Assembly: GCF_025643595.1 (NCBI RefSeq)
Contig: NZ_CP102826.1
Span: 6,138,001-6,202,000 of the forward strand
Source of the DNA: Saccharopolyspora rosea
Lineage (GTDB): Bacteria > Actinomycetota > Actinomycetes > Mycobacteriales > Pseudonocardiaceae
DNA: 64,000 nucleotides
Direction: 5' to 3'
Positions 1 to 64,000 of the stretch are shown here, one piece after another. The number at the start of each line of letters is the position of its first letter. Position 1 is the stretch's first letter. Under the pieces are notes generated by a model that worked only from the letters and a program-made list of their open reading frames with translations, was not told the DNA's origin and ran no database searches. A program made the translations under genes and the position numbers.

Positions 1-1021
1 TGACCGCGATGATCCACACCAGGCTCAGCGGAACCAGGAACTTCCAGCCCAGGTCCATGAACTGGTCGTAGCGCAGCCGGGGCAGCGTGCCGCGCAGCCA
101 CACGAAGAAGAACAGGAACAGGAAGGTCTTGCCGAGGAACCACAGCACCGGCCACCAGCCGGTGTCGAGCATCCCGCCGCCGATCAGCGTCAGCGGCCAC
201 GGCGCGTGCCAGCCGCCGAGGAACAGCGTGGTCGCCAGCGCCGAGACGGTGACCATGTTGATGTACTCGGCGAGGAAGAACAGCGCGAACTTCAGCGAGG
301 AGTACTCGGTGTGGAAGCCGCCGACCAGCTCGGACTCGGCCTCGGGCAGGTCGAACGGGGCGCGGTTGGTCTCGCCGACCATCGACACCACGTACACCGC
401 GAAGCTGAACGGCAGCAGCAGGAAGAACCAGCCGTTCGCCTGCGCCTCGACGATGCCCGAGGTGGACAGCGTGCCCGCGTACATGATCACCGCGACGAAG
501 GACAGTCCCATCGCGATCTCGTAGGAGATCACCTGCGCCGCCGACCGCAGCGAGCCGAGCAGCGGGTACGGCGACCCGGAGGCCCACCCTGCGAGCACGA
601 TGCCGTACACCCCGACGGACGCGCAGGCCAGCACGACCAGCAACCCGACCGGCAGTTCCACCAGCTGCAACGCGGTCCGCTGCCCGAAGATGGTGACCTC
701 GGGGCCGAACGGGATCACCGAGAACGACACCATCGCGGGCGTCGCGGAGATCACCGGCGCCAGGAAGTACACCCACTTGTCGGCCAGAACCGGGCGGATG
801 TCCTCCTTGAACGCCAGCTTCAGCCCGTCGGCCAGCGACTGCAGCAGTCCGAACGGCCCCGCCCGGTTGGGCCCCGGGCGGTGCTGCATGCGGCCGATGA
901 CGCGGCGTTCCGCCCAGATCGTCAGCAGCGTCATCACCACGAGGAACGCGAAGATGACGACGACCTTGAGCAGGATCAGCCACAGCGGGTCGTCGGCGAG
1001 CAGTTCCGCGGTTCTGGTCAT
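1..1021 (-). CDS. nuoH: NADH-quinone oxidoreductase subunit H (NuoH), C-terminus cut by window edge
   Basis: Membrane subunit of complex I that helps form the quinone-binding site beside NuoB and NuoD. About 340 residues are visible; the rest lies past the left edge. The N-terminus holds a hydrophobic helix followed by [19 protein letters not shown], the conserved first cytoplasmic loop of NuoH, and later comes [17 protein letters not shown], the most conserved acidic loop of the family. Several further hydrophobic segments follow. The ATG at 1021 overlaps the nuoG stop as ATGA, so the genes are translationally coupled. The subunit identity is certain; only the C-terminus is missing. Confidence 0.96.
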
Positions 1022-3549
1022 GCTCTCCCCCCGTCCTGGTGGGTGGTGGTCGGACCGCCCGCGTGGCCGTTGCCCGCAGCGGCCGTCATCGGGGCGACCG
1101 CGGCGAGGTCGACGAGCGCGCCGTGCCCGGCGCCGAGCGTCCGGTGGACGCGGGAGGCACCGGAGTCGGCGGGCACCCAGACGACGTCGTCGGGCATCTC
1201 GGCGGTCCGGACGTCGAGCGTGACCGCGCCCCGCGCGGTGCGGATCTCGACGCGGCGCCCCGGCACGAGTCCGGCGCGCTGGGCGGTGCGCGGCGACAGG
1301 ACGGCGACCGGATCGCGCGCGGTGCCCGCCAGGTTCGGCTCACCGACCTGCATCGACCCGTTGTCGAGCAGCTGCCGCCAGGTCGCGAGCAGGGCCTGGC
1401 CGGGACCGGGCGCGGTGGGCGGCTCGACCGGCTCGTCCGGCCCGGGCGGGCGGGCACCGGTGTGGCCGCCGAGCCGCCGCAGCTCCCCGCCGGCGGCGGC
1501 CGGGGTCTGGGTGAACAGGTCGGTGTCCATCTCCACGGCGAGGGTGTCCAGCACGCGGCAGTCGGGCAGCATCCCGGTGCCCTCGATGGTGGTGCCGAAC
1601 TCGCGGGTGCGTCCCTCCCAGTTGAGGTAGCTGCCGGACTTCTCCACCGCGGCGGCCACCGGCAGCACCACGTCGGCGTGCCGGGTGACCGCGCTGGGCC
1701 GCATTTCCAGGCTGACGACGAAGTCCACGCGGTGCAGCGCCCGCTCGGCCAGGGCCGGGTCGGGCAGGTCGTCCGGATCGACACCGCCGACGAGCAGCCC
1801 GGACAGCTGCCCACCGGCGGCGGCGGTGAGGATCGCGGTCCCGTCCCGCCCCGGGGTCGCGGGCAGGGTCCCGGCGCCGAGCCCCCAGACGCGTTCGAGC
1901 TCGGCGCGCGCGTCCGGGTCGGCGACCGGGCGGCCGCCCGGCAGCAGCGTGGGCAGCGCACCGGCCTCGACCGCCCCGCGTTCCCCGGCGCGGCGCGGGA
2001 TCCAGGCCACCCGCGCCCCGGTGCGGGCGGCGGTGCGCAGGACCTCCGAGTACAGCCCGGGGATCTGCGCGGCGCGTTCCCCGACGAGCAGGATCGCGCC
2101 CGGCCGCCGCAGCGCTTCGTCCACTTCGGACGGCAACGTGCTCAGCGCGGCGGCCTCGCCGCCGGGTGGGCACCGCACCAGCGACCCGGTCCGCACCGGT
2201 CCGCCGTCGTGCATGATCGTGGTGGTCTTCTCCACCCCCGGGGACAGCCACTGGCCGAGGTGGTGGATCTGGGTGCCGTGCTTGCGGGCGGCCTTGCGCA
2301 GCCGCAGGAAGACGATCGGCGACTCCTCCTCCGGCTCGAAGGCCACGCACAGCACCGCGGGCGCGGACTCGAAGTCGCGGTAGACGACACCGGTTTCCGG
2401 TCCCGAACCCACCACTGCGGACTCCAGGAACCGCAGCTCCTCCGCCGAGTGCGCCCGTGCGCGGAAGTCGATGTCGTTGCTGCGCAACGCGATCCGGGTG
2501 AACTTGGCGTAGGCGTAGGCGTCCTCAGTGGTCAGTCGCCCACCCGGCAGCACTCCGACGCCACCCGCGTCGCGCGCGGCGGCCAACCCCTCGGCGGCCA
2601 CCCGCAGCGCCTCGGTCCAGGACGCCGGGCGCAGCTCGCCGTCCTCGCGGACCTGCGGGCGGGTGAACCGGTCGTCCGCCGTGGTGTAGCGGAACGCGAA
2701 CCGGCCCTTGTCGCAGATCCACTCCTCGTTGACCTCGGGGTCGTCCCCGGCGAGCCGCCGCATCACCTTGCCGCGCCGCCAGTCGTTGCGGATCTCGCAG
2801 CCGGACGCGCAGTGCTCGCACTGCCCCGGCGTGGACACCAGGTCGAACGGCCGCGACCGGAACCGGTACTGGGCGCTGGTCAGCGCGCCCACCGGGCAGA
2901 TCTGGATGGTGTTGCCGGAGAAGTACGACTGGAACGGCTGCTGCTCGCCGATGCCGACCTGCTGCACCGCGCCGCGTTCCAGCAGTTCGATGAACGGATC
3001 CCCGGCGATCTGCTTGGAGAACCGGGTGCACCGCTGGCACAGCACGCACCGCTCGCGGTCCAGCAGGATCTGCGAGGAGATCGCGATCGGCTTGGGGAAG
3101 GTCCGCTTGACGTCGTGGAACCGGGACTCGGCCCGGCCGTGCTTGAGCGCCTGGTTCTGCAACGGGCACTCGCCGCCCTTGTCGCAGATCGGGCAGTCCA
3201 GCGGGTGGTTGATGAGCAGCAGCTCCATCACGCCCTGCTGCGCCTTGTCCGCCACCGCCGAGGTCCGCTGCGTGCGCACGACCATGCCGTCGGCGACGGT
3301 CATGGTGCAGGACGCCTGCGGTTTGGGCATCGGGCGCCCGTTCATCTCGACCTCGACCAGGCACTGCCGGCACGCGCCCGCCGGATCCAGCAGCGGGTGG
3401 TCGCAGAACCGCGGGATGACGATGCCCATCCGCTCGGCGGTGCGGATCAGCAGTTCGCCCTTGGGCGCGTCCACCTCGACGCCGTCGATGGTCAGGCGGA
3501 CGTGGCCCTCCGGTACCGGACGGCTCTGAGCTTCGGGTGCCACCGTCAT
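1018..3549 (-). CDS. nuoG: NADH-quinone oxidoreductase subunit G (NuoG)
   Basis: Large iron-sulfur subunit of the complex I peripheral arm, 843 aa. The N-terminal 2Fe-2S ligands are visible as C49, C60, C63 and C81. Next come the H/Cys-rich 4Fe-4S segment ([15 protein letters not shown]), a CVLCQRC motif and CPVGAL. Cysteines at about 244, 247, 251 and 279 have Cx2Cx3Cx27C spacing, the ligand set of the extra N7 cluster found in menaquinone-using bacteria such as Thermus. A molybdopterin-oxidoreductase-like C-terminal half follows. The start is placed at the ATG at 3549, which overlaps the nuoF stop as ATGA. An upstream in-frame start would add 15 residues inside nuoF and is not favoured. Confidence 0.96.
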
Positions 3550-4850
3550 CGGGCCGCTCCTACCAGTGCGGGTTCGCCGGTCTGCTGCTTGCACAGCGCG
3601 AGGAACTCCTCGCGGAAGTACTTGATGCCGCTGGTGATCGGGCTGACCGCACCGTCACCGAGGGCGCAGAACGAGCGGCCGAGGATGTTGTCGCAGACGT
3701 CGAGCAGGGTGTCGATGTCCTCCTGCGTGCCGCGTCCCTCGACCATCCGCTCCAGCACCTGGGCGAGCCAGAACGTGCCCTCTCGGCACGGCGTGCACTT
3801 GCCGCAGGACTCGTGCTCGTAGAACTGGGTCCACTTCATGACCGCCCACGGCACCGAGACCGTCTCGTTGAACACCATCACCGCGGTGGTGCCCAGCATC
3901 GACCCGGCCTCGGCGGCGCCCTCGAAGTCCAGCGGCACGTCGAGGTGGTCGGCGGTGAACAGCGGCGTGGACGAGCCGCCCGGGGTCCAGAACTTCAGCG
4001 GGACGCCGTCCTTCATGCCGCCGGCCAGCTCCAGCAGCTCGCGCAGCGTGGTGCCCAGCGGCGCCTCGTACTGACCGGGGCGTTCCACGTGCCCGGAGAT
4101 GGAGTAGATCTTCGGCCCGGGCGACTTCTCGGTGCCCATGGCGCGGAACCAGTCCGAGCCGCCGTTGACGATGTAGGGCACCGACGCGATGGTCTCGACG
4201 TTGTTGACCGTGGTCGGGCAGGCGTAGAGCCCGGCCGCGGCGGGGAACGGCGGCTTCAACCGCGGCTGGCCGCGCTTGCCCTCCAGCGAGTCGAGCAGCG
4301 CGGTCTCCTCACCGCAGATGTAGGCGCCCGCGCCCGCGTGCACCACGATGTCCAGGTCGAACCCGGAGCCCAGGATGTCGCGGCCCAGGTACCCGGCCTG
4401 GTACGCCTCGCGGACCGCGTGCTGGAGGCGGCGGATGCAGTGCAGCGCCTCGCCGCGCACGTAGATCATGCAGTGGTTGGCCCGCATCGCGTAGGCGGCG
4501 ATGATGCAGCCCTCGATGAGCGAGTGCGGGTCGGCCATCATCAGCGGCACGTCCTTGCAGGTGCCGGGCTCGCCCTCGTCGGCGTTGATGACCAGGTAGT
4601 GCGGCTTGACGGGCTCTTTGGGCATGAAGCCCCACTTCACGCCGGAGGGGAACCCGGCACCGCCGCGCCCGCGCAGCCCGGCCGCCTTGACCAGCTCGAT
4701 CACCTGGTCGGGGTGCGCGTGCAGCGCCTTGCGGACGGCGGTGTAGCCCTCCAGCTGCTCGTAGGTGCGCAGCGTCCAGGACGTCGGCGACAACCACCGC
4801 TTGGTCAGGACCGGCGTCAGCGGGCTGGTTCTGGCTTCGGTCACGGCCAC
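3546..4850 (-). CDS. nuoF: NADH-quinone oxidoreductase subunit F (NuoF)
   Basis: NADH-oxidising, FMN-binding subunit, 434 aa, usual length. GLRGRGGAGFPSG near residues 60-75 is the FMN/NADH glycine-rich loop. EDEGEP-type acidic residues (INADEGEPGTCKD) follow, then GAGAYICGEETAL. The N3 4Fe-4S ligands appear as ESCGKCTPCREGT near residue 350, with a further Cys in the RSFCALGDG segment. The start is GTG at 4850, with the nuoE stop only a few bases upstream. It transfers electrons from NADH via FMN to the NuoE and NuoG clusters. Confidence 0.97.
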   Translation of the reverse strand: MAVTEARTSPLTPVLTKRWLSPTSWTLRTYEQLEGYTAVRKALHAHPDQVIELVKAAGLRGRGGAGFPSGVKWGFMPKEPVKPHYLVINADEGEPGTCKDVPLMMADPHSLIEGCIIAAYAMRANHCMIYVRGEALHCIRRLQHAVREAYQAGYLGRDILGSGFDLDIVVHAGAGAYICGEETALLDSLEGKRGQPRLKPPFPAAAGLYACPTTVNNVETIASVPYIVNGGSDWFRAMGTEKSPGPKIYSISGHVERPGQYEAPLGTTLRELLELAGGMKDGVPLKFWTPGGSSTPLFTADHLDVPLDFEGAAEAGSMLGTTAVMVFNETVSVPWAVMKWTQFYEHESCGKCTPCREGTFWLAQVLERMVEGRGTQEDIDTLLDVCDNILGRSFCALGDGAVSPITSGIKYFREEFLALCKQQTGEPALVGAAR

Positions 4851-4853
4851 CCC

Positions 4854-5612
4854 TCACTTCCTCTCCGGCAGCGGCGGGAGTTCCGCGTCGTCGGGCATCG
4901 CCGGGGCGGTCCAGCCGCGTTCGTTCGCCAGCTGCGCGCCGCGCAGCGTCTCGGTCGCCTGCGACGGTCCCTCCACTTCGGACTCCAGGTCGTCGAAGAA
5001 CCCGGCGAGCTGCCGCTCGGCGCCGCGGAAGTCCGACAGCGGCGCACCGCGCGTCGGCGCGGGCTTCTCCCCGCGCTGCAACGCCTTCACCAGCTCCAGC
5101 GCCCGCTCGGGCGTCTGGTTGTCGTAGAACTCGTAGTTGACCTGCAACACCGGCGCGAAGTCGCAGGCGGCCAGGCACTCGGCGTGCTCCAGCGTGATCG
5201 ACCCGGGCTCCCCCGGCGGACCCGCGGTCTCGTCGTGCCCGACACCGAGGTGCTCGCGCAGCGTCCGGTAGATCGCGTCCCCGCCGAGCGCGGCGCACAT
5301 CGTGTTGGTGCACACGCTCACCAGGTGCTGACCGCACGGCTTGCGCTTGTACATCGTGTAGAACGTGGCGACCGCGCTGACCTCGGCGGTCGACAGCGCC
5401 AACTGGTCGGCGCAGAACTGGACCCCGGCCTGGCTGACGTGGCCCTGCACCGACTGCACCAGGTGCAGCATCGGCAGCAGCGCCGACCGCGACTCCGGGT
5501 ACCGCTCGACGATCCGCCTGGCGTCGGCGCGCACGTCCTCGCCGAACACCGACGTGTCCGGCGTGGGGTGCACCGCATTCTCCGTACTGGTGAACTCGAA
5601 CTGCTCGGTCAT
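4854..5612 (-). CDS. nuoE: NADH-quinone oxidoreductase subunit E (NuoE)
   Basis: 24-kDa-type thioredoxin-fold subunit carrying the N1a 2Fe-2S cluster, 252 aa. The ligands are seen as VCTNTMC (Cx4C) and ECLAACD (Cx3C). The helical N-terminal part ([16 protein letters not shown]) is typical. The C-terminal 60 or so residues are polar, poorly conserved and longer than in E. coli NuoE, as in other actinobacteria. The gene overlaps nuoD at its 5' end (ATGA at 5609-5612), so it is cotranscribed and probably coupled. Confidence 0.96.
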
Positions 5613-6952
5613 CGATCCACCCCGCCCATCACCGGGTCGATGGAGGCGACCGCCGCGATGACGTCGGCCACCAGGCCGCCTTCGGTCATCGCCGGCATCG
5701 CCTGCAGGTTCACGAAACTGGGTTCCCGCACGTGCACCCGCATCGGACGGGTGCCGCCGTCGGACACCAGGTGGTAGCCGAGCTCACCGCGCGGCGACTC
5801 CACCGGCACGTACACCTGGCCCGGCGGGACGTCGAAGCCCTCGGTCACCAGCTTGAAGTGGTGGATCAGCGACTCCATCGACTGACCCATGATCTTGCGG
5901 ACGTGCTCCAGCGAGTTGCCCATGCCGTCCGGCCCGATGCTCAGCTTCGCCGGCCAGGCGATCTTGGCGTCGGACACCATGACCGGACCGGACTCGAACT
6001 TGTCCAGGCACTGCCGGATGATCCGCAGCGACTGGTGGATCTCCTCCAGCCGCAGCCGGAACCGGGCGAAGCAGTCCGCGTCGGTGCTGGTGGGCACCTC
6101 GAAGTCGAACTCCTCGTAGCCGCAGTACGGCTGGATCTTGCGCAGGTCCCAGGCCAGCCCGGCGGAGCGCAGCATCGGCCCGGTGACGCCGAGCTGCAGG
6201 CAGCCGTCCACCGGCAGGTACCCGACGTCCTTGAGCCGGCGACGCCAGATCGGCTGCCCGGTGAACAGCTTGTCGTAGTCCGGCAGCCGTTTGTCCATCA
6301 CCTTGATGAACTCCAGGACCTTCTCCCGGAAGCCCTCCGGCAGGTCCTGGGCGACGCCGCCGGGCCGGATGAACGCGTGGTTCATCCGCAGCCCGGTGAG
6401 GTACTCCAGCAGGTGCAGCACTTCCTCGCGCTCCCGGAACCCGTAGGTCATGCCGGTGGTGGAGCCGATCTCCATGGCTCCGGTCGCCAGGAACACCAGG
6501 TGCGAGGAGATCCGGTTGAGCTCCATGAGCATCACGCGGAACGTCTGCGCCCGCTTCGGCGCCTCGATGCCGAGCAGCTTCTCCACGGCCAGGCAGTAGG
6601 CCGCCTCGTTGTAGAGCGGCGCGAGGTAATCCATCCGCGTCACGAACGTGACGCCCTGGGTCCACGTCCGGTATTCGCAGTTCTTCTCGATCCCGGTGTG
6701 CAGGTAACCGATTACCGAGCGGGCCTTGGTGACCGTCTCGCCTTCGAGTTCCAGCACGAGCCGCAGCACCCCGTGCGTGGACGGGTGCTGCGGGCCGAGG
6801 TTGATGACGACCCGCTCCTCCCCGGCGGTCGAGTCGATGAACTCGTCCCAGTCGCCGCCGGTGACCGTGTAGACCCGGCCCTCGGTGGTCTCCCGCGAGG
6901 AGGCGTAGGGGTCGTCGAAACCGGTGGAACCGGCCAGTGGTTCGGTAGTCAT
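5609..6952 (-). CDS. nuoD: NADH-quinone oxidoreductase subunit D (NuoD)
   Basis: 49-kDa-type subunit that shapes the quinone pocket with NuoB, 447 aa from the chosen start. Family signatures include [29 protein letters not shown] and [16 protein letters not shown]. The ATG at 6952 is preferred because GGAGAGG lies about 8 nt upstream. A GTG three codons earlier (6961) is possible but would sit directly against that ribosome site. NuoC and NuoD are separate here, not fused as in E. coli. Confidence 0.96.
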
Positions 6953-6974
6953 CTCCAGCACCTCTCCGCGCCCG

Positions 6975-7745
6975 TCACGAGTACGCCCTGCGCTGGTCCG
7001 GGGGCGGGATCTCGGCGCCCTTGTACTCCACCGGGATCCCGCCGAGCGGGTAGTCCTTGCGCTGCGGGTGACCGTCCCAGTCGTCGGGCATCAGGATCCG
7101 GGTGAGCGCGGGGTGGCCGTCGTAGACGATGCCGAACAGGTCCCACGCCTCCCGCTCCTGGAAGTCCGCGGTCGGGTACACCGCGACCACGGACGGCACG
7201 TGCGGGTCCTCGACGTCCACCGCGACCTCCAGCCGGATCCGCCGCCGGTAGGTCATCGACGTCAGGTGGTAGACCGAGTGCAGCCGCTGCGGCACCTCCG
7301 GCCCGTAGTCCACACCGGACACCGAGCTGCACAGCTCGTAGCGCAGCGCCGGGTCGTCGCGCAGCGTCCGGCAGACCTGCACCAGGTGCTCCCGCGCGAC
7401 GTAGAAGGTGATCTCGCCGCGGTCCACGGTGACCTGCTGGATCGCCCGCTCGGCCGGGACGCCCTCGTCGCGCAGCGCGGCGAACAGGTTGTCGGCGACC
7501 TCGTCGAACCAACCGCCGTAGGGGCGTTCGGCGGGCGGCGGCACGTACGCGGGCAACCGCAGGCCGCCGTAGCCCGAGGTGTCCCCGGTGCCGCGCACCC
7601 CGAACATCCCCTGCCGGGCCCGGCCGGAGACGGGCGCGCGGGGCTCCGCGTCGGTGGGCTCCAGCCCGCCGCCGGGGCGCTCGGCGCTGGACCGCTCCGC
7701 ACCCGGGTCCGGGGTGGTCTGGTCGCGGATGTCGTTGTCTGCCAA
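6975..7745 (-). CDS. nuoC: NADH-quinone oxidoreductase subunit C (NuoC)
   Basis: 30-kDa-type subunit of the peripheral arm, 256 aa. The C-terminal signature [15 protein letters not shown] and the [16 protein letters not shown] motif identify the family. A non-conserved Pro/Gly-rich N-terminal extension of about 70 residues precedes the domain, usual in actinobacteria. The start appears to be TTG at 7745. No in-frame ATG or GTG lies between it and the nuoB stop, and AGGTGAG, which includes the nuoB stop, sits 6 nt upstream. Confidence 0.95.
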
Positions 7746-7752
7746 GGCGAAC

Positions 7753-8427
7753 TCACCTACCCGAACTGAGTTCTCGGGACCGCTGCGGCTTGTTCTCCAG
7801 CGCGCCCAGCGCGGGATCGCCGCCCATCTCGCGGCGTTGCGCGGCCTGCTGCCGTTCCGCGCGACGGCGCTGCATCCAGTTCTTCGGGGCGTACCGCTGG
7901 GAGGACGGGATCATCGGCGTCCGGTCGCCGCGCTCCAGCTTCTCCGCGGCGCGGCGGGCGTTGATCGGCTCGTCCATGATCTTGGCGTGCAGCTTGAGGA
8001 TCGCGTCGAGCAGCATCTCCGGCCGCGGCGGGCATCCCGGCAGGTACATGTCGACCGGCACCACGTGGTCGACGCCCTGCACGACCGCGTAGTTGTTGAA
8101 CATGCCGCCGCTGGAGGCGCACACGCCCATCGCGAGCACCCAGCGCGGCTCGGGCATCTGGTCGTAGATCTGCCGCAGGACCGGCGCCATCTTGTTGGTG
8201 ACGCGCCCGGCGACGATCATCAGGTCGGCCTGCCTCGGGGTCGCGGAGAAGCGCTCCATGCCGAACCGCGCGATGTCGTACCGCGACCCGCCGACGGTCA
8301 TCATCTCGATCGCGCAGCAGGCCAGTCCGAACGTCGCGGGCCACATCGACGTCTTGCGCGTCCAGTTGACCAGCTTCTCCACGTTGGCCAACAGGATGCC
8401 GTTCGGCAGCTGCTGTTCGAGCCCCAT
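7753..8427 (-). CDS. nuoB: NADH-quinone oxidoreductase subunit B (NuoB)
   Basis: PSST-type subunit carrying the terminal N2 4Fe-4S cluster, which reduces quinone; 224 aa. Ligands are visible as the tandem cysteines in [10 protein letters not shown], the Cys in MGVCASSGG and the Cys in [10 protein letters not shown]. The ATG at 8427 has AAGGAG 7 nt upstream. Reading further upstream only adds sequence antisense to the end of nuoA. The polar C-terminal tail, with several Arg/Gln-rich turns, is longer than in E. coli. Confidence 0.97.
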
Positions 8428-8456
8428 CTCGACGCTCCTTCCACGACGACGAGTGG

Positions 8457-8822
8457 CTAGTTCCAGTCCAGACCGCCGCGCCGCCACACGTAGATGTAGG
8501 CGAAACCGACGGTGGCGATGAACAACACGATCTCGACCACGCCGAACAGGCCGAGGGCGTCCGCGGAGACCGCGAACGGGTAGAGGAAGACCATCTCGAT
8601 GTCGAACAGGATGAACAACATCGCGGTCAGGTAGTAGGCGACCGGCATGCGGCCCCCGCCGACGACCGGCTCCGGCGAGGGCTCGATGCCGCACTCGTAG
8701 GCGTCGAGCTTGGCCTTGTTGTACCGGCGGGGGCCGACCAGCGGCGCGATCGTCACGGAGAAGGCGGCGAACGCGAACGCCAGCGCGAACATCAGCACGA
8801 GCGGGATGTACGGATCGAGCAC
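8457..8822 (-). CDS. nuoA: NADH-quinone oxidoreductase subunit A (NuoA)
   Basis: Small membrane subunit with three transmembrane helices, 121 aa. YECGIEP and [16 protein letters not shown] are the conserved loop and second helix of the ND3/NuoA family. The GTG at 8822 is chosen because GAAGGAGGG lies 8 nt upstream. An in-frame ATG 43 codons earlier would swallow the regulatory region. This is the first gene of the nuo operon; the region upstream holds a weak Rex-type operator and a DtxR-like half site. Confidence 0.94.
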
Positions 8823-8917
8823 CTGCGCTGCCCTCCTTCGGCGGCCCCCGCCGGAGACGGAAATCACGTCAACGGCTGTCGGTGCGCACTCTATGCGGTC
8901 GACCGTATCGTCTGCGT

Positions 8918-8932
8918 AGTGAGGCGAACCTA
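8918..8932 (-). promoter_or_regulatory. Possible DtxR/IdeR-type iron box half-site upstream of nuoA
   Basis: On the minus strand the sequence reads TTAGGTTCGCCTCAC. One full half (TTAGGTT) and the central GCCT agree with the DtxR/IdeR consensus TTAGGTTAGCCTAACCTAA, but the distal half is poor: about 12 of 19 positions match overall. It lies about 95-110 bp upstream of the nuoA start and just downstream of a possible -10 (TAAAGT, 8933-8938). Iron control of an iron-sulfur-rich complex would make sense, but the match is incomplete. Confidence 0.25.
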
Positions 8933-8935
8933 ACT

Positions 8936-8953
8936 TTATGACTTCCTTCACAT
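8936..8953. promoter_or_regulatory. Weak Rex-type operator upstream of the nuo operon
   Basis: TTATGACTTCCTTCACAT matches 11 of the 14 fixed positions of the Rex operator TTGTGAANNNNTTCACAA. It lies 114 bp upstream of nuoA and would fall in the promoter spacer if TAAAGT (8933-8938, minus strand) is the -10. Rex control of nuo is known in Streptomyces, and rex is encoded in this window. The three mismatches make it a candidate only. Confidence 0.45.
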
Positions 8954-8983
8954 AGCTCGGGACATCTGACCAGACTTGTGCCG

Positions 8984-10282
8984 TCAGGCGCTAGGGGTCA
9001 GCCGAGTAGTGGCGCTGATCACACGGTCCATGGCGTCACCGCCCTTCGCGTCGTAGAGATTTGCCAGCAGCTTCAACACGAAACGCATCAGCGTGGTCCT
9101 CGGTAGACCGTGCTTGGTGGCCATCCGCATCACGGTCGGATTGCCAATCAACTTGCTGAAGATGTTGCCCATCCGGAAGTAGCCGCCGAGGGCCTGCGAC
9201 ACCGCGGTCGGGTACCGGCGCAGCGCCTGCTCCCGGGACGCGGCGGTCGGGCGGGCGAACGCGTGCACCACGCAGTCGGCGGCCAGCCGCGCGGATTCCA
9301 TGGCGTAGGCGATGCCCTCGCCGTTGAACGGGTTGACCATCCCGCCGGCGTCGCCGACCAGCAGCAGCCCGTCGCGGTAGTGCGGCGTGCGGTTGAAGCC
9401 CATCGGCAGGGCGGCGCCGCCGACCCGGCCGGTCGCGTTCGGCTCCCGGAACCCCCACTCCTCGGGCGTGCCGTCCAGCCACGAGCGGAGCAGCTGCCGG
9501 TAGTCCGTCCGGCCGTAGGCCTTGGAGGTCGACAGGATGCCCAGCCCGACGTTCACGGTCCCGTCGCCCATCCCGAAGATCCAGCCGTAGCCGGGCAGCA
9601 GTTTCGGTTCGGCGGGGTTCGAGCGGTCCCAGAGCTCCAGGTGCGACTCCAGGAAGTCGTCCTTGCTGCGCGGGCTGGTGTAGTAGCGGCGCACGGCCAC
9701 GCCCATCGGGCGGTCGTCGCGCTTCTCGATGCCCAGCGAGAGCGCCAACCGGGCCGAGACCCCGTCGCAGGCCAGCACCAGCGGAGCCCGGTAGGTCACC
9801 GGCGTGCGCTCCGGTCCCTGCTTGGCCCGCACGCCGACGATCCGCCCGGTGCGCTCATCGGTCAGCGCCCCGGTGACGGTGGTCCGCTCCACCATCCGGG
9901 CGCCGGCGTGCTGCGCCCCGCGGGCGAGCAGGTCGTCGAAGTCGTTGCGGGGGCGGACCACGCCGTACGGCGGGAAGTCGGCCAGGTCCGGCCAGTCGAG
10001 TTCGAGGCTCACGCCGCCGCCGACCACCCGCAGCCCGCGGTTGTGCAGCCAGCCCGCTTCCTCCCGGGTGTCGATGCCCAGGTCGATGAGCTGCTTGACA
10101 CCCCGGGGCGTGATCCCGTCACCGCAGACCTTGTCCCGCGGGAAGGTGCTCTTCTCCAGGAGCAGGACGTCCAGGCCCGCCCGGGCCAGGTACGTCGCCG
10201 CCGTCGACCCGGCCGGTCCGGCTCCCACGACGATCACCTCGGCGTCGTCGTCCGGTCGGCGGCGGCTGGTGGCGCTGGTCAT
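8984..10282 (-). CDS. menJ: FAD-dependent geranylgeranyl-reductase-family protein, probable menaquinone reductase MenJ
   Basis: Flavoprotein, 432 aa, expected to saturate a double bond in the isoprenoid side chain of menaquinone, as mycobacterial MenJ does. The N-terminal FAD loop is VVGAGPAGSTAATYL, followed by KVCGDGITPRG. The second FAD motif is LLVGDAGGMVNPFNGEGI near residue 320. The C-terminus is helical and basic. The ATG at 10282 has GAGGAG 5 nt upstream. The gene sits between nuoA and menG on the same strand. A near-consensus Rex operator at 10321-10338 overlaps the likely transcription start, so NADH/NAD+ control is plausible. A role on other polyprenyl substrates cannot be excluded. 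Confidence 0.82.
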   Translation of the reverse strand: MTSATSRRRPDDDAEVIVVGAGPAGSTAATYLARAGLDVLLLEKSTFPRDKVCGDGITPRGVKQLIDLGIDTREEAGWLHNRGLRVVGGGVSLELDWPDLADFPPYGVVRPRNDFDDLLARGAQHAGARMVERTTVTGALTDERTGRIVGVRAKQGPERTPVTYRAPLVLACDGVSARLALSLGIEKRDDRPMGVAVRRYYTSPRSKDDFLESHLELWDRSNPAEPKLLPGYGWIFGMGDGTVNVGLGILSTSKAYGRTDYRQLLRSWLDGTPEEWGFREPNATGRVGGAALPMGFNRTPHYRDGLLLVGDAGGMVNPFNGEGIAYAMESARLAADCVVHAFARPTAASREQALRRYPTAVSQALGGYFRMGNIFSKLIGNPTVMRMATKHGLPRTTLMRFVLKLLANLYDAKGGDAMDRVISATTRLTPSA

Positions 10283-10602
10283 GACACTCCTCGAAATCGT
10301 GCTTCGTCCGTGCAACCCGCTTGTGAACGAGTTCACTAACTCCGAGTCTAAGCCGGACGAACCACACGATCGACCCCGCCGAAAGGGCGACAGGGGTGAC
10401 CATCGCCGCAGGTGAGCGCCGTCATTCCGATATCGGGTGAGGGCGGTCCCGCGCTGCCGGGCACGCACCCCCGGACACACCGGGCACGGCGGCAGAAATT
10501 CACCTCATCGGGGCACTGGGAGCACTCACCCGGCGCCGGAGCGTTGCTCCGCGCCGGCCAGCACCCGTCGCGACCCTCCGGTCGCCGGGGTCGGCCGGTC
10601 CG
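10283..10602. other. Intergenic region between menJ and menG
   Basis: About 320 bp without a recognisable gene. It contains the menJ upstream region: a -10-like TAGACT on the minus strand at 10345-10350 and the Rex operator at 10321-10338. It also holds a GC-rich hairpin (GGCGCCGGAGC / GCTCCGCGCCGG, near 10532-10558) just beyond the menG stop, which probably ends the menG transcript. No small open frame with a ribosome site was seen. Confidence 0.6.
10321..10338. promoter_or_regulatory. Rex operator upstream of menJ
   Basis: TTGTGAACGAGTTCACTA matches 13 of 14 fixed positions of the Rex consensus TTGTGAANNNNTTCACAA. The core GTGAAC-GA-GTTCAC is a perfect inverted repeat. It lies 39 bp upstream of the menJ ATG and immediately downstream of a -10-like TAGACT, where a bound repressor would block initiation. 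The cognate repressor gene is rex at 45518-46372. Confidence 0.75.
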
Positions 10603-11301
10603 TCAGTCGTCCGCCCCGGGTTTCACCGCGCGGTGGACGGCCACCACACCGCTGGTGAGGTTGCGCCAGGCGACGTCGGTCCAGCCGGACTCGGCGATCA
10701 GCTCCGCCAACCGCCGCTGGTCCGGCCACTCGCGGATCGACTCGGCCAGGTAGACGTAGGCGTCGGGGTTCGAGGAGACGGCCCGCGCGATCGCGGGCAG
10801 CGCGCGCATCAGGTAGTTCAGGTAGACCGCGCGGAACGGCTGCCAGGTCGGCGTGGAGAACTCGCAGACCACGAGCCTGCCGCCGGGCCGGACCACGCGC
10901 AGCATCTCGCGCAGGCCGCGGCCGGGGTCGACGAGGTTGCGCAGCCCGAACGAGATCGTCGCCGCGTCGAAGGAGTCGTCGGCGAACGGCAGTTGCAGCG
11001 CGTCGGCGGCGATCATCGGGACACCGCGCCGACGGCCCACCGAGAGCATCCCGAGGGAGAAGTCGGCGGCCACGCACCACGCCCCGGAGCGGGCGAACTC
11101 CACGGTCGAGACGCCGCTGCCCGCGGCCAGGTCGAGCACCCGCTCGCCGCGCTTGGGCGCCAGCGCGCGGCGGGTCACCTCCCGCCAGCGCCGGTCCTGG
11201 CCGAACGACAACACCGCGTTGGTGAGGTCGTACCGCCGAGCGACGCCGTCGAACATCGCGGCGACCTCGCGAGGCTGCTTGTCCAAACCCGCCCGAGACA
11301 C
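10603..11301 (-). CDS. menG: Demethylmenaquinone methyltransferase (MenG/UbiE)
   Basis: SAM-dependent methyltransferase, 232 aa, catalysing the final C-methylation that gives menaquinone. SAM-binding motif I is [16 protein letters not shown]. The UbiE signatures [31 protein letters not shown] and the C-terminal [15 protein letters not shown] are all present. The GTG at 11301 is chosen because it aligns with the family start. TACGCT lies 6 nt upstream with no Shine-Dalgarno sequence, suggesting a leaderless transcript. The reverse-oriented neighbours menJ and mgtA complete a conserved actinobacterial cluster. Confidence 0.93.
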
Positions 11302-11435
11302 ACCCGAAGCGTACGTGCCCGACCGCCACCGACCCGCCGAGCCCCGGCCGCGGCCGTGCGCGCAGTCCACCCCGCGCACCACCCGTTCGGTCGATCTCCT
11401 CCTCGGTTTTGGCGAGAGTTCGCGCGCGATCCCGA

Positions 11436-12557
11436 CTACGCCGCGGCGGCCGGACGGGTGCTGACGGCCGCGTAGTGCTCGACCAACTCGCCGCACAGCA
11501 CCGGCCAGGTGCGCCCGGCGACGGCGGCGCGGGCCGCCGCGCCGAAGCGGGCGCGCAGCGCCGGGTCGCGCAACGCCGCGACCGCCGAGCGCAGGCCCGA
11601 CGCGAACCCGGGGTCGTCGTCCGCGGGCAGCAGGTAGCCCGTGCGGGCGTGGTGGACGAGGTCGCGCGGACCACCGGCGTCCGGCGCGATGGCGGGCACG
11701 CCCGAGGCCATCGCCTCCTGCACCGCCTGGCAGAACGTCTCATGTGGACCGGTGTGCACGAAGACGTCCAGGGTCGCGTAGATGCGGGCGAGTTCGGCAC
11801 CGGTGCGCTGGCCGAGGAAGACCGCGTCCGGCAGCGCCTCGCGCAGCCGCCCCCGCTCCGGGCCGTCCCCGACGACGACGAGCCGGATCCCCGGCGTGCC
11901 GTGCAGCGCGGCGAGCCGCTCGATGCGCTTCTCGGGGGCCAGGCGACCGACGTAGCCGACGAGGACCTCGCCGCCGGGCGCCAACTCCGCGTGCAGTGCG
12001 GGGTCCCTTGTGGACGGCGTGAAGCGGTCGGTGTCCACACCGCGCCCCCAGCGGTGCACGCGGGGCACGCCGTGCGCGCGCAGCGTCTCCACCGCCCACG
12101 TCGACGGCGCGAGGGTGCGGTCCGCACCGGCGTGCAGCCGGCGGATCCACCGCCAGGCGGCGCGGGAGGTCAGGCCCAGGCCGTAGGACGCCGCGAATCC
12201 GGCCACATCGGTCTGGTACACCGCCACCGCGGGGACGCCGAGCCGCCGGGCCGCCGCCAGTCCTCGCGCACCGACCACGAACGGCGAGGCCAGGTGCACC
12301 ACGTCCGGTCGGAACTCGTCCAGGCCGCGCAGCAGGCGCCGCGTCGGGAAACCGATCGGCAGGGACGACACCACCGGCAGGTCCACGGCGGGCAGCCGCA
12401 CCACCGGGTAGCCCGCGTACTCCTGCGGGCCGTCACCGGGCGCGACCACCAGCGCGTCGTCACCGCGCCGACGCAGGTGCTCCAGCACCCGCAGCACCGA
12501 ATTCGTCACCCCGTTGACCTGCGGCAGGAAGCTCTCCGTCACGATCGCGATCCGCAC
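11436..12557 (-). CDS. mgtA: GT4 glycosyltransferase, probable GDP-mannose-dependent mannosyltransferase MgtA
   Basis: GT-B fold glycosyltransferase of family 4, 373 aa. [21 protein letters not shown] is the typical N-terminus. [15 protein letters not shown] carries the basic donor-phosphate-binding residues, and [20 protein letters not shown] contains the EX7E motif. The M. tuberculosis homologue next to menG, MgtA, adds mannose to a glucuronyl diacylglycerol, so a membrane glycolipid role is inferred. The GTG at 12557 gives the family N-terminus; a GTG three codons upstream (12566) is an alternative. Neither has a strong ribosome site. Confidence 0.8.
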
Positions 12558-12734
12558 CCGACCCACGCTGCCGCCCCGGCCGGGCGGCCAGGCGGCCCGC
12601 ACGTGACGCCCCGCCCAACGGCAGCCGAAGAGCACGTCAACGCGCCTGGCGGCGGGCAATGGTGGCCTGCTCCTCCACCACCGTCCACCTGTGCGTCGCA
12701 TTCCGGTCACCGAGCGCAAGGACGGTGGGGCGGC

Positions 12735-13658
12735 ATGACGGTCCTGCCCTCCCAGCAACCACCGCGGATCGAGCCCGGTCTGGTCTCCCGCGCCTTCGAG
12801 GTGGCCGGACGGCTGGCCAACGACGCCGTCGACGTGATCATCGCGACCGCGGGCCGGGGAGCGCGGCCCGCCGCCACCGAGTCGCCCTTCGACTGGGTCA
12901 CCGACACCGGCCGCACCCTGGAACGCCACACCCGCCGGGTGCTCGCCGACGAGTTCCCCGGGACTCCGGTCTTCGGCGAGGAATTCGACTCCGCGTCGAC
13001 CATGGTCGCCGAGCACTGGGCGGCGCGGTCGGGCGCGGCCCGCTACCGGTGGTCGGTGGATCCGGTGGACGGCACCGCCAACTACGTCGCGGGCCTGCCC
13101 TGGTGCTCCTACAGCCTGGCGATGCTCGACGAGTTCGGGCCCGTCGTCGGCGTGGTCGCCGATCCGTACCGGGCGCAGATCTACGCGGCGGCGCGCGGAC
13201 GCGGGATGCGGGCCAACGGCACCCCGGTCCGGCTGTCCGGGCCCAGCGATGCGCGCGCCGGGATCGTGTGCACCGAACTGACCCGGAACGGCCCGTGGCC
13301 GGGCATGGACCGGTTCATCTCGAACGCGGCCGCCGCCCAGACCGGGGTGCGCCTGCTCGGTTCACCGGGTTTGGCGATCACCCAGGTCGCGCTCGGCCAC
13401 GCGATCGCTGCGGTGCTGGACTCCTACCAGGAGTGGGACGTCGCGGGCGCGCTCGCCCTGGCAGTCGAGGCCGGCGCCGTGGTCCTGGACCGCCGCGGTG
13501 ACGACGCCTCCCTGCCGCCGGACGGCCTGCTCGTCGCCGCGCCGGGCGTGGCCTCCCAGGTCTTCGACTGGTGGTGTCAGGCGACCGGCACCAGCGAGCG
13601 GGGCGGTGGGGTGGCCGGACCGAAGACGGCGGACATCGGCCGCAGCAGCGGGAACTGA
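12735..13658 (+). CDS. Inositol monophosphatase family protein
   Basis: Mg2+-dependent phosphatase fold, 307 aa. [16 protein letters not shown] is metal-binding motif DPxDGTxN, and [18 protein letters not shown] is the second motif (WDxAG). GEEF supplies the upstream acidic residue. Close families hydrolyse inositol-1-phosphate, histidinol phosphate or fructose-1,6-bisphosphate, and the substrate cannot be told from sequence. The ATG at 12735 follows a purine-rich GGTGGGG. The last 27 codons overlap the convergent gene at 13577-14149, and that C-terminal tail is unlike the family core. Confidence 0.85.
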
Positions 13659-14149
13659 TCGCGCAGCACCTCGACCTGGCCGTGCACCCGGCTCAGGTCC
13701 GGGTCGGCCACCAGTTCCACCACCGCCTCCAACACGTGGTCGGTGACCATGCCGAACCGCGTCGCGGCGTCCTCCAGCTGGGAGCGCAGGCGGGGCCGCA
13801 CCTCGTCGCCGTGGGCCGACCCGTCCTGCAGGCCGCGACCCAGCTGCGCGAGAGCGCGCACGTTCGGCAGCTCGGCTTCCATCCGCCGCACCACCGCCTG
13901 CAACCCGTTCCTGGCCTGCGCGGACGACACCGCGTCCACGGCCCGCGCCGCGCGGAGCACCGCCTGCTCGCAGCGCTGCACCTGGTGCAGCCAGTACTCC
14001 GGCTGGGCCGGGGGGACGAACGGCGGAGGCGGGGCGGGCACGGCTTCCCCGGGCGTTCGCCGCGTGCGGCTCACCACCAGCAGCGTCAACGCCGCCCCGC
14101 ATGCCCCCGCGGCCAGTGCGACCAGGAACTGCACCCAGAATCCGTCCAT
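13577..14149 (-). CDS. Single-pass membrane-anchored hypothetical protein
   Basis: 190 aa. Residues about 5-27 form one transmembrane helix (FLVALAAGACGAALTLLVVS), followed by basic residues, a proline-rich linker (PAPPPPFVPPAQP) and a soluble helical domain rich in Arg, Glu and Leu. I recognise no named family. The ATG at 14149 starts just before the anchor; longer readings extend into unrelated upstream sequence. The C-terminus overlaps the convergent phosphatase-family gene by 82 bp. It lies on the same strand as paaC, 168 bp downstream of it. Confidence 0.7.
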   Translation of the reverse strand: MDGFWVQFLVALAAGACGAALTLLVVSRTRRTPGEAVPAPPPPFVPPAQPEYWLHQVQRCEQAVLRAARAVDAVSSAQARNGLQAVVRRMEAELPNVRALAQLGRGLQDGSAHGDEVRPRLRSQLEDAATRFGMVTDHVLEAVVELVADPDLSRVHGQVEVLRDQFPLLRPMSAVFGPATPPPRSLVPVA

Positions 14150-14317
14150 GTCGAGTTGTGCCCTTCTGCTCGGCCTGCTCGGCCGCCGAACCCGTTCCCC
14201 CGCGGTGCTCCCCAGTCCGACGACACCGCACCGCAAGGGGTCCCGGGTGCCCACTGGGCAACTGTGCACCCGGAACGCCCCGCAAGTCCTGCGGAAAAGT
14301 ACTCAATCAAGCGGCTG

Positions 14318-15199
14318 TCAGGGGGTTCGCTCGGGCACTTGCCCGGATCTGGCCGGGTACTGCAGATCCGCGAGCAGGAACTCCATCGGCCCGGTGTGCA
14401 CGCCGTCCCGGCCGCCGGGCCGGGCGAACGAGGCGAACTCAGCCGGGTCGGGCCGGTCCAGCCGCGCCACCGAGAAGACCTCGGCGAGGAAACCGCTGAC
14501 GTCGTCGCGCACCCGCGACGGGTCGACGGCGCAGCCGACGTCGGCCAGCCGCGCCTCCGCCGGGTTCGGCACGAACAGCTCCCCGGTCAGCGGCCAGACC
14601 CGCTGGAGCCCGGCGAGCATCCGGCGCCGCGAGTCCGCGTTCGAGTCGGCCAGCCGGATCACCCACTGGGCCGCGTGGTCCCGGTATCGGGCCAGCGACG
14701 TGCGGTAGCCGGCGGCGAGCGCGGCGAGCACCGGGTCGCGGCCGCGCGCGAGGCGGCCGAACACCTCGGTGCGCCACGCGGCGAACACCAGCAGCCGCGC
14801 CACGGTCGCGGCGAAGTCACCGCCCTGCCCGGGACCGCAGTCGATCTCGACCAGGCGCACGTTGCGGAACTCCGCGGCCGGGCGGAAGTACGCCAGCCGG
14901 TCCTCGTCGCGCCCGAGGCCCTCGACCTCGGCGGCGCGCCGCAACAGCTCCCTGGCCTGGTCCAGGAGGTTCGCGGTGACCGAGGCCAGCACCGGAGCCT
15001 CCTCCAGCTCCGGCACCCCCGCTCCCCACTCCGCCAGGCGGTGCCCCAGGACCAGCGCGTCGTCGCCGAGCATCAGGCAGTACCGCGCGAGGTCCTCGGT
15101 GGACACGCCCCCGGGAACCGATCTGTCGACAGTGGACGTTTCCGGTGCGCCGACGATCCACCGCTGCGCGCCCGACGCACTCACACCGGAGGTACTCAT
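14318..15199 (-). CDS. paaC: Orphan PaaC-like 1,2-phenylacetyl-CoA epoxidase structural subunit
   Basis: 293 aa, ferritin-like helical protein. LGDDALVLGHRLAEWGAG, ANLLDQARELLRRAAEVEG, GRDEDRLAYFR and the ending GGRDGVHTGPMEFLLADLQY follow E. coli PaaC closely and in order. PaaC is the structural partner of the catalytic diiron subunit PaaA. It has about 35 extra N-terminal residues. The ATG at 15199 has GGGAGGT 4 nt upstream. No paaA, paaB, paaD or paaE lies in the window; the neighbours are a membrane protein and a DUF3592-type protein. Either its partners lie elsewhere or it has another role. Family assignment is from remembered sequence and should be confirmed. Confidence 0.82.
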   Translation of the reverse strand: MSTSGVSASGAQRWIVGAPETSTVDRSVPGGVSTEDLARYCLMLGDDALVLGHRLAEWGAGVPELEEAPVLASVTANLLDQARELLRRAAEVEGLGRDEDRLAYFRPAAEFRNVRLVEIDCGPGQGGDFAATVARLLVFAAWRTEVFGRLARGRDPVLAALAAGYRTSLARYRDHAAQWVIRLADSNADSRRRMLAGLQRVWPLTGELFVPNPAEARLADVGCAVDPSRVRDDVSGFLAEVFSVARLDRPDPAEFASFARPGGRDGVHTGPMEFLLADLQYPARSGQVPERTP

Positions 15200-15310
15200 G
15201 GCTACCTCCCAGGTCCGCACCCGCAGGAAGCGCTGCGAGTCCACATCGGCCGTGCGGCCCGGAATCCCAGTGTCACACCGGCGGACCGGTCCCGCCAAGG
15301 CCCGTGGTGC

Positions 15311-15802
15311 CTAGCGCCGACGCCGGAGCAGCAGGTAGACCGGCAGCAGCACCACCCAGGTCCCGGCGAGCAGCCCCGCCACGGGCAACAGCGACAGGAC
15401 CGCGGTCCGCCCGGCGACGCGGACCAGGTCCGGATTCCGGCTGTCGTATTCCACGCGGACGAGCTGTTTGGGCTGCAGGCCCTCCGGGTAGAGCACGCCG
15501 TTCGGCGGGATGTAGACCCGGCCCTCCGGGGTGCTGAACCGCACCACGGTGCGGGTCAGCGAGGTGTCCACCACCTCGGCGACGGCCTCGCCCCGCGCCT
15601 CGTCGACGGTGCGGTCGTCGATGAAGCACGCGACCGGGATGCACACCGCCATGGCGCTGATCAGCAACGCGACCACCAGGACGCTCCGCGCCGCGACGCG
15701 GCGCACCCTGCTGCGCGGCCACCGGGTCACCGGCCCGTCACCTCGTGTGTCGGACTCGGTCACCGAGTCGGCCGCGTTGGGCGCCACCGCTTCGCCTGCC
15801 AC
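15311..15802 (-). CDS. DUF3592-like membrane protein
   Basis: 163 aa with two transmembrane helices: one near residues 30-55 (SVLVVALLISAMAVCIPVACF) and one near 130-155 (LLPVAGLLAGTWVVLLPVYLL), the latter followed by a basic RRRR end. Between them is a beta-rich extracytoplasmic domain with VRVEYDSRNPDLVR, the pattern of DUF3592-type proteins. The GTG at 15802 is inferred from a -10-like TACAAT 8 nt upstream, indicating a leaderless transcript. The function is unknown. It is transcribed divergently from menF. Confidence 0.7.
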   Translation of the reverse strand: MAGEAVAPNAADSVTESDTRGDGPVTRWPRSRVRRVAARSVLVVALLISAMAVCIPVACFIDDRTVDEARGEAVAEVVDTSLTRTVVRFSTPEGRVYIPPNGVLYPEGLQPKQLVRVEYDSRNPDLVRVAGRTAVLSLLPVAGLLAGTWVVLLPVYLLLRRRR

Positions 15803-15810
15803 GGTGACAG

Positions 15811-15816
15811 ATTGTA
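15811..15816 (-). promoter_or_regulatory. -10 element of the DUF3592-like gene (leaderless start)
   Basis: TACAAT on the minus strand is close to the consensus -10 hexamer and ends 8 nt before the GTG at 15802. Transcription would start on or next to the start codon. No Shine-Dalgarno sequence is present. Confidence 0.6.
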
Positions 15817-15890
15817 GGCAAGGTGAAGTCCTGATCACTCCTGGCTGCTCGGCGGTCCCGCACCGTGCTACCGACGCATACCCTCCAACC

Positions 15891-17183
15891 GTGGTGACTG
15901 CATCCCGGCGACTGGTTGCGCGCACTCGCGTGCTCGCGCCCGACGATCCCCGACACCACCGCCCGCTGCCGGACCTGCTGCCCGACGACGCCGTGGTGAG
16001 CTGGGTCCGCGACGGGGAAGGACTGGTCGGCTGGGGTACCGCGGCGCGTTTCGAGACCACCGGGCCGGACCGGTTCGCCGAGTGCGACGCCTGGTGGCAC
16101 CGACTGTGCGGGCGGATGGACGTCGACGATCCCGTGGGGTTGCCCGGCTGCGGCCCGCTCGCCTTCGCCAGCGTGGCGTTCACCGCCGAGCCGGGGCGGT
16201 CGGTGCTCGTCGTCCCCGAGGTCGTGATCGGCCAGCGCAACGGGGTGCGCTGGGTCACCACCATCGGCGAGGGCACCGCCGAGCACCGCGAGCCGGAGCC
16301 GGTGCGCCACCCCGGGACCGTCCGGTACAGCGACGGCCAGCTGTCCGCCACCGGATACCGACAGGCCGTGGCCGAGGCGGTGCGCCGCATGCGCCCCGAC
16401 GGCATCCGCAAGGTGGTGCTCGCGCACGACCTGCTGGCCACCACGTCGGAACCGCTCGACGAGCGGTTCCTGCTGGTCAACCTCGCCGCGAGGTACCCGA
16501 ACTGCTGGACGTTCGCGGTCGACGGCCTGGTCGGCGCGACCCCCGAACTGCTGCTCGAACGGATCGGCCAGGAGGTGCGGTCCCGGGTGCTGGCCGGAAC
16601 GGCGTGGCCGCGGCCGGGCCACCCCGCTGAGCGGCTCGCGGCCGAACTGATGTCCTCGGCGAAGAACCGGTACGAGCACGCCTACGCCACGGAGTCGCTG
16701 GCGGAGCGCCTGCAGCCGTTCTGCAGCGAACTGGTGCTGCCGGACGAGCCGGAGGTGCTCCGGCTGCGCAACGTGGTGCACCTCGCGACGAACGTCTGGG
16801 GCAAGCTCAACGAGACCAGCGCGGGGAACGGGAAGGCGTCGCTGCTGCGGCTGGCCGACGCGGTGCACCCGACGGCCGCGGTCGGCGGCACGCCCACCGA
16901 CCAGGCGGTGCGCATGATCGACGAGCTGGAGGGCATGGACCGCGGCCGCTACACCGGCCCGGTCGGCTGGATCGACGGCAGCGGCAACGGCGAGTTCGGT
17001 TTGGCGCTGCGCTGCGCGCAGGTCGAGCCGACCGCCGCGCCCGACGACGCGGACGGGCGCGGCGGTCGAGCGCGCCTGTTCGCCGGGTGCGGCATCGTCT
17101 CCGACTCCGACCCGGACCTGGAGGTCGCCGAGGCGGCGGCGAAGTTCCTGCCGGTCCGCGAGGCCCTGGAGGGCCTGCGCTGA
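15891..17183 (+). CDS. menF: Isochorismate synthase (MenF/EntC family)
   Basis: Chorismate-binding enzyme, 430 aa, making isochorismate, the first committed step of classical menaquinone synthesis. Family signatures are GATPELLLERIG, SSAKNRYEHAYA, LHPTAAVGG-type HPTAAVGGTPTDQA and GRYTGPVGWIDGSGNGEFGLALR. The C-terminal FAGCGIVSDSDPDLE is the usual final active-site block. The GTG at 15891 has TACCCT (15879-15884) 6 nt upstream and no ribosome site, so it is read as leaderless. A salicylate or siderophore role is possible for the family, but the men context supports MenF. Confidence 0.9.
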   Translation: MVTASRRLVARTRVLAPDDPRHHRPLPDLLPDDAVVSWVRDGEGLVGWGTAARFETTGPDRFAECDAWWHRLCGRMDVDDPVGLPGCGPLAFASVAFTAEPGRSVLVVPEVVIGQRNGVRWVTTIGEGTAEHREPEPVRHPGTVRYSDGQLSATGYRQAVAEAVRRMRPDGIRKVVLAHDLLATTSEPLDERFLLVNLAARYPNCWTFAVDGLVGATPELLLERIGQEVRSRVLAGTAWPRPGHPAERLAAELMSSAKNRYEHAYATESLAERLQPFCSELVLPDEPEVLRLRNVVHLATNVWGKLNETSAGNGKASLLRLADAVHPTAAVGGTPTDQAVRMIDELEGMDRGRYTGPVGWIDGSGNGEFGLALRCAQVEPTAAPDDADGRGGRARLFAGCGIVSDSDPDLEVAEAAAKFLPVREALEGLR

Positions 17184-17207
17184 CGCCGCGCCCCGGCGAC
17201 CGCGGGA

Positions 17208-18710
17208 TCAGTGCTGTTCGTGCAGCAGGGCGTGCGTGCGGTCGAGCTCCGGGACGGCCTTCGGCACCGCCGCGGCGTGGGTCGTCGCGGTCTCCGGAAC
17301 GCCGTACTGCGGGCCGACCGGCGGCTTGCCCGAGGTGAACAGCCACACCTTGAAGAAGTCGTCGAGCTGCTTGCCGGAACGCTGCTCCGCCAGCTTGATG
17401 AACTCCTCGATGGTGCCGTTCGAGTACTGCTTCTGCTGCACCCAACTCCGCACGACGTCCTGCAAAGCCCGGTCCCCGATGACGTTGCGCAGCGCCTGCA
17501 GCGCCATCGCACCGCGGTCGTACACGGCGTCGGAGAACACGTCCTTGGCGCCGGGCTCACCCGGCTTGATCTGCCAGAACGGGTCGTCGGCCGGGTACTG
17601 GGCGTAGTAGTGGTCGAACAGCTGCTGGGCGGTGCCGGTGCCCTGCTTCTCCGACCACAGCCACTCCGCGTAGGATGCGAAGCCCTCGTTCAGCCAGATG
17701 TCGCGCCAGGTGTCGACCGACACGGAGTCGCCGAACCACTGGTGGGCGTTCTCGTGCACCACCACCGAGGTGTTCGCCCCGTCCTTGAAGAACTTGTGGC
17801 TGTAGGTGGGACGGGTCTGGTTCTCCAGCGCGAAGTTCATCCCCTCGGAGGAGACCACCCCGCCTTCCGCCTCGAACGGGTACTCGCCGAACAGGCCGGA
17901 CAGGAAGTCCAGCACCTCGGGGGTGCGCTCGACGCTGGCCTTCGCCGCGCCCTCCAGGTCGCCGAGGCCGCGGGAGTAGGCGCTGACGAACGGCTTGCCG
18001 AACGCCCCGGTCTTGTTGCTGACCTCGTACTCGCCCACGGCCATGAACGCCAGGTAGCTGGCGGTGGGCTTGGTGTCGCGCCACTTCCAGGTCGTCCACC
18101 CGTTCATGCTCGACGTCCGGGTGTTGACCCCGTTGGACAGCACCTGGTTCCCGTCGGGCACCGTGACCGCGATGTCGTAGGTGGCCTTGTCGCGCGGGTG
18201 GTCGTTGCTGGGGAACCACCACGCCGCGATCTCCGGCTCACCGACCGCGAGCGCCCCGTCCGAGGTGCGGATCCACGGCTTGATGCCATCCACCTCCACT
18301 GTGGACGGAACGTCGTCGTAGTCCACGACGAACGTGGCGAGGCCGCCCTTCGGCAGGGTCTGCGGCGGTGTGACGGTGAGCTCGCTGCCCTCGTGGTGGA
18401 ACTCGGCCGGCTGACCGTTGACCCGCACCGACTTCACCTTCAGCGCGAAGTCCAGGTTGAACGCGCTCAGGTCCTGCGTGGGCTTGGCCACGATCGTCGT
18501 GGTGCCGGTCAGGTGGTCGTCCTGGGGCTGGTAGCGGAGCTGGATGTCGTAGTGCGAGACGTCGTAGCCTCCGTTGCCGTAGTGGGGGAAGTACGGATCG
18601 CCGGCCCCGGGTGCACCGGGCGTCCCGGTCCCGGCGAACGCCGGAGCGGCCAGGAACGCCGTCGCGCTGCACGCCGCGACCGTCGCCCGGAGTCCCTGTC
18701 GTCGAAACAC
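17208..18710 (-). CDS. Secreted M1-family zinc metallopeptidase
   Basis: 500 aa with a signal peptide (basic start, hydrophobic core to about residue 22, AFA cleavage site near 26), so it is exported. The zinc ligands are H319, H323 (HENAH) and E342 (WLNEGF), and GMNFALEN near residue 290 takes the place of the aminopeptidase GAMEN exopeptidase motif. The N-terminal beta-sandwich is present. The ERAP-like C-terminal domain is short. The GTG at 18710 has GAGGAGG upstream. It is convergent with menF (24 bp apart). It resembles secreted actinobacterial aminopeptidases; the substrate is unknown. Confidence 0.88.
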   Translation of the reverse strand: MFRRQGLRATVAACSATAFLAAPAFAGTGTPGAPGAGDPYFPHYGNGGYDVSHYDIQLRYQPQDDHLTGTTTIVAKPTQDLSAFNLDFALKVKSVRVNGQPAEFHHEGSELTVTPPQTLPKGGLATFVVDYDDVPSTVEVDGIKPWIRTSDGALAVGEPEIAAWWFPSNDHPRDKATYDIAVTVPDGNQVLSNGVNTRTSSMNGWTTWKWRDTKPTASYLAFMAVGEYEVSNKTGAFGKPFVSAYSRGLGDLEGAAKASVERTPEVLDFLSGLFGEYPFEAEGGVVSSEGMNFALENQTRPTYSHKFFKDGANTSVVVHENAHQWFGDSVSVDTWRDIWLNEGFASYAEWLWSEKQGTGTAQQLFDHYYAQYPADDPFWQIKPGEPGAKDVFSDAVYDRGAMALQALRNVIGDRALQDVVRSWVQQKQYSNGTIEEFIKLAEQRSGKQLDDFFKVWLFTSGKPPVGPQYGVPETATTHAAAVPKAVPELDRTHALLHEQH

Positions 18711-18889
18711 CTGCCACCTCCTCGAACATCACATTCCGGTAGGAGAGTAGGGAAGGTCATCCCCACCCGGCAGGTTTTGGGATTCGCCGCTTTTTCCCAG
18801 AACGAGAAGGAAATCCGCGAACGGCGGGGCGACTCGGCGCACGTCGGACCGATCGCGCGACGCCAGTCGCGCGATTCGGACGTCTCGAC

Positions 18890-20560
18890 TCAGCCCAGCA
18901 ACGCGGACCGCACGGCCGACTGCAACCGTTCGTGGACGGCTTTCAGCCTTTCGCGCTCGGTCCGCACCTCGACGACACGCAGTCCCGGACGCCACCGCAA
19001 CGCGGCGGCGAGGTCGCCGCGTTCTCGGACGAGCACGTGCTCGACCCCGTGCGCCTCGCACAGCTTGCCGATGTCGGTGCCGTGCGGGGTGCCGAAGACC
19101 CGCTCGAAAGACCCGCGGTGTTCCGGGTTCCCCTGTTCCAGCAACGAGAAGATGCCGCCCCCGTCGTCGTTGAGCACCACCATGGTCAGGTCCGGGCGCT
19201 CTTCGAGCGGCCCCACCAGCAGGCCGTTGCTGTCGTGCAGGAACGTCAGGTCGCCCAGCAGCGCGTAGGACGGCCGGTCGTGGACCAGCGCCGCGCCGAT
19301 CGCCGTCGACACGGTGCCGTCGATGCCCGCCACGCCGCGGTTGCGGTGCACGGTCACGTCAGGCCGCTGCCGCGCGGCCAGCGCCACGTCCCGGGTCGGA
19401 TTCGACGACCCGAGCACGAGCAGCGCCTCGCTCGGCAGCGCGTCGACCAGGTCACGCGCCACCGCCGGCCCGCTGGGCCAGCGCTCCAGGTCGAGCGCCG
19501 CGTGCAGGGCCGCGGACACCTTCTCGTCAGCGGCCTGCCACTCGGTCAACCACTCGGAGTCGGCCGGCCCAGGTGCCTCGCCGAAGGTCTCCGCCACCTC
19601 TCGGAGGTTGTGCGCGGGTGCGGGCCACTCCAGACCGCCGTGCGCGAGCAGCACTTCGACGCCGCTGTCGGCGAGCACATGCTGCACCTGGCGGAACACC
19701 GTGGGTCGCCCGACGCAGACGACCTGCTCCGGGCGGTGCGTGCGCAGGAACTCGGCCTGGCCGAGCAGCCACATCCCGGTGCTGATCGCCGCCGATCCGG
19801 GGACGCCCACACCGCCGGACTCCGACAGCACCGGCCAGCGGTAGCGCTCGCCCCACGCGCCGGCGCCCTCCACGCCCCAGTCGGAGACCAGCACCAGCCC
19901 CCGGCGGGCGCGCACCTGCGACAACGTCGTCGGCTCCCACCCGTGCTCGGTGACCTCGGTCCACCGGGTCCCGTCCGGACGACCGGAGAGCGACTCGCAC
20001 CACTCGTCGTCCTCCGCGGGCACCAGCGGCTCCCGGAACGGGAGGTTCAGGTGGACCGGGCCCCCGCGCGCACCGCCGCTCGCGGCGTGCCAGGCGCGGC
20101 ACATCTGACTGCGCCAGTACGCGTTCTGCCCGGGACGCTCCTCGGCGACGGCCAGTTCGTCGAACATCCGGACCTCGGTGCCGAACATCCGGTGCTGGTC
20201 GATCGTCTGGTTCGCCCCGGCGGCGCGCAGCTCCGGCGGCCGGTCCGCGGTGAGCACGAGCAGCGGGATCCCGGAGTGGTACGCCTCGCTCACCGCCGGG
20301 TGGAGGTTGGTCGCCGCCGTGCCGGACGTGCACACGACCGCCACCGGGCGGTGGGTCCGCGCGGCCATCCCCAGCGCGAGGAAGCCGGCACTGCGCTCGT
20401 CGATGCGGACGTGCAGCCGGAGCCGCCCCGCCTCGGCGGCGCGGTGGAGCGCGAAGGACAGAGGCGCGTTCCGAGACCCCGGGGACAGCACCACCCGTCG
20501 CAGGCCGTTGCGGACCAACTCGTCGACGATGACCTCAGCCTGGGCCGTGGACGGATTCAA
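18890..20560 (-). CDS. menD: SEPHCHC synthase MenD (2-oxoglutarate decarboxylase, TPP-dependent)
   Basis: 556 aa, the length of the family. It adds the succinyl semialdehyde unit of 2-oxoglutarate to isochorismate. VVLSPGSRNAPLSFAL and VCTSGTAATNLHPAVSEA belong to the N-terminal domain. GDLTFLHDSNGLL and NDDGGGIFSLLEQ form the TPP/Mg2+ site at the C-terminus. The start is TTG at 20560, which aligns with the family start NPSTA and has AGAGGTG 6 nt upstream. An ATG 20 codons earlier, behind GAGAGG, is a real alternative. The gene is divergent from menB. Confidence 0.92.
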   Translation of the reverse strand: MNPSTAQAEVIVDELVRNGLRRVVLSPGSRNAPLSFALHRAAEAGRLRLHVRIDERSAGFLALGMAARTHRPVAVVCTSGTAATNLHPAVSEAYHSGIPLLVLTADRPPELRAAGANQTIDQHRMFGTEVRMFDELAVAEERPGQNAYWRSQMCRAWHAASGGARGGPVHLNLPFREPLVPAEDDEWCESLSGRPDGTRWTEVTEHGWEPTTLSQVRARRGLVLVSDWGVEGAGAWGERYRWPVLSESGGVGVPGSAAISTGMWLLGQAEFLRTHRPEQVVCVGRPTVFRQVQHVLADSGVEVLLAHGGLEWPAPAHNLREVAETFGEAPGPADSEWLTEWQAADEKVSAALHAALDLERWPSGPAVARDLVDALPSEALLVLGSSNPTRDVALAARQRPDVTVHRNRGVAGIDGTVSTAIGAALVHDRPSYALLGDLTFLHDSNGLLVGPLEERPDLTMVVLNDDGGGIFSLLEQGNPEHRGSFERVFGTPHGTDIGKLCEAHGVEHVLVRERGDLAAALRWRPGLRVVEVRTERERLKAVHERLQSAVRSALLG

Positions 20561-20695
20561 CCGATCACCTCTGAACTCTCTCGGCGGACTCCGGCCCGCG
20601 GGCCTCATGCTGCCTCTCACCGGCGTCCGGGCAGGCGCCGGGCCGCCGCCGGGAGGGCTCCACACCGCACGTCTGCCGGGCCTATTGTCCCAGGC

Positions 20696-21619
20696 GTGCA
20701 GAATCCCCGTGTCTCTGAGCTGTTCGATCCGGACGTGTGGGAGCCCGTGACGGGCTTCGACTTCACCGACATCACCTACCACCGATGCGTCGAAGACGGC
20801 CCTGGTAAGGGCACCGTGCGCATCGCCTTCGACCGGCCGGAGGTGCGCAACGCCTTCCGCCCGCACACCGTCGACGAGCTGTACCGGGCGCTGGACCACG
20901 CGCGGATGACCAGCGATGTCGGCTGCGTGCTGATCACCGGCAACGGCCCGTCGTCGAAGGACGGCGGCTGGGCCTTCTGCTCCGGCGGCGACCAGCGCAT
21001 CCGCGGCCGCTCCGGCTACCAGTACGCCTCCGGCGAGACGTCCGACACAGTGGACCGGGCCCGCGCCGGTCGGCTGCACATCCTGGAGGTCCAGCGGCTG
21101 ATCCGGTTCATGCCGAAGATCGTGATCGCGGTGGTGCCCGGCTGGGCCGCCGGTGGCGGGCACAGCCTCCACGTGGTGTGCGATCTCACCCTGGCCAGCG
21201 CCGAGCACGCCCGTTTCAAGCAGACCGACGCCGACGTGGGCAGCTTCGACGGCGGCTTCGGTTCCGCCTACCTGGCCCGCCAGGTCGGGCAGAAGTTCGC
21301 CCGGGAGATCTTCTTCCTCGGCCGTCCGTACAGCGCCGAGCAGGCCCACCAGATGGGCATGGTCAACGCCGTCGTACCGCACGAGGAGCTGGAGGCCACC
21401 GCGTTGCAGTGGTCCCGCGAGATCAACGGCAAGTCGCCGACGGCGCAGCGCATGCTCAAGTACGCCTTCAACGCGATCGACGACGGCCTGGTCGGCCAGC
21501 AGCTGTTCGCCGGGGAGACCACCCGCCTGGCGTACATGACGGACGAAGCCGTCGAAGGGCGGGACTCCTTCCTGGAGAAGCGGACCCCGGACTGGTCCTC
21601 CTTCCCCTGGTACTACTGA
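20696..21619 (+). CDS. menB: 1,4-dihydroxy-2-naphthoyl-CoA synthase (MenB)
   Basis: Crotonase-fold ring-closing enzyme, 307 aa. FCSGGDQRIRGRSGY, VVPGWAAGGGHSLHVVCDLT and FKQTDADVGSFDGGFGSAYLAR are the MenB-specific active-site blocks, including the conserved Asp of TDADVGSFDGG. The protein ends in the typical WSSFPWYY. The GTG at 20696 has TATTGT (20683-20688) 7 nt upstream and no ribosome site, consistent with a leaderless transcript. It is divergent from menD with a 135-bp shared upstream region, so the two may be co-regulated. Confidence 0.95.
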   Translation: MQNPRVSELFDPDVWEPVTGFDFTDITYHRCVEDGPGKGTVRIAFDRPEVRNAFRPHTVDELYRALDHARMTSDVGCVLITGNGPSSKDGGWAFCSGGDQRIRGRSGYQYASGETSDTVDRARAGRLHILEVQRLIRFMPKIVIAVVPGWAAGGGHSLHVVCDLTLASAEHARFKQTDADVGSFDGGFGSAYLARQVGQKFAREIFFLGRPYSAEQAHQMGMVNAVVPHEELEATALQWSREINGKSPTAQRMLKYAFNAIDDGLVGQQLFAGETTRLAYMTDEAVEGRDSFLEKRTPDWSSFPWYY

Positions 21620-21628
21620 TCTCCGGCG

Positions 21629-21669
21629 ACCGGTCCCGCACGGGACGGCCGCACCACCGCGGGACCGGT
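21629..21669 (+). terminator. Hairpin downstream of menB
   Basis: ACCGGTCCCGC (21629-21639) and GCGGGACCGGT (21659-21669) form a perfect 11-bp stem ten bases after the menB stop. No T-tract follows, as is common for terminators in high-GC actinobacteria. Confidence 0.6.
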
Positions 21670-21869
21670 TCCACCACCTGCGTTCCCACTGCTCAGCGGG
21701 TATGTCGACGATGATCACGAGCATCATCACGGGCCTCCTCCACGCGTCGTTCCCCCACAACATCGGCCCGCCGATTCGAACACTTGATCGCTAGAACAGG
21801 TGATCGAGTGGCGGATTTCTCCCCCTCCGACGCGCCCGGCAGCAGCGCCGCGCGCCAAGAATGGGGGTC

Positions 21870-23078
21870 ATGCCGCCAGCCCGAGATCTGCAGCCGCTCC
21901 CGGTGCCGTCCGGAAGCGGCGCCCTCGACGTCCTGCCCACCCTGCAGCGGGCGCTGGACGGCGCCGGACCAGCGCTGCTGCCGGTCCCGGACGAGCCCAC
22001 CGAGGAATCCCGCCGGGTCCTCGACGCGCTCGGCGCCGGAACCCCGCTGGCACCGGGCGAAGACGCCGACGACGACCCGACGGCCCTGGTCATCGCCACC
22101 TCGGGCTCCACGGGCACCCCGAAGGGAGTGCTGCTGCCCGCAGCGGCACTGCGCGCCTCCGCCGAGGCCACCCACCGCAGGCTCGGCGGGCCGGGCTGCT
22201 GGCTGCTGGCGATGCCCGCGCACCACGTCGCGGGCATCCAGGTGCTGGTCCGGTCGCTGGTCGCGGGGACGCGCCCGCACGCCGTGGACCTCTCCGGCGG
22301 GTTCCGGCCGGACGGTTTCGCGATGGCGGCGCAGGCCGCCCTGCAGGGCCCGGGGCCGCACTACACCGCACTGGTGCCCACCCAGCTCGGGCGCCTGCTG
22401 TCGGACGACGGCGCGGGCCTCACGGCGCTGCGGAAGTTCGACGCCGTGCTCCTCGGCGGCGCCGCCACCCCGCCGAGCCTGCTGCGACGGGCGCGCGAGG
22501 CCGGTGTGGCGGTGTTCACCACCTACGGCATGAGCGAGACCTCCGGCGGCTGCGTCTACAACGGGATTCCGCTGGACATCGCGCAGGTCCACGTCGACGG
22601 CGAGACCGGCCCGGTGGCGCTGGCCGGGCCGATGACGGCGCGCGGCTACCGCGGACGCCCGGACTCGGCCGCGTTCACCGACGGCTGGTTCCGCACCGGG
22701 GACCTGGGCCGGTGGCGGGACGGGCGGCTGGAGGTGCTGGGCCGCGCCGACGACATGATCGTCACCGGCGGCGTCAACGTGGCCCCGTTGCCGGTCGAGC
22801 GGGTGCTCGCCGAACAGCCCGGGGTGCGGGAGGTCTGCGTGTTCGGGATCCCCGACCCGGAATGGGGGCAGGCCGTGGTCGCGGCGGTCGTCCCGGCCGA
22901 TCGCGCGGCGGCGCCCGCCGCGGATGCGCTGCGCGCTGCCGTGCGGGAACGCACCAACGCCGCCTCGACCCCCAAACGCGTCGTCTACCTCGACGAACTC
23001 CCCCTGCGCGGCCCCGGCAAACCCGACCGGCGCGCGCTCGCCGCACGCATCGCGGGGGAGCCTTCCGACGACCGGTAG
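21870..23078 (+). CDS. menE: o-Succinylbenzoate-CoA ligase (MenE)
   Basis: ANL-superfamily adenylating enzyme, 402 aa, the short form usual in actinobacteria. IATSGSTGTPKGVLLP is the AMP/phosphate loop. TTYGMSETSGGCVY and WFRTGDLGRW are core motifs, and GKPDRRAL near the end supplies the catalytic Lys. It activates o-succinylbenzoate for MenB. The ATG at 21870 is chosen because AAGAAT (21857-21862) lies 7 nt upstream, implying a leaderless message; an ATG at 21861 would add three residues. Confidence 0.92.
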   Translation: MPPARDLQPLPVPSGSGALDVLPTLQRALDGAGPALLPVPDEPTEESRRVLDALGAGTPLAPGEDADDDPTALVIATSGSTGTPKGVLLPAAALRASAEATHRRLGGPGCWLLAMPAHHVAGIQVLVRSLVAGTRPHAVDLSGGFRPDGFAMAAQAALQGPGPHYTALVPTQLGRLLSDDGAGLTALRKFDAVLLGGAATPPSLLRRAREAGVAVFTTYGMSETSGGCVYNGIPLDIAQVHVDGETGPVALAGPMTARGYRGRPDSAAFTDGWFRTGDLGRWRDGRLEVLGRADDMIVTGGVNVAPLPVERVLAEQPGVREVCVFGIPDPEWGQAVVAAVVPADRAAAPAADALRAAVRERTNAASTPKRVVYLDELPLRGPGKPDRRALAARIAGEPSDDR

Positions 23079-23102
23079 CGGCGGTACGCGAAGATGGCTC
23101 GC

Positions 23103-23975
23103 ATGGCGACAGTCGCGCAGTGGATCGAGGGAGCCCGGATCCGCACCTTCCCGAACGCCATCGCACCGGTGCTGGTCGGCACCGGCGCGGCGGCCGGGGT
23201 CGACGGGTTCGATCCGGTCACGGCGGTGCTCGCGCTCGCCGTCTCGATGTTGTTGATCATCGGGGTCAACTTCGCCAACGACTACTCGGACGGCATCCGC
23301 GGCACCGACGCCGACCGCGTCGGGCCGTTCCGGCTCGTCGGCTCGGGGGCTGCCCGGCCCGCCGCGGTGCGCACCGCGGCCTGGGTCTGCTTCGGCCTCG
23401 CGGCCGTCGCCGGGCTCGCCGTCGTCGTGCTCAGCGGTCAGTGGTGGTTGCTGGCGGTCGGTGCCGCGTGCATCGCGGGAGCCTGGTTCTACACCGGCGG
23501 CGGCCGGCCCTACGGCTACACCGGCCTCGGCGAGCTGGCCGTTTTCGTCTTCTTCGGACTGATCGCGGTGCTCGGCACGATGTTCGTGCAGGCCGGCAAG
23601 GTCAGCGGCTTCGGCATCGGAGCTGCGGTCGCGGTCGGCTCGTTCTCCAGCGCGGTGCTGGTGGCCAACAACCTCCGCGACATCCCGTCGGACCGGGTGA
23701 GCGGCAAGCGCACCCTCGCCGTCCTCCTCGGCGACCGCGACACCCGCACCCTCTACGTCGCGCTGGCGCTGATCCCGTTCCTGATCACGGTGCTGATCGG
23801 GCTGCGCAACTCGTGGGCGCTGCTGGGCTTCCTCGCCCTGCCGCTGCTGATCGTCCCGTTGCGCGCCGTCGTCGGCGGGGCGCAGGGGCGCAAGCTGATC
23901 CCGGCGGTGCGCGACACCGGGTTCGCGATGCTGGTCTGGTCGGTCGTGACGGCCATCTCGCTGTCCGTCGGCTGA
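23103..23975 (+). CDS. menA: 1,4-dihydroxy-2-naphthoate polyprenyltransferase (MenA)
   Basis: Integral membrane prenyltransferase of the UbiA family, 290 aa with about eight or nine hydrophobic helices. NFANDYSDGIRGTD is the first Asp-rich prenyl-diphosphate site (NDxxDxxxD), and NNLRDIPSDRVSGKRTLAV is the second. It attaches the isoprenoid chain to DHNA. The ATG at 23103 aligns with the family N-terminus and has GAAGAT 7 nt upstream; an ATG at 23094 would add three residues. It lies 24 bp after menE. Confidence 0.95.
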   Translation: MATVAQWIEGARIRTFPNAIAPVLVGTGAAAGVDGFDPVTAVLALAVSMLLIIGVNFANDYSDGIRGTDADRVGPFRLVGSGAARPAAVRTAAWVCFGLAAVAGLAVVVLSGQWWLLAVGAACIAGAWFYTGGGRPYGYTGLGELAVFVFFGLIAVLGTMFVQAGKVSGFGIGAAVAVGSFSSAVLVANNLRDIPSDRVSGKRTLAVLLGDRDTRTLYVALALIPFLITVLIGLRNSWALLGFLALPLLIVPLRAVVGGAQGRKLIPAVRDTGFAMLVWSVVTAISLSVG

Positions 23976-24079
23976 GCGCCTGGCCCCGACCACGCCGTCC
24001 GTGGCGGCGCCGGGAGCGGAACCTCAGCGGCCGTCTCGGCTCCGGGATCGGACTGCTCGGCGCGTCCGGGCGGGCGGGA

Positions 24080-24095
24080 GCCGCTGATCAGCGGC
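24080..24095. terminator. Palindrome between convergent menA and membrane-protein gene
   Basis: GCCGCTGATCAGCGGC is a perfect 16-bp palindrome, flanked by further complementary blocks (CCGGGCGG and CCGCCCGG), so the whole forms a long hairpin about 100 bp after menA and 37 bp after the end of the opposing gene. It may be a bidirectional terminator. A dimeric-protein operator is less likely, as no start codon is near. Confidence 0.5.
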
Positions 24096-24131
24096 GGTAC
24101 CCGCACCGCCCGGCACGACGAGTCCGAACCG

Positions 24132-24617
24132 TCAGGCCGCCGCCTCGGCGCGCTTGCGCTTGTCCAGGAAGAGCACGTCGACCAGCACGGCCAGCGCGAA
24201 CGGGGACAGGATGGCGACGATCGAGATGATCACGCGCGTCCGCAGGTGCGTCCACTTCCACAGCTCCAGCGGTGTGCCGGTGTAGACGCGGACGTCCTTG
24301 CCGCAGGTGACGTCGGCGGACCCGGAGAACCACGGGTCGAACGTCTTGACCGAGTCGCGGTACACCGTGCCGTAGGTGCTCAGCGACCGCTGCTCGCCGT
24401 GCTGCGGCACGACGGTGCACCCGGTCGACCCGTCCTTGTTCATGATCAGCAGCGGTTTCCCGCTGTCCCAGTGGTAGACCGAGTCCTCGACCTGCCTGCC
24501 CTGCTTCATCAGCAGGGTCCCGGCCGAGGTGGCGTAGAACCCGAGCAGGACGTAGGCGGCGCCGAGCAGCACCACCAGCCCGCCCACGACGCGGTAGTAC
24601 AGCTTCTTGCTCTTCAC
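24132..24617 (-). CDS. Two-helix membrane protein of the type VII-like island
   Basis: 161 aa. An N-terminal helix (residues about 10-30) and a C-terminal helix (about 130-150), followed by a basic end, flank an extracytoplasmic domain of about 90 residues with two cysteines (GSTGCTVV and DVTCGKD) that could form a disulfide. The family is not recognised. The start is GTG at 24617, 13 bp downstream of the previous gene's stop. It is the last gene of a five-gene minus-strand cluster that includes EspC-like and WXG-type proteins, so a role in or near the cell envelope with these is inferred. Confidence 0.65.
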   Translation of the reverse strand: MKSKKLYYRVVGGLVVLLGAAYVLLGFYATSAGTLLMKQGRQVEDSVYHWDSGKPLLIMNKDGSTGCTVVPQHGEQRSLSTYGTVYRDSVKTFDPWFSGSADVTCGKDVRVYTGTPLELWKWTHLRTRVIISIVAILSPFALAVLVDVLFLDKRKRAEAAA

Positions 24618-24630
24618 GTCACCAGCCCCC

Positions 24631-25065
24631 TCACTGCAGGAACGAGTCCGGCGGCTCGTCGTCGTAGTGGTCGTTGGCGGACCTCGGCCGGTTCGGGTCG
24701 GCGTCGATGATGGCGTCGATGCCGTGCCCCTCGTCCAGCAGCTCCTTGGCCCGCTTCATCTGGTCCACGCTGACCTGGAAAGCCGCTCGCACGGCCTCGT
24801 TGTCCAGTCCCCGCCCCTCGGCGATGTCCTGCCAGCTCAGGTCCCCGGCGTCGATGTGCTCCTGCAACGCCTTGACCTCGTCCGGGGCCTTGCCCTCGCG
24901 GACCAGCTGCTCGATCTGCTCGATCTGCTCGTCGCCGAGCTTGATCTCCGGCAGCGACGCGCTGAAACGCTCCACTTCGGACAGTGCGGCTTCCGCGTCG
25001 GCCAGGGCGGTTTCCAGCTGTTCCTCGGCTTCTCGCAGCTGCCGCGTCTTCCAGTCGTCCTGCAC
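24631..25065 (-). CDS. Acidic coiled-coil hypothetical protein, type VII-like island
   Basis: 144 aa, strongly acidic, with heptad-rich helices over residues about 5-60 (QLREAEEQLETALADAEA). A helical segment with SWQDIAEGRGLDNEAVRAAF follows, and then a disordered acidic tail ending DSFLQ. The GTG at 25065 has GGAAGGTGA 5 nt upstream and overlaps the previous stop, indicating coupled translation with the WXG-like gene. No named family is recognised. A chaperone or partner role for the neighbouring secreted-type protein is possible but unproven. Confidence 0.6.
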   Translation of the reverse strand: MQDDWKTRQLREAEEQLETALADAEAALSEVERFSASLPEIKLGDEQIEQIEQLVREGKAPDEVKALQEHIDAGDLSWQDIAEGRGLDNEAVRAAFQVSVDQMKRAKELLDEGHGIDAIIDADPNRPRSANDHYDDEPPDSFLQ

Positions 25066-25069
25066 CGGG

Positions 25070-25987
25070 TCACCTTCCAAGCGCGTTGCGCGCGCTGTCG
25101 ACAGTATTGCGGGACGCGTCACTCGCGCTGTGCAGGGTGCCGCGGGCCAGGTTGGTGTAGCCGCCCTCGGCGCGGGTCCGCCGGTGCACCTGCGCGCCGT
25201 GCTCGACGGCTTTGTCGTACTCCTGGGTGGCCTTGCCGACGTTCTCGTCCTGCTCCTTGAAGCCCGCGTAGTCGTCCTTGATGTCCATGCCGAGGTTGAC
25301 CGCGTCGCCGAGGCTGCGGACGTCCTTGACCTTCATGAGGTCGGTGCCCAGGGCCTTCGCCTTCTGGACCAGCTCCACCACCGTGTTGTAGAGGTTGGTC
25401 AGGGCGTCGTAGATCGCCTTGGCGGCCATGACGATCTCGACGCACTTCTCCACGTTGCGGACGACGTTCGCCCAGCCCGCGACCGGAATCCAGCCCGTGG
25501 CTGCGGTTTCGATGAGCCGGTCGACCAGTTGCTTGATGAGGTCCAGCGCCTTGTCGCACATCTTCCTGGAGAAGTCGGCGGCCTTGGTGAACGCCTTCCC
25601 GACGAGCTGGGCGAGCTTGGCGTCGGCTTCCAGGGCGACGGTCCAGCTGGTGACGAGCAGTGCCTCGGTGGCGTTGGCCGCACTGCCGTGCCAGTGCTCC
25701 CGCAGTTCGCTGATCCCGTTGTTCAGGTTCTTGCGGACCGCCTGGAGGGCCTTGCCGACTCCCTCCCACGCCTTGGCGTTCTGCTCGATGCGGCTGAAAT
25801 CACCCGCGATGGGCCGGATGAGGCTTTCGACGAGGTTCTCGCCGGTGACCTGTTCGTAGACCCAGTTGACGACCTGGACCTGGAAACCGGCCTGCTCGAT
25901 CGCCTGCTCCTGCGATTCCTTGTTGGCTTCGATGTGCTTGATTTCGAGCGCGTTGTCCAGGCTCTCGACGTCCTGGTATGCCCCCAT
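25070..25987 (-). CDS. WXG100-like helical protein, probable type VII secretion substrate
   Basis: 305 aa, almost entirely helical. A W-x-G turn (EHWHGSAA, W99 and G101) sits between two long helices, the hallmark of WXG100-superfamily proteins. It is far longer than the usual 100 residues: after the hairpin come an amphipathic stretch with WIPVAGWANVV and a polar C-terminal third. No toxin or enzyme motif is visible at the C-terminus. The ATG is at 25987, directly downstream of the EspC-like gene, so the two may be exported together. It could be a LXG/PPE-like effector. Confidence 0.6.
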   Translation of the reverse strand: MGAYQDVESLDNALEIKHIEANKESQEQAIEQAGFQVQVVNWVYEQVTGENLVESLIRPIAGDFSRIEQNAKAWEGVGKALQAVRKNLNNGISELREHWHGSAANATEALLVTSWTVALEADAKLAQLVGKAFTKAADFSRKMCDKALDLIKQLVDRLIETAATGWIPVAGWANVVRNVEKCVEIVMAAKAIYDALTNLYNTVVELVQKAKALGTDLMKVKDVRSLGDAVNLGMDIKDDYAGFKEQDENVGKATQEYDKAVEHGAQVHRRTRAEGGYTNLARGTLHSASDASRNTVDSARNALGR

Positions 25988-26001
25988 GTGCCCCGACTCC
26001 T

Positions 26002-26331
26002 TCAGATCTTCATCTTCTCAAGGTCCGCTTCGATGCCGCGCAGCACGCCGGTGATGTGCTCGTCGACCTTGCGGTAGTCGGCCTCGGCGTTGCCGATCTC
26101 GTCCTTGACGCGCAGCAGCATCTTGTTGGCGAACTCCAGGGTTTCGCCGTACAGCGCGGTGATGCCCTCGACGGCCGGGACGAGCGCCATCATCAGCCCG
26201 GTGAATCCGCTGGTGTCCGAGGCGACGTCCGCCGCGTACGAGTTGATCTTGTTGAAGTGCCCGGCGTTGCGTTCGAGCAGCCCCTGGAAGCCCTTGAGTT
26301 CCTCCGGGGCGACCTGCATGTGGTCCGGCAT
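26002..26331 (-). CDS. EspC-like (DUF2580) type VII secretion-associated protein
   Basis: 109 aa, two predicted long helices with no cysteine. MQVAPEELKGFQGLLERNA at the start and a C-terminal Y86-R-K-V-D90 fit the YxxxD/E export signal of ESX substrates after the second helix. Length and layout match actinobacterial ESX-1 secretion-associated proteins (EspC family). The ATG at 26331 has GGGAGGGTGAC upstream. It lies 14 bp before the WXG-like gene. No EccC or EccD component is in the window, so secretion would depend on a system encoded elsewhere. Confidence 0.72.
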   Translation of the reverse strand: MPDHMQVAPEELKGFQGLLERNAGHFNKINSYAADVASDTSGFTGLMMALVPAVEGITALYGETLEFANKMLLRVKDEIGNAEADYRKVDEHITGVLRGIEADLEKMKI

Positions 26332-26443
26332 GTCACCCTCCCGTGGTGCGTGTCCCAGAGATTCCTAACAGGACTCACCCGTTCCTGAGGGCGGTTTCGC
26401 TCGGAAAGAGCCGCACCACGCCCGGTTCGTAACCCGTGCCCGA

Positions 26444-26995
26444 TCAGACGACGAGTCCGGCGAGCACGTACTGCGCGATGCCCTGCGCCGCGTCGCACTG
26501 CTCGGAGGTGGCCTCGTCCGCGGTGACCGAGACCTGGAGCACGGCGCCGGAGACACCGGCGAACACCGTGCAGTCACCGGCGTTCAGCGTCCGCGTGCCG
26601 GGGACGGCTCCGAGCTCGACCTCGGTGCGCCCGAGCGCGGCGTAGCCGGTCGGTTGCTGGCCGATCAGCACCGACCGCGAGCCGTTGGTCTCCTGGTACG
26701 TGCAGCCGCGCACCGGTGGGTTGAAGCCGGTGTCGCGCGGTCGACCCGGGTCGACGGGGAAGGCGAGCTCGCCGAGTTCCTGCGGGCTGACGAGGTCGCA
26801 GAGCTGCGGCACGTCGGCGAGGCGCCGGCGCTGCTCGGGCGGCACGTCCCTGGTGATGGACGGGGCGACCGTCGTGGCGGGCGTGCGCTCGGGGCTGGAG
26901 GGCTGCGCGGACGGCGGGGCGCCCGTCGGCGGCTGGGCGCAGGAGGACAGCAGCCAGACCAGCACGGGGATCCAGCCCAGACGCCTCACCGGCAC
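26444..26995 (-). CDS. DUF3558-like lipoprotein
   Basis: 183 aa. A basic start and a hydrophobic stretch lead to a lipobox, LSSC, with Cys at residue 19. A Pro/Ser/Thr-rich linker and a small disulfide-type domain follow (cysteines in PQLCDLV, RGCTYQE, GDCTVFA and SEQCDAA), as in actinobacterial DUF3558 proteins. The start is GTG at 26995, with GTG at 26989 (spaced 7 nt from AAGG) equally plausible. DUF3558 genes often accompany EspC-like genes in Pseudonocardiaceae, which fits the next genes here. It is anchored outside the membrane; the function is unknown. Confidence 0.72.
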   Translation of the reverse strand: MPVRRLGWIPVLVWLLSSCAQPPTGAPPSAQPSSPERTPATTVAPSITRDVPPEQRRRLADVPQLCDLVSPQELGELAFPVDPGRPRDTGFNPPVRGCTYQETNGSRSVLIGQQPTGYAALGRTEVELGAVPGTRTLNAGDCTVFAGVSGAVLQVSVTADEATSEQCDAAQGIAQYVLAGLVV

Positions 26996-27020
26996 ACCTT
27001 CCTCCTCGTCCGCGGGGCCC

Positions 27021-28118
27021 TCAGTCTGCCGGGAACTCACCGGTGGCGTGGAAGCGGTCCAGGACCGCGCGCGGCGCCTGGAGGTCGAGTCCCCGGTCGG
27101 CGACCCAGGTGTCGTCGTAGTAGGTGTGCGTGTAGCGCTCGCCGCCGTCGCAGAGCAGCGTGACGATGCTGCCCCGCCTGCCCGCGCGCAGCATTTCCGA
27201 GACGAGGCCGAACACGCCCCACAGGTTGGTACCGGTGGAGCCGCCGACGCGGCGACCGAGCACCCGCTCGACCCAGCGGATGGTGGCGATGGAGGCGGCG
27301 TCCGGGACCTTGACCATCCGGTCGATCGCCTGGCCGACGAACGACGGCTCGACCCGGGGTCGCCCGATCCCCTCGATCAGCGAGCCGCGGTCGGCCGTCT
27401 TGGCCGGGTCGGCGTCGCACCACGCCTCGTAGAACACCGAATGCTCCGGGTCGACGACCGCGAGCTGCGTGTCGTGGCACCGGTAGCGCAGGTAGCGGCC
27501 GATGGTCGCGCTGGTGCCCCCGGTGCCCGCGCCGACCACGATCCACGTCGGTTCGGGGTGCGGTTCGAGCGCGAGCTGCTCGAAGATCGACTCGGCGATG
27601 TTGTTGTTGCCGCGCCAGTCGGTGGCCCGCTCGGCGTGGGTGAACTGGTCCATGAAGTGGCCGCCGAGATCGGCGGCCAGGCGGCGGGACTCGGTGTAGA
27701 TGGCGCCGGGCTCGTCGACGAAGTGGCAGCGCCCGCCGTGCCACTCGATCAGCGCCACCTTCTCCCGACTGGTCGAACGGGGCATCACGGCGATGAACGG
27801 CAGCCCGAGCATCCGGGCGAAATAGGCTTCCGACACCGCCGTCGAACCGGACGAAGCCTCGATCACCGGTGTGTTTTCGGTCACCCAACCGTTGCAAATC
27901 GCGTAGAGGAACAGCGATCGGGCCAGCCGGTGCTTGAGCGAACCAGTCGGATGTGTTGACTCGTCCTTGAGGTAGAGGTCGATACCCCACTCCGCGGGCA
28001 GCGGATAGCGCAGCAAATGGGTGTCGGCGCTGCGGTTGGCATCGGCCTCGATGATCCGCACCGCCTCGTTCGTCCAGGCGCGGGTCCGGGCGCAGGACCG
28101 GTCGACGCTGGCGGTCAC
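27021..28118 (-). CDS. cds1: PLP-dependent cysteine synthase/desulfhydrase family protein (Cds1-like)
   Basis: Fold-type II PLP enzyme, 365 aa. [12 protein letters not shown] holds the Schiff-base Lys; [28 protein letters not shown] and [13 protein letters not shown] are substrate and phosphate loops. The sequence departs from CysK/CysM and resembles the actinobacterial Cds1 type, reported to be an L-cysteine desulfhydrase in mycobacteria. The reaction here is therefore inferred to be cysteine breakdown to sulfide, pyruvate and ammonia. The GTG at 28118 overlaps the upstream stop. Confidence 0.8.
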
Positions 28119-28429
28119 TGCTCGTCCGCGTCGGCCTCGCCGCGCAGCTGGGCGCGGAGGTGGTCGCGGCGGGACTTGCGCTCGGCCGCCCGCTCCGCCA
28201 TGCCGGTGGCGACGCGCCTGCGCAGGCCGCCGAAGACCAGCATGGACAGCGGCATCACCACGATGACGGAGACGGCCGCGGCGACCAGCAGCGGAGCACC
28301 GAGCAGCACGAGCACCCCGGCGACCACGACCACCATGCCCAGCCGGGCGACCGTGTACAGCGCGAGATCCCGCCCCAGCGAGGACTGCTCTGCCTGGTCG
28401 GCGCGTTCGGCCTGCTGCTGTTCCGGCAC
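28115..28429 (-). CDS. DUF4229-like small membrane protein
   Basis: 104 aa. An acidic N-terminus is followed by two hydrophobic helices (residues about 22-45 and 48-68) and a long basic/charged C-terminus ([22 protein letters not shown]). This is the DUF4229 layout. The GTG at 28429 is preferred over GTGs at 28450 and 28456 because TACCCT (28437-28442) lies 7 nt upstream, giving a leaderless start, and no ribosome site serves the others. It overlaps the cds1 start. The function is unknown. Confidence 0.65.
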
Positions 28430-28559
28430 GTCGTCCAGGGTAGAGGACACCCGCACGAGGTCGAGGGGGACTGTGGCGGCGGGAACAGCGCACTGCCCGA
28501 AGCGCCGCTTTCGTCCCTTACCTTCCCTTTACCTAAACCCAAATGTTCGAGTACCTGAC

Positions 28560-28577
28560 CATCCTAGTGCCAGGATG
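28560..28577. promoter_or_regulatory. Inverted repeat upstream of bldC
   Basis: CATCCT-AGTGCC-AGGATG is a perfect 6-bp inverted repeat with a 6-nt spacer, ending 46 bp before the bldC start. It could be a protein operator or a short hairpin in the bldC leader. Nothing else in the sequence separates the two. Confidence 0.4.
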
Positions 28578-28623
28578 CGACCGGAATGCCCGAATAAACA
28601 TCTTCGCCAACTGGAGGTCACCT

Positions 28624-28848
28624 GTGACCGCGACGACCCAGCCGTCTCGGCAGAATGGTCAGGAGCAGCTCCTCACCCCGGGTGAGGTCGCAGCGCTGTT
28701 CCGGGTGGATCCCAAGACCGTGACGCGGTGGGCGACCGCGGGCCGGATCGGCTCCATCCGCACCCCGGGGGGCCACCGCCGGTTCCGCGAGTCCGAGGTC
28801 CGCACGCTGCTCGCCGAGTTGACCAACGACGTCAACCGGACCGCGTGA
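28624..28848 (+). CDS. bldC: BldC-type MerR-like helix-turn-helix regulator
   Basis: 74 aa. LLTPGEVAALFRVDPKTV is followed by TRWATAGRIGSIRTPGGHRRF and then RESEVRTLLAEL, nearly the S. coelicolor BldC sequence. BldC consists of a single DNA-binding domain that binds direct repeats cooperatively and times developmental genes in Streptomyces. The GTG at 28624 has GGAGGT 6 nt upstream. It is monocistronic: a 15-bp hairpin follows and the upstream gene is divergent. Its target set in this organism is unknown. Confidence 0.93.
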   Translation: MTATTQPSRQNGQEQLLTPGEVAALFRVDPKTVTRWATAGRIGSIRTPGGHRRFRESEVRTLLAELTNDVNRTA

Positions 28849-28897
28849 GGCGGCCGAGCGACGGTCGGCGGATCGCCCGAGTCGGCTGACCGCCGAT

Positions 28898-28937
28898 CCA
28901 GGTGGTGCCTCGCGCACCGGCCCGAGGCACCACCTGG
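28898..28937 (+). terminator. Strong hairpin terminator after bldC
   Basis: CCAGGTGGTGCCTCG (28898-28912) and CGAGGCACCACCTGG (28923-28937) are perfectly complementary over 15 bp with a 10-nt loop, starting 50 bp after the bldC stop. There is no T-run, but the stem is one of the strongest in the window. Confidence 0.75.
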
Positions 28938-29060
28938 GTCCGCGCTCCCCCTCCCCCGAAGTACGCGCCCCGACAACGTGACCGGTCGGTCACCTTCCGC
29001 AACGACAATCGCCCGTCCGATTCGCTAGTCTCGGTGGCGGGACAGTTGGAGGTGGCCACG

Positions 29061-29252
29061 ATGATCTATGTCCTGGCAGCGATCGGTGCGCTCACCGTCG
29101 CCGTGCTGATGTGGAAGGCATTCGGCCCCGACACCTCGACGCTCACCGGGCGCGATGCGCACCGGGCCCAGGTCCCGCCCGACGACGACCCCGACTTCCT
29201 GCGCCGGATCAGCGAGCAGCAGCGCAAGCCGCGCCCGGGCGAGGAGGGCTAG
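29061..29252 (+). CDS. Small single-helix membrane protein
   Basis: 63 aa. The N-terminal helix MIYVLAAIGALTVAVLMW is followed by a hydrophilic cytoplasmic or external tail with PDDDPDFLRRISEQQRKP. The ATG at 29061 has GGAGGT 7 nt upstream. It is convergent with the MinD-like gene, 15 bp away. No family was recognised; similar small proteins are found across actinobacteria. Confidence 0.65.
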   Translation: MIYVLAAIGALTVAVLMWKAFGPDTSTLTGRDAHRAQVPPDDDPDFLRRISEQQRKPRPGEEG

Positions 29253-29267
29253 GCGCTCCTCGCCCCG

Positions 29268-30755
29268 TCACGGCCTGCGCTGGCGGCCGGGAGCGTGCGG
29301 GAAGTCGTCGGCTACGGTGGCCGCCAGTTCGAGCAGCGCGAGCCGCGTGGGAGCGGCGAGCCGGTCGAGCTCCACCTCGGCGCCCTCTTCCAGGTGCGGG
29401 TCGAAGGGGATCTTCACGACCGCGCGGCAGCGGGCCGCGAAGTGCTTGGCCAGCTTGTCGACGTCCACCTTGCCGCCTGCCGGGCGCACCGAGTTGATCA
29501 CCGCGACGGACCGGGACACCAGGTCCCCGTAGCCGTGCGCGTCCAACCAGTCCACTGTGGCCGATGCGCTGCGCGCTCCGTCGATCGAGCTGGACGACAC
29601 GATGATCAGCGAGTCGGCGACGTCGAGCACGCCCTTCATGGCCGAGTGCATCAGGCCGGTGCCGCAGTCGGTGAGCACCACGTTGTAGAAGTGCTCCAGC
29701 AGCGTGATCGTCCGCCGGTAGTCGTCCTCGCTGAACGCCTCGGAGACCGCCGGGTCCTGCTCGCTGGCGAGGATCTCCAGTCGGCTCGGGCCCTGCGAGG
29801 TGTAGGCGCGGACGTCGCTGTACTTGCGGATGCGGTGCGCGTCGCGCAGCAGGTGGCGGACCGTCGCGGTCGTCTCCAGCGGGATCTTCTGGCTCAGCGT
29901 GCCGCGGTCCGGGTTGGCGTCGACCGAGATCACGCGGTCGCCGCGCAGCGACGAGAACGTCGAGCCGAGCGTGGCGGTGGTCGTGGTCTTGCCGACGCCG
30001 CCCTTGAGGCTGAGCATCGCGATCTTGTAGCAGCCCTGCAGCGGTTGGTTGATGCGGGCGATCAGCTCGCGGCGCCGCCGGTCCGCGGGGCTCTCGCCGA
30101 GGTTGATCGTCTTGCCGCTGATCAGGTAGACGGCCTTGCGCCAGCCGGACTGCGGCGGTCGCTTGGTCTGCCGGAGCAGCTGCGCCGAGGTCAGGTCCGG
30201 GCCGAACGGCTGCTGGCCCTGCGGCTGCGGCGCGAAGCCCTGCTGCGGGTGCTGCTGACCCGGGAAACCCTGCTCCGGCGGCGGATAGGGCCCGGACTGC
30301 CCACCGGCCACCGCGTGCGGCCCGGACTGGCCGCCGGGCACGGCGTAGGGCCCGGACTGGCCGCTGCCGACCGGGTACGGGCCGGACTGGGCCCCGGGCA
30401 CGGCGTGCGGCCCCGAGGCGCCGGGCGGCGGCGTCCCCTCGGCGTTGGCCGCGGCCTGCGCTCCGGACTGGGCGGCGTCCTTGCGGACCGGGGCGGTCGG
30501 CGCACCGCTCGGGTAGTACGGCCGCGGCGCGTCGCCCGCGGGGTACGGCCCGGACTGGTTGCCCAACATCTGCGCGGGGTCCACATAGGACGGTGGTGGG
30601 TGTTCCTGCGGCGGCGGCGAGAAAGCCGGTCTCGTCTCCTGCTCCGGGTACTGCGGCTGGGCCCCGTTGCCCGTCGACGCACTGGATTCGACGCCCGCAC
30701 CGTCCGCCGCGCCCGGCTCCTGCCGGGGCCCCGGGCCTTCGTACTGTCCGGTCAC
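29268..30755 (-). CDS. MinD/ParA-like ATPase with proline-rich repeat N-terminus (EspI-like)
   Basis: 495 aa. Residues about 1-210 are disordered and rich in Pro, Gly and Gln, with seven or so QSGPY/H-type repeats. The C-terminal half is a deviant-Walker ATPase: MLSLKGGVGKTTTTATLGS (Walker A), VISVDANPDRGTL, and VVLTDCGTGL. The layout resembles mycobacterial EspI and related MinD-like proteins of type VII loci. The GTG at 30755 is chosen for GGAGGGA 8 nt upstream. It stands alone, between ccsB and a small membrane protein. A type VII link is suggested by the island at 24132-26995 but not shown. Confidence 0.78.
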   Translation of the reverse strand: MTGQYEGPGPRQEPGAADGAGVESSASTGNGAQPQYPEQETRPAFSPPPQEHPPPSYVDPAQMLGNQSGPYPAGDAPRPYYPSGAPTAPVRKDAAQSGAQAAANAEGTPPPGASGPHAVPGAQSGPYPVGSGQSGPYAVPGGQSGPHAVAGGQSGPYPPPEQGFPGQQHPQQGFAPQPQGQQPFGPDLTSAQLLRQTKRPPQSGWRKAVYLISGKTINLGESPADRRRRELIARINQPLQGCYKIAMLSLKGGVGKTTTTATLGSTFSSLRGDRVISVDANPDRGTLSQKIPLETTATVRHLLRDAHRIRKYSDVRAYTSQGPSRLEILASEQDPAVSEAFSEDDYRRTITLLEHFYNVVLTDCGTGLMHSAMKGVLDVADSLIIVSSSSIDGARSASATVDWLDAHGYGDLVSRSVAVINSVRPAGGKVDVDKLAKHFAARCRAVVKIPFDPHLEEGAEVELDRLAAPTRLALLELAATVADDFPHAPGRQRRP

Positions 30756-30881
30756 CGTTGCCGTCCCTCCAAGCATCGAGTCGGGCCCTGCCTGCCCAAG
30801 CCGGGATCCGCCCGCCTCAGCAGGCACCGTAGTCCCACATATACCCGCACGTCACCATGGGTCGCCGAGGCCCCGGAACGC

Positions 30882-30917
30882 CGATCGCCCGGGCCGCATG
30901 GCGGTCCCGGGCGATCG
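30882..30917 (-). terminator. Hairpin terminator of the cytochrome c biogenesis operon
   Basis: CGATCGCCCGGG (30882-30893) and CCCGGGCGATCG (30906-30917) form a perfect 12-bp stem with a 12-nt loop, 28 bp beyond the ccsB stop in the direction of transcription. No T-run is present. Confidence 0.7.
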
Positions 30918-30945
30918 ACGACAAGTCTCAGCCGCAGCGGGCGGC

Positions 30946-31956
30946 TCAGGAGCCGGGAAGTCCGGCGTAGGAGTGCAGCCCGGCCACCACGATGTTGACG
31001 AAGAACAGGTTGAAGATCATCACCGCCAGGCCGAAGATGTTGATCCACGCGGCGCGCGCGCCCCGCCAGCCCGACGTCGCGCGGGCGTGCAGGTAGGCGG
31101 CGTAGACGACCCAGGCGATGAACGAGCAGGTCTCCTTGGGGTCCCAGCCCCAGAACCGGCCCCACGCGGCCTCCGCCCAGATCGCCCCGGCGATGATCGT
31201 GAAGGTCCAGATCGGGAAGGTGACGACCGTGGTCCGGTAGGCCAACCGGTCCAGCGCCTGGCTGGTGGGCAGCCGGGAACCGACCTTGGCCATCTTGAGC
31301 GGGTTGTTCTCGTACCGGGAGCGCACCAGGTACAGCACGCTGGCCACACCGGCGAACAGCAGGGCACCGCTGGAGATCACCGCGGCCGTCACGTGGATGG
31401 TGATCCAGTACGACTGGAGCGCGGGCTGCAGCGGGGCCGCCTTGGCGTAGAGCACCGTGCCGGACAGGAACAACAGCACGATCATCGGCAGCATCACGAA
31501 GCCGCCGAGCCCGCGCAGCTGCGACGGGGTGGCGTCGCGACGACCGACGCGCAGTTGGCGGAACAGCACGACGGTCCAGGCGACGACCGCCGCGAAGCAG
31601 ATCGCCGAGCCGAACTCGTACATGTTGCCCCACGGCGCCCGGCCGGTGGCCAGGCCGCGCAGCACGATGGAGGTGAGGTGCACCAGCGCACCGAGCACGG
31701 TCATGGACACGGCCATGCCGCCGACCCGCTCCGCGAGCGGACGCTTCGGCGCCTCCGCCACGTGCCCGACCGCGGGCTTGCTGGTCGTCTCGCCGCCCCC
31801 GGCGCCCACCAGGACCGACTCCCGTTCCGGAGCCGCCCTGCGGGCCCTGCCGTAGGCGAATTCGCCGAAGTACAGCAACATCGCGGCGATGTAGATGACC
31901 ACCGAGGTGGCGTAGGCCATGTCGCTGTACGTCGCCAGCGTCTGGTTGACCGGCAT
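30946..31956 (-). CDS. ccsB: Cytochrome c biogenesis protein CcsB (CcsA-type haem handling protein)
   Basis: 336 aa, polytopic. WGRFWGWDPKETCSFIAWVVYAAYLHAR contains the WWD-type tryptophan-rich signature that presents haem. His residues in TIHVTAAVISSG and GLHSYAG are candidate haem ligands, and GNMYEFG lies before the third helix. It works with ResB as the System II haem exporter and cytochrome c synthetase. The ATG at 31956 overlaps the resB stop by one base (TGATG), with GGAAGGA upstream. Confidence 0.93.
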   Translation of the reverse strand: MPVNQTLATYSDMAYATSVVIYIAAMLLYFGEFAYGRARRAAPERESVLVGAGGGETTSKPAVGHVAEAPKRPLAERVGGMAVSMTVLGALVHLTSIVLRGLATGRAPWGNMYEFGSAICFAAVVAWTVVLFRQLRVGRRDATPSQLRGLGGFVMLPMIVLLFLSGTVLYAKAAPLQPALQSYWITIHVTAAVISSGALLFAGVASVLYLVRSRYENNPLKMAKVGSRLPTSQALDRLAYRTTVVTFPIWTFTIIAGAIWAEAAWGRFWGWDPKETCSFIAWVVYAAYLHARATSGWRGARAAWINIFGLAVMIFNLFFVNIVVAGLHSYAGLPGS

Positions 31957-33566
31957 CAGTTCTTCCTTCCGCGCGCTCCAGCGGCGACCGCACTCGACTG
32001 CGGCGAGCCATCGTCCTGCGTGCCGAGCAGATCCGCGGCCAGCCTGGTGAACTCCTCGCCATAGCCGGCCTGGTCGGTGCGGGCGAGTCCGCCGACCTCG
32101 ACGACGGTACGCGCCGAGTCCTCCGGGTGCCGCCGGACCCGCACCCACACCCGGCGGCGCTTGATGATCAGGGACGTCCCGATGCCGAAGACGATGGTGA
32201 TCGCGAAGAACAGCACCCACGCCTCGAACGGGTCGTGCGAGATCTGCAGGTTGACCCAGCGCTGCACCCCGTCGAAGTGCACCGTGGTGCCGTCGTCGAG
32301 GCGGACCTCCTGGCCCACCCGCAGGTTCTGCCGGGCGACGCGCTTGAGCCTGCCGTTGGCCACCATGGACTGATCGACGCTGAAGATCGACTGCCCCCGG
32401 CCGGAGTCCAGACCCAGGTCACCGCGCAGCACGTCGACGGCCACCGTCGGATCGAGCAGGTCCGGGAACCCGGAGCTGAGCAGCGTCCCGCTGTAGTTCG
32501 CCGTCGGCGCGAACAGGCCGGTCACGGCGATCTGGTTCTGCCTGCGCTGCCGCTCGTCCTGCACGCCCGGCGGGTCGAACTTGGTGGCGCCCTGCGAGAG
32601 CATCGTCGTCGGGTCGACCGGCTGCCACTGCACGACCTGCGTGCGCCGCTGGCCGTTCGGGAAGGTGACGGTGAACTTCGGCGCGTAGCCGTTGCCAGTC
32701 AGGTAGACCCGGTCGCCCGCGGTCCGCAGCGGGTGGTTGACCTGGAGCAGGTACGGGCGCCAGGCGTCGTTCTGCAGGTCGTCGCCGGACTGGTATTGCA
32801 GGTCGGCGCGGAAGTCCACGGCCTGCCCGGTCGGCAGGTACCGGGTGTGGTAGTCGTTCACGCGCACGCAGAACGGGTCCAGCTGGGTCCCGTCGACCCG
32901 CAGGCCGGCCCGGAACGAGTCGTAGTTGTAGGTGCCGGCGTTGCAGAACTCGGAGCCGTCGGCCATCACGATGACCTGGCCCTCGTAGCCGTAGAACTTG
33001 CCGCCCGCCACGCCGATGAGCAGGCCGATCAGCGCGAAGTGGAACACCAGGTTGCCGACCTCGCGCAGGAACCCGCGTTCCGCGCTGATCGAGCGGGAGC
33101 CGTCGTCCTCCTCGCGCTCGACCTTCCGCCAGCCCTTCAGACGCCGGTGCGCCGCCGCCACGACCTCGTCGACGGACGAGTCCACAGTGGTCTCGGCGTG
33201 GTGCGGCATGCGGGCCAGGTTCCGCGGCGTGCGGACCGGTTCGGCGCGCAGCGCCTTGTAGTGCTGCCAGCACCGGGGCAGCAGGCACCCGATCAGCGAG
33301 ATGAACAGCAGCACGTAGATCGAGGCGAACCAGACCGACCCGAACACCTCGAACGCGCCGATCTTGTCCAGCACCGGCGCCAGGTTCGGGTACTCCCGGA
33401 AGTACTTGTCCACCTCGCCCGGGTTCAGCGACCGCTGCGGGATCAGCGCGCCGGGCAACGCGGCCAGGGCGAGCAGGAACAGCAGCACCAGCGCGGTGCG
33501 CATCGAGGTCAACCCGCGCCAGGTGTTGCGCAGGAAGGCGAGTGCGGTGGCCAGCTGACTACGCAT
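31956..33566 (-). CDS. resB: Cytochrome c biogenesis protein ResB
   Basis: 536 aa. Three N-terminal transmembrane helices (residues about 22-42, 78-100 and 175-195), a large extracytoplasmic domain and a final helix near residue 440 give the ResB layout. LPGALIPQRSLNPGEVDKY, GSVWFASIYVLLFISLIGCLLPR and AERGFLREVGNLVFHFALI are family blocks. It partners CcsB in attaching haem to apocytochrome c outside the membrane. The start overlaps the ccdA stop by one base. Confidence 0.93.
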   Translation of the reverse strand: MRSQLATALAFLRNTWRGLTSMRTALVLLFLLALAALPGALIPQRSLNPGEVDKYFREYPNLAPVLDKIGAFEVFGSVWFASIYVLLFISLIGCLLPRCWQHYKALRAEPVRTPRNLARMPHHAETTVDSSVDEVVAAAHRRLKGWRKVEREEDDGSRSISAERGFLREVGNLVFHFALIGLLIGVAGGKFYGYEGQVIVMADGSEFCNAGTYNYDSFRAGLRVDGTQLDPFCVRVNDYHTRYLPTGQAVDFRADLQYQSGDDLQNDAWRPYLLQVNHPLRTAGDRVYLTGNGYAPKFTVTFPNGQRRTQVVQWQPVDPTTMLSQGATKFDPPGVQDERQRRQNQIAVTGLFAPTANYSGTLLSSGFPDLLDPTVAVDVLRGDLGLDSGRGQSIFSVDQSMVANGRLKRVARQNLRVGQEVRLDDGTTVHFDGVQRWVNLQISHDPFEAWVLFFAITIVFGIGTSLIIKRRRVWVRVRRHPEDSARTVVEVGGLARTDQAGYGEEFTRLAADLLGTQDDGSPQSSAVAAGARGRKN

Positions 33567-34348
33567 CAGATCGGCGTCTCAAAGCCGGCGATCGGTCCAC
33601 GAAGCAACGCGATCAGCTCTCCCCACAAACCGGTGACGAGCAGGAGGCCCACCACCACCAGCAGTGCACCGCCCGCGATCTGGATCGCCCGGGCCCGCCT
33701 GCGCAGCCAGCCCGCGCTCCGGACGGCCCAGCGGGCTCCCAGCGCGAGCAGCACGAACGGCACCCCGAGTCCCAGGCAGTAGGCGACGACCAGCAGGATC
33801 CCGCGGACCGCGGTGCCCGCGCTGACCTCGGTGCCCGCCGCCACCGAGATGACGCCGATCAGCGTCGGCCCCAGGCACGGGGTCCAGCCCAGGCCGAACA
33901 CGGCGCCCAGCAGCGGCGCTCCCCACATCCCGGCGCTCGGCACCCGGTGCACGCGCACGTCGCGCTGCAACGCCGGGACGAGCCCCAGGAACACCAGGCC
34001 CATCGCGACCGTGACGACACCGCCGACCCGTTGCAGCACGTCCTCGTTGGCCAGCAACGCGTCCGACAGCCCGAGCAGCAGCAGCGCACCGGCGGCGAAC
34101 ACGACGCTGAACCCGAGCACGAACAGCAACGCGGCTCCCGCGACCCGCCAACGACCCCGGCGGACCTGCTCGGCCTCGGCCGCGTCGACCGGGGGCGCGT
34201 CGGCCCCCACCACGCCCGCCAGGTACGCCAGGTAGCCCGGCACCAGCGGCACGACGCAGGGGGAAGCGAAGCTGAAGGCCCCGGCGAGCGCGGCGACGCC
34301 GGCCGCGAGCAGCAGCGGGCCGGACGCGGCGAGCTCGGTGGGGTTCAC
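33566..34348 (-). CDS. ccdA: Thiol-disulfide membrane transporter CcdA
   Basis: 260 aa, six transmembrane helices. FSFASPCVVPLVPGYLAYL and FGLGWTPCLGPTLIGVIS carry the two membrane-embedded cysteines that relay reducing power from cytoplasmic thioredoxin to the apocytochrome c pathway. The GTG at 34348 has TACCCT (34355-34360) 6 nt upstream and no ribosome site, implying a leaderless start. This promoter would drive ccdA-resB-ccsB. Confidence 0.92.
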   Translation of the reverse strand: MNPTELAASGPLLLAAGVAALAGAFSFASPCVVPLVPGYLAYLAGVVGADAPPVDAAEAEQVRRGRWRVAGAALLFVLGFSVVFAAGALLLLGLSDALLANEDVLQRVGGVVTVAMGLVFLGLVPALQRDVRVHRVPSAGMWGAPLLGAVFGLGWTPCLGPTLIGVISVAAGTEVSAGTAVRGILLVVAYCLGLGVPFVLLALGARWAVRSAGWLRRRARAIQIAGGALLVVVGLLLVTGLWGELIALLRGPIAGFETPI

Positions 34349-34662
34349 GCTTCGAGGGTAGGGGCGCCATGAGCACCACCCGGCACCGGGCTCGGTGAAC
34401 GCGCCCACATCATGCCTGGTCGAAGGCCCTGCGCAGGCGGAAACCGGACCTGCCAGGGCCGTTGGTCCCGGACTTTCGAGACCAACGCGGCCTGGCGGTG
34501 TGGCCGGACTTACACCCGACCCTGAGTCCTGTCCTTGAACTCGGTTCCGGCGGGGCGTGGTAAGCGGCGCCAGCCGCTTTCTCTTTCGGTGAGCGGTCTC
34601 GCCACTTGCACCGCCACTCAAAACGAGTTCAAAGACAGGCTCTGAGGTGCTCGCCAGCCGGG
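34349..34662. other. Intergenic region between ResA-like gene and ccdA
   Basis: 314 bp without a gene. It contains the leaderless ccdA promoter at its left end. An extended hairpin at 34453-34495 is built of CCAGG and GTTGGTC with their complements around the loop CCGGACTTTCGA. The full copy A of the dispersed palindromic repeat occupies 34521-34647. No open frame with a start and ribosome site was found, and no tRNA cloverleaf. Confidence 0.7.
34521..34647 (-). repeat. Dispersed palindromic repeat, copy A
   Basis: About 127 bp whose ends are near-perfect inverted repeats (left CCTGAGTCCTGTCCTTGAAC; the right end, read on the other strand, CCTCAGAGCCTGTCTTTGAA). In minus orientation it matches copy B at 57004-57125 over most of its length. 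It shares the exact 11-mer ACCGCTCACCG (34587-34597, minus strand) with copies B and C. It begins 16 bp beyond the end of the ResA-like gene. It encodes nothing; a mobile MITE-like origin or a structured RNA or terminator role are both possible. Confidence 0.8.
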
Positions 34663-35253
34663 TCAGTGCTCGGCGGCGACCTTCTGGACCTCCGGGAGCA
34701 GCTCGCTCTGCACGACCTGGGTCAGGTAGATCGCGGCGACCCGGTGCTGGCGGTCCAGCACGATCGTCGCGGGCACCGTGGCGCGCGGGAACTGCCGCAG
34801 CGCCAGCAGGCTGCGCCCGGCCGGGTCGTAGATCGACGGGTAGGTCAGGCGGCGGTCGTTGTGGAAGTCCGTCGCCGCGCTGCGGTCGTCGCGCACGTCG
34901 ATGCCCAGCACCTGGACGCCCTGCGGCCCGGCCTGGTCCTGCACGGCCTGGAGGTCATCGGCCTCGGACCGGCACGGCCCGCACCACGAGCCCCAGATGT
35001 TGAGCACGACGACCTTGCCCTGGAAGTCGTCCAGCGAGATCCGCTTGCCGGACTCGGTGAGGCTCTCGCCACCCAGCCCGGAGACGTGACCGCGCTCGTC
35101 GGGCTGGTAGAAGAGCCTGGTCTGCCCGCCTGGCGAGACGAACGTGAACTCGCCGCCCTGCTTGGAGACCGCGTCGTCACCCTGGGTCGCGCAGCCGCCG
35201 ACCAGCACCGCCGCCGCGGCCGCCACGGCCAGGCGGGCCAACAGTCGTTTCAT
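34663..35253 (-). CDS. resA: ResA/TlpA-like thioredoxin-fold lipoprotein
   Basis: 196 aa. A signal sequence with lipobox VGGC (Cys21) anchors it outside the membrane. The thioredoxin active site is WCGPC with C91 and C94, in NIWGSWCGPCRSEADDL. VPATIVLDRQHRV carries the cis-Pro. It would reduce apocytochrome c cysteines with electrons from CcdA. The ATG at 35253 overlaps the upstream stop (ATGA). It is separated from ccdA by a repeat-containing gap. Confidence 0.88.
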   Translation of the reverse strand: MKRLLARLAVAAAAAVLVGGCATQGDDAVSKQGGEFTFVSPGGQTRLFYQPDERGHVSGLGGESLTESGKRISLDDFQGKVVVLNIWGSWCGPCRSEADDLQAVQDQAGPQGVQVLGIDVRDDRSAATDFHNDRRLTYPSIYDPAGRSLLALRQFPRATVPATIVLDRQHRVAAIYLTQVVQSELLPEVQKVAAEH

Positions 35254-35885
35254 GCTCCTGTCACCTTCGGATCGGTCCCGCCCGCCGGTTCCACGTAGGC
35301 GATCCGCACCAGCTCCTCGTCGTCGAAGACGAGGCTGGTCAGCGACGCCAGCGCGCACTGCCGACGGCGCGGGTCGTGCCACATCGGCCTGCCCTCCAGG
35401 AACCGCCGCAACGTCCAGATCGGCAGCTGGTGCGACACGCACACCGCCTCGTGCCCGGCCGCCCGCGCGCGGGCGCGGTGCGCCGCGCCGAGCATGCGGT
35501 GCGCGATCTCCAGGTAGGGCTCGCCCCAGGACGGCCGGAACGGGTTCCACAGCTTCGGCCAGTGGCTCGGCGAGCGCAGCGCGCCGTCCCCGACCGACAC
35601 CTTCAACCCCTCGAAGAGGTTGCCCGCCTCGATGAGCCGGTCGTCGGTGGCGACGTCGAGCTGGAAGGCCGCGCCGACCGGTTCGGCGGTCTGCTGCGCG
35701 CGTTGCAGCGGGGACGCCACGACGTGGGTGATGTCGCGGTCCGCCAGGAACTCCGCGACCACCTTCGCCTGCCGCTCGCCGCGGTCCGACAGCCGGTACC
35801 CGGGCAGCCGCCCGTACAGGACCCCCTCCGGGTTGTGCACCTCGCCGTGGCGCAGGAAGTGCACGACGGTCCGCTCGCCGCTCAT
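35250..35885 (-). CDS. Histidine phosphatase (phosphoglycerate mutase-like) family protein
   Basis: 211 aa. [11 protein letters not shown] is the RHG catalytic motif with the phosphorylated His. [12 protein letters not shown] gives the second Arg, and [15 protein letters not shown] the second catalytic His. It is too divergent from GpmA to be the glycolytic mutase, which is at 63472. It is encoded between hemL and the ResA-like gene with ATGA overlaps at both ends, an order also found in mycobacteria. The substrate is unknown. Confidence 0.85.
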
Positions 35886-37219
35886 GCGCCCGCCTCCGCT
35901 GCGGCGGCGGCCCGGGCCGCGTGCGGCAGGGCGTCGGCGATGATCTCGAACGCCTCGTCGTCCATGGCGGCGTTGACGAACCAGCACTCGAACGCGCTCG
36001 GCGGCGGGTAGACGCCCCGCCGGAGCAGTTCGTGGAAGAACGCCGGGAACCGCCAGGTCTGCTGGGCCTGGGCCTGCTCGTAGTCGCGCACCGGGGTCTC
36101 GCTGAAGAAGACGCTGAGCATGTTGCCCGCGAACTGGACCTGGTGCGGCACGCCCGCGCTGGTCAGCGCCTCGCCGAGCAGGTCGCCGAGCCGCTTGCCG
36201 TTGCGGTCCAGCGCGGCGTAGGCGTCGGCGTCGGCGGCGCGCAGGTTCGCCAGCCCGGCGGCGACCGCGATCGGGTTCCCGGCCAGCGTGCCGGCCTGGT
36301 AGACGGGGCCGGAGGGGGCGAGGCGAGCCATCACGTCGGCGCGGCCGCCGAATGCGGCGGCGGGCAGCCCACCGGACATCACCTTGCCGAAGGTGTAGAG
36401 GTCACCGGCGACGCCGTCCACGCCGTACCAGCCGGCGGACGACACCCGGAAACCGGTCATGACCTCGTCCATCACCAGCAGCGCACCGGCGTCGGAGGTG
36501 ATCTCCCGCAGCCCGGCGTTGAACCCGGCCACCGGCGGGACGGCGCCCATGTTGCCCGGGGCGGCCTCGGTGATCACGCACGCGATGTCGTCGCCGTGCT
36601 CGGCGAACGCCCGGCGCACGACGTCGAGGTCGTTGTACGGCAGCACGATCGTGTCCGCCGCCTGCGCGCCGGTCACCCCGGGCGAGCTGGGCAGGCCCAG
36701 CGTGGCGACACCGGAACCGGCTCCGGCCAGCAGCGAGTCGACGTGGCCGTGGTAGCAGCCGGCGAACTTGACGACCTTGCGCCGACCGGTGAAACCGCGG
36801 GCCAGCCGCACCGCGCTCATGGTCGCCTCGGTGCCGGAGTTGACCAGCCGGACCTGCTCGACCGGTCCGACGCGGTCGATGATCTCCTGCGCCAGGTCGA
36901 TCTCCCCCACGCCCGGCGTGCCGAAGGACAGGCCGTGCTGCGCGGTCTCCCGTACCGCGCGGACGACGTCCGGGTGGGCGTGGCCGTTGACCATCGGCCC
37001 CCACGAGGACACCAGGTCCACGTACCGGTTGTCATCGGCGTCCCAGAGGTAGGCGCCCTGCCCGCGCACCATGAACCGAGGGGTCCCGCCCACCGACTGG
37101 AAGGCGCGGACCGGCGAGTTGACGCCGCCCGGCGTCACCGCGAGCGCGCGGTCGAACAGCTCCCGGGAGCGCGGCGCCGGATCGTTGTTCTGGTTCGATG
37201 CAGGATTCTCGGCTGTCAC
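35882..37219 (-). CDS. hemL: Glutamate-1-semialdehyde 2,1-aminomutase (HemL)
   Basis: PLP aminotransferase-fold enzyme, 445 aa, converting glutamate-1-semialdehyde to 5-aminolevulinate in the C5 pathway. [13 protein letters not shown] holds the PLP Asp and [18 protein letters not shown] the Schiff-base Lys. [13 protein letters not shown] is the family N-terminus. The GTG at 37219 is read as leaderless because CAGACT (37226-37231) lies 6 nt upstream. Its partner, glutamyl-tRNA reductase, is hemA at 44112. Confidence 0.95.
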
Positions 37220-37267
37220 GACCCCAGTCTGACAGGCGCGGACCTGTGAACGGCCACACCCTGCGCC

Positions 37268-37373
37268 TGACAACCCGGCTGCGAAACCGTCGTGCGCGGC
37301 GGTGCCGGCTGCGAGACCGCTCACCGGGGAGGCGAAGCGGCCACCGCCACCCAGGCCGAAGACGGGACCTTCA
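37268..37373 (+). repeat. Dispersed palindromic repeat, copy C (degenerate)
   Basis: About 106 bp, in the same orientation as copy B. It shares the 11-mer ACCGCTCACCG (37316-37326), then GAAGCGGCC and GCCGAAGACGGGACCTTCAG, the last matching the right end of copy B. About 25 bp of the right arm seen in B are missing. The inner stem is kept with different bases (GGCGGTG pairing with CACCGCC), consistent with selection for structure. Its right end includes the stop codon of the gene at 37371-37712. Confidence 0.65.
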
Positions 37374-37712
37374 GCCGCGCGGGCGCACCCGCAGCGCCAG
37401 GGCGACCTGCCGGACCGCGTTGATCAGCAGCAGCCCGGCCGCGGTCGCCGCCGCCACCGCCACGGCCAGCCAGCTGCCGATGGACCGCGTCACCACGTCG
37501 GTACCCCCCGCGGGCCCGGGAAGCGCGATCGTCAGCGAGCCCCGGCTCCAGGACCACCACGCGGCCAGCAGCAGCACCACCGCGCCGACCAGCTCGAACC
37601 CGGCGACGGCCGCGCGCCACGGCTGGTTCAGCCCACCGCTCCCGCGCGAGGTCTCCACGGCGTCCTCATCGACCTTCGGCCCGTCCGCAGGCCACGGTTC
37701 CGGAACGGTCAC
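37371..37712 (-). CDS. Two-helix membrane hypothetical protein
   Basis: 113 aa. A polar acidic N-terminus is followed by helices at about 36-55 ([18 protein letters not shown]) and 78-98 ([19 protein letters not shown]), then a short basic tail ending RPRG. The start is GTG at 37712. The stop codon falls in repeat copy C. It is the last of six small membrane-protein genes between hemB and hemL. No named family recognised. Confidence 0.6.
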
Positions 37713-37867
37713 GCGCGAAGCCTCTCACGCCTGCCCGCCGCCGGGCACCGCGAGGTCGGGGGCACAGCCGAACCGCCCGGGGCACTGTGCCGTTCGGCGT
37801 GCGGATCAGCTCAGCGCAGTCCCCGGGCAATCCGATCGGGCGACTCCTGCCGCGCCACGCGCGGACG

Positions 37868-38311
37868 TCAGGACTTCTCCACCAGCCGGGCCAGGGCCGC
37901 GGCGAGGGCTGCGGGGTCCTTGGCCCAGGCGAGCACGACGCGGTCGTCGGTGAGGCGCAGCGGGATCTCGCCGGTCCCCTTCGGAACGGTCCAGGTGCCC
38001 CCGAGGACGCGGGCACCGACCGGGGCTCCGACGTCGGTCACCTCGGCGATCCGGGAGATCTCCAGTTCCTCGCGGCCGAGCGAGAGGGACGCGGGCGTCA
38101 GCCGCACCGAGCACACCCGACGTCGTCCGTACACCCACACCGCCGCCGCGGCGGCGAGCGCCAGCGCCACCAGCACCCAGGTCACCGGATGCACCGAGCC
38201 CGGTGAGATCACCTCCACGAGCACGCCGACCAGCGCGAACGCCGGGCCCCACAACACCGGCCACCAACTGCTGCCGGGTTCGGCGTACAACTCGGGATCA
38301 GTCGTGCTCAC
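37868..38311 (-). CDS. DUF3093-like membrane protein
   Basis: 147 aa. Two adjacent N-terminal helices (about residues 17-38 and 42-62) precede a small PH-like beta domain with RLTPASLSLGREELEISRI. The WTVPKGTGEIPLRLTDDRVVLAWAKDP segment is reminiscent of actinobacterial DUF3093 proteins. The GTG at 38311 overlaps the preceding gene's end by 14 bp, so it is part of the same transcript. The function is unknown. Confidence 0.65.
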   Translation of the reverse strand: MSTTDPELYAEPGSSWWPVLWGPAFALVGVLVEVISPGSVHPVTWVLVALALAAAAAVWVYGRRRVCSVRLTPASLSLGREELEISRIAEVTDVGAPVGARVLGGTWTVPKGTGEIPLRLTDDRVVLAWAKDPAALAAALARLVEKS

Positions 38312-38702
38312 CGGTCAACCACTCCGTGCTCGGACGACGCCACATCAGCACCGCGGCCGTCCCGCCCAGCACCACCAGGACCGCCTGCGCGCCCAGGACC
38401 GCACCGGTGCCCAGCAGCATGAGCAGGTGCACCAGCGCGAACACCGACAGGACGATACGCACCCACGGGCGGCGCCGGAACAGCATCGCGCCGAGCACCA
38501 GGTACGCCGCCACCAGCACGGCGGCGAGCGCGGTGTGCACCAGCAGCAAGCGCGCGGCGTCGGCGGGCGGCGCACCCGGCCGCGGCGGCGCGCCGGTACC
38601 GACCGTCCAGGTGAGCGCGGTCAGCGCCGCGAGCAGCAGCGCCACCACCCACCACAGCGAGATCGCCCACCGCAGCGGGCGAGGCGGCCCGGACTCGACC
38701 AT
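38298..38702 (-). CDS. Four-helix membrane protein, member of a local paralogous family
   Basis: 134 aa with four hydrophobic helices. RRRPWVRIVLSVFALVHLL matches the R-x-W-x-R-[IV]-x-[LI]-[ST]-V core of the three neighbours to its right, so it looks like a divergent member of the same family. The ATG at 38702 overlaps the stop of the next paralogue by one base. No catalytic residues are seen. The function is unknown; location suggests an ancient tandem duplication. Confidence 0.62.
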   Translation of the reverse strand: MVESGPPRPLRWAISLWWVVALLLAALTALTWTVGTGAPPRPGAPPADAARLLLVHTALAAVLVAAYLVLGAMLFRRRPWVRIVLSVFALVHLLMLLGTGAVLGAQAVLVVLGGTAAVLMWRRPSTEWLTGEHD

Positions 38703-39364
38703 CACCGCAGGTGGGCCGCTGCCTGGAAGTACCAGTTGGACGGCTTGGCGTAGGCCAGCACCAGGAACCCGACCATCGCCACCAGCCCGAGCCCGCCCTG
38801 GACGTAGGTGAGCACCGCGAAGGCGGTGGGCGGCTGGATCCTGCTCGGCACGCCGCCGGCCCCGACGCCACCGTTGACCAGCAGGTAGACCGAGAACAGG
38901 ACGAACAGCGACGCGAACACCGTCAGGGTGACCCGCGCCCAGTTGCGCCCGGCGCGCATCTTGAACCCGAACAGGATCCACAGGAAGGTCAGGACCAGGT
39001 AGACGACCGTGAACAGGGCGAACACGAACATGATCCCGGCCTTGAAGAAGCTCAGCGTGCGCTCCAGCTCCTGACCGCTGCCACCCAGGTCCCGCACGCT
39101 GGAGGCCATGGCGCTGTCGGCCCAGTTGAACAACAGCAGGTAGCCGACGACCGAGATCACGGTCACGGCCAGCGGCACGATGATGGCGATCCAGAACGCC
39201 CCCTCGACGGTCTTCGGACGCGACAGCCCCGCCATCTCCTGCTGCGGCACCGGCGGCGCCGCGTACGGGTTCTGCTGGTACTGGGGGTACGGCTGCTGGA
39301 AACCGCCGGACTGCGGGTACTGCGGATATCCGCCCTGCTGCCAGGGACCTTGAGGCGTTGTCAC
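38702..39364 (-). CDS. Four-helix membrane protein with proline/glutamine-rich N-terminus, paralogous family
   Basis: 220 aa. Residues 1-45 are rich in Gln, Pro and Tyr (QQGGYPQYPQSGGFQQPYP) and probably disordered. Four transmembrane helices follow. The core MRAGRNWARVTLTVFASLF and the C-terminal YAKPSNWYF are shared with the genes at 39427 and 39911. The GTG at 39364 has TACTGT (39372-39377) 7 nt upstream and no ribosome site, indicating a leaderless start. The function is unknown. Confidence 0.68.
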   Translation of the reverse strand: MTTPQGPWQQGGYPQYPQSGGFQQPYPQYQQNPYAAPPVPQQEMAGLSRPKTVEGAFWIAIIVPLAVTVISVVGYLLLFNWADSAMASSVRDLGGSGQELERTLSFFKAGIMFVFALFTVVYLVLTFLWILFGFKMRAGRNWARVTLTVFASLFVLFSVYLLVNGGVGAGGVPSRIQPPTAFAVLTYVQGGLGLVAMVGFLVLAYAKPSNWYFQAAAHLR

Positions 39365-39426
39365 GCGACGAACAGTATGGATCCGGCGCGCGCGGTGTCC
39401 ACCGGATCGATCGAAACCGTCGCAGG

Positions 39427-39900
39427 TCACCCGTGGCGGAAGTAGGCGTTCGACGGCGCGAGGTAGGCGTAGACGAGCGTCACGAGCAGCGCGACGAGTT
39501 GCAGCAGCGACAGCAGTTGGGGGCCCACCCCGCCCTCGGCGCCGCCGAGCGCCGGCGGGAGGGCGAGCAGGAACCACAGGACGCCGACCACGGTGATCAC
39601 GATGCGGGCCCAGTTGCGCCCGCGCCGCATGAAGAACAGGAACAGGATCCACAGGGCGGCGATCACCGCGACGATCACGAACATCGCGACCACGGCCGTC
39701 CGGTAGATCGCCCGCGCCTGGTCGAGCGTGACGGGCCGGCCCTGCGCGGCCAGCTGGTCCACCACGGCCCGCAGCTCGGCGTCCGAGACCACCAGCAGCG
39801 CCGTCGCGAGCACGCCGAAACCGACGACCACGCTGGCGATGCCCGCCCAGAACGAGGTGTCCACGGTGGACGGACGAGGTGCTTCCCGGGGCGCCGTCAC
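39427..39900 (-). CDS. Four-helix membrane protein, paralogous family
   Basis: 157 aa. Core RRGRNWARIVITVVGVLWF and C-terminal YLAPSNAYF match the neighbouring paralogues. The GTG at 39900 is preferred over one at 39909 because TAGCGT (39908-39913) lies 7 nt upstream and would overlap the earlier start. A leaderless message is inferred. The extracytoplasmic loop between helices 1 and 2 contains a charged segment (LDQARAIYR). The function is unknown. Confidence 0.68.
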   Translation of the reverse strand: MTAPREAPRPSTVDTSFWAGIASVVVGFGVLATALLVVSDAELRAVVDQLAAQGRPVTLDQARAIYRTAVVAMFVIVAVIAALWILFLFFMRRGRNWARIVITVVGVLWFLLALPPALGGAEGGVGPQLLSLLQLVALLVTLVYAYLAPSNAYFRHG

Positions 39901-39910
39901 GCGCCCCACG

Positions 39911-40480
39911 CTAGGACGGGCGCTGCCCGGCCGCTACCCGCGAGCGCACGGCGGTGAAGTACCGGTTCGACTCGGGCCGGTACATCAGCACCAGCGCGGC
40001 CACCTCCAGCACCATCACGACCGCCGAGAACCCCATGTCCACCGCGCCGGGGCTGGTCCCGGTCAGCCGCGTGATCAGCTCCGACCCGAGCATCGACACG
40101 GTCACCAGGCTGATCAGCGTGAAGAACGAGCTGAGCCCGCCGAACACGGTGAGCACCACCCGAGCCCAGTTGTGCCCCTGCACCATGCGGTTCGACAGCA
40201 GCACGTACACGGCCAGGCTGAGCAGCGAGAACACCAGCGTGAACATGATCCCGCTGTTGGCCGCGGAGTCCAGCTGCACCTGGTCGAGCTGGGGCTGGAT
40301 CCGGTGCAGCTCCTCGATCAGCGACGTCCGGTCGGCGAGCTTGACGAACGAGTGCACGAACCCGACCAGCACCGAGGCGATCCACACCCGGCGCGCCAGC
40401 AGCAGCGGCCGGGGAGGGGTCGGCGGCGTCTCCCGCACCGGCCGGCCGAACGCGTCCGTCCGCTGGGGCGGTTCGGTCAT
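39911..40480 (-). CDS. Four-helix membrane protein downstream of hemB, paralogous family
   Basis: 189 aa. A Pro-rich N-terminus precedes helix 1 ([18 protein letters not shown]). Core [19 protein letters not shown] and C-terminal YRPESNRYF align with the paralogues at 38702 and 39427. The ATG at 40480 overlaps the hemB stop as ATGA, so it is the downstream partner of hemB. Such proteins are often annotated only as hypothetical; a role in haem synthesis is not shown. Confidence 0.68.
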
Positions 40481-41451
40481 GCCCGCAGCCACCACGCCGC
40501 CTCGGCCGCCCAGTACGTCAGGACGACGTCCGCGCCCGCGCGCCGGATCGACGTCAGCGACTCCAGCACGGTGCGCTCGCGGTCCAGCCACCCGTTGGCG
40601 ACCGCCGCCTCGATCATCGCGTACTCGCCGGACACCTGGTAGGCGGCGACCGGGACGTCGGCCACGCCCGCGATGTCCCGCAGCACGTCGAGGTAGCTCA
40701 TGGCGGGCTTGACCATGACCATGTCGGCGCCCTCGGCGAGGTCCAGATCCGCCTCGCGCAGCGCCTCCCGGCCGTTGGCCGGGTCCTGCTGGTAGGTCTT
40801 GCGGTCGCCCTGCAACTGCGAGTCGACGGCGTCGCGGAACGGCCCGAAGAACGCGGAGGCGTACTTCGCCGAGTAGGCCAGGATCGCCGTGTCGGCGAAA
40901 CCGGTCGCGTCCAGCGACTCGCGGATCACGCCGACCTGGCCGTCCATCATGCCGCTGGGCCCGACGACGTGGGCGCCGGACTGGGCCTGCACCACGGCCA
41001 TCTCGCCGTAGAGCTGGAGCGTGCGGTCGTTGTCGACGGTGCCGTCCTCGTCCAGGACGCCGCAGTGGCCGTGGTCGGTGAACTCGTCCAGGCACAGGTC
41101 GGCCATGAGCACCGTGTCCGACCCGACCTCGGCGGACAGGTCGCGCAGCGCCACGTTGAGGATGCCGTCCGGATCGACGGCGCCGGAGCCCGTGGCGTCC
41201 CGCTCCGCGGGCACGCCGAACAGCATCAGACCGCCGACCCCGGCGGACACCGCCTCGACCGCGGCCTTGCGCAGCGAGTCGCGGCTGTGCTGCACGACCC
41301 CGGGCATCGACGGGATCGGCACCGGCTCGCTCGCGCCCTCCCGGACGAACATCGGCAACACCAGGTGCCGCGGCTCCACCGACGTCTCGGACACCAGGCG
41401 GCGCACGGCGGCGTTGCGACGCAGCCGCCGCGGGCGGTGCGACGGGTACAT
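40477..41451 (-). CDS. hemB: Delta-aminolevulinic acid dehydratase (porphobilinogen synthase, HemB)
   Basis: 324 aa. Condenses two ALA molecules to porphobilinogen. The catalytic lysines are in [16 protein letters not shown] and [12 protein letters not shown]. The metal-site segment reads [14 protein letters not shown], with two of the three cysteines of zinc-type enzymes and Asp in place of the middle one, so the site looks mixed zinc/magnesium. The ATG at 41451 has GGGGAG about 8 nt upstream; the longer reading lacks conservation. A hairpin separates it from hemD. Confidence 0.94.
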
Positions 41452-41582
41452 ATGGCGGCTCCCCACGCTCGACACCAGCGACACCCCGAGCGTAGCCACC
41501 GCCGGCACCGGCCCCGGAGCCGGTACGACGTGATGTTCCCTCCGTCTCAGGAGCTGTCCGGACACCCCGCCGAGAACGCGGA

Positions 41583-41617
41583 AAGGCACCCCGGGACCGG
41601 TGGTCCCGAGGTGCCTT
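41583..41617 (-). terminator. Hairpin between hemD and hemB
   Basis: AAGGCACC-C-CGGGACC (41583-41598) pairs with GGTCCCG-A-GGTGCCTT (41602-41617) around the loop GGT: 15 bp with one internal mismatch, beginning 12 bp beyond the hemD stop. It would end or attenuate the rex-hemA-hemC-hemD transcript, leaving hemB with its own promoter. Confidence 0.7.
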
Positions 41618-41628
41618 CCGGGGTCGCG

Positions 41629-43161
41629 TCAGCTGCGGCGGGTGCGCTTGGCCTTGCGGGGCGGCGGCAGAGCGCCTTCGGCGCGGAGGCGGGCGGCGTG
41701 CTCGGCGAGCGCGTCCACCAGCTCCTCCACCCGCGGGGCCTCGGGCTGGACGTCCACCCGCAGGCCGAACTCCTTGGCCGTCTCCGCGGTGTTCGGACCG
41801 ATGCAGGCCACCAGCGTCCGGGCGTGCGGCTTGCCCGCGATGCCGACCAGGTTGCGGACCGTGGACGACGAGGTGAAGCACACCGCGTCGAAGCCACCCG
41901 TCTTGATCATCTCGCGGGTCTCGGCCGGCGGCGGCGCGGCGCGCACGGTGCGGTAGGCCGTGACGTCGTCGACCTCCCAGCCGCGCTCCCGCAGCCCGGC
42001 CGACAGCGTCTCGGTGGCGATGTCGGCGCGCGGCAGCAGCACCCGGTCCACCGGGTCCAGGACGTCGTCGTGCGGCGGGAAGTCCTGCAGCAGGCCCTCG
42101 CTGGACTGGTCCCCGGAGGGCAGCAGCTCGGGCGTGATGCCGAAGTCGCGGACCCGCTGCGCGGTGGCCTCGCCGACGCAGGCGATCTTCACACCGGAGA
42201 AGGCCCGCGCGTCCAGGCCGAACTCGTTGAACTTCTCCAGCACCGCGCGGACCGCGTTGGCCGAGGTGAACACCACCCACTGGTAGCGGCCGTCGACCAG
42301 GCCCTTGACGGCGCGCTCCATCTGCGCCGGGCTACGCGGCGGCTCGACCGAGATCGTCGGCACCTCGTGGGAGACCGCACCGTGCGACCACAGCCGCTCG
42401 CTCATCACCCCGGCCTGCTCCTTGGTGCGCGGCACCAGGACCTTCCAGCCGTACAGCGCGCGGGACTCCCACCAGGACAGCTTGCTGCGCTCGGCCGCGA
42501 CGTCGCCGATCGTCACCACGAGCTGCCCCTGCAGCTCACCGGCGTCGGCGGCCAGCGAGGCGAGGGTGGTGTCGATGGTGCGCTGCTGCACGGTGGTGCC
42601 CGACGCGGTCACCGCGACCGGGGTCTGCGCGGGTTTGCCGTGCTCGACCAGCGCGGACGCCGCCTCGGCGAGGTGGCTGCCGGTGGTGTGCAGCACCAGC
42701 GCACCCGGGACGGCGGCCAGCGACGCCCAGTCCACGTCGCCGCGCACGTCCACCTCGGTGTGCACCGCGCCGAGCGCGACGCCGGCGTAGGCCGGAACCG
42801 CGCCACCGGCGGCCACGCCCGGGATGACGTCGAAGGCGGCGCCGGTCTTGGCGACCTCCTGCACCTCGCGCACGACCGCGTCCGCGGTCAGCGGGTCGCC
42901 GGCGACCAGCCGCACCACGGGGCGGCCGGTGGAAGCCTCGTTCGCCAGGTCCTTGGCCACGTCCGCCGGATCGCCCACGGCGGGCCGCACCTCGGCGCCG
43001 TCCGCGGCCAGGCCGACGATGTCGGCGGGAACGTCCGGATCGGTCACCAGCACCGAAGCGCGGGTGATCGAGTCCCGCCCCCGAACGGTGAGCAGTCCGG
43101 CGTCACCGGGACCGGAGCCCACGAAAGCAATCCGTCCGGGGGTCTTGCGTGCTCGGGTCAT
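41629..43161 (-). CDS. hemD: Bifunctional uroporphyrinogen-III C-methyltransferase/synthase (CobA-HemD type)
   Basis: 510 aa fusion. The N-terminal half (to about residue 245) is a SAM-dependent precorrin methyltransferase fold: FVGSGPGDAGLLTVRG, VRLVAGDPL and FDVIPGVAAGG. The C-terminal half is uroporphyrinogen-III synthase (VLVPRTKEQAG, WVVFTSANAV, VACIGPNTAETAKEFG). This arrangement serves both haem and sirohaem/cobalamin. The ATG at 43161 has GGGGAG 7 nt upstream; ATG 43176 and TTG 43179 lie further up. It ends with a very basic tail (RKAKRTRRS). Confidence 0.9.
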   Translation of the reverse strand: MTRARKTPGRIAFVGSGPGDAGLLTVRGRDSITRASVLVTDPDVPADIVGLAADGAEVRPAVGDPADVAKDLANEASTGRPVVRLVAGDPLTADAVVREVQEVAKTGAAFDVIPGVAAGGAVPAYAGVALGAVHTEVDVRGDVDWASLAAVPGALVLHTTGSHLAEAASALVEHGKPAQTPVAVTASGTTVQQRTIDTTLASLAADAGELQGQLVVTIGDVAAERSKLSWWESRALYGWKVLVPRTKEQAGVMSERLWSHGAVSHEVPTISVEPPRSPAQMERAVKGLVDGRYQWVVFTSANAVRAVLEKFNEFGLDARAFSGVKIACVGEATAQRVRDFGITPELLPSGDQSSEGLLQDFPPHDDVLDPVDRVLLPRADIATETLSAGLRERGWEVDDVTAYRTVRAAPPPAETREMIKTGGFDAVCFTSSSTVRNLVGIAGKPHARTLVACIGPNTAETAKEFGLRVDVQPEAPRVEELVDALAEHAARLRAEGALPPPRKAKRTRRS

Positions 43162-43179
43162 CAGGGCACTCCCCATCAA

Positions 43180-44115
43180 CTACTGCCCGGGTCCGCTGAG
43201 CAAAGCGGCCCTGGCTTCGAGCAGCTCCGCGGCCAGGTCCCGGCCAAGCTGCTCGGCGGCGGTCGTCTCACCAGTGACGGAGGCGCGCACCAACTGGTCG
43301 TCGTCGGTCGCCACCACCCCGCGCACGGACAGCCGCTGCGCCACGCGGCCCTCCTCGTCGAGGTCCTCCACCACTTCGGCCAGCGCGCCGACGGGCGCAC
43401 TACAGCCCGCTTCGAGCGCGGCCAGCATGGCGCGCTCGGCGGCCACCGCGGCGCGGCTGGCCTCGTCGTCCAAAACGGACTGCAGCAGGTGCTCGGTGTC
43501 CACGTCGTCGACGCGGCATTCCACTGCCAGCGCGCCCTGGGCGGGCGCGGGCAGCATCTGCAGTGGATCGAGCGTTTCCGTGATCACCTCAAGCCGGCCC
43601 ACCCGGGCCAGCCCGGCGCGGGCGAGCACGACGGCGTCCAGCTCGCCGTCGGTCACCTTGCGCAGTCGGGTGTCCACATTGCCGCGGATGCTGCGCACCT
43701 CCAGCCCCAGGCCGAGGGCCTTCAGCTGGCTGGCGCGGCGCGGCGAACCGGTGCCCACTACGGAGCCCGGGGGCAGTTCGCCGAGCGTCAGACCGTCCCG
43801 GGCGGCCAGCGCGTCGCGCGGGTCCTCGCGGACCGGCACGGCGGCCAGCGACAACCGGGGGTCCGGTTCGGTCGGCAGGTCCTTGTACGAGTGCACCGCC
43901 ACGTCGACCTCGCCGGCGGCGAGGGCCTCGCGCAACGCGGAGGTGAACACGCCGACGCCGATCTCGGCGATCGGCGCCATCGAACGGTCACCGGGGGTCG
44001 TCACGGTGACCAGCTGGGTCGCGTACCCGGCGCGCTCCAGCTGCTCGGCGACCCACGTGCTCTGCGCCATCGCCAGGGCGCTGCCGCGGGTGCCGATGCG
44101 GAGGGTCTTCTTCAC
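43180..44115 (-). CDS. hemC: Hydroxymethylbilane synthase (porphobilinogen deaminase, HemC)
   Basis: 311 aa. [21 protein letters not shown] is the N-terminal signature, [10 protein letters not shown] carries catalytic Asp, and [16 protein letters not shown] contains the Cys that holds the dipyrromethane cofactor. It polymerises four porphobilinogens to hydroxymethylbilane. The GTG at 44115 overlaps the hemA stop (GTGA). It is the third gene of the rex-hemA-hemC-hemD operon, the order also known in Streptomyces. Confidence 0.96.
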
Positions 44116-45521
44116 CGGTCCTCACCGTCCTGCTCGGGTCGATCGCACAGGTCCGCGCGTCCGGCGGCCTTGGCCCGCTGGGTGCGTCCCACCGACGCGC
44201 CCGCGGCCGATTCCTCGGCTTGCGGGACGCCGATGAGGGCGGTGGTCTGCGGATCGAGTTCGAAGAGCTCGCGCAGCGCGTCGGCGTAGCCGGCCCCGCC
44301 GGGCACCGACGCGAGTTGTTTGACCCGCACGGTCGGGGTGTGCAGGAGTTTGTCCACCACGCGGCGCACCGTGCGGGCGAGTTCGCCGCGCACGTCACCG
44401 TCGAGATCGGGCAGCCGGGAGTCCAGCCGCAGCAGCTCGGAGTCGACGACCTCGGCGGCGCGCTTGCGCAGCGCGGTCACCGTCGGGGTCACCTCGGCGG
44501 AGCGCTGCGCGGCGAGGTAGCCGCGCACCTCCTCGGCGACGATGCGGGCGGCGCGCTCGGACTCGCCGCCACCGTCGCGTTCGGACAACCGCTGCTGCAG
44601 GGTCTCCAGGTCCACCACGGTGACGCCGGGCAGTGCGGCCACCTCGGGCGCGGTGTCGCGCGGCAGACCCAGGTCGCAGAACAGCAGCGGACGCTCGTCG
44701 CGGACGGTCAGCGCCGCGGACACCACGTCCTCGGTGACCACCGCACCGACCGCTCCGGTGCAGGTCACGACCAGGTCGGCGGCGGCGATGGCGGCGCTGA
44801 GATCGGTCAGCTCGGCGGTGTCGACGGCCACGCCCTCGGCGCGCAGCGACTCGGCCAGCCGCTCGCCGTTGGACGCGGTGCGGTTGGCGATCACCACCTC
44901 GCCGATGCCCGCGCGGCGCAACTGCGCCGCGGCCAGGCCGCCCATCGACCCGGCGCCGACCAGCAACGCGTGGCGGCCCGCCAGGCCGTCCAGCGCGGCC
45001 TCGGCATCCGACAGCGCCTCGGAGACCACCGACGCGCCCTCGGCGTCGATCCCGGTCTCGGCGTGCACCCGCTTGCCGACCCGCAGCGCCTGCTGCGCCA
45101 GCTCGTGCAGCGTGCGCCCGACCGTCCCGGCCTCGTCCGCGACGCCGTAGGACTGCCGCAGCTGGCCGAGGATCTGCGCCTCGCCGACCACCATCGAGTC
45201 CAGCCCGGCGGCCACCGAGAACAGGTGCTCGACCGCGGCACCCGCGTAGTAGACGTAGAGGTGATCGGCCAACTCGGACACCTCGGCACCGGCGTGCCGG
45301 GCCAGCACCGAGGTCACGTCGTCCAGCCCGCCGTGGAACGTCTCGGCCACCGCGTACACCTCGACGCGGTTGCACGTGGACACCACGAACGCCTCGCAGA
45401 CGTGCTCGCGCCGCAACATCTCGTCCAGGATCTTGACGACCTCGTCGCCACCGATCGCGACGCGCTCCAGCACCCGCACCGGAGCGCTGCGGTGCGAGAT
45501 CCCGACAGTGAGCAGGTTCAC
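44112..45521 (-). CDS. hemA: Glutamyl-tRNA reductase (HemA)
   Basis: 469 aa, first committed enzyme of the C5 haem pathway. [17 protein letters not shown] and [13 protein letters not shown] include the catalytic Cys. [18 protein letters not shown] is the NADPH loop, and LRELFELDP lies in the C-terminal dimerisation region. The GTG at 45521 overlaps the rex stop, so expression is tied to rex and hence to the NADH/NAD+ ratio. Confidence 0.96.
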
Positions 45522-46372
45522 AGCCGTTCCACCATCCCGTTCACGGAGTCGAACTCGTCAGGCACCCGGACACCCGTGCCCGGCGGACCGATGTCGGCTC
45601 CGTCGACTTCGGACTCACCCGCGACACCAGCCTCCTGCTGCCGCCGCGCCACGTGAAAGGACAGGATCTGCATCTCCACCGCCAGGTCGACCTTGCGCAC
45701 CTCGACGTCCTCGGGGACCTGCAGGACGACGGGCGCGAAGTTCAGGATGCACGTGACGCCCCCGGCGACCAAACGATCACAGACCTCCTGGGCGCCCTGC
45801 GCGGGCGTGGCGATGACGCCGATGGTGATCTCCCGCTCGCGGCAGACCTCGACGATGTCGTCGATGTGGCTGACCGGGATACCGCCGACCGGCACGTCGA
45901 CCAGGTCCGGGTCGAGGTCGAACAGCGCGGCGACCGGGAAGCCGCGGCTGGGGAACCCGCCGTAGTTGGCCAGTGCGTGGCCGAGGTTGCCGATCCCGAC
46001 CACGGCGACGCTGTGCTTGCGGGTCAACCCGAGGGTGCGCTCGATCTGGCCGATCAGCACCGCCACCTCGTAGCCGACACCGCGGGTGCCGTAGGAACCG
46101 ATGTAGGACAGGTCCTTGCGCAGCTTGGCGGAGTTCACCCCCGCCGCGGTGGCCAGCTCGTCGCTGGAGACCGTGGTCACGTCCTGGTCGCGCAGGCCGG
46201 ACAGCACGCGCAGGTAGACCGCCAGCCGCGCGACCGCGGCCTCCGGGATCGCCCTGGCGCGCTCGCGGGCCGCCGGTACCTCGATGGTCTCCGGTGAACT
46301 GGCGGGCTCCGACGGGGAGTCGGACTCGGCCCGCCCGTCCCCGTCCCGCACGTCCTCTCCGTGGGCCGTCAC
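45518..46372 (-). CDS. rex: Redox-sensing transcriptional repressor Rex
   Basis: 284 aa. The N-terminal winged helix (about residues 45-115) has [12 protein letters not shown] and [21 protein letters not shown]. The C-terminal Rossmann domain binds NAD(H) through [14 protein letters not shown]. Rex leaves its operators when NADH rises. A nonconserved acidic N-terminal extension of about 40 residues and a polar C-terminal tail make it longer than most. The GTG at 46372 has GGGAGAG nearby. An operator at 46548-46565 in its promoter indicates autoregulation. Confidence 0.95.
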
Positions 46373-46698
46373 GCTGACTCTCCCTCGCCCCTGCCTGCTG
46401 CGTTCGTCCGCGCGCGAGTTCGCGCGCGGCCGGCGGTGGCCGCCTGCTCCCCGGCGTTCGTGCTCCGACGACGTCGAGCGCGCACCTGTGCGGGCCCGCT
46501 GGTTCGCCGAATGCCGGATCCCACTCGCACGACCTCACCGTAACTATTTGTGAACACACGCACAAAGTTGCCCCGGTCGGGCGGCCCCGGACGTGCGGAC
46601 CTCCGCCGACATCATCGCTGATGGCCCCCCGACGTGCCAAAACGCGTGGTCCGGGGCACGCTCCGGGCATCCGGCCGCCGCGACCGAGCAAGATCGCG
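46373..46698. other. Intergenic region upstream of rex
   Basis: 326 bp without a gene, containing the rex promoter and Rex operator near its centre. The rex leader would be about 160 nt, GC-rich, with repeated GCGCGAG/CTCGCGC segments that can pair. The stretch from 46570 to 46698 next to the glutaredoxin-like gene shows no clear feature. Confidence 0.6.
46537..46565 (-). promoter_or_regulatory. rex promoter with overlapping Rex operator
   Basis: The operator TTGTGAACACACGCACAA (46548-46565, written on the plus strand) matches 12 of 14 fixed positions of TTGTGAANNNNTTCACAA and has outer arms TTTGTG/CACAAA. On the minus strand, TTGTGC (46560-46565) and TACGGT (46537-46542) are spaced by exactly 17 bp and could be the -35 and -10. 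Rex bound here would cover the -35 and spacer, so repression at low NADH is expected. Confidence 0.75.
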
Positions 46699-46935
46699 TC
46701 AGGGCGACAGGGCGGCCCGCAGGCGCGGTTCCTCGACCTTCCAGAAACCGTGCTCGCGACCGTCGACGAGGATCACCGGCACCCGGTCGCCGTACTCGGC
46801 GCGCAACTCCGGGTCGGCGTCGACGTCCTGGCTGGACCACGGCACCCCGAGTTCGGAGCAGATCCGCCGGACGTCGGAGATCGCCTGCTCGCAGGCGTGG
46901 CAATCCCGGCGGGTCATCACCGCCACCTCGTGCAT
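46699..46935 (-). CDS. Glutaredoxin-like thioredoxin-fold protein
   Basis: 78 aa. TRRDCHACEQAI provides a CxxC redox pair near residue 12. VDADPELRAEYGDRVPVILVDG holds the cis-Pro (VP) and the typical glutaredoxin end. The ATG at 46935 is preferred because GGAGG lies 4-5 nt upstream; an ATG 11 codons earlier has no such site. It lies upstream of rex on the same strand, as in mycobacteria. Its redox partner is unknown. Confidence 0.83.
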   Translation of the reverse strand: MHEVAVMTRRDCHACEQAISDVRRICSELGVPWSSQDVDADPELRAEYGDRVPVILVDGREHGFWKVEEPRLRAALSP

Positions 46936-47337
46936 GCCGCCTCCGTGAGTGCCGAAGCGCTCGACCACCCCGACCGCCGCCCCCGTGGAGGCGCTGCGCG
47001 CCGCGGTGCCCGACCCGTCACCCGGCCGCCGCCCCCAACGAGGCGCTGCGCGCCGCGGTGCTTTTTCCCAAAGTACCTCCGGCCGTTCACACCTCCGGCG
47101 CCCGGTCGTGGGGAAAACCGCCGGTCAGGGTGGGCAACATCACTCCGCGCACCGGGTCCGAGCCGCTCCGGACACCGCGCCGGGGCCGAAATTCACCGCG
47201 CCGTCACACTACCTACTTCCGAGTAACAACACGTATGCTGCTCCTCCAACGCCCACGCCACCGGCGTGCCAGGCCCGCCTCACCTGGGATGTCCGCTCCC
47301 CGGGCCGGTGCGCCAACGACGGCAGGAGGTCGCTGAC
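46936..47337. other. Intergenic region with sigma-factor promoter and a 22-bp direct repeat
   Basis: 402 bp between divergent genes. GAGGCGCTGCGCGCCGCGG plus TGC occurs twice exactly (46988-47009 and 47040-47061), each containing the mini-hairpin GGCGC-TGC-GCGCC, the second followed by CTTTTT. Closer to the sigma gene, TATGCT (47234-47239) is a likely -10 about 99 bp before the start codon. No gene with start and ribosome site was found. Confidence 0.6.
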
Positions 47338-47967
47338 ATGAGCAGTGCCCGGACGCTGGCCCCCCTCGCCCCGGACGCCGACTTCCGCACCGACCTCACG
47401 GCACCGCGCACCGGGCCCGGCACGTGGGCCTACGTGACCGCCGCGCAACGCGGCGACAGCGCCGCGTTCGGCCGCCTCTACGACGAGTACGCCCAGGTCG
47501 TCTACAGGTACGTGCTGTTCCGGGTCAGCGACCCCTGCCTGGCCGAGGACATCACCAGCGAGACGTTCCTGCGGGCGCTGCGCCGCATCGCCTCGGTCAG
47601 CTACCAGGGACGCGACGTCGCCGCGTGGTTCATCACGATCGCCAAGAACCTGATCCTCGACCACGTCAAGTCCAGCCGGACCCGGCTGGAGGTCCCCACC
47701 TCCGACCTCACCGACACCTCCCCGGCCGCCCGCTCCCAGCTCGGCCCCGAGCAGCGCGTGCTCGCCGACGCCACCCACCGCGAGCTGCTGCGCTGCGTCC
47801 GCGAGCTCAACCCGGACCAGCGGGAGTGCATCCGCCTCCGGTTCCTGCAAGGGCTCACGGTGACCGAGACGGCCGCGGCGATGCGGCGCAACGAGGGCGC
47901 GGTCAAGGCGCTGCAGCACCGCGCGATCCGCCGGCTCGCGCAGCTCCTCCCGGACGATCTCCGCTGA
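47338..47967 (+). CDS. ECF-family RNA polymerase sigma factor, BldN-like
   Basis: 209 aa. Region 2 (FGRLYDEYAQVVYRYVLFRV, then AEDITSETFLRALRR) and region 4 (LNPDQRECIRLRFLQGLTV, then NEGAVKALQHRAIRRLAQLL) are close to Streptomyces BldN. The N-terminal extension is only about 30 residues, against the roughly 86-residue pro-sequence of S. coelicolor BldN, so proteolytic activation may be absent. No adjacent anti-sigma gene is present. The ATG at 47338 has AGGAGGT 7 nt upstream. Position next to the rex-hem operon matches Streptomyces bldN. Confidence 0.9.
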   Translation: MSSARTLAPLAPDADFRTDLTAPRTGPGTWAYVTAAQRGDSAAFGRLYDEYAQVVYRYVLFRVSDPCLAEDITSETFLRALRRIASVSYQGRDVAAWFITIAKNLILDHVKSSRTRLEVPTSDLTDTSPAARSQLGPEQRVLADATHRELLRCVRELNPDQRECIRLRFLQGLTVTETAAAMRRNEGAVKALQHRAIRRLAQLLPDDLR

Positions 47968-47979
47968 TCCCACCGCCGG

Positions 47980-48002
47980 GGCGGCCAGGGTCGCTGGCCG
48001 CC
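47980..48002 (+). terminator. Hairpin after the sigma-factor gene
   Basis: GGCGGCCAG (47980-47988) and CTGGCCGCC (47994-48002) form a perfect 9-bp stem with loop GGTCG, starting 13 bp after the stop. It separates the sigma gene from the HAD hydrolase gene downstream. Confidence 0.7.
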
Positions 48003-48078
48003 TGCCTTAAGCTGGTACCTCCAGGCCGGAAAGCTCGCACAGCACACAGGAACACCGGAGGACCCGGGAGGCGCGGCG

Positions 48079-49014
48079 GTGCCGACACGTCAGGGCTCAG
48101 CCGATGACGCGGACCAGGGCGGTGCTCGCACGTCCGGCGGCGGGAGACCCATCGACAGCGCCAAGCTCGCGGGTCGGGCCTCGGCGGAGGCGGCCGTGGC
48201 GGCCGCACCGGGACCGGACGAGACGCTGGCGGCTCCGCCCGACCTCACCGCGGCGGCGTTCTTCGACGTCGACAACACGATGATGATGGGCGCCTCGCTG
48301 TTCCACTTCGCCAGGGGCCTGGCGGCGCGCAAGTTCCTCACCGCCACCGACCTGGCCGGGTTCGCCTGGCAGCAGCTCAAGTTCCGGGTCGGCGGCCGGG
48401 AGAACGCGCACGACATGCAGGCCAGCCGGGAGCAGGCGCTGTCGTTCGTGGCCGGGCGCCGGGTCAGCGAGCTGGTCGAGCTCAGCGAGGAGATCTACGA
48501 CGAGCTGATGGCCGACCGCATCTGGGCGGGCACCCGGGCACTGGCCCAGATGCACCTCGACGCCGGGCAGCGGGTGTGGCTGGTGACCGCGACTCCGGTG
48601 GAGCTCGCCCAGATCATCGCCCGGCGGCTGGGCCTGACCGGGGCGCTCGGCACGGTCGCCGAGAGCGACCGCGGCGTCTACACCGGCCGGCTGGTCGGCG
48701 AGATGCTGCACGGCCGCGCCAAGGCGCACGCGGTGCGGGCGCTGGCCGCCAGCGAAGGGCTCGACCTGCGCCGCTGCACGGCGTACTCGGACTCGGCCAA
48801 CGACGTCCCGATGCTCTCGGCGGTCGGCACCGCGGTCGCGGTGAACCCCGACCAGCGGTTGCGCGACATCGCCCGCGCCCGGGGCTGGGAGGTCCGCGAC
48901 TTCCGCACCGGCCGCAAGGCGGCCCGCATCGGGTTCAACTCGATGCTCGGCGCCAGCGCGCTGGCGGGCGCGGTCGCCGCCGGACTCGCCTACCGCCGCC
49001 GCGACCGCTCCTGA
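48079..49014 (+). CDS. HAD-IB family hydrolase (SerB1-like)
   Basis: 311 aa. [11 protein letters not shown] is HAD motif I with the nucleophile Asp. [17 protein letters not shown] is motif II, and [15 protein letters not shown] is motif III/IV. The C-terminus ends in a hydrophobic stretch ([14 protein letters not shown]) and basic residues, as in the mycobacterial homologue annotated as a possible phosphoserine phosphatase. The subfamily also contains lysophosphatidic-acid phosphatases, so the substrate is open. The GTG at 48079 follows GGGAGGCGCGGCG. It ends 5 bp from the convergent Clp gene. Confidence 0.82.
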
Positions 49015-49019
49015 CCCGG

Positions 49020-51524
49020 TCACGAAGAGGCGGCCTCCGCCATCCCGCCGGACTCCTCCGGGCGGGCCAGCGCGCAGACCAGTTCGTCGTCCTCGACCGA
49101 GGCGATGATCGTGTCGCCCGGCTGGACGTCACCGCCCAGCAGGAGGCGGGAGATCCGGTTGTCCAGCTGGGTCTGGATGGTGCGGCGCAGCGGCCGGGCG
49201 CCGAACTGGGGCTGGTAGCCGCGTTCGGTGAGCCAGTGCTTGGCCTCGTCGGTGACCTCCAGGTCCACCTCCTGGGCGCGCAGCAGCCGGCGGCTGCGGT
49301 CCAGCAGCAGGTCGACGATCCGGGACAGCGCCTGCTGGTCGAGCCGGTGGAAGACGATGACCTCGTCGATGCGGTTGAGGAACTCGGGCGCGAACCCGGC
49401 GTGCAGGTCGTCCATCAGCCGGTCCCGGATCTCCTCCACCGGGCCCTCGTGGGCCAGGATCCGCTGCGCGCCGATGTTGCTGGTCATGATGACCACGGTG
49501 TTGCGGAAGTCCACCACGCGGCCCTGCGCGTCGGTGAGCCGCCCGTCGTCGAGGACCTGCAGCAGCGCGTTGAACACGTCCCGGTGCGCCTTCTCGATCT
49601 CGTCGAACAGCAGGACGCTGTAGGGCTGGCGGCGCACCTTCTCGGTCAGCTGGCCGGCCTCCTCGTAGCCGACGTAGCCGGGCGGTGCGCCGACCAGCCG
49701 GGACACCGTGTGCTTCTCCTGGAACTCGCTCATGTCGAAGCGCACCAGCCGGTGCTCGTCGCCGAACAGCATCGCGGCCAGCGCCTTGGCCAACTCGGTC
49801 TTGCCGACGCCGGTCGGGCCGAGGAACAGGAACGAGCCGATCGGCCGGTCCGGGTCGCCCATGCCCGCCCGGTTGCGCCGCACCGCCTCGGCGACCGCGG
49901 TGACCGCCTCGTCCTGGCCGACGACCCGCTCGTGCAGCGCCTCCTCCAGCTTGAGCAGCTTCTCCTTCTCGCTCTCGGTGAGCTGGGCGACGGGGATGCC
50001 GGTGCGGCGCGAGATCATCTCGGCGATGTCCTCGGCGGTCACCGCGGCGACGCCCTCGCGGCGCTCGGAGAGCCCGGCCAGCTCGCCCTCGGCGTCCTCG
50101 ATGCGCCGCTTGAGCTCGCCGGCCCGCTCGAAGTCCTCGGCCGAGACCGCCTCGTCCTTCTCCCGGCGCAGCTTGGCGATCTCGTCCTCCCGCTCCCGGA
50201 CGCCGGTGCTGCGGCGCAGCGACCGCAGCCGCACCCGGGCGCCCGCCTGGTCGACGAGGTCGATGGCCTTGTCGGGCAGGAACCGGTCGCTGACGTAGCG
50301 GTCGGACAGCTCGGCGGCGGCGCGCAGCGCCTCGTCGGTGAACCGCACCCCGTGGTGCGCCTCGTAGGAGTCGCGCAGCCCTTCGAGGATCTGGACGGTC
50401 TCCTCCACCGTCGGCTCCGGGATCATCACCGGCGCGAAGCGGCGTTCCAGCGCCGCGTCCTTCTCGACGTGCTTGCGGTACTCGTCGATCGTGGTGGCGC
50501 CGACGACGTGCAGCTCACCCCGGGCGAGCGCGGGTTTGAGGATGTTGCCCGCGTCCATGCCGCCCTCGGACGCCCCGGCGCCGACCACGGTGTGCAGTTC
50601 GTCGATGAACAGGATCACCGAGCCCTCGGCCTCCCGGACCTCGTCGATGACCTTCTTCAGCCGCTCCTCGAACTCGCCGCGGTACTTCGACCCGGCCACC
50701 AGCCCGGTCAGGTCCAGCGCCACGACCCGCTTGCCCTGCAACGTCTCGGGGACGTCCCCGGCGACGATGCGCTGGGCGAGCCCCTCGACGATCGCGGTCT
50801 TGCCGACGCCGGGTTCACCGATGAGCACCGGGTTGTTCTTCCCGCGCCGGGACAGGATCTCCACGGTCTGCTCGATCTCCTCGCCCCGGCCGACGACCAG
50901 GTCGAGCCGACCGGCGCGGGCCTGCTCGGTGAGGTCGCGGCCGTACTCGTCCAGCGTGGGCGTGTCGCTGGAGCCGGTGGCGGGCGCGCCCTCCGCGGCG
51001 GCCGAGCGGTCCGTGCGGTCGCGCAGCTTGTCGGTGTTGATCTCCTGCGCGCGCAGCAGCTTCACCGCGGCGCTGTCCGGGTCGTCCAGCAGGGCGCCGA
51101 GGATGTGCTCCGGGCCGATGTAGGACACCCCGGCGGCCTGCGAGCGGGCGTGCGCGCCGATGAGGGCGCGCTTGGCGGCCGGGGTCAGGCCGGGCCGGGC
51201 GGCGGGCTGGCCGCTCTCCCCGGGCAGGATCGCGGCGATCCGCTCCGCGAGGTGGTCGGGTTCGGCCCCGGCCTGCTGGAGCAGCTTGCGGGACGGGTCG
51301 ACCTGGGTGGCCGCCCACAGCAGGTGCTCGGTGTCGAGTTCGCCGCTGCCGTCCTGTTCGGCCCGCTCCGAGGCGGTGCGGATCAGGTCGGTCGCCGAGT
51401 CGGTGAGCAGGCGGCCGATCGGCACCCGCTGCACCGCGGGCGGCGAACTCGTCGGCGACATGCCGAAGAACCGGTTGAGCAGCTCGGCGAAGGGGTCCTG
51501 GGAGCCGAAACCCGGCAGGCTCAT
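49020..51524 (-). CDS. Clp/Hsp100 AAA+ ATPase, ClpC-like but without the ClpP-docking loop
   Basis: 834 aa. A non-conserved N-terminal 45 residues (FG/SP-rich) is followed by a double Clp-N domain (to about 185) and AAA1 with [10 protein letters not shown] short UVR-like coiled segment ([19 protein letters not shown]) comes next, then AAA2 with GPTGVGKTE. Between TSNIGAQRI and [11 protein letters not shown] there are only about 20 residues and no IGF/LGF tripeptide, unlike ClpC1 and ClpA. It may therefore act without ClpP, as ClpB does, although its middle domain is of ClpC size. The ATG at 51524 gives this N-terminus. Confidence 0.88.
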
Positions 51525-51607
51525 GGCGACCACCGTCCGAAGTGGACAACTCCGCGGAGCGTGTCCGAGGTAGGTGAACACGGGCTCGGCGGGCGCCCGA
51601 CGCGGTG

Positions 51608-52531
51608 TCAGCCGAGGAAGACGTTGCGCCGCTGGGCCAGCAGCCGGTACAGGGTCTGCTGGATGATCTCGCGCACCTGGTCGGCCAGGCCGAACACGAG
51701 CATCGGGTCGTCCGCCGCGCCCTGCGGGTACCCAGCGGTCTCGACCGGCTCACCGAACTCGATGTACCACTTCGAGGGCAACGGGACCGCGCCCAGCGGC
51801 CCCAGGTGCGGGAAGAACGGCGTCACCGGGAAGTACGGCAGCCCCAGCAGCCGGGCCAGCGGCCGGATGTCGCCCAGCTTCGGGTAGATCTCCTCGGCGC
51901 CGACGATCGCGCACGGCACGATCGGGGCTCCGGTGCGCAGTGCGGCCGACACGAACCCGCCGCGGCCGAACCGCTGCAACTTGTACCGGTCCTTGAACGG
52001 CTTGCCGATGCCCTTGAAGCCCTCGGGCCACACGCCGACCAGCTCACCGTCGGTGAGCAGCCGCTCCGCGTCGGGGTTGCAGGCGAGCGTGTGCCCGGCC
52101 TTGCGGGCCAGCGGCCCCACCACCGGCAGGCGGAACACCAGATCGGCGCCGAGCATCCGCAGGTGGCGCTGCGCCGGGTGGTGGTCGTGCAGCGCGACGG
52201 TGGTCATCAGCGCGTCCCACGGCAGGGTGCCGGAGTGGTTGGCGACGACGAGCGCCCCGCTGCCGGCGGGCACGTGGTGCAGGCCGACGGCCTCCACCCG
52301 GAACCACCGGTCGTAGAACGGGCGGAGCAACCGCAGGAACACCTCGTCGTTGAGCTCCTGGTCGAAGCCGAACTCGTCGACCTCGTAGTCGCCGAGCAGC
52401 CGCCGCCGCGCGAACGCCAGCGCCCCGGCGACGGCGCTCTCCCAGCCCGGCGCCTGCTCGGGCGCCTCGGGCGGCGGGTCGGGCTGCTGCTGCGCTCGCG
52501 GGTGCAGCGGGATCACCTGCGCGTCGGCCAT
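51608..52531 (-). CDS. PlsC-like phospholipid/glycerol acyltransferase family protein
   Basis: 307 aa. The acyltransferase motif I is [15 protein letters not shown], a variant with six rather than four residues between His and Asp. [13 protein letters not shown] takes the place of the EGTRS block. [16 protein letters not shown] is block IV. No clear transmembrane helix is seen, so it is probably membrane-peripheral. The ATG at 52531 has GAGGAGG upstream. It lies 13 bp after the epimerase gene, an order kept in mycobacteria (Rv0501-Rv0502 region as I recall). The acyl acceptor is unknown. Confidence 0.82.
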
Positions 52532-52544
52532 CGGTCCTCCTCCC

Positions 52545-53579
52545 TCACCGCAGCCTCGCCAGCAGGTCCCCGACGCCGGTCTCGACGGCCCGCACGTTCT
52601 CCGGATCGACGACCGGACGCAGCCCGCGCCCCCGGACGAAGTCGTCGAACGCCTGCGCCGTCGTCCAGCGCGGGGTGTAGCCGAACCGCTCCCGCAACCG
52701 GCTGGTGTCCACCGCGCGGCCGAAGCCGAGGTACCGCAGCTGTTCCGGGGAGAAGTCCACCAACCGCGCACCGCGCAGGAAACCGGCCAGCGGCGACACC
52801 GCCGCGCTCGGCACCGGCAGCGGCACCCGCCCCGCCCGCCGGATGGCCTGCGAGAGCATCAGCACCCCGTCGCCGCCGACGTTGTACACGCCCGGCAGGT
52901 CGTGCAGCGCCGCGCGCTCCAGCACCGCGAGGGCGTCCTCGGAGTGCAGCAGCTGCAACCGGGCGTCGTACCCGCAGACCACCGGCACCACCGGCATGGC
53001 GAAGTACCTGGTCAGCGGCACGTCGATGTGCGGTCCGACGAGTTCGCAGAACCGCAGCGCGGTGATGCCGACGTCCGGCCTGCGGCGGCCGAAGCCGCGC
53101 ACGTAGCCCTCGATCTCCACCGCGTCCTTGGCGTATCCGGAGGACGGCAGGTCCTTGGGCTCCATGTCCTCGGTGAACACCGCCGGGTCCCGCGGGCTGG
53201 CCCCGTAGACCGCGGAGGTGGAGCGGACGACGAGCTTGTGCACCAGCTCCGACTTCTGGCACGCGGCCAGCAGCTGCATGGTGCCGATGACGTTCATCTC
53301 CTTGGTCGTCGCCCGCCCGCCCGGCCCGGCGTGCTGGTCGACCGCGGCGTGCACGACGGTGTCCACACCGGCTCCGGAGATCACCTTGGCGATCAGCGGA
53401 TTGCGGATGTCGGCGCGGACGAACTCGGTGCGCCCCATGCGGCGCAGCAGATCGGGTCCTGGCTGCGCGGTGTCGACGCCGAGCACGCGATCGATCGCCG
53501 GGTTCGCCGCCAGCCGCGCGGCGAGGTGGCCGCCGAGGAAGCGGCTGACACCCGTCACCAGCACGACGTTCGGCCCCAT
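52545..53579 (-). CDS. NAD-dependent epimerase/dehydratase family protein (extended SDR)
   Basis: 344 aa. VLVTGVSRFLGGHLAARLA is the NAD-binding loop. STSAVYG followed by GYAKDAVE gives the Ser/Tyr-x3-Lys catalytic pair (Tyr and Lys in SSGYAKDAVEIEGY). The C-terminal half is the variable substrate domain. Mycobacterial orthologues are named galE2, but sugar epimerase activity is not established by these motifs. The ATG at 53579 has GGGGAG upstream. Cotranscription with the acyltransferase is likely. Confidence 0.83.
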   Translation of the reverse strand: MGPNVVLVTGVSRFLGGHLAARLAANPAIDRVLGVDTAQPGPDLLRRMGRTEFVRADIRNPLIAKVISGAGVDTVVHAAVDQHAGPGGRATTKEMNVIGTMQLLAACQKSELVHKLVVRSTSAVYGASPRDPAVFTEDMEPKDLPSSGYAKDAVEIEGYVRGFGRRRPDVGITALRFCELVGPHIDVPLTRYFAMPVVPVVCGYDARLQLLHSEDALAVLERAALHDLPGVYNVGGDGVLMLSQAIRRAGRVPLPVPSAAVSPLAGFLRGARLVDFSPEQLRYLGFGRAVDTSRLRERFGYTPRWTTAQAFDDFVRGRGLRPVVDPENVRAVETGVGDLLARLR

Positions 53580-53678
53580 GTGTCTCCCCGAACTGCGACG
53601 ACGCCGACAGCGCCACATGCTACCGCCGCCCCGCCGCCCACCCCGGTTCCGCGCGGTTACGGCGCCGTGAAAGAAACA

Positions 53679-53707
53679 ACCGCCGCCGACCTCGGGCCGA
53701 CGGCGGT
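53679..53707 (-). terminator. Rho-independent terminator after the 33-residue ribosomal protein gene
   Basis: ACCGCCG (53679-53685) and CGGCGGT (53701-53707) form the stem. Read on the minus strand, TTGTTTCTTTC follows directly, giving the rare T-rich tail of a classical terminator. It lies 12 bp beyond the stop of the small gene. Confidence 0.8.
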
Positions 53708-53718
53708 GGGGGACAAGC

Positions 53719-53820
53719 TCACTTGCCCAACTTGCGACGCTGGACTCGCGTCTTCCGCAGCAGCTTGCGGTGCTTCTTCTTCGACATGCGCTTGCGGCGC
53801 TTCTTGATGACCGAGCCCAT
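53719..53820 (-). CDS. Small ribosomal protein bS22 (AURKAIP1/COX24 domain), 33 aa
   Basis: 33 residues, extremely basic: [20 protein letters not shown] followed by [13 protein letters not shown]. This is the AURKAIP1/COX24-type protein found as bS22 in mycobacterial 30S subunit structures. The ATG at 53820 and TGA at 53719 delimit it, and it is below usual gene-finder limits. A classical terminator follows. It lies between the excisionase-like HTH gene and the epimerase gene, the same order as in mycobacteria. Confidence 0.93.
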
Positions 53821-54023
53821 GCGGACTCCTTCGCAGTCGACGGCAGTTCGGATGTCTTCACGCGCCGGTGCAGCCGAACGAGCGCACCCGGCACGACCGA
53901 ACCACTACCCTACCTGGCCTGCAGGAGGGACCTGCCGCCGTGGTCCGGGAATGGGCGGCCGGGACCGGCGAGCAGCCCCGGCCGCTGCCCGCCCCGCGGA
54001 GGCGCCGCAGCGGGGACCGGCGG

Positions 54024-54254
54024 TCATCCCGCGTTGTAGTAGGCGCTCTCCAGGTACTTGTGGACGTCCTTTTCCGCGACCCGAAATGAACGGCCGACCC
54101 GGGCAGCCGGGAGCTCGCCCGCGTGCACGAGCCGGTACACCGTCATCTTCGACACGCGCATCAGCTTGGCCACCTCGGCGACGGTGAGGAACCGCACCTG
54201 CCCCATCGACGACGACGGCGGTGCCTGCTGGCTTGGTTCGGAGTTGGCAGACAT
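54024..54254 (-). CDS. Excisionase-family helix-turn-helix DNA-binding protein
   Basis: 76 aa. A Ser/Gln-rich N-terminal 18 residues is followed by RFLTVAEVAKLMRVSKMTVYRL and LVHAGELPAARVGRSFRVAEKDVHKYL, a MerR/excisionase-type winged helix like BldC. The ATG is at 54254. This is the conserved actinobacterial gene found next to proC (Rv0500A in M. tuberculosis as I recall). It is a chromosomal regulator, not evidence of a prophage. Its targets are unknown. Confidence 0.88.
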   Translation of the reverse strand: MSANSEPSQQAPPSSSMGQVRFLTVAEVAKLMRVSKMTVYRLVHAGELPAARVGRSFRVAEKDVHKYLESAYYNAG

Positions 54255-54394
54255 GCTTCACCGTGCCCTTCAGCACGTGTCGCGCCGTCGGCTTCCCCTC
54301 CGACGGAAACCTCACGCACGTGCTCTGTCGAGAGTAGCGGGACAGGTGGGAAGGCTGCGATGGTCGAACGGCCCGCTACCGACGAAGTGCCTGG

Positions 54395-55207
54395 TCAGCC
54401 CGCCTCGTGCTGGCGGCCGAGCTCCACCGATCGGTCCCGCGCCGCCTCGATGGCGTCGATGAGCGCAGCCCGCACGCCGTGCTTCTCCAGCTCCCGGATG
54501 CCCGCGATGGTGGTGCCCGCCGGGGAGGTCACGGCCTCGCGCAGCATGACCGGGTGCCCGCCTCCCTCGCGCAGCATCGCGGCGGCGCCGACCGCCGACT
54601 GCACGATCAGCTCGGCGGCGGTGGCGCGCGGGATGCCCAGCAGGATCCCGGCGTCGATCATGGCCTCGACCAGGTAGAAGAAGTACGCCGGGCCGGAGCC
54701 GGACAGCGCGGTGACCGCGTCCTGCTGGCTCTCCGGTAGCCGCACCACCTTGCCGACGCTGCCGAGCAACTCCTCCACCAGGTCCAGGTCGGAGTCCTGG
54801 GCGTGCGAGCCGCCGGAGATGGCGCTCATCGCCTCCCCGACCAGCATCGGCGTGTTCGGCATGACCCGGACCACCGCGGTGCCCGCGGGCAGCCGCCGCT
54901 CGAACAGCGCCGTCGGCAGCCCGGCGCACATCGACACCACGAGCTTGCCGGGCGGCAGCTCCGGCGCCATCTCGTCCAGCAGCGGTTCGATGTCCTGGGG
55001 CTTGACGGCGATGACGACGACGTCGGCGCGCTGCAGCGCACCGATCACGTCGACGTGCTCGATGTCGTACTTCTTCGCCAGCTCGGCGGCCCGCTGCGGG
55101 TAGCGCTCGGTGAACATCAGGTCCTGCGGGGAGCGCCCGGCGTCGAGCAGCCCCGACAGCAGGGACTCACCGATCTTTCCCGCTCCCAGCACGGCGATCC
55201 TCGTCAT
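54395..55207 (-). CDS. proC: Pyrroline-5-carboxylate reductase (ProC)
   Basis: 270 aa, last step of proline synthesis. IAVLGAGKIGESLLSGLLDAG is the NAD(P)H loop, VVRVMPNTPMLVGEAMSAI and ALSGSGPAYFFYLVEAMIDAG are core motifs, and LREAVTSPAGTTIAGIRELE is the C-terminal signature. The ATG at 55207 has CACCCT 7 nt upstream and no ribosome site, suggesting a leaderless message. It is divergent from the acyl-CoA ligase, sharing 158 bp. Confidence 0.95.
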   Translation of the reverse strand: MTRIAVLGAGKIGESLLSGLLDAGRSPQDLMFTERYPQRAAELAKKYDIEHVDVIGALQRADVVVIAVKPQDIEPLLDEMAPELPPGKLVVSMCAGLPTALFERRLPAGTAVVRVMPNTPMLVGEAMSAISGGSHAQDSDLDLVEELLGSVGKVVRLPESQQDAVTALSGSGPAYFFYLVEAMIDAGILLGIPRATAAELIVQSAVGAAAMLREGGGHPVMLREAVTSPAGTTIAGIRELEKHGVRAALIDAIEAARDRSVELGRQHEAG

Positions 55208-55269
55208 GCCGATCAGGGTGCCAGACGTCCTGCTCAGCGCCCGGCGACCCCTCCCGCGCGGTGATCTCA

Positions 55270-55300
55270 CGGGCTACTGTGTCGACCACCACAGAGCCCG
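55270..55300. promoter_or_regulatory. Imperfect palindrome over the acyl-CoA ligase promoter
   Basis: CGGGCTACTGTG (55270-55281) and CACAGAGCCCG (55290-55300) are complementary over 11 bp with one extra A and an 8-nt centre. TACTGT within the left arm (55275-55280) can serve as a -10 for the ligase gene, so a dimeric repressor bound here would block transcription. Fatty-acid-responsive TetR or FadR-type regulators act this way; the regulator itself is not in the window. Confidence 0.5.
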
Positions 55301-55365
55301 CCACGGCCACGCGATCTCGCCCGACCGCCACGCGGTCCGCCGATCGAAGGAGCACTGATAGCCCG

Positions 55366-56994
55366 ATGTTGAGCACGATGCAGGACGGCCGGTTGTCGAT
55401 CGCGCAGATCCTCCGCCAGGGCAGCGGGCCGCACGGCCGCAGCGCCGAGGTCGTCACGTGGACCGACGAGCGACCGCGGCGGCGCGACTACGCGACCGTC
55501 GGTCACCGGGCCGCCCAACTGGCGCACGCGCTGCGCGACCTCGGCATCACCGGCGACCAGCGGGTCGGCACGTTCATGTGGAACAACGCCGAGCACCTGG
55601 AGGCGTACTTCGCGGTCCCGGCCATGGGCGCGGTGCTGCACACGCTCAACATCCGGTTGTTCCCGGAGCAGATCACCTACATCGCCAACCACGCCGAGGA
55701 CCGGGTGGTGCTGGTGGACGCGACGTTGCTGCCGCTGTTCCGGAAACTGCTGCCGCAGCTGCGGACGGTGCGGCACGTGGTCGTCGCGGGCGGCGACGGG
55801 GCGGTGCTGGACGCCCCGGCGGGCGTCGAGGTGCACGACTACGAGGAACTGATCGCCGGGAGGCCGACCGAGTTCGACTGGCCCGACGTGGACGAGCGCA
55901 GCGCGGCCGCGATGTGCTACACGTCCGGGACCACCGGCAACCCGAAGGGCGTGGCCTACTCGCACCGCTCGATCTGGCTGCACTCGATGCAGGTCTGCAT
56001 GAGCGACGGCATGGCGCTGTCCCAGGCGGACCGGGCGCTGTCGGTGGTGCCGATGTTCCACGCGATGTCCTGGGGACTGCCGTACGCGGCGTTCATGGTC
56101 GGCGCGTCGCTGCTGATGCCCGACCGGTTCCTGCAGCCCGACCCGCTGACCCGGCTGATCGCCGCGGAACGGCCCACGATGGCCGCCGCGGTCCCCACGA
56201 TCTGGCAGGGCGTGCTCCAGCACCTGGAAGCCGAACCGCGCGACGTGTCCTCGCTGCGCGAGGTCGTGATCGGCGGCGCGGCCTGCCCGCCGTCGCTCAT
56301 GCGGACCTTCGAGGAGTCCTACGGCATCCCGGTGCTGCACGCGTGGGGCATGACCGAGACCTCGCCGCTGGGCAGCGTGGCCCGACCGCCCGCGGGCACC
56401 ACCGGCGACCGGCTGTGGGAGTACCGGGCCAGCCAGGGCCGCCTCCCGGCGGGCGTGGAGGCGCGGCTGGTGGGCGACGACGGCTCGGTGCTGCCGCGGG
56501 ACGGCAGCAGCGTCGGCGAGCTGGAGGTCCGCGGCCCGTGGATCGCCGCCGCGTACTACGGCGACGACGACCCGGAGAAGTTCGACGACGGCTGGCTGCG
56601 CACCGGCGACGTCGGCTACCTCACGCCGGACGGGTTCCTGCACCTCACCGACCGGGCCAAGGACGTGATCAAGTCCGGCGGGGAGTGGATCTCCTCGGTG
56701 GAGCTGGAGAACCACGTGCTCGGCCACCCGGCGGTCGCCGAGGCCGTCGTCATCGGCGTGCCGGACGAGAAGTGGACCGAACGCCCGCTGGTGGCGGTGG
56801 TCCTGCGGGACGGGCAGCGGGTGGACGCCGAGGAGCTCCGCACCTACCTCGCCGAACGGGTGGCCCGCTGGCAGCTGCCGGAGTACTGGGCCTTCGTCCC
56901 GGAAGCCCCGAAGACCAGCGTCGGCAAGTACGACAAGAAGCGCCTCCGCCAACAGCACGCCGAAGGCGCCCTCGACGTCACCCGCCTGTCCTGA
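55366..56994 (+). CDS. Medium/long-chain acyl-CoA ligase (AMP-forming, FadD/AlkK-like)
   Basis: 542 aa. CYTSGTTGNPKGVAYSH is the P-loop-like AMP motif, LHAWGMTETSPLGS the A5 motif, and GWLRTGDVGYL with DRAKDVIKSGGEWISS the hinge region. SVGKYDKKRLR at the C-terminus supplies the catalytic Lys. It activates fatty acids to acyl-CoA; the VVPMFHAMSWGLPY block resembles medium-chain ligases. The ATG at 55366 lies 13 nt after AAGGAG, wider than ideal; an ATG at 55378 is the alternative. It ends 10 bp before repeat copy B. Confidence 0.9.
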   Translation: MLSTMQDGRLSIAQILRQGSGPHGRSAEVVTWTDERPRRRDYATVGHRAAQLAHALRDLGITGDQRVGTFMWNNAEHLEAYFAVPAMGAVLHTLNIRLFPEQITYIANHAEDRVVLVDATLLPLFRKLLPQLRTVRHVVVAGGDGAVLDAPAGVEVHDYEELIAGRPTEFDWPDVDERSAAAMCYTSGTTGNPKGVAYSHRSIWLHSMQVCMSDGMALSQADRALSVVPMFHAMSWGLPYAAFMVGASLLMPDRFLQPDPLTRLIAAERPTMAAAVPTIWQGVLQHLEAEPRDVSSLREVVIGGAACPPSLMRTFEESYGIPVLHAWGMTETSPLGSVARPPAGTTGDRLWEYRASQGRLPAGVEARLVGDDGSVLPRDGSSVGELEVRGPWIAAAYYGDDDPEKFDDGWLRTGDVGYLTPDGFLHLTDRAKDVIKSGGEWISSVELENHVLGHPAVAEAVVIGVPDEKWTERPLVAVVLRDGQRVDAEELRTYLAERVARWQLPEYWAFVPEAPKTSVGKYDKKRLRQQHAEGALDVTRLS

Positions 56995-57003
56995 CCGACC
57001 GGT

Positions 57004-57125
57004 CAGAGCCTGTCTTCGACTCGTCCCGAGCAGCGGCGCCGGTCGCGGGACCGCTCACCGCAGGAGGAAGCGGCCGGCGCCGCTCGCCACGCCTTCCGGG
57101 AGCAGGTTCGAAGACGGGCTCCTCA
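57004..57125 (+). repeat. Dispersed palindromic repeat, copy B (best preserved)
   Basis: About 122 bp filling the gap between two convergent genes. The ends are inverted repeats: CAGAGCCTGTCTTCGA at left and, read on the other strand, CTGAGGAGCCCGTCTTCGAA at right. Nested inside is a perfect 11-bp inverted repeat, AGCGGCGCCGG (57032-57042) and CCGGCGCCGCT (57074-57084), and inside that CCGCT/AGCGG. It shares the 11-mer ACCGCTCACCG with copies A and C. It could serve as a bidirectional terminator here. Its right end contains the thioesterase stop codon. Confidence 0.85.
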
Positions 57126-57914
57126 GTTCGCGGACAGCGCGAGTTGGCGGGCCTGGCAGACCAGGCGGCCGACCGAGTCGATCACCAGGACGTCCTCGTC
57201 GAACCAGGGGTCGTGCACGGCCCGGGAGTCGACGACCACGCGCAGCCAGCCGTTCGCCGGGCGGGCCCGCAGCAGCGCGGTGAGCTGCACGGTCGGCGAC
57301 CAGCCGACGCGGCCGAGGTTGAACGTGACCGGTGGCGTGATGTCCCCGGCGACCAGCCCGAACAGCAGGTCCGGCTGGGCCGCGCGGGGCTTGGCCCACA
57401 GCCGCAGCCGGGGTGCTCCGGTGCTGCCGCGCAGGAAGACCGCGTCGTCCGGGGCCAACCGGACGTCGCAGACCTGGGACAGCGCGAAGAACTTCCGGGT
57501 GTCCGGACCGGCCAGGTCGATCGCGTCCGACGGCGGGTTCACCGGCATGTCCGGCAGGTCCGTCCACTCGGGCTCCCGCTCCGGCACGTCCCCCAGCGTC
57601 AGCGTCGCGTCCACGCAGGTGCGCCCGGACTGCTCCAGCGCGGTGCGCACGACCGTCGCCGTCCGTCCGGACTTGAGCACCTCGGTGCGCACCAGCACGG
57701 GGCCGACGCGGGGCGGGCGGAGGAACTGGGCGCTGACCGCCAGCGGCGCCACCCCGGTCGCCTCGGACGCGGCGCGGGCCAGCAGGGCGAGCAGGTAGCC
57801 GCCGTGCGGGTGCTCACCGACCGCCCAGTCCGGGTGGAGGGTGGCGACGAAGCTCCCGTCGCCGAGCGGGCGCACCGCGGTGGCGGATCCGAACGGGTCG
57901 AGCACCGGGTTCAC
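57123..57914 (-). CDS. Acyl-CoA thioesterase, double hot-dog (TesB-like) family
   Basis: 263 aa from the chosen start. The first hot-dog domain has WAVGEHPHGGYLLALLARAA, and the second has TFNLGRVGWSPTVQLTALLRARP and VVDSRAVHDPWFDEDV, typical of TesB-type actinobacterial thioesterases. The GTG at 57914 is preferred. A longer reading from TTG 57983 would place the -10-like TAGAAT (57970-57975) inside the gene. It is convergent with the acyl-CoA ligase, so activation and hydrolysis of acyl-CoA are encoded side by side. Confidence 0.78.
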   Translation of the reverse strand: MNPVLDPFGSATAVRPLGDGSFVATLHPDWAVGEHPHGGYLLALLARAASEATGVAPLAVSAQFLRPPRVGPVLVRTEVLKSGRTATVVRTALEQSGRTCVDATLTLGDVPEREPEWTDLPDMPVNPPSDAIDLAGPDTRKFFALSQVCDVRLAPDDAVFLRGSTGAPRLRLWAKPRAAQPDLLFGLVAGDITPPVTFNLGRVGWSPTVQLTALLRARPANGWLRVVVDSRAVHDPWFDEDVLVIDSVGRLVCQARQLALSAN

Positions 57915-58013
57915 GAGCGGTCCCGCGATCGGGAACCGAGCGAAGTGCGCTCCGGATTCATGGTCACCGATTCTAGTGACCAAGATCGAAGTTGATCATC
58001 ATCGGGTGCGGTT

Positions 58014-58871
58014 TCACCCGGCCCGCAGCGGCTCCAGGTGCAACCGGGCGAACAGCAGGGCCTCGGCCAGCAGCGCCGCCCGCTGCTGCGGGTTCCGCGC
58101 CTTGCGCGTGTTGACCTCCAACACCACGGACCCGTCGAAACCGTCCGCGGCCAGCGCCTCGCACACCTCCGCGCAGGGCTGGTTCCCCTGGCCCGGGACC
58201 AGGTGCTCGTCGCGCGGCGCGCCGGTGCCGTCGGCCAGGTGGACGTGCGCCAGCCGGTCCTTCATGCGCTTGAGCAGCTCGATGGCGTCCATGTGCGCCG
58301 CCGCCGCGTGCGACAGGTCGAGCGTGTAGTTGCGGTAGCCGACCTCCGTTGGGTCCGGCGACGGGCGGAAGGCCGAGAGCCCGCCGGTGCGACCGCCCCG
58401 CAACCGGCTGAGGGTGTTCGGCGGGCGCAGCGGGAACATGTTCTCCACCGCGACCCGGATGCCGCTGGTCTCCTCCAGCTCGGCGACCAGCTCGCCGAAC
58501 CGCTCGGCGTAGCGCCGCTGCCAGCGGAACGGCGGGTGCACCACGACCGTGGACGCGCCCAGCTCGCTGGCGGCCACCACGGCCCGGCGCAGCCGCTCCT
58601 CCGGCTCCGGCGACCACACCCGCTGGGTGATCAGCAGGCACGGCGCGTGGATGGCCAGGATCGGCATCCCGTGCTGTTCGGAGAGCCGCCGCAGCGCGGC
58701 GACGTCCTGGCTGACGGCGTCGGCCCAGACCATCACCTCGACCCCGTCGAACCCGAGGTCGGCGGCCATCTCGAAGGCGGCCTTCGCCGGCTGCGGCCAC
58801 ACCGAGGCGCTGGACAGCCCGACGGGGATGCGGTGGGCGTCCGGGGGATCAGGGTGCTCTTGCGCTGTCAT
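58014..58871 (-). CDS. Sugar phosphate isomerase/epimerase-like TIM-barrel protein
   Basis: 285 aa, xylose-isomerase-like AP-endonuclease-2 fold. [40 protein letters not shown] and [15 protein letters not shown] supply the metal-binding His, Glu and Asp positions. [20 protein letters not shown] is the last metal-ligand segment. The substrate is unknown. The ATG at 58871 follows GGCAGGAC. Mycobacteria keep an orthologue in the same place between ppx-side genes and proC. Confidence 0.8.
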
Positions 58872-59008
58872 GTCCTGCCAAGCATGACTGAGGGTGCGCG
58901 ACCGGCTGCGCGGAGGTCGCCCTGCGGCCCGACCGCTTCCGCCGGCGCGGGGGCGTTGACCGGGCGCGTTCCCCGGACCGCCGCGCAGCACGAGTTCACG
59001 AACGGCTC

Positions 59009-60118
59009 TCAGCGGCTCAACATCATCAGCGCGACCGGGGACACGGTGCACGCCAACCCGACCAGGACCGCCAGCAGGATCGTCTGGAGGTCGTCGGTGC
59101 GCAGCACCTTCCGGGCGACGAGCACGAGCGCACCGGTCACCACCAGCGCGGCGATCAGCGCGGCGATCGAGTTGAACATCCACAGGTAGCGGAACCCGAA
59201 CCAGACCAGGCCACCGGCGAGCAGGCCGACGACGCCCTGCACCGCGAGGATGCCCCACTCCCGGCCCGGCGAGCGCTCGGCGGCCTCGTCGTCGGCGTAG
59301 TCCTCGTCGTCCAGCCCGGCGGGCAGCTCGGGGTCGTAGTCGTCGGCGGCGGCGAAGTCGTCCTCGCCGTAGTCGTCGGCGTACTCGTCCCCGCCGTACT
59401 CGTCCTCGCCGTAGTCGTCCTCGCCGTAGTCGTCCTCGGCGGAGTAGGGCTCGACGTCGTACGGGTCCGCGGGCTCGCCCTGCTCGTCGGCCTCCGCCGG
59501 GGCGGTCTGGGGGTAGGGCAGCACCTCGGTGCCCTCCTCGGAGGCGGGCGGTCCCGCCTGCGGGCGCACCCGGGGCAGCTGCTCGGTCTCGCCGTCGCCC
59601 CGCCGCGGTTCGGCCTGCGGCAGCGCGGGCTGCCGGACGGTCGCCTCCGGATCGTCGGTCGGCGTGGTCAGCTTGGCCTGCGGGGACGCGGACTGGGCCG
59701 GCGGGGACGCGGAGGCGAACCGCTGCGCCCAGTAGTTCGTCCCGGGCTGCTCCGGGGCCTCGGCCGCGTCGCGCTGCGGTTCCGGAGCCGCAGGCGGCTC
59801 CGGCTGCTGCGCGTCGGCCGGGACCGGGACCTGCGTGGTCGGCTGTTCCGGTGCGGCGGGCGGCTGCGGCGCACCGCTGCCCTGCGGGCCCTGGCGGTGG
59901 CCGCGGCGCTGCGGCGGTTCCTCGTCGGGCTGGACCGGGCGGAGCTTGCCGCTGTCCGACAGCACCCGGTCGATGATCGCCTGCGGCGCCGTCTCGCTCG
60001 GGTCCTCCGCTCTCCTGCGGCGTCGCCGGGTGTTGCGCTGGGAGCTGCCGCCGTACTCGGCGAGCAGCTCCGCGACGGTGCGCTGGGTGGGCTGTTCAGC
60101 CCCGCTGTCCCGACTCAT
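59009..60118 (-). CDS. Membrane protein with long disordered acidic N-terminus
   Basis: 369 aa. Residues about 1-275 are hydrophilic and disordered, first Pro/Gln/Glu-rich, then a run of D/E/Y/G repeats of the DDYGED type near 225-265. Three or four transmembrane helices follow from about residue 280 ([20 protein letters not shown], then [19 protein letters not shown], then [20 protein letters not shown]). The N-terminal [11 protein letters not shown] is a conserved short motif of this actinobacterial family (Rv0497-like). The ATG at 60118 overlaps the ppx stop. The function is unknown. Confidence 0.75.
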
Positions 60119-61143
60119 CGCTCCCACCGTGCCCCGTGCTGGGCGTCGCGTCCAGTTCCGTCCTCGGACCGCCCGGGCCCGAGCGCGACCCGGGCCTGGA
60201 CGGCAGTGTGACCGTCTCCATTGGTGTGGTCCAGTCGCCGCAGGATGACGCCCTCCCGCAGCGCCCACGGGCAGATGTCGAGCTCCCGCAGCGACAGCGC
60301 CCGCATCGCGGCCTCCGCGACCAGCGCACCGCTGACCAGCTGGTGCGCCCGCGCGGCGCTGACGCCGTCCAGCGACGCCAGGTCCTCCGACGACATGCGG
60401 GTGATGAACGCCAGCAGCTGGCGCAACCCGGTGTCGGTCAGCTTCCGCGGCACCCGGGGTCCGGCCGATGCCGGTGCGGCGCCGGTGAGCCGGGCCAGCG
60501 AGCGGAAGGTCTTGGAAGTGGCGACCACCGTGTCCGGCGTGCCCAGCTTGCGGAACCGCTTGGCGGTGGGCGCGAGCTGGCCGTCCAGCCACGAGCGGAG
60601 CTTTTTGACCTCCTCCTGCCGAGGCGGGTCGTGCAGCATGGTGCGGGCCAGTCGCCCGGCGCCCAGCGGCAGCGACACCGCCAGGTCGGGCTGCTCGTCG
60701 ATGCCGACGGCCATCTCCAGCGAGCCGCCGCCGATGTCCAGCAGCAGCAGGTTGCCCGCGGACCAGCCGTACCAGCGGCGGGCCGCGAGGAAGGTGAACC
60801 GCGCCTCCTCCTCGCCGGGCAGCACCTCCAGCTCGACGCCGGTCCGCGCGCGGACCCGGTCCAGCACCTCGCCGGCGTTGTCGGCCTCCCGGATCGCGGA
60901 GGTGGCGAAGGCCATCAGCTCCTCGCACCCGGCGGCGACCGCGGCGTCCTGCGCCTCGGCGACGGTGCGGACCAGCTCGTCGGCGTCGACCTCCGGCAGC
61001 GTGCCGTCGTGCGCACCGATGCGCTCGGCCAGCCGCAGCACGGTCTTCTCCGAAGTCATCGGCGTCGGATGGGCACCACGATGCGCGTCCACCACGAGCA
61101 GGTGGACCGTGTTGGACCCGACGTCGAGCACCCCTAGGCGCAT
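60115..61143 (-). CDS. ppx: Ppx/GppA family exopolyphosphatase
   Basis: 342 aa, ASKHA fold. [17 protein letters not shown] is phosphate loop 1, [13 protein letters not shown] a core motif, and [17 protein letters not shown] loop 2. It is expected to degrade polyphosphate or the (p)ppGpp 5' phosphate. The ATG at 61143 has TAATTT (61151-61156) 7 nt upstream and no ribosome site, so it is read as leaderless; a TTG at 61152 is rejected. Near senX3-regX3 it fits a phosphate-response neighbourhood. Confidence 0.9.
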
Positions 61144-61375
61144 GACCGACAAATTACCGGCTGCGAACTCCGGGGGCGCCGAACCGGCTCGACCGAGTCG
61201 TCACACCGCACCGCCTGACACGCGCGTTCCGCTCGACACGCCGGGGTCCGCCGCCCCCGACCGCGACACCGCCCGAACCCGCTGAGCTGGGTCGACCGCG
61301 CGCCTCGCGGGCGAGCGCCGCCTCCGGGCCCGGCCGGTGACGCTGCACGACCGGGAGGGCGTTACGCGGGGAAGA

Positions 61376-62059
61376 TCACGCTTCGAACTTGTAGCCGAGG
61401 CCACGCACGGTGATCAAGTACTGCGGTTCGGCGGGGTTCGGCTCGATCTTCGACCGCAGGCGCTTGACGTGGACGTCCAGCGTCTTGGTGTCGCCCACGT
61501 AGTCGGCGCCCCACACCCGGTCGATCAGCTGCCCGCGGGTGAGCACCCGGCCCACGTTGCGCAGCAGGTACTCCAGCAGGTCGAACTCCTTCAGCGGCAG
61601 GCTGATCTCCTCGCCGGACACGGTGACCACGTGCCGTTCGACGTCCATCCGCACCGGCCCGGCCTCCAGGACCTGGGGCTGGACCTCCTCGCTGTCATTG
61701 CCCCGGCGGCGCAGCACCGCGCGCACCCGGGCGATCAGCTCGCGCGCCGAGTAGGGCTTGGTGACGTAGTCGTCGGCGCCGAGCTCCAGACCGACGACCT
61801 TGTCGATCTCGCTGTCGCGCGCCGTCACCATGATCACCGGGACGCCGGAGCGCTGCCGCAGCTGCTTGCACACGTCGGTGCCGCTCATCCCCGGCAGCAT
61901 CAGGTCGAGCAGCACGATGTCCGCGCCGTTGCGGTCGAACTCGTCCAACGCCTCTTGCCCGCTGGCGGCGACCGCCGCGGTGAAACCCTCCTTGCGGAGC
62001 AGGAAGGCGAGGGGGTCGGCGAAGGACTCCTCGTCCTCCACGATCAGCACCCTGGTCAC
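61376..62059 (-). CDS. regX3: Response regulator RegX3 (OmpR/PhoB type)
   Basis: 227 aa. Receiver domain: VEDEESF acidic pocket, phospho-acceptor Asp in [12 protein letters not shown], and [12 protein letters not shown]. The C-terminal winged helix ([13 protein letters not shown], then [15 protein letters not shown], then [13 protein letters not shown]) binds DNA. Mycobacterial RegX3 controls phosphate-starvation genes. The GTG at 62059 overlaps the senX3 stop (GTGA), so the pair is directly coupled, without the repeat spacer seen in M. tuberculosis. Confidence 0.95.
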
Positions 62060-63279
62060 CGGACTCCTCCCGTTTCGACGGCTGTGACCCCGTCCGCACT
62101 CTCGGACCGCACCGGCTCCGCGCGGTCCTGCCCGACGGCCGGTCGGCCGTCGTCGATGCCAGCGCCGTGCTTGGGCACCCGCAACGTGAAGGTGGAACCG
62201 GTCCCCGGCCGGCTCCAGAGCTTGACCTCGCCCCCGTGGTTGGCGGCCACGTGCTTGACGATCGCCAGGCCCAGGCCGGTGCCCCCGGTGGCCCGCGAGC
62301 GGGCCGGGTCGACGCGGAAGAACCGCTCGAAGACCCGCTGGTGGTACTCGGGTTCGATGCCGATGCCCCGGTCCGTCACGGCGATCTCCACGTAGTCGCC
62401 GGACAGCCGTCGGCTGATCGAGACCGGGCTGCCGGGCGGCGAGTAGGAGATGGCGTTGTCGATGAGGTTGCTCAGCGCGGTGACCAGCAGCGTCTGGTCA
62501 CCGTCGAGCAGGTAGCCGGTGGGGTCGTCGACGGCGATCTCGATGCCGGCCGATTCGGCGGCCAGCCGCGACCGGCCCAGCGCCTCCTCGACGACGGCGT
62601 CGACGTCGACGGTGGTGAGCTCGGGCAGCCGCTCCGCGCCCTGCAACCGGGACAGCGCGATGAGCTCGGAGACGAGCGTGCCCAGCCGGGTCGACTCGTG
62701 CAGGATCTTGGTGGAGAACCGGCGCACCTCGTCCGGGTCGTCCGCGGCGTCCAGCACCGCCTCGGCCAGCAGCGCGAGCGCTCCGACAGGCGTCTTGAGC
62801 TCGTGGCTGACGTTGGCGACGAAGTCGCGCCGGGTGGCCTCCAGCCGGACGGCCTCGGACTCGTCGGCCGCGTCGATGACGGTGAAGCCGTCGCCCAGCG
62901 GCCGGACCGCGCCGAGCACGGCGGCGGGTTCGCGGCCGGGCAGCGGGTTGCGGCCGAGCGGGGAGAGGTCGACGGGCACCGGTCGGCCGGTCGCCAGCGC
63001 CTGCTCGGCGGCCTTGCGGGCCCGCGGATCGGCCTGCTGGTCGTGGATGAGCCCGAGTTCGTCGGCGCGCGGGTTGTGCAGCACCACGTCGCCGAACTTG
63101 TTCAGCACGACCACGCCGCCGCCGCTGGTGTGCACGAACCGCTGGAGCAGCTCGGCGACGGTGGGTCCCGCGGAATTGGTGCGGCCGTAACGGCGGGTTC
63201 CCCGAGCGGCTGCGAAGCCGCCGGCCGCGCCGCACAGCAGCGCGACGATGATCAGGGCGGTGTAGCCCATTGCGGTCAC
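62056..63279 (-). CDS. senX3: Sensor histidine kinase SenX3
   Basis: 407 aa. One N-terminal transmembrane helix ([21 protein letters not shown]), a PAS-like domain to about residue 150, HisKA with [17 protein letters not shown], and HATPase_c with N-box [14 protein letters not shown]1 DRGIGI and G2 [13 protein letters not shown]. It senses phosphate status in mycobacteria together with the Pst/PhoU system. The GTG at 63279 has TACGAT (63286-63291) 6 nt upstream, a leaderless start; an ATG at 63270 is the alternative. A PHO-box-like array lies 84-127 bp upstream. Confidence 0.94.
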
Positions 63280-63362
63280 GTCAGCATCGTAAGCAGGGCC
63301 CGGTGGGGCGATGCCACCCAACGAGGGCGTTCCGTGATGCCCGTGACACGAAAACGCGGGTT

Positions 63363-63406
63363 CTTCACCTCGGCTTCACCCGGGCCTGTGCACCGGTTCA
63401 CCTTCA
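63363..63406. promoter_or_regulatory. PHO-box-like array of 11-bp direct repeats upstream of senX3
   Basis: Four consecutive 11-bp units: CTTCACCTCGG, CTTCACCCGGG, CCTGTGCACCG and GTTCACCTTCA. Units 1, 2 and 4 carry TTCACC in register at 63364, 63375 and 63397. The 11-bp phasing and the GTTCACC core match PHO boxes bound by PhoP/RegX3-type regulators. Autoregulation of senX3-regX3 is therefore likely. Confidence 0.65.
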
Positions 63407-63471
63407 CCGGGACAGGTGAGGCCGCGGCTCCGCGCGGAACCGCGACCACACCCGCAGGACCGGCGGCGAAG

Positions 63472-64000
63472 TCAGCGCCCCTGGTTCGCGACGGCCGCGG
63501 CGGCGGAGGCGGCGGCCTCCGGGTCGAGGTAGGTGCCGCCCGGCACGGTCGGCCGGAAGTCCTCGTCGAGGTCGTAGCGCAGCGGGATACCGGTGGGGAT
63601 GTTCAGCCCGGCGATGTCGCTGTCGGAGATCCCGTCGAGGTGCTTGACCAGCGCGCGCAGCGAGTTGCCGTGCGCGGCGACCAGCACGGTCCGCCCGGCC
63701 CGCAGGTCGGGCACGATCGCCGACTCCCAGTACGGCAGCAGCCGGGCCACGACGTCCTTCAGGCACTCGGTGCGCGGGACGTCCGCGCCCAGGTCGGCGT
63801 AGCGCGGGTCGGCGTCCTGGCTGTACTCGCTGCCGGTTTCGATCTCCGGCGGCGGGGTGTCGTAGGACCGGCGCCAGAGCATGAACTGCTCCTCGCCGTA
63901 GGCGTCCAGCGTCTGCTTCTTGTTCTTGCCCTGCAGCGCGCCGTAGTGGCGCTCGTTGAGCCGCCAGTCGCGGCGCACCGGGATCCAGTGCCGGTCGGCG
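63472..64000 (-). CDS. gpmA: 2,3-bisphosphoglycerate-dependent phosphoglycerate mutase (GpmA), N-terminus cut by window edge
   Basis: The visible C-terminal 176 residues include [26 protein letters not shown]-type loop [21 protein letters not shown] with the substrate pocket, and [19 protein letters not shown] with the second catalytic His. The first catalytic His (RHG) would lie beyond 64000. It interconverts 3- and 2-phosphoglycerate in glycolysis. The tail after [10 protein letters not shown] is Ala-rich. It is encoded upstream of senX3, as in mycobacteria. Confidence 0.95.

Follow-up and report, generated by a model that had tools for sequence, protein, structure and literature searches.

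The palindromic repeats reported previously from a 64,000-nucleotide stretch of the Saccharopolyspora rosea genome (the window) are short, partly decayed members of a genome-wide dispersed family. On balance the family is probably a structured element that has been moved by an IS5-family transposase and whose sense copies have been kept as folded mRNA 3' ends. It is read as a putative 3'-UTR RNA that is mobile because transposon ends carry it.

Copies in the window and in related genomes

The initial annotation had described three related intervals, all with ACCGCTCACCG, and alignment bore out both their relatedness and their positions; a fourth copy, a degraded long form, had been overlooked (Table 1). 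TGA lies outside both ends of copy A (34523-34525 and 34643-34645) and TCA outside both ends of copy B (57003-57005 and 57123-57125), the right end of the latter having an additional C, and the second of these TCA triplets is the stop codon of a minus-strand gene. Copy C has kept the core GCGGTGCCGGCTGCGAGACCGCTCACCG, its ends have decayed and on the right it ends with the TCA that serves as stop codon for the minus-strand gene at 37371-37712. The fourth copy retains GGAACCTCAGCGGCCGTCTCGGCTCCGGGA of the main hairpin and lies about 39 bp downstream of a gene ending at 23975. That the copies adjoin the 3' ends of minus-strand genes holds for all three of those first described, but copy B also lies behind a plus-strand gene and copy C is antisense to the gene that it adjoins. 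The gene at 55366-56994 and its convergent neighbour keep their synteny within the genus.

Table 1. Copies of the element in the window and the genes beside them
Feature	Position	Strand	Details
Fourth copy, degraded long form	~23991-24132	+	blastn 24014-24047; model E 0.022, weak alone
Copy A, short form	34526..34642	-	left end at the high coordinate; alignment and covariance model
Gene by copy A	34663..35253	-	3' end ~16 bp from copy A interval; longest ORF to 35550
Copy C, eroded short form	37268..37373	+	alignment; blastn core match 37307-37326
Gene by copy C	37371..37712	-	stop codon adjoins copy C
Gene before copy B	55366..56994	+	stop codon ~9 bp upstream of copy B; longest ORF from 55261
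Copy B, short form	57006..57122	+	both IS5-like ends; blastn, alignment
Convergent gene	57123..57914	-	TGA stop is the right-hand TCA at copy B; longest ORF end 57983

The main hairpin of the family is missing from copies A, B and C. A covariance model of the full form matched copy A at 34544-34627 on the minus strand (E 4.2e-5), skipping 114 model positions between two GCGGTGC repeats, and gave only E 1.9 for copy B; copy C was not matched by this model up to E 10. Judged by sequence, copies B and C belong to the family through their similarity to the short form. All three are short derivatives from which the main hairpin has been lost, in copy A exactly between the two GCGGTGC repeats. Copies A and B are strongly palindromic, as first described, and fold better than 200 of 200 shuffles on either strand, with z-scores of -7.4 (the element's strand) and -4.7 for A and of -4.9 and -3.6 for B, in which the perfect 11-bp inverted repeat (57032-57042 with 57074-57084) was also confirmed. 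It had been proposed that the stem of copy C is retained with different bases, as if structure were selected; the proposal is unsupported, because copy C folds no better than shuffled sequence (z +0.9 and +0.4, with 165/200 and 133/200 shuffles folding at least as well).

Further copies, whose absence would have counted against the initial annotation, were found genome-wide. With copy B as the blastn query its own genome yielded at least 41 places at E <= 1.5e-15, covering between 66 and 122 of the 122 bases (the best 40 of 362 candidates were scored and copy B itself is counted). The terminal motif GCCTGTCTTYGAAC, with at most one mismatch, occurs 336 times, compared with three times for a reversed control, and these counts together with the blastn places mean that the repeat is not due to chance. 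Extrapolation from a 2.06-Mb sample gives about 318 clusters for the genome. Nested insertions were observed, both of copies into copies and of insertion sequences (IS) into copies.

The element is present in 19 of 22 genomes of the genus, and a wider survey of the order found it in 11 of 85 sampled genera and in 32 of 397 genomes, all of them in one actinobacterial family. Six genomes searched with the model at E <= 1e-6 had 119, at least 150, at least 150, 55, 36 and 109 copies, the genome with 55 being identified as that of Saccharopolyspora erythraea. No blastn match of the G013 element was found among 50,697 phage and 72,556 plasmid records. A search of named genome contigs, a collection from which near relatives may be missing, with an exact 20-base short-form pattern gave a single match in a planctomycete MAG that is taken as chance. 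No earlier description of the repeat or RNA was found in the open-licence PMC literature, and neither the window nor any of the element copies scanned gave a match at the gathering score of an Rfam 15 family; a mir-512 match on a hairpin in L023 was sub-threshold (38 of 94 bits) and is likewise attributed to chance.

Fold and covariation of the full form

The full form is a structured element of 187 positions, or about 190 bases, in which a long hairpin containing conserved internal loops precedes a short one, both of them covarying. Covariation, which had been suggested as a check on the repeat, is present in the full-form family, at 20 of 45 pairs in the genus alignment (A2) and at 29 of 45 in the alignment of the other genera (A3), the latter leaning towards the model because it was made against it. 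None of 500 shuffles matched either alignment on any of the five measures used, and slid controls were far lower. One helix occurs in 34 forms in which the sequence has changed and the pairing is kept. The internal loops are near-invariant over 11 genera, whilst the outer ends, compared by eye, differ between lineages. Variable pairs favour G-U over A-C in the genus (52:27) and the opposite in the other genera (16:40), so that this asymmetry, which bears on whether RNA or single-stranded DNA folds, points in contrary directions. The family has a conserved secondary structure with covariation beyond that of shuffles, and the suggestion of a structured 3'-UTR or RNA family is supported for the family as a whole, on covariation and on the orientation bias described below, but not for copies A to C, which have no main hairpin.

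IS5-like ends, flanking TNA and position behind genes

The IS resident in the genome is of the IS5 family (NF033580) and is present in nine intact copies, which have inverted ends of 22 bases and are flanked by TNA left and right. Comparison of the element ends, GAGCCTGTCTTTGAAC and GTGCCTGTCTTYGAAC, with the IS end, GTGCCTGTCTTTGATCTTGG, shows that the 14 terminal bases are identical, beyond which the sequences diverge and agreement is partial. TNA adjoins 57 of 84 un-nested element ends, compared with 2.4% of non-coding positions, the remaining 27 of 84 having no TNA. Short length, the lack of a transposase, terminal inverted repeats that match those of a resident IS and the frequency of TNA beside the ends support the MITE-like nature proposed in the initial annotation, for the window's own genome, although the two flanking TNA did not agree significantly more often than expected (6 of 12 testable elements, against 4.3 expected; p 0.23), and in 8 of 20 paired elements TNA was not on both sides. 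At the B gap a B-type copy was absent from all 16 readable relatives, species that are too distant for base-exact empty sites. Eight of the nine intact IS copies lie at one site, CCTCAGCGG, within long forms of the repeat, two of them with the same flanks and possibly representing one duplicated event. A composite transposon that includes the IS was considered on that account; since the forms around the IS are not alike (insX, insY or both), independent insertion of the IS at one preferred site is likelier.

The IS5-family transposase would move the element in trans and duplicate TNA. As TNA reads as a stop codon on one of its two strands, insertion at a TGA would rebuild the stop and be tolerated, so that elements would come to adjoin genes. 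The target motif, together with loss of insertions within genes, would account for the place at gene 3' ends. A special preference for stop codons was looked for and rejected, a called stop being the target in 15 of 64 un-nested elements as against 205 of 576 CTNAG sites that were non-coding or stop (p 0.053, towards fewer); the corresponding figures were 17 of 76 for all elements (p 0.028, towards fewer) and 14 of 45 for un-nested elements with a TNA end (p 0.63, towards fewer).

The element lies mostly behind a gene, in the sense direction and often right after the stop codon. The upstream gene runs into the element in 71 of 88 genus copies, and in these the median distance from stop to element is 16 nt. 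Between co-directional genes 88 copies were sense and 33 antisense (p 5.9e-7) when pooled, a strand-specific placement of the kind expected of a transcript, and the corresponding ratios were 42:13 in the genus, 29:12 in the window's own genome (p 0.012) and 17:8 in other genera alone (p 0.11), all of these counts including orthologous or near-identical loci more than once; the bias is clear in the genus and in the pooled data only. A link to one kind of gene was rejected, as 100 upstream proteins fell into 89 clusters. No promoter was found by consensus in L214. Sense copies have probably been kept preferentially because a putative folded transcript shapes mRNA 3' ends, the effect being protection, processing or non-canonical termination.

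Other readings, known repeats and significance

It is somewhat unlikely that the family is a purely selfish MITE in which the fold matters as DNA or as a by-product only, with covariation reflecting template-switch correction that acts on imperfect palindromes, and the bias reflecting the elimination of antisense copies that do harm. The IS5-like ends with TNA, the nesting of copies and IS in copies and the state of the window copies, reduced yet with transposon-like ends, would all fit such an origin, and the stop-codon position requires no function. However, the loops are near-invariant and the helices covary over 11 genera while the outer ends differ, and palindrome correction predicts neither conserved asymmetric loops nor a sense bias. 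Orientation bias and compensatory helix changes are a better fit to a folded single strand than to a DNA-level structural or binding element, such as a BIME-like site bound by gyrase or a nucleoid protein, which despite the high copy number, the palindromes and the location behind genes is very unlikely.

A mobile transcription terminator or insulator without a U-tract, acting mainly between convergent genes, is an unlikely alternative to the mobile 3'-UTR reading, although it draws on several observations. Convergent gaps are over-represented among the elements (28 convergent, 25 tandem and 4 divergent, compared with 87, 328 and 146 for CTNAG sites; p 2.9e-8), the last hairpin covaries and the element is the sole hairpin seen by eye in the B gap, where relatives have other hairpins. 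Against this, 88 sense copies precede co-directional genes, no terminator-like site was found in L214 and neither TTTT nor six T in 10 nt follows the last hairpin in any of 141 aligned copies. The mobile terminator of the initial annotation is unlikely in the form of a canonical intrinsic terminator, because none of these 141 copies has a U-tract.

Several known repeats resemble the element in part. The ERIC or IRU sequences of enterobacteria are imperfect palindromes, about 127 bp long, that occupy intergenic stretches which are transcribed and have TA as target; they share the imperfect palindrome with the present element, but their sequence is unrelated and the target here is TNA. Members of the IS1031 group of the IS5 family have a TNA target, and the resident IS and the element share 14 terminal bases and TNA flanks; the element, however, has no transposase and in its inner structure bears no relation to the IS. 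REP/BIME sequences of the GTAG and CGTC families are described as high-copy palindromes mostly downstream of coding regions and plausibly transcribed, the REPs being thought to be miniature transposons of 20-40 bp linked to tyrosine transposases (RAYT) (PMC3733652). High-copy palindromes behind genes are common to both, whereas the present element is about 190 nt long, folds into a covarying structure of several loops and has IS5-like ends that adjoin TNA; its length and IS5-type ends argue against a RAYT-type REP. REPs also serve as targets for insertion sequences (PMC1525189), as does the long form of the repeat for eight of nine intact IS copies at CCTCAGCGG, except that here the ends of the IS are of one type with those of the repeat that it enters. 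Correia repeat enclosed elements of Neisseria exceed 100 copies, have inverted ends and a conserved core and can act on neighbours through RNA (RNase III) (PMC2649163). They too are short, have inverted ends and occur in many copies, but are of other sequence and host group; a covarying multi-loop RNA core is not among the features described for them in the extract of that paper, and the present element favours gene 3' ends and the sense direction.

Put forward tentatively, as a possibility short of probable, is that the family constitutes a new class of mobile structured RNA, a single conserved domain of about 190 nt that has spread through the actinobacterial family as a portable 3'-UTR, on transposon ends that vary with lineage, and whose landing at stop codons may have provided unrelated genes, tens to hundreds of them in each genome, with one kind of folded mRNA end open to recognition by a host factor common to all. 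RNA-seq of Saccharopolyspora erythraea, the erythromycin producer, is reported to have revealed 190 putative intergenic ncRNAs (PMC3610266). If the mobile 3'-UTR reading is true, many transcripts of a family that includes this species would have a transposon-borne RNA in common at their 3' ends, and high-GC actinobacteria would have a shared signal for mRNA 3'-end behaviour that lends itself to testing. There would be a simple reason for short transposons to adjoin genes, namely that TNA reads as a stop on one of its strands and that duplicating it restores the stop, and the element would exemplify, among bacteria, a mobile RNA domain adopted as a widespread UTR.

A dispersed, modular repeat

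The kinship of intervals A, B and C reported in the initial annotation was borne out as described, the perfect 11-bp inverted repeat inside B is present, and further copies exist elsewhere in the genome. With the best 40 of 362 candidates scored, B matches at least 41 places, itself included, in its own 6.56-Mb genome (E <= 1.5e-15), and a search for GCCTGTCTTYGAAC with at most one mismatch gave 336 occurrences, the reversed control giving 3; A, B and C are therefore no chance trio. In a sample of 2.064 Mb, made up of the window and 100 stretches of 20 kb each, we counted 100 clusters containing one or more modules apart from the insert insY, which extrapolates to about 318 clusters per genome.

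Copies in this genome are modular in make-up. The short form, represented by A, B and C, consists of left end, core and right end (~120 bp), whilst the long form (~230 bp) has an extra hairpin, insX, in its left arm between two GGCGGTGC direct repeats; a second type of insert, insY, can replace insX or lie beside it, and copies are occasionally nested. When A was aligned to the covariance model R1, 114 model positions were skipped exactly between the direct repeats, and the short form thus looks like a long form after deletion between them. The window copies lack the main hairpin and may be nothing beyond decayed MITEs. A and B fold better than 200 of 200 shuffles on both strands, and C shows no folding excess over 200 shuffles.

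Features located in the window and in other loci (L)
Feature	Location	Strand	Remark
Copy A	window 34526..34642	-	short form
Copy B	window 57006..57122	+	short form
Copy C	window 37268..37373	+	short form
Fourth copy	window near 23991-24132		degraded
insY-related short repeat	window 46969-47061	+	two copies, 52 bp apart (CGCCCGACCACCGCC..GAGGCGCTG..)
Similar arrays	L046 16567-16771; L059 8130-8380; L080 8885-9032		~52-bp spacing; elsewhere in the genome
In-phase tandem repeats	window 30286-30435; 59333-59461		short; 30-bp and 15-bp periods; within called genes
ATTTCAATTGAAAT-type hairpins	L197, L200, L202, L203 and others		in relatives, between convergent genes; gap orthologous to window 56995-57122
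Intact IS5-family copies	L128, L135, L139, L142, L145, L147, L149, L150, L151		
mraW RNA (RF01746)	L097 14900-15012	-	exceeds its gathering score

Ends, target and position at gene ends

GAGCCTGTCTTTGAAC forms the left end of the element; its right end, read on the opposite strand, is GTGCCTGTCTTYGAAC. An IS5-family transposase (NF033580, E 6.9e-59) was found at ten loci, nine intact and one in two pieces, and eight of the intact copies are 100% and one 99% identical to the query protein. The insertion sequence ends in GTGCCTGTCTTTGATCTTGG, with TNA outside in 9/9 intact copies, and its ends equal the right end of the element over 14 terminal bases. Eight of the nine are inserted in CCTCAGCGG of the long form, two of these with identical flanks, and the ninth in CCTCAGCGTG elsewhere. 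In the sample, 84 of 96 element ends did not adjoin another repeat, and TNA lay outside 57 of these 84 as against 2.4% of non-coding positions. TNA stood on both sides of just 12 of 20 paired elements, and the two were equal in 6 of the 12 (4.3 expected, p 0.23, not significant). TGA flanks A on both sides and TCA flanks B, with one additional C at the right. We infer that the IS5 transposase is the mover of the element.

Each of TGA, TAA, TCA and TTA reads as a stop on one of the two strands, and the minus-strand gene at B has the right TCA as its stop codon. With gene calls from a codon-usage script (uncurated; 86.5% coding), a called stop codon was the target of 15 of 64 un-nested elements in the sample; of the CTNAG sites lying outside repeats, 205 coincided with stops, 371 fell in gaps and 1032 within coding sequence. 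Compared with non-coding-or-stop CTNAG sites the elements showed no excess at stops (p 0.053, towards fewer), so that the target motif, together with the loss of insertions in coding sequence, suffices to account for the position at gene ends. Element sites were convergent in 28 cases, tandem in 25, divergent in 4, at an edge in 5 and inside genes in 2, against 87, 328, 146, 21 and 974 for CTNAG sites; convergent gaps are over-represented among elements (p 2.9e-8 when set against tandem and divergent gaps combined).

Sequence around B was matched in 22/22 genus genomes, and of 19 relatives aligned the gap was readable in 16, none of which had a B-type copy by eye. By eye, many carry other hairpins there, a long-form element is present in G013 and G014, and G004 has a portion of such an element. 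The G013 element occurs in 19/22 genus genomes (E <= 1e-8), the matches listed, from a few genomes, having 84-100% identity. Outer sequences vary: by eye, G000 (the window's genome) and G013 have IS5-like ends, and G003, G007 and G017 have copies in which it is set within a ATTTCAAT/TGAAAT hairpin with other ends. The ATTTCAATTGAAAT-type hairpins, absent by eye from this gap in the window's own genome, are perhaps a genus-wide terminator-like element.

Structure, orientation and distribution

The genus alignment, A2 (84 of 88 genus copies fetched plus 14 of 15 own copies), has 98.1% of cells paired over 45 pairs, 20 of them changed on both sides, and 0/500 shuffles reached any of five measures, in a test favoured by the structure having been predicted from the same alignment; slid partners paired in 33-47%. 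A single helix took 34 forms. In A3, comprising 43 other-genus matches aligned to the covariance model, 92.4% of cells were paired and 29/45 pairs changed on both sides (0/500 shuffles). Internal loops are near-invariant in parts (around GCGGAAC, GTCCTCG and AGAACCCGC). G-U predominates at three pairs in A2 and A3 alike; at the other pairs G-U to A-C stood at 52:27 in the genus and 16:40 in other genera, counts that do not decide between RNA and single-stranded DNA. No element copy scanned gave an Rfam 15 match at gathering score, and one sub-threshold microRNA match was taken as chance.

The element lies in sense with co-directional flanking genes in 29/41 cases in its own genome (p 0.012), 42/55 in the genus (p 1.1e-4) and 17/25 in other genera (p 0.11), or 88/121 pooled (p 5.9e-7), orthologous or near-identical loci (e.g. 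L225/L226, L308/L321, L344/L345) being counted repeatedly. The upstream gene reads into 71 of 88 genus copies, at a median of 16 nt from stop to start of the query region, and the upstream proteins are diverse (100 fall into 89 clusters). Among 18 exact stop-codon ends in the own-genome sample 14 could be oriented, ten at the 5' end of the element and four at the 3' end.

Under stricter filters, R1 matched 32 genomes out of 397 from the order, which belong to 11 of its 85 sampled genera and all to the same family, and in a phylum sample of 396 genomes the element was found in its own genome only. With the best 150 candidates scored in each genome, matches at E <= 1e-6 numbered 119 in G000, at least 150 in each of its relatives G013 and G003, and 55, 36 and 109 in G259, G333 and G294. 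G259, of another genus, also encodes a protein that over its length matches chains of erythromycin C-12 hydroxylase (921-923 bits); if this genome is that of Saccharopolyspora erythraea, the family would be Pseudonocardiaceae. The genes upstream of the element at L314 and L341, which come from two genera, encode closely related proteins of 168-172 aa, and this may be an orthologous site long retained.

A canonical terminator is counted against by the lack of a U-tract in 141/141 aligned copies. The element is dispersed, covarying and orientation-biased, with IS5-like ends in its own genome, and its putative transcript would probably have a role at mRNA 3' ends.
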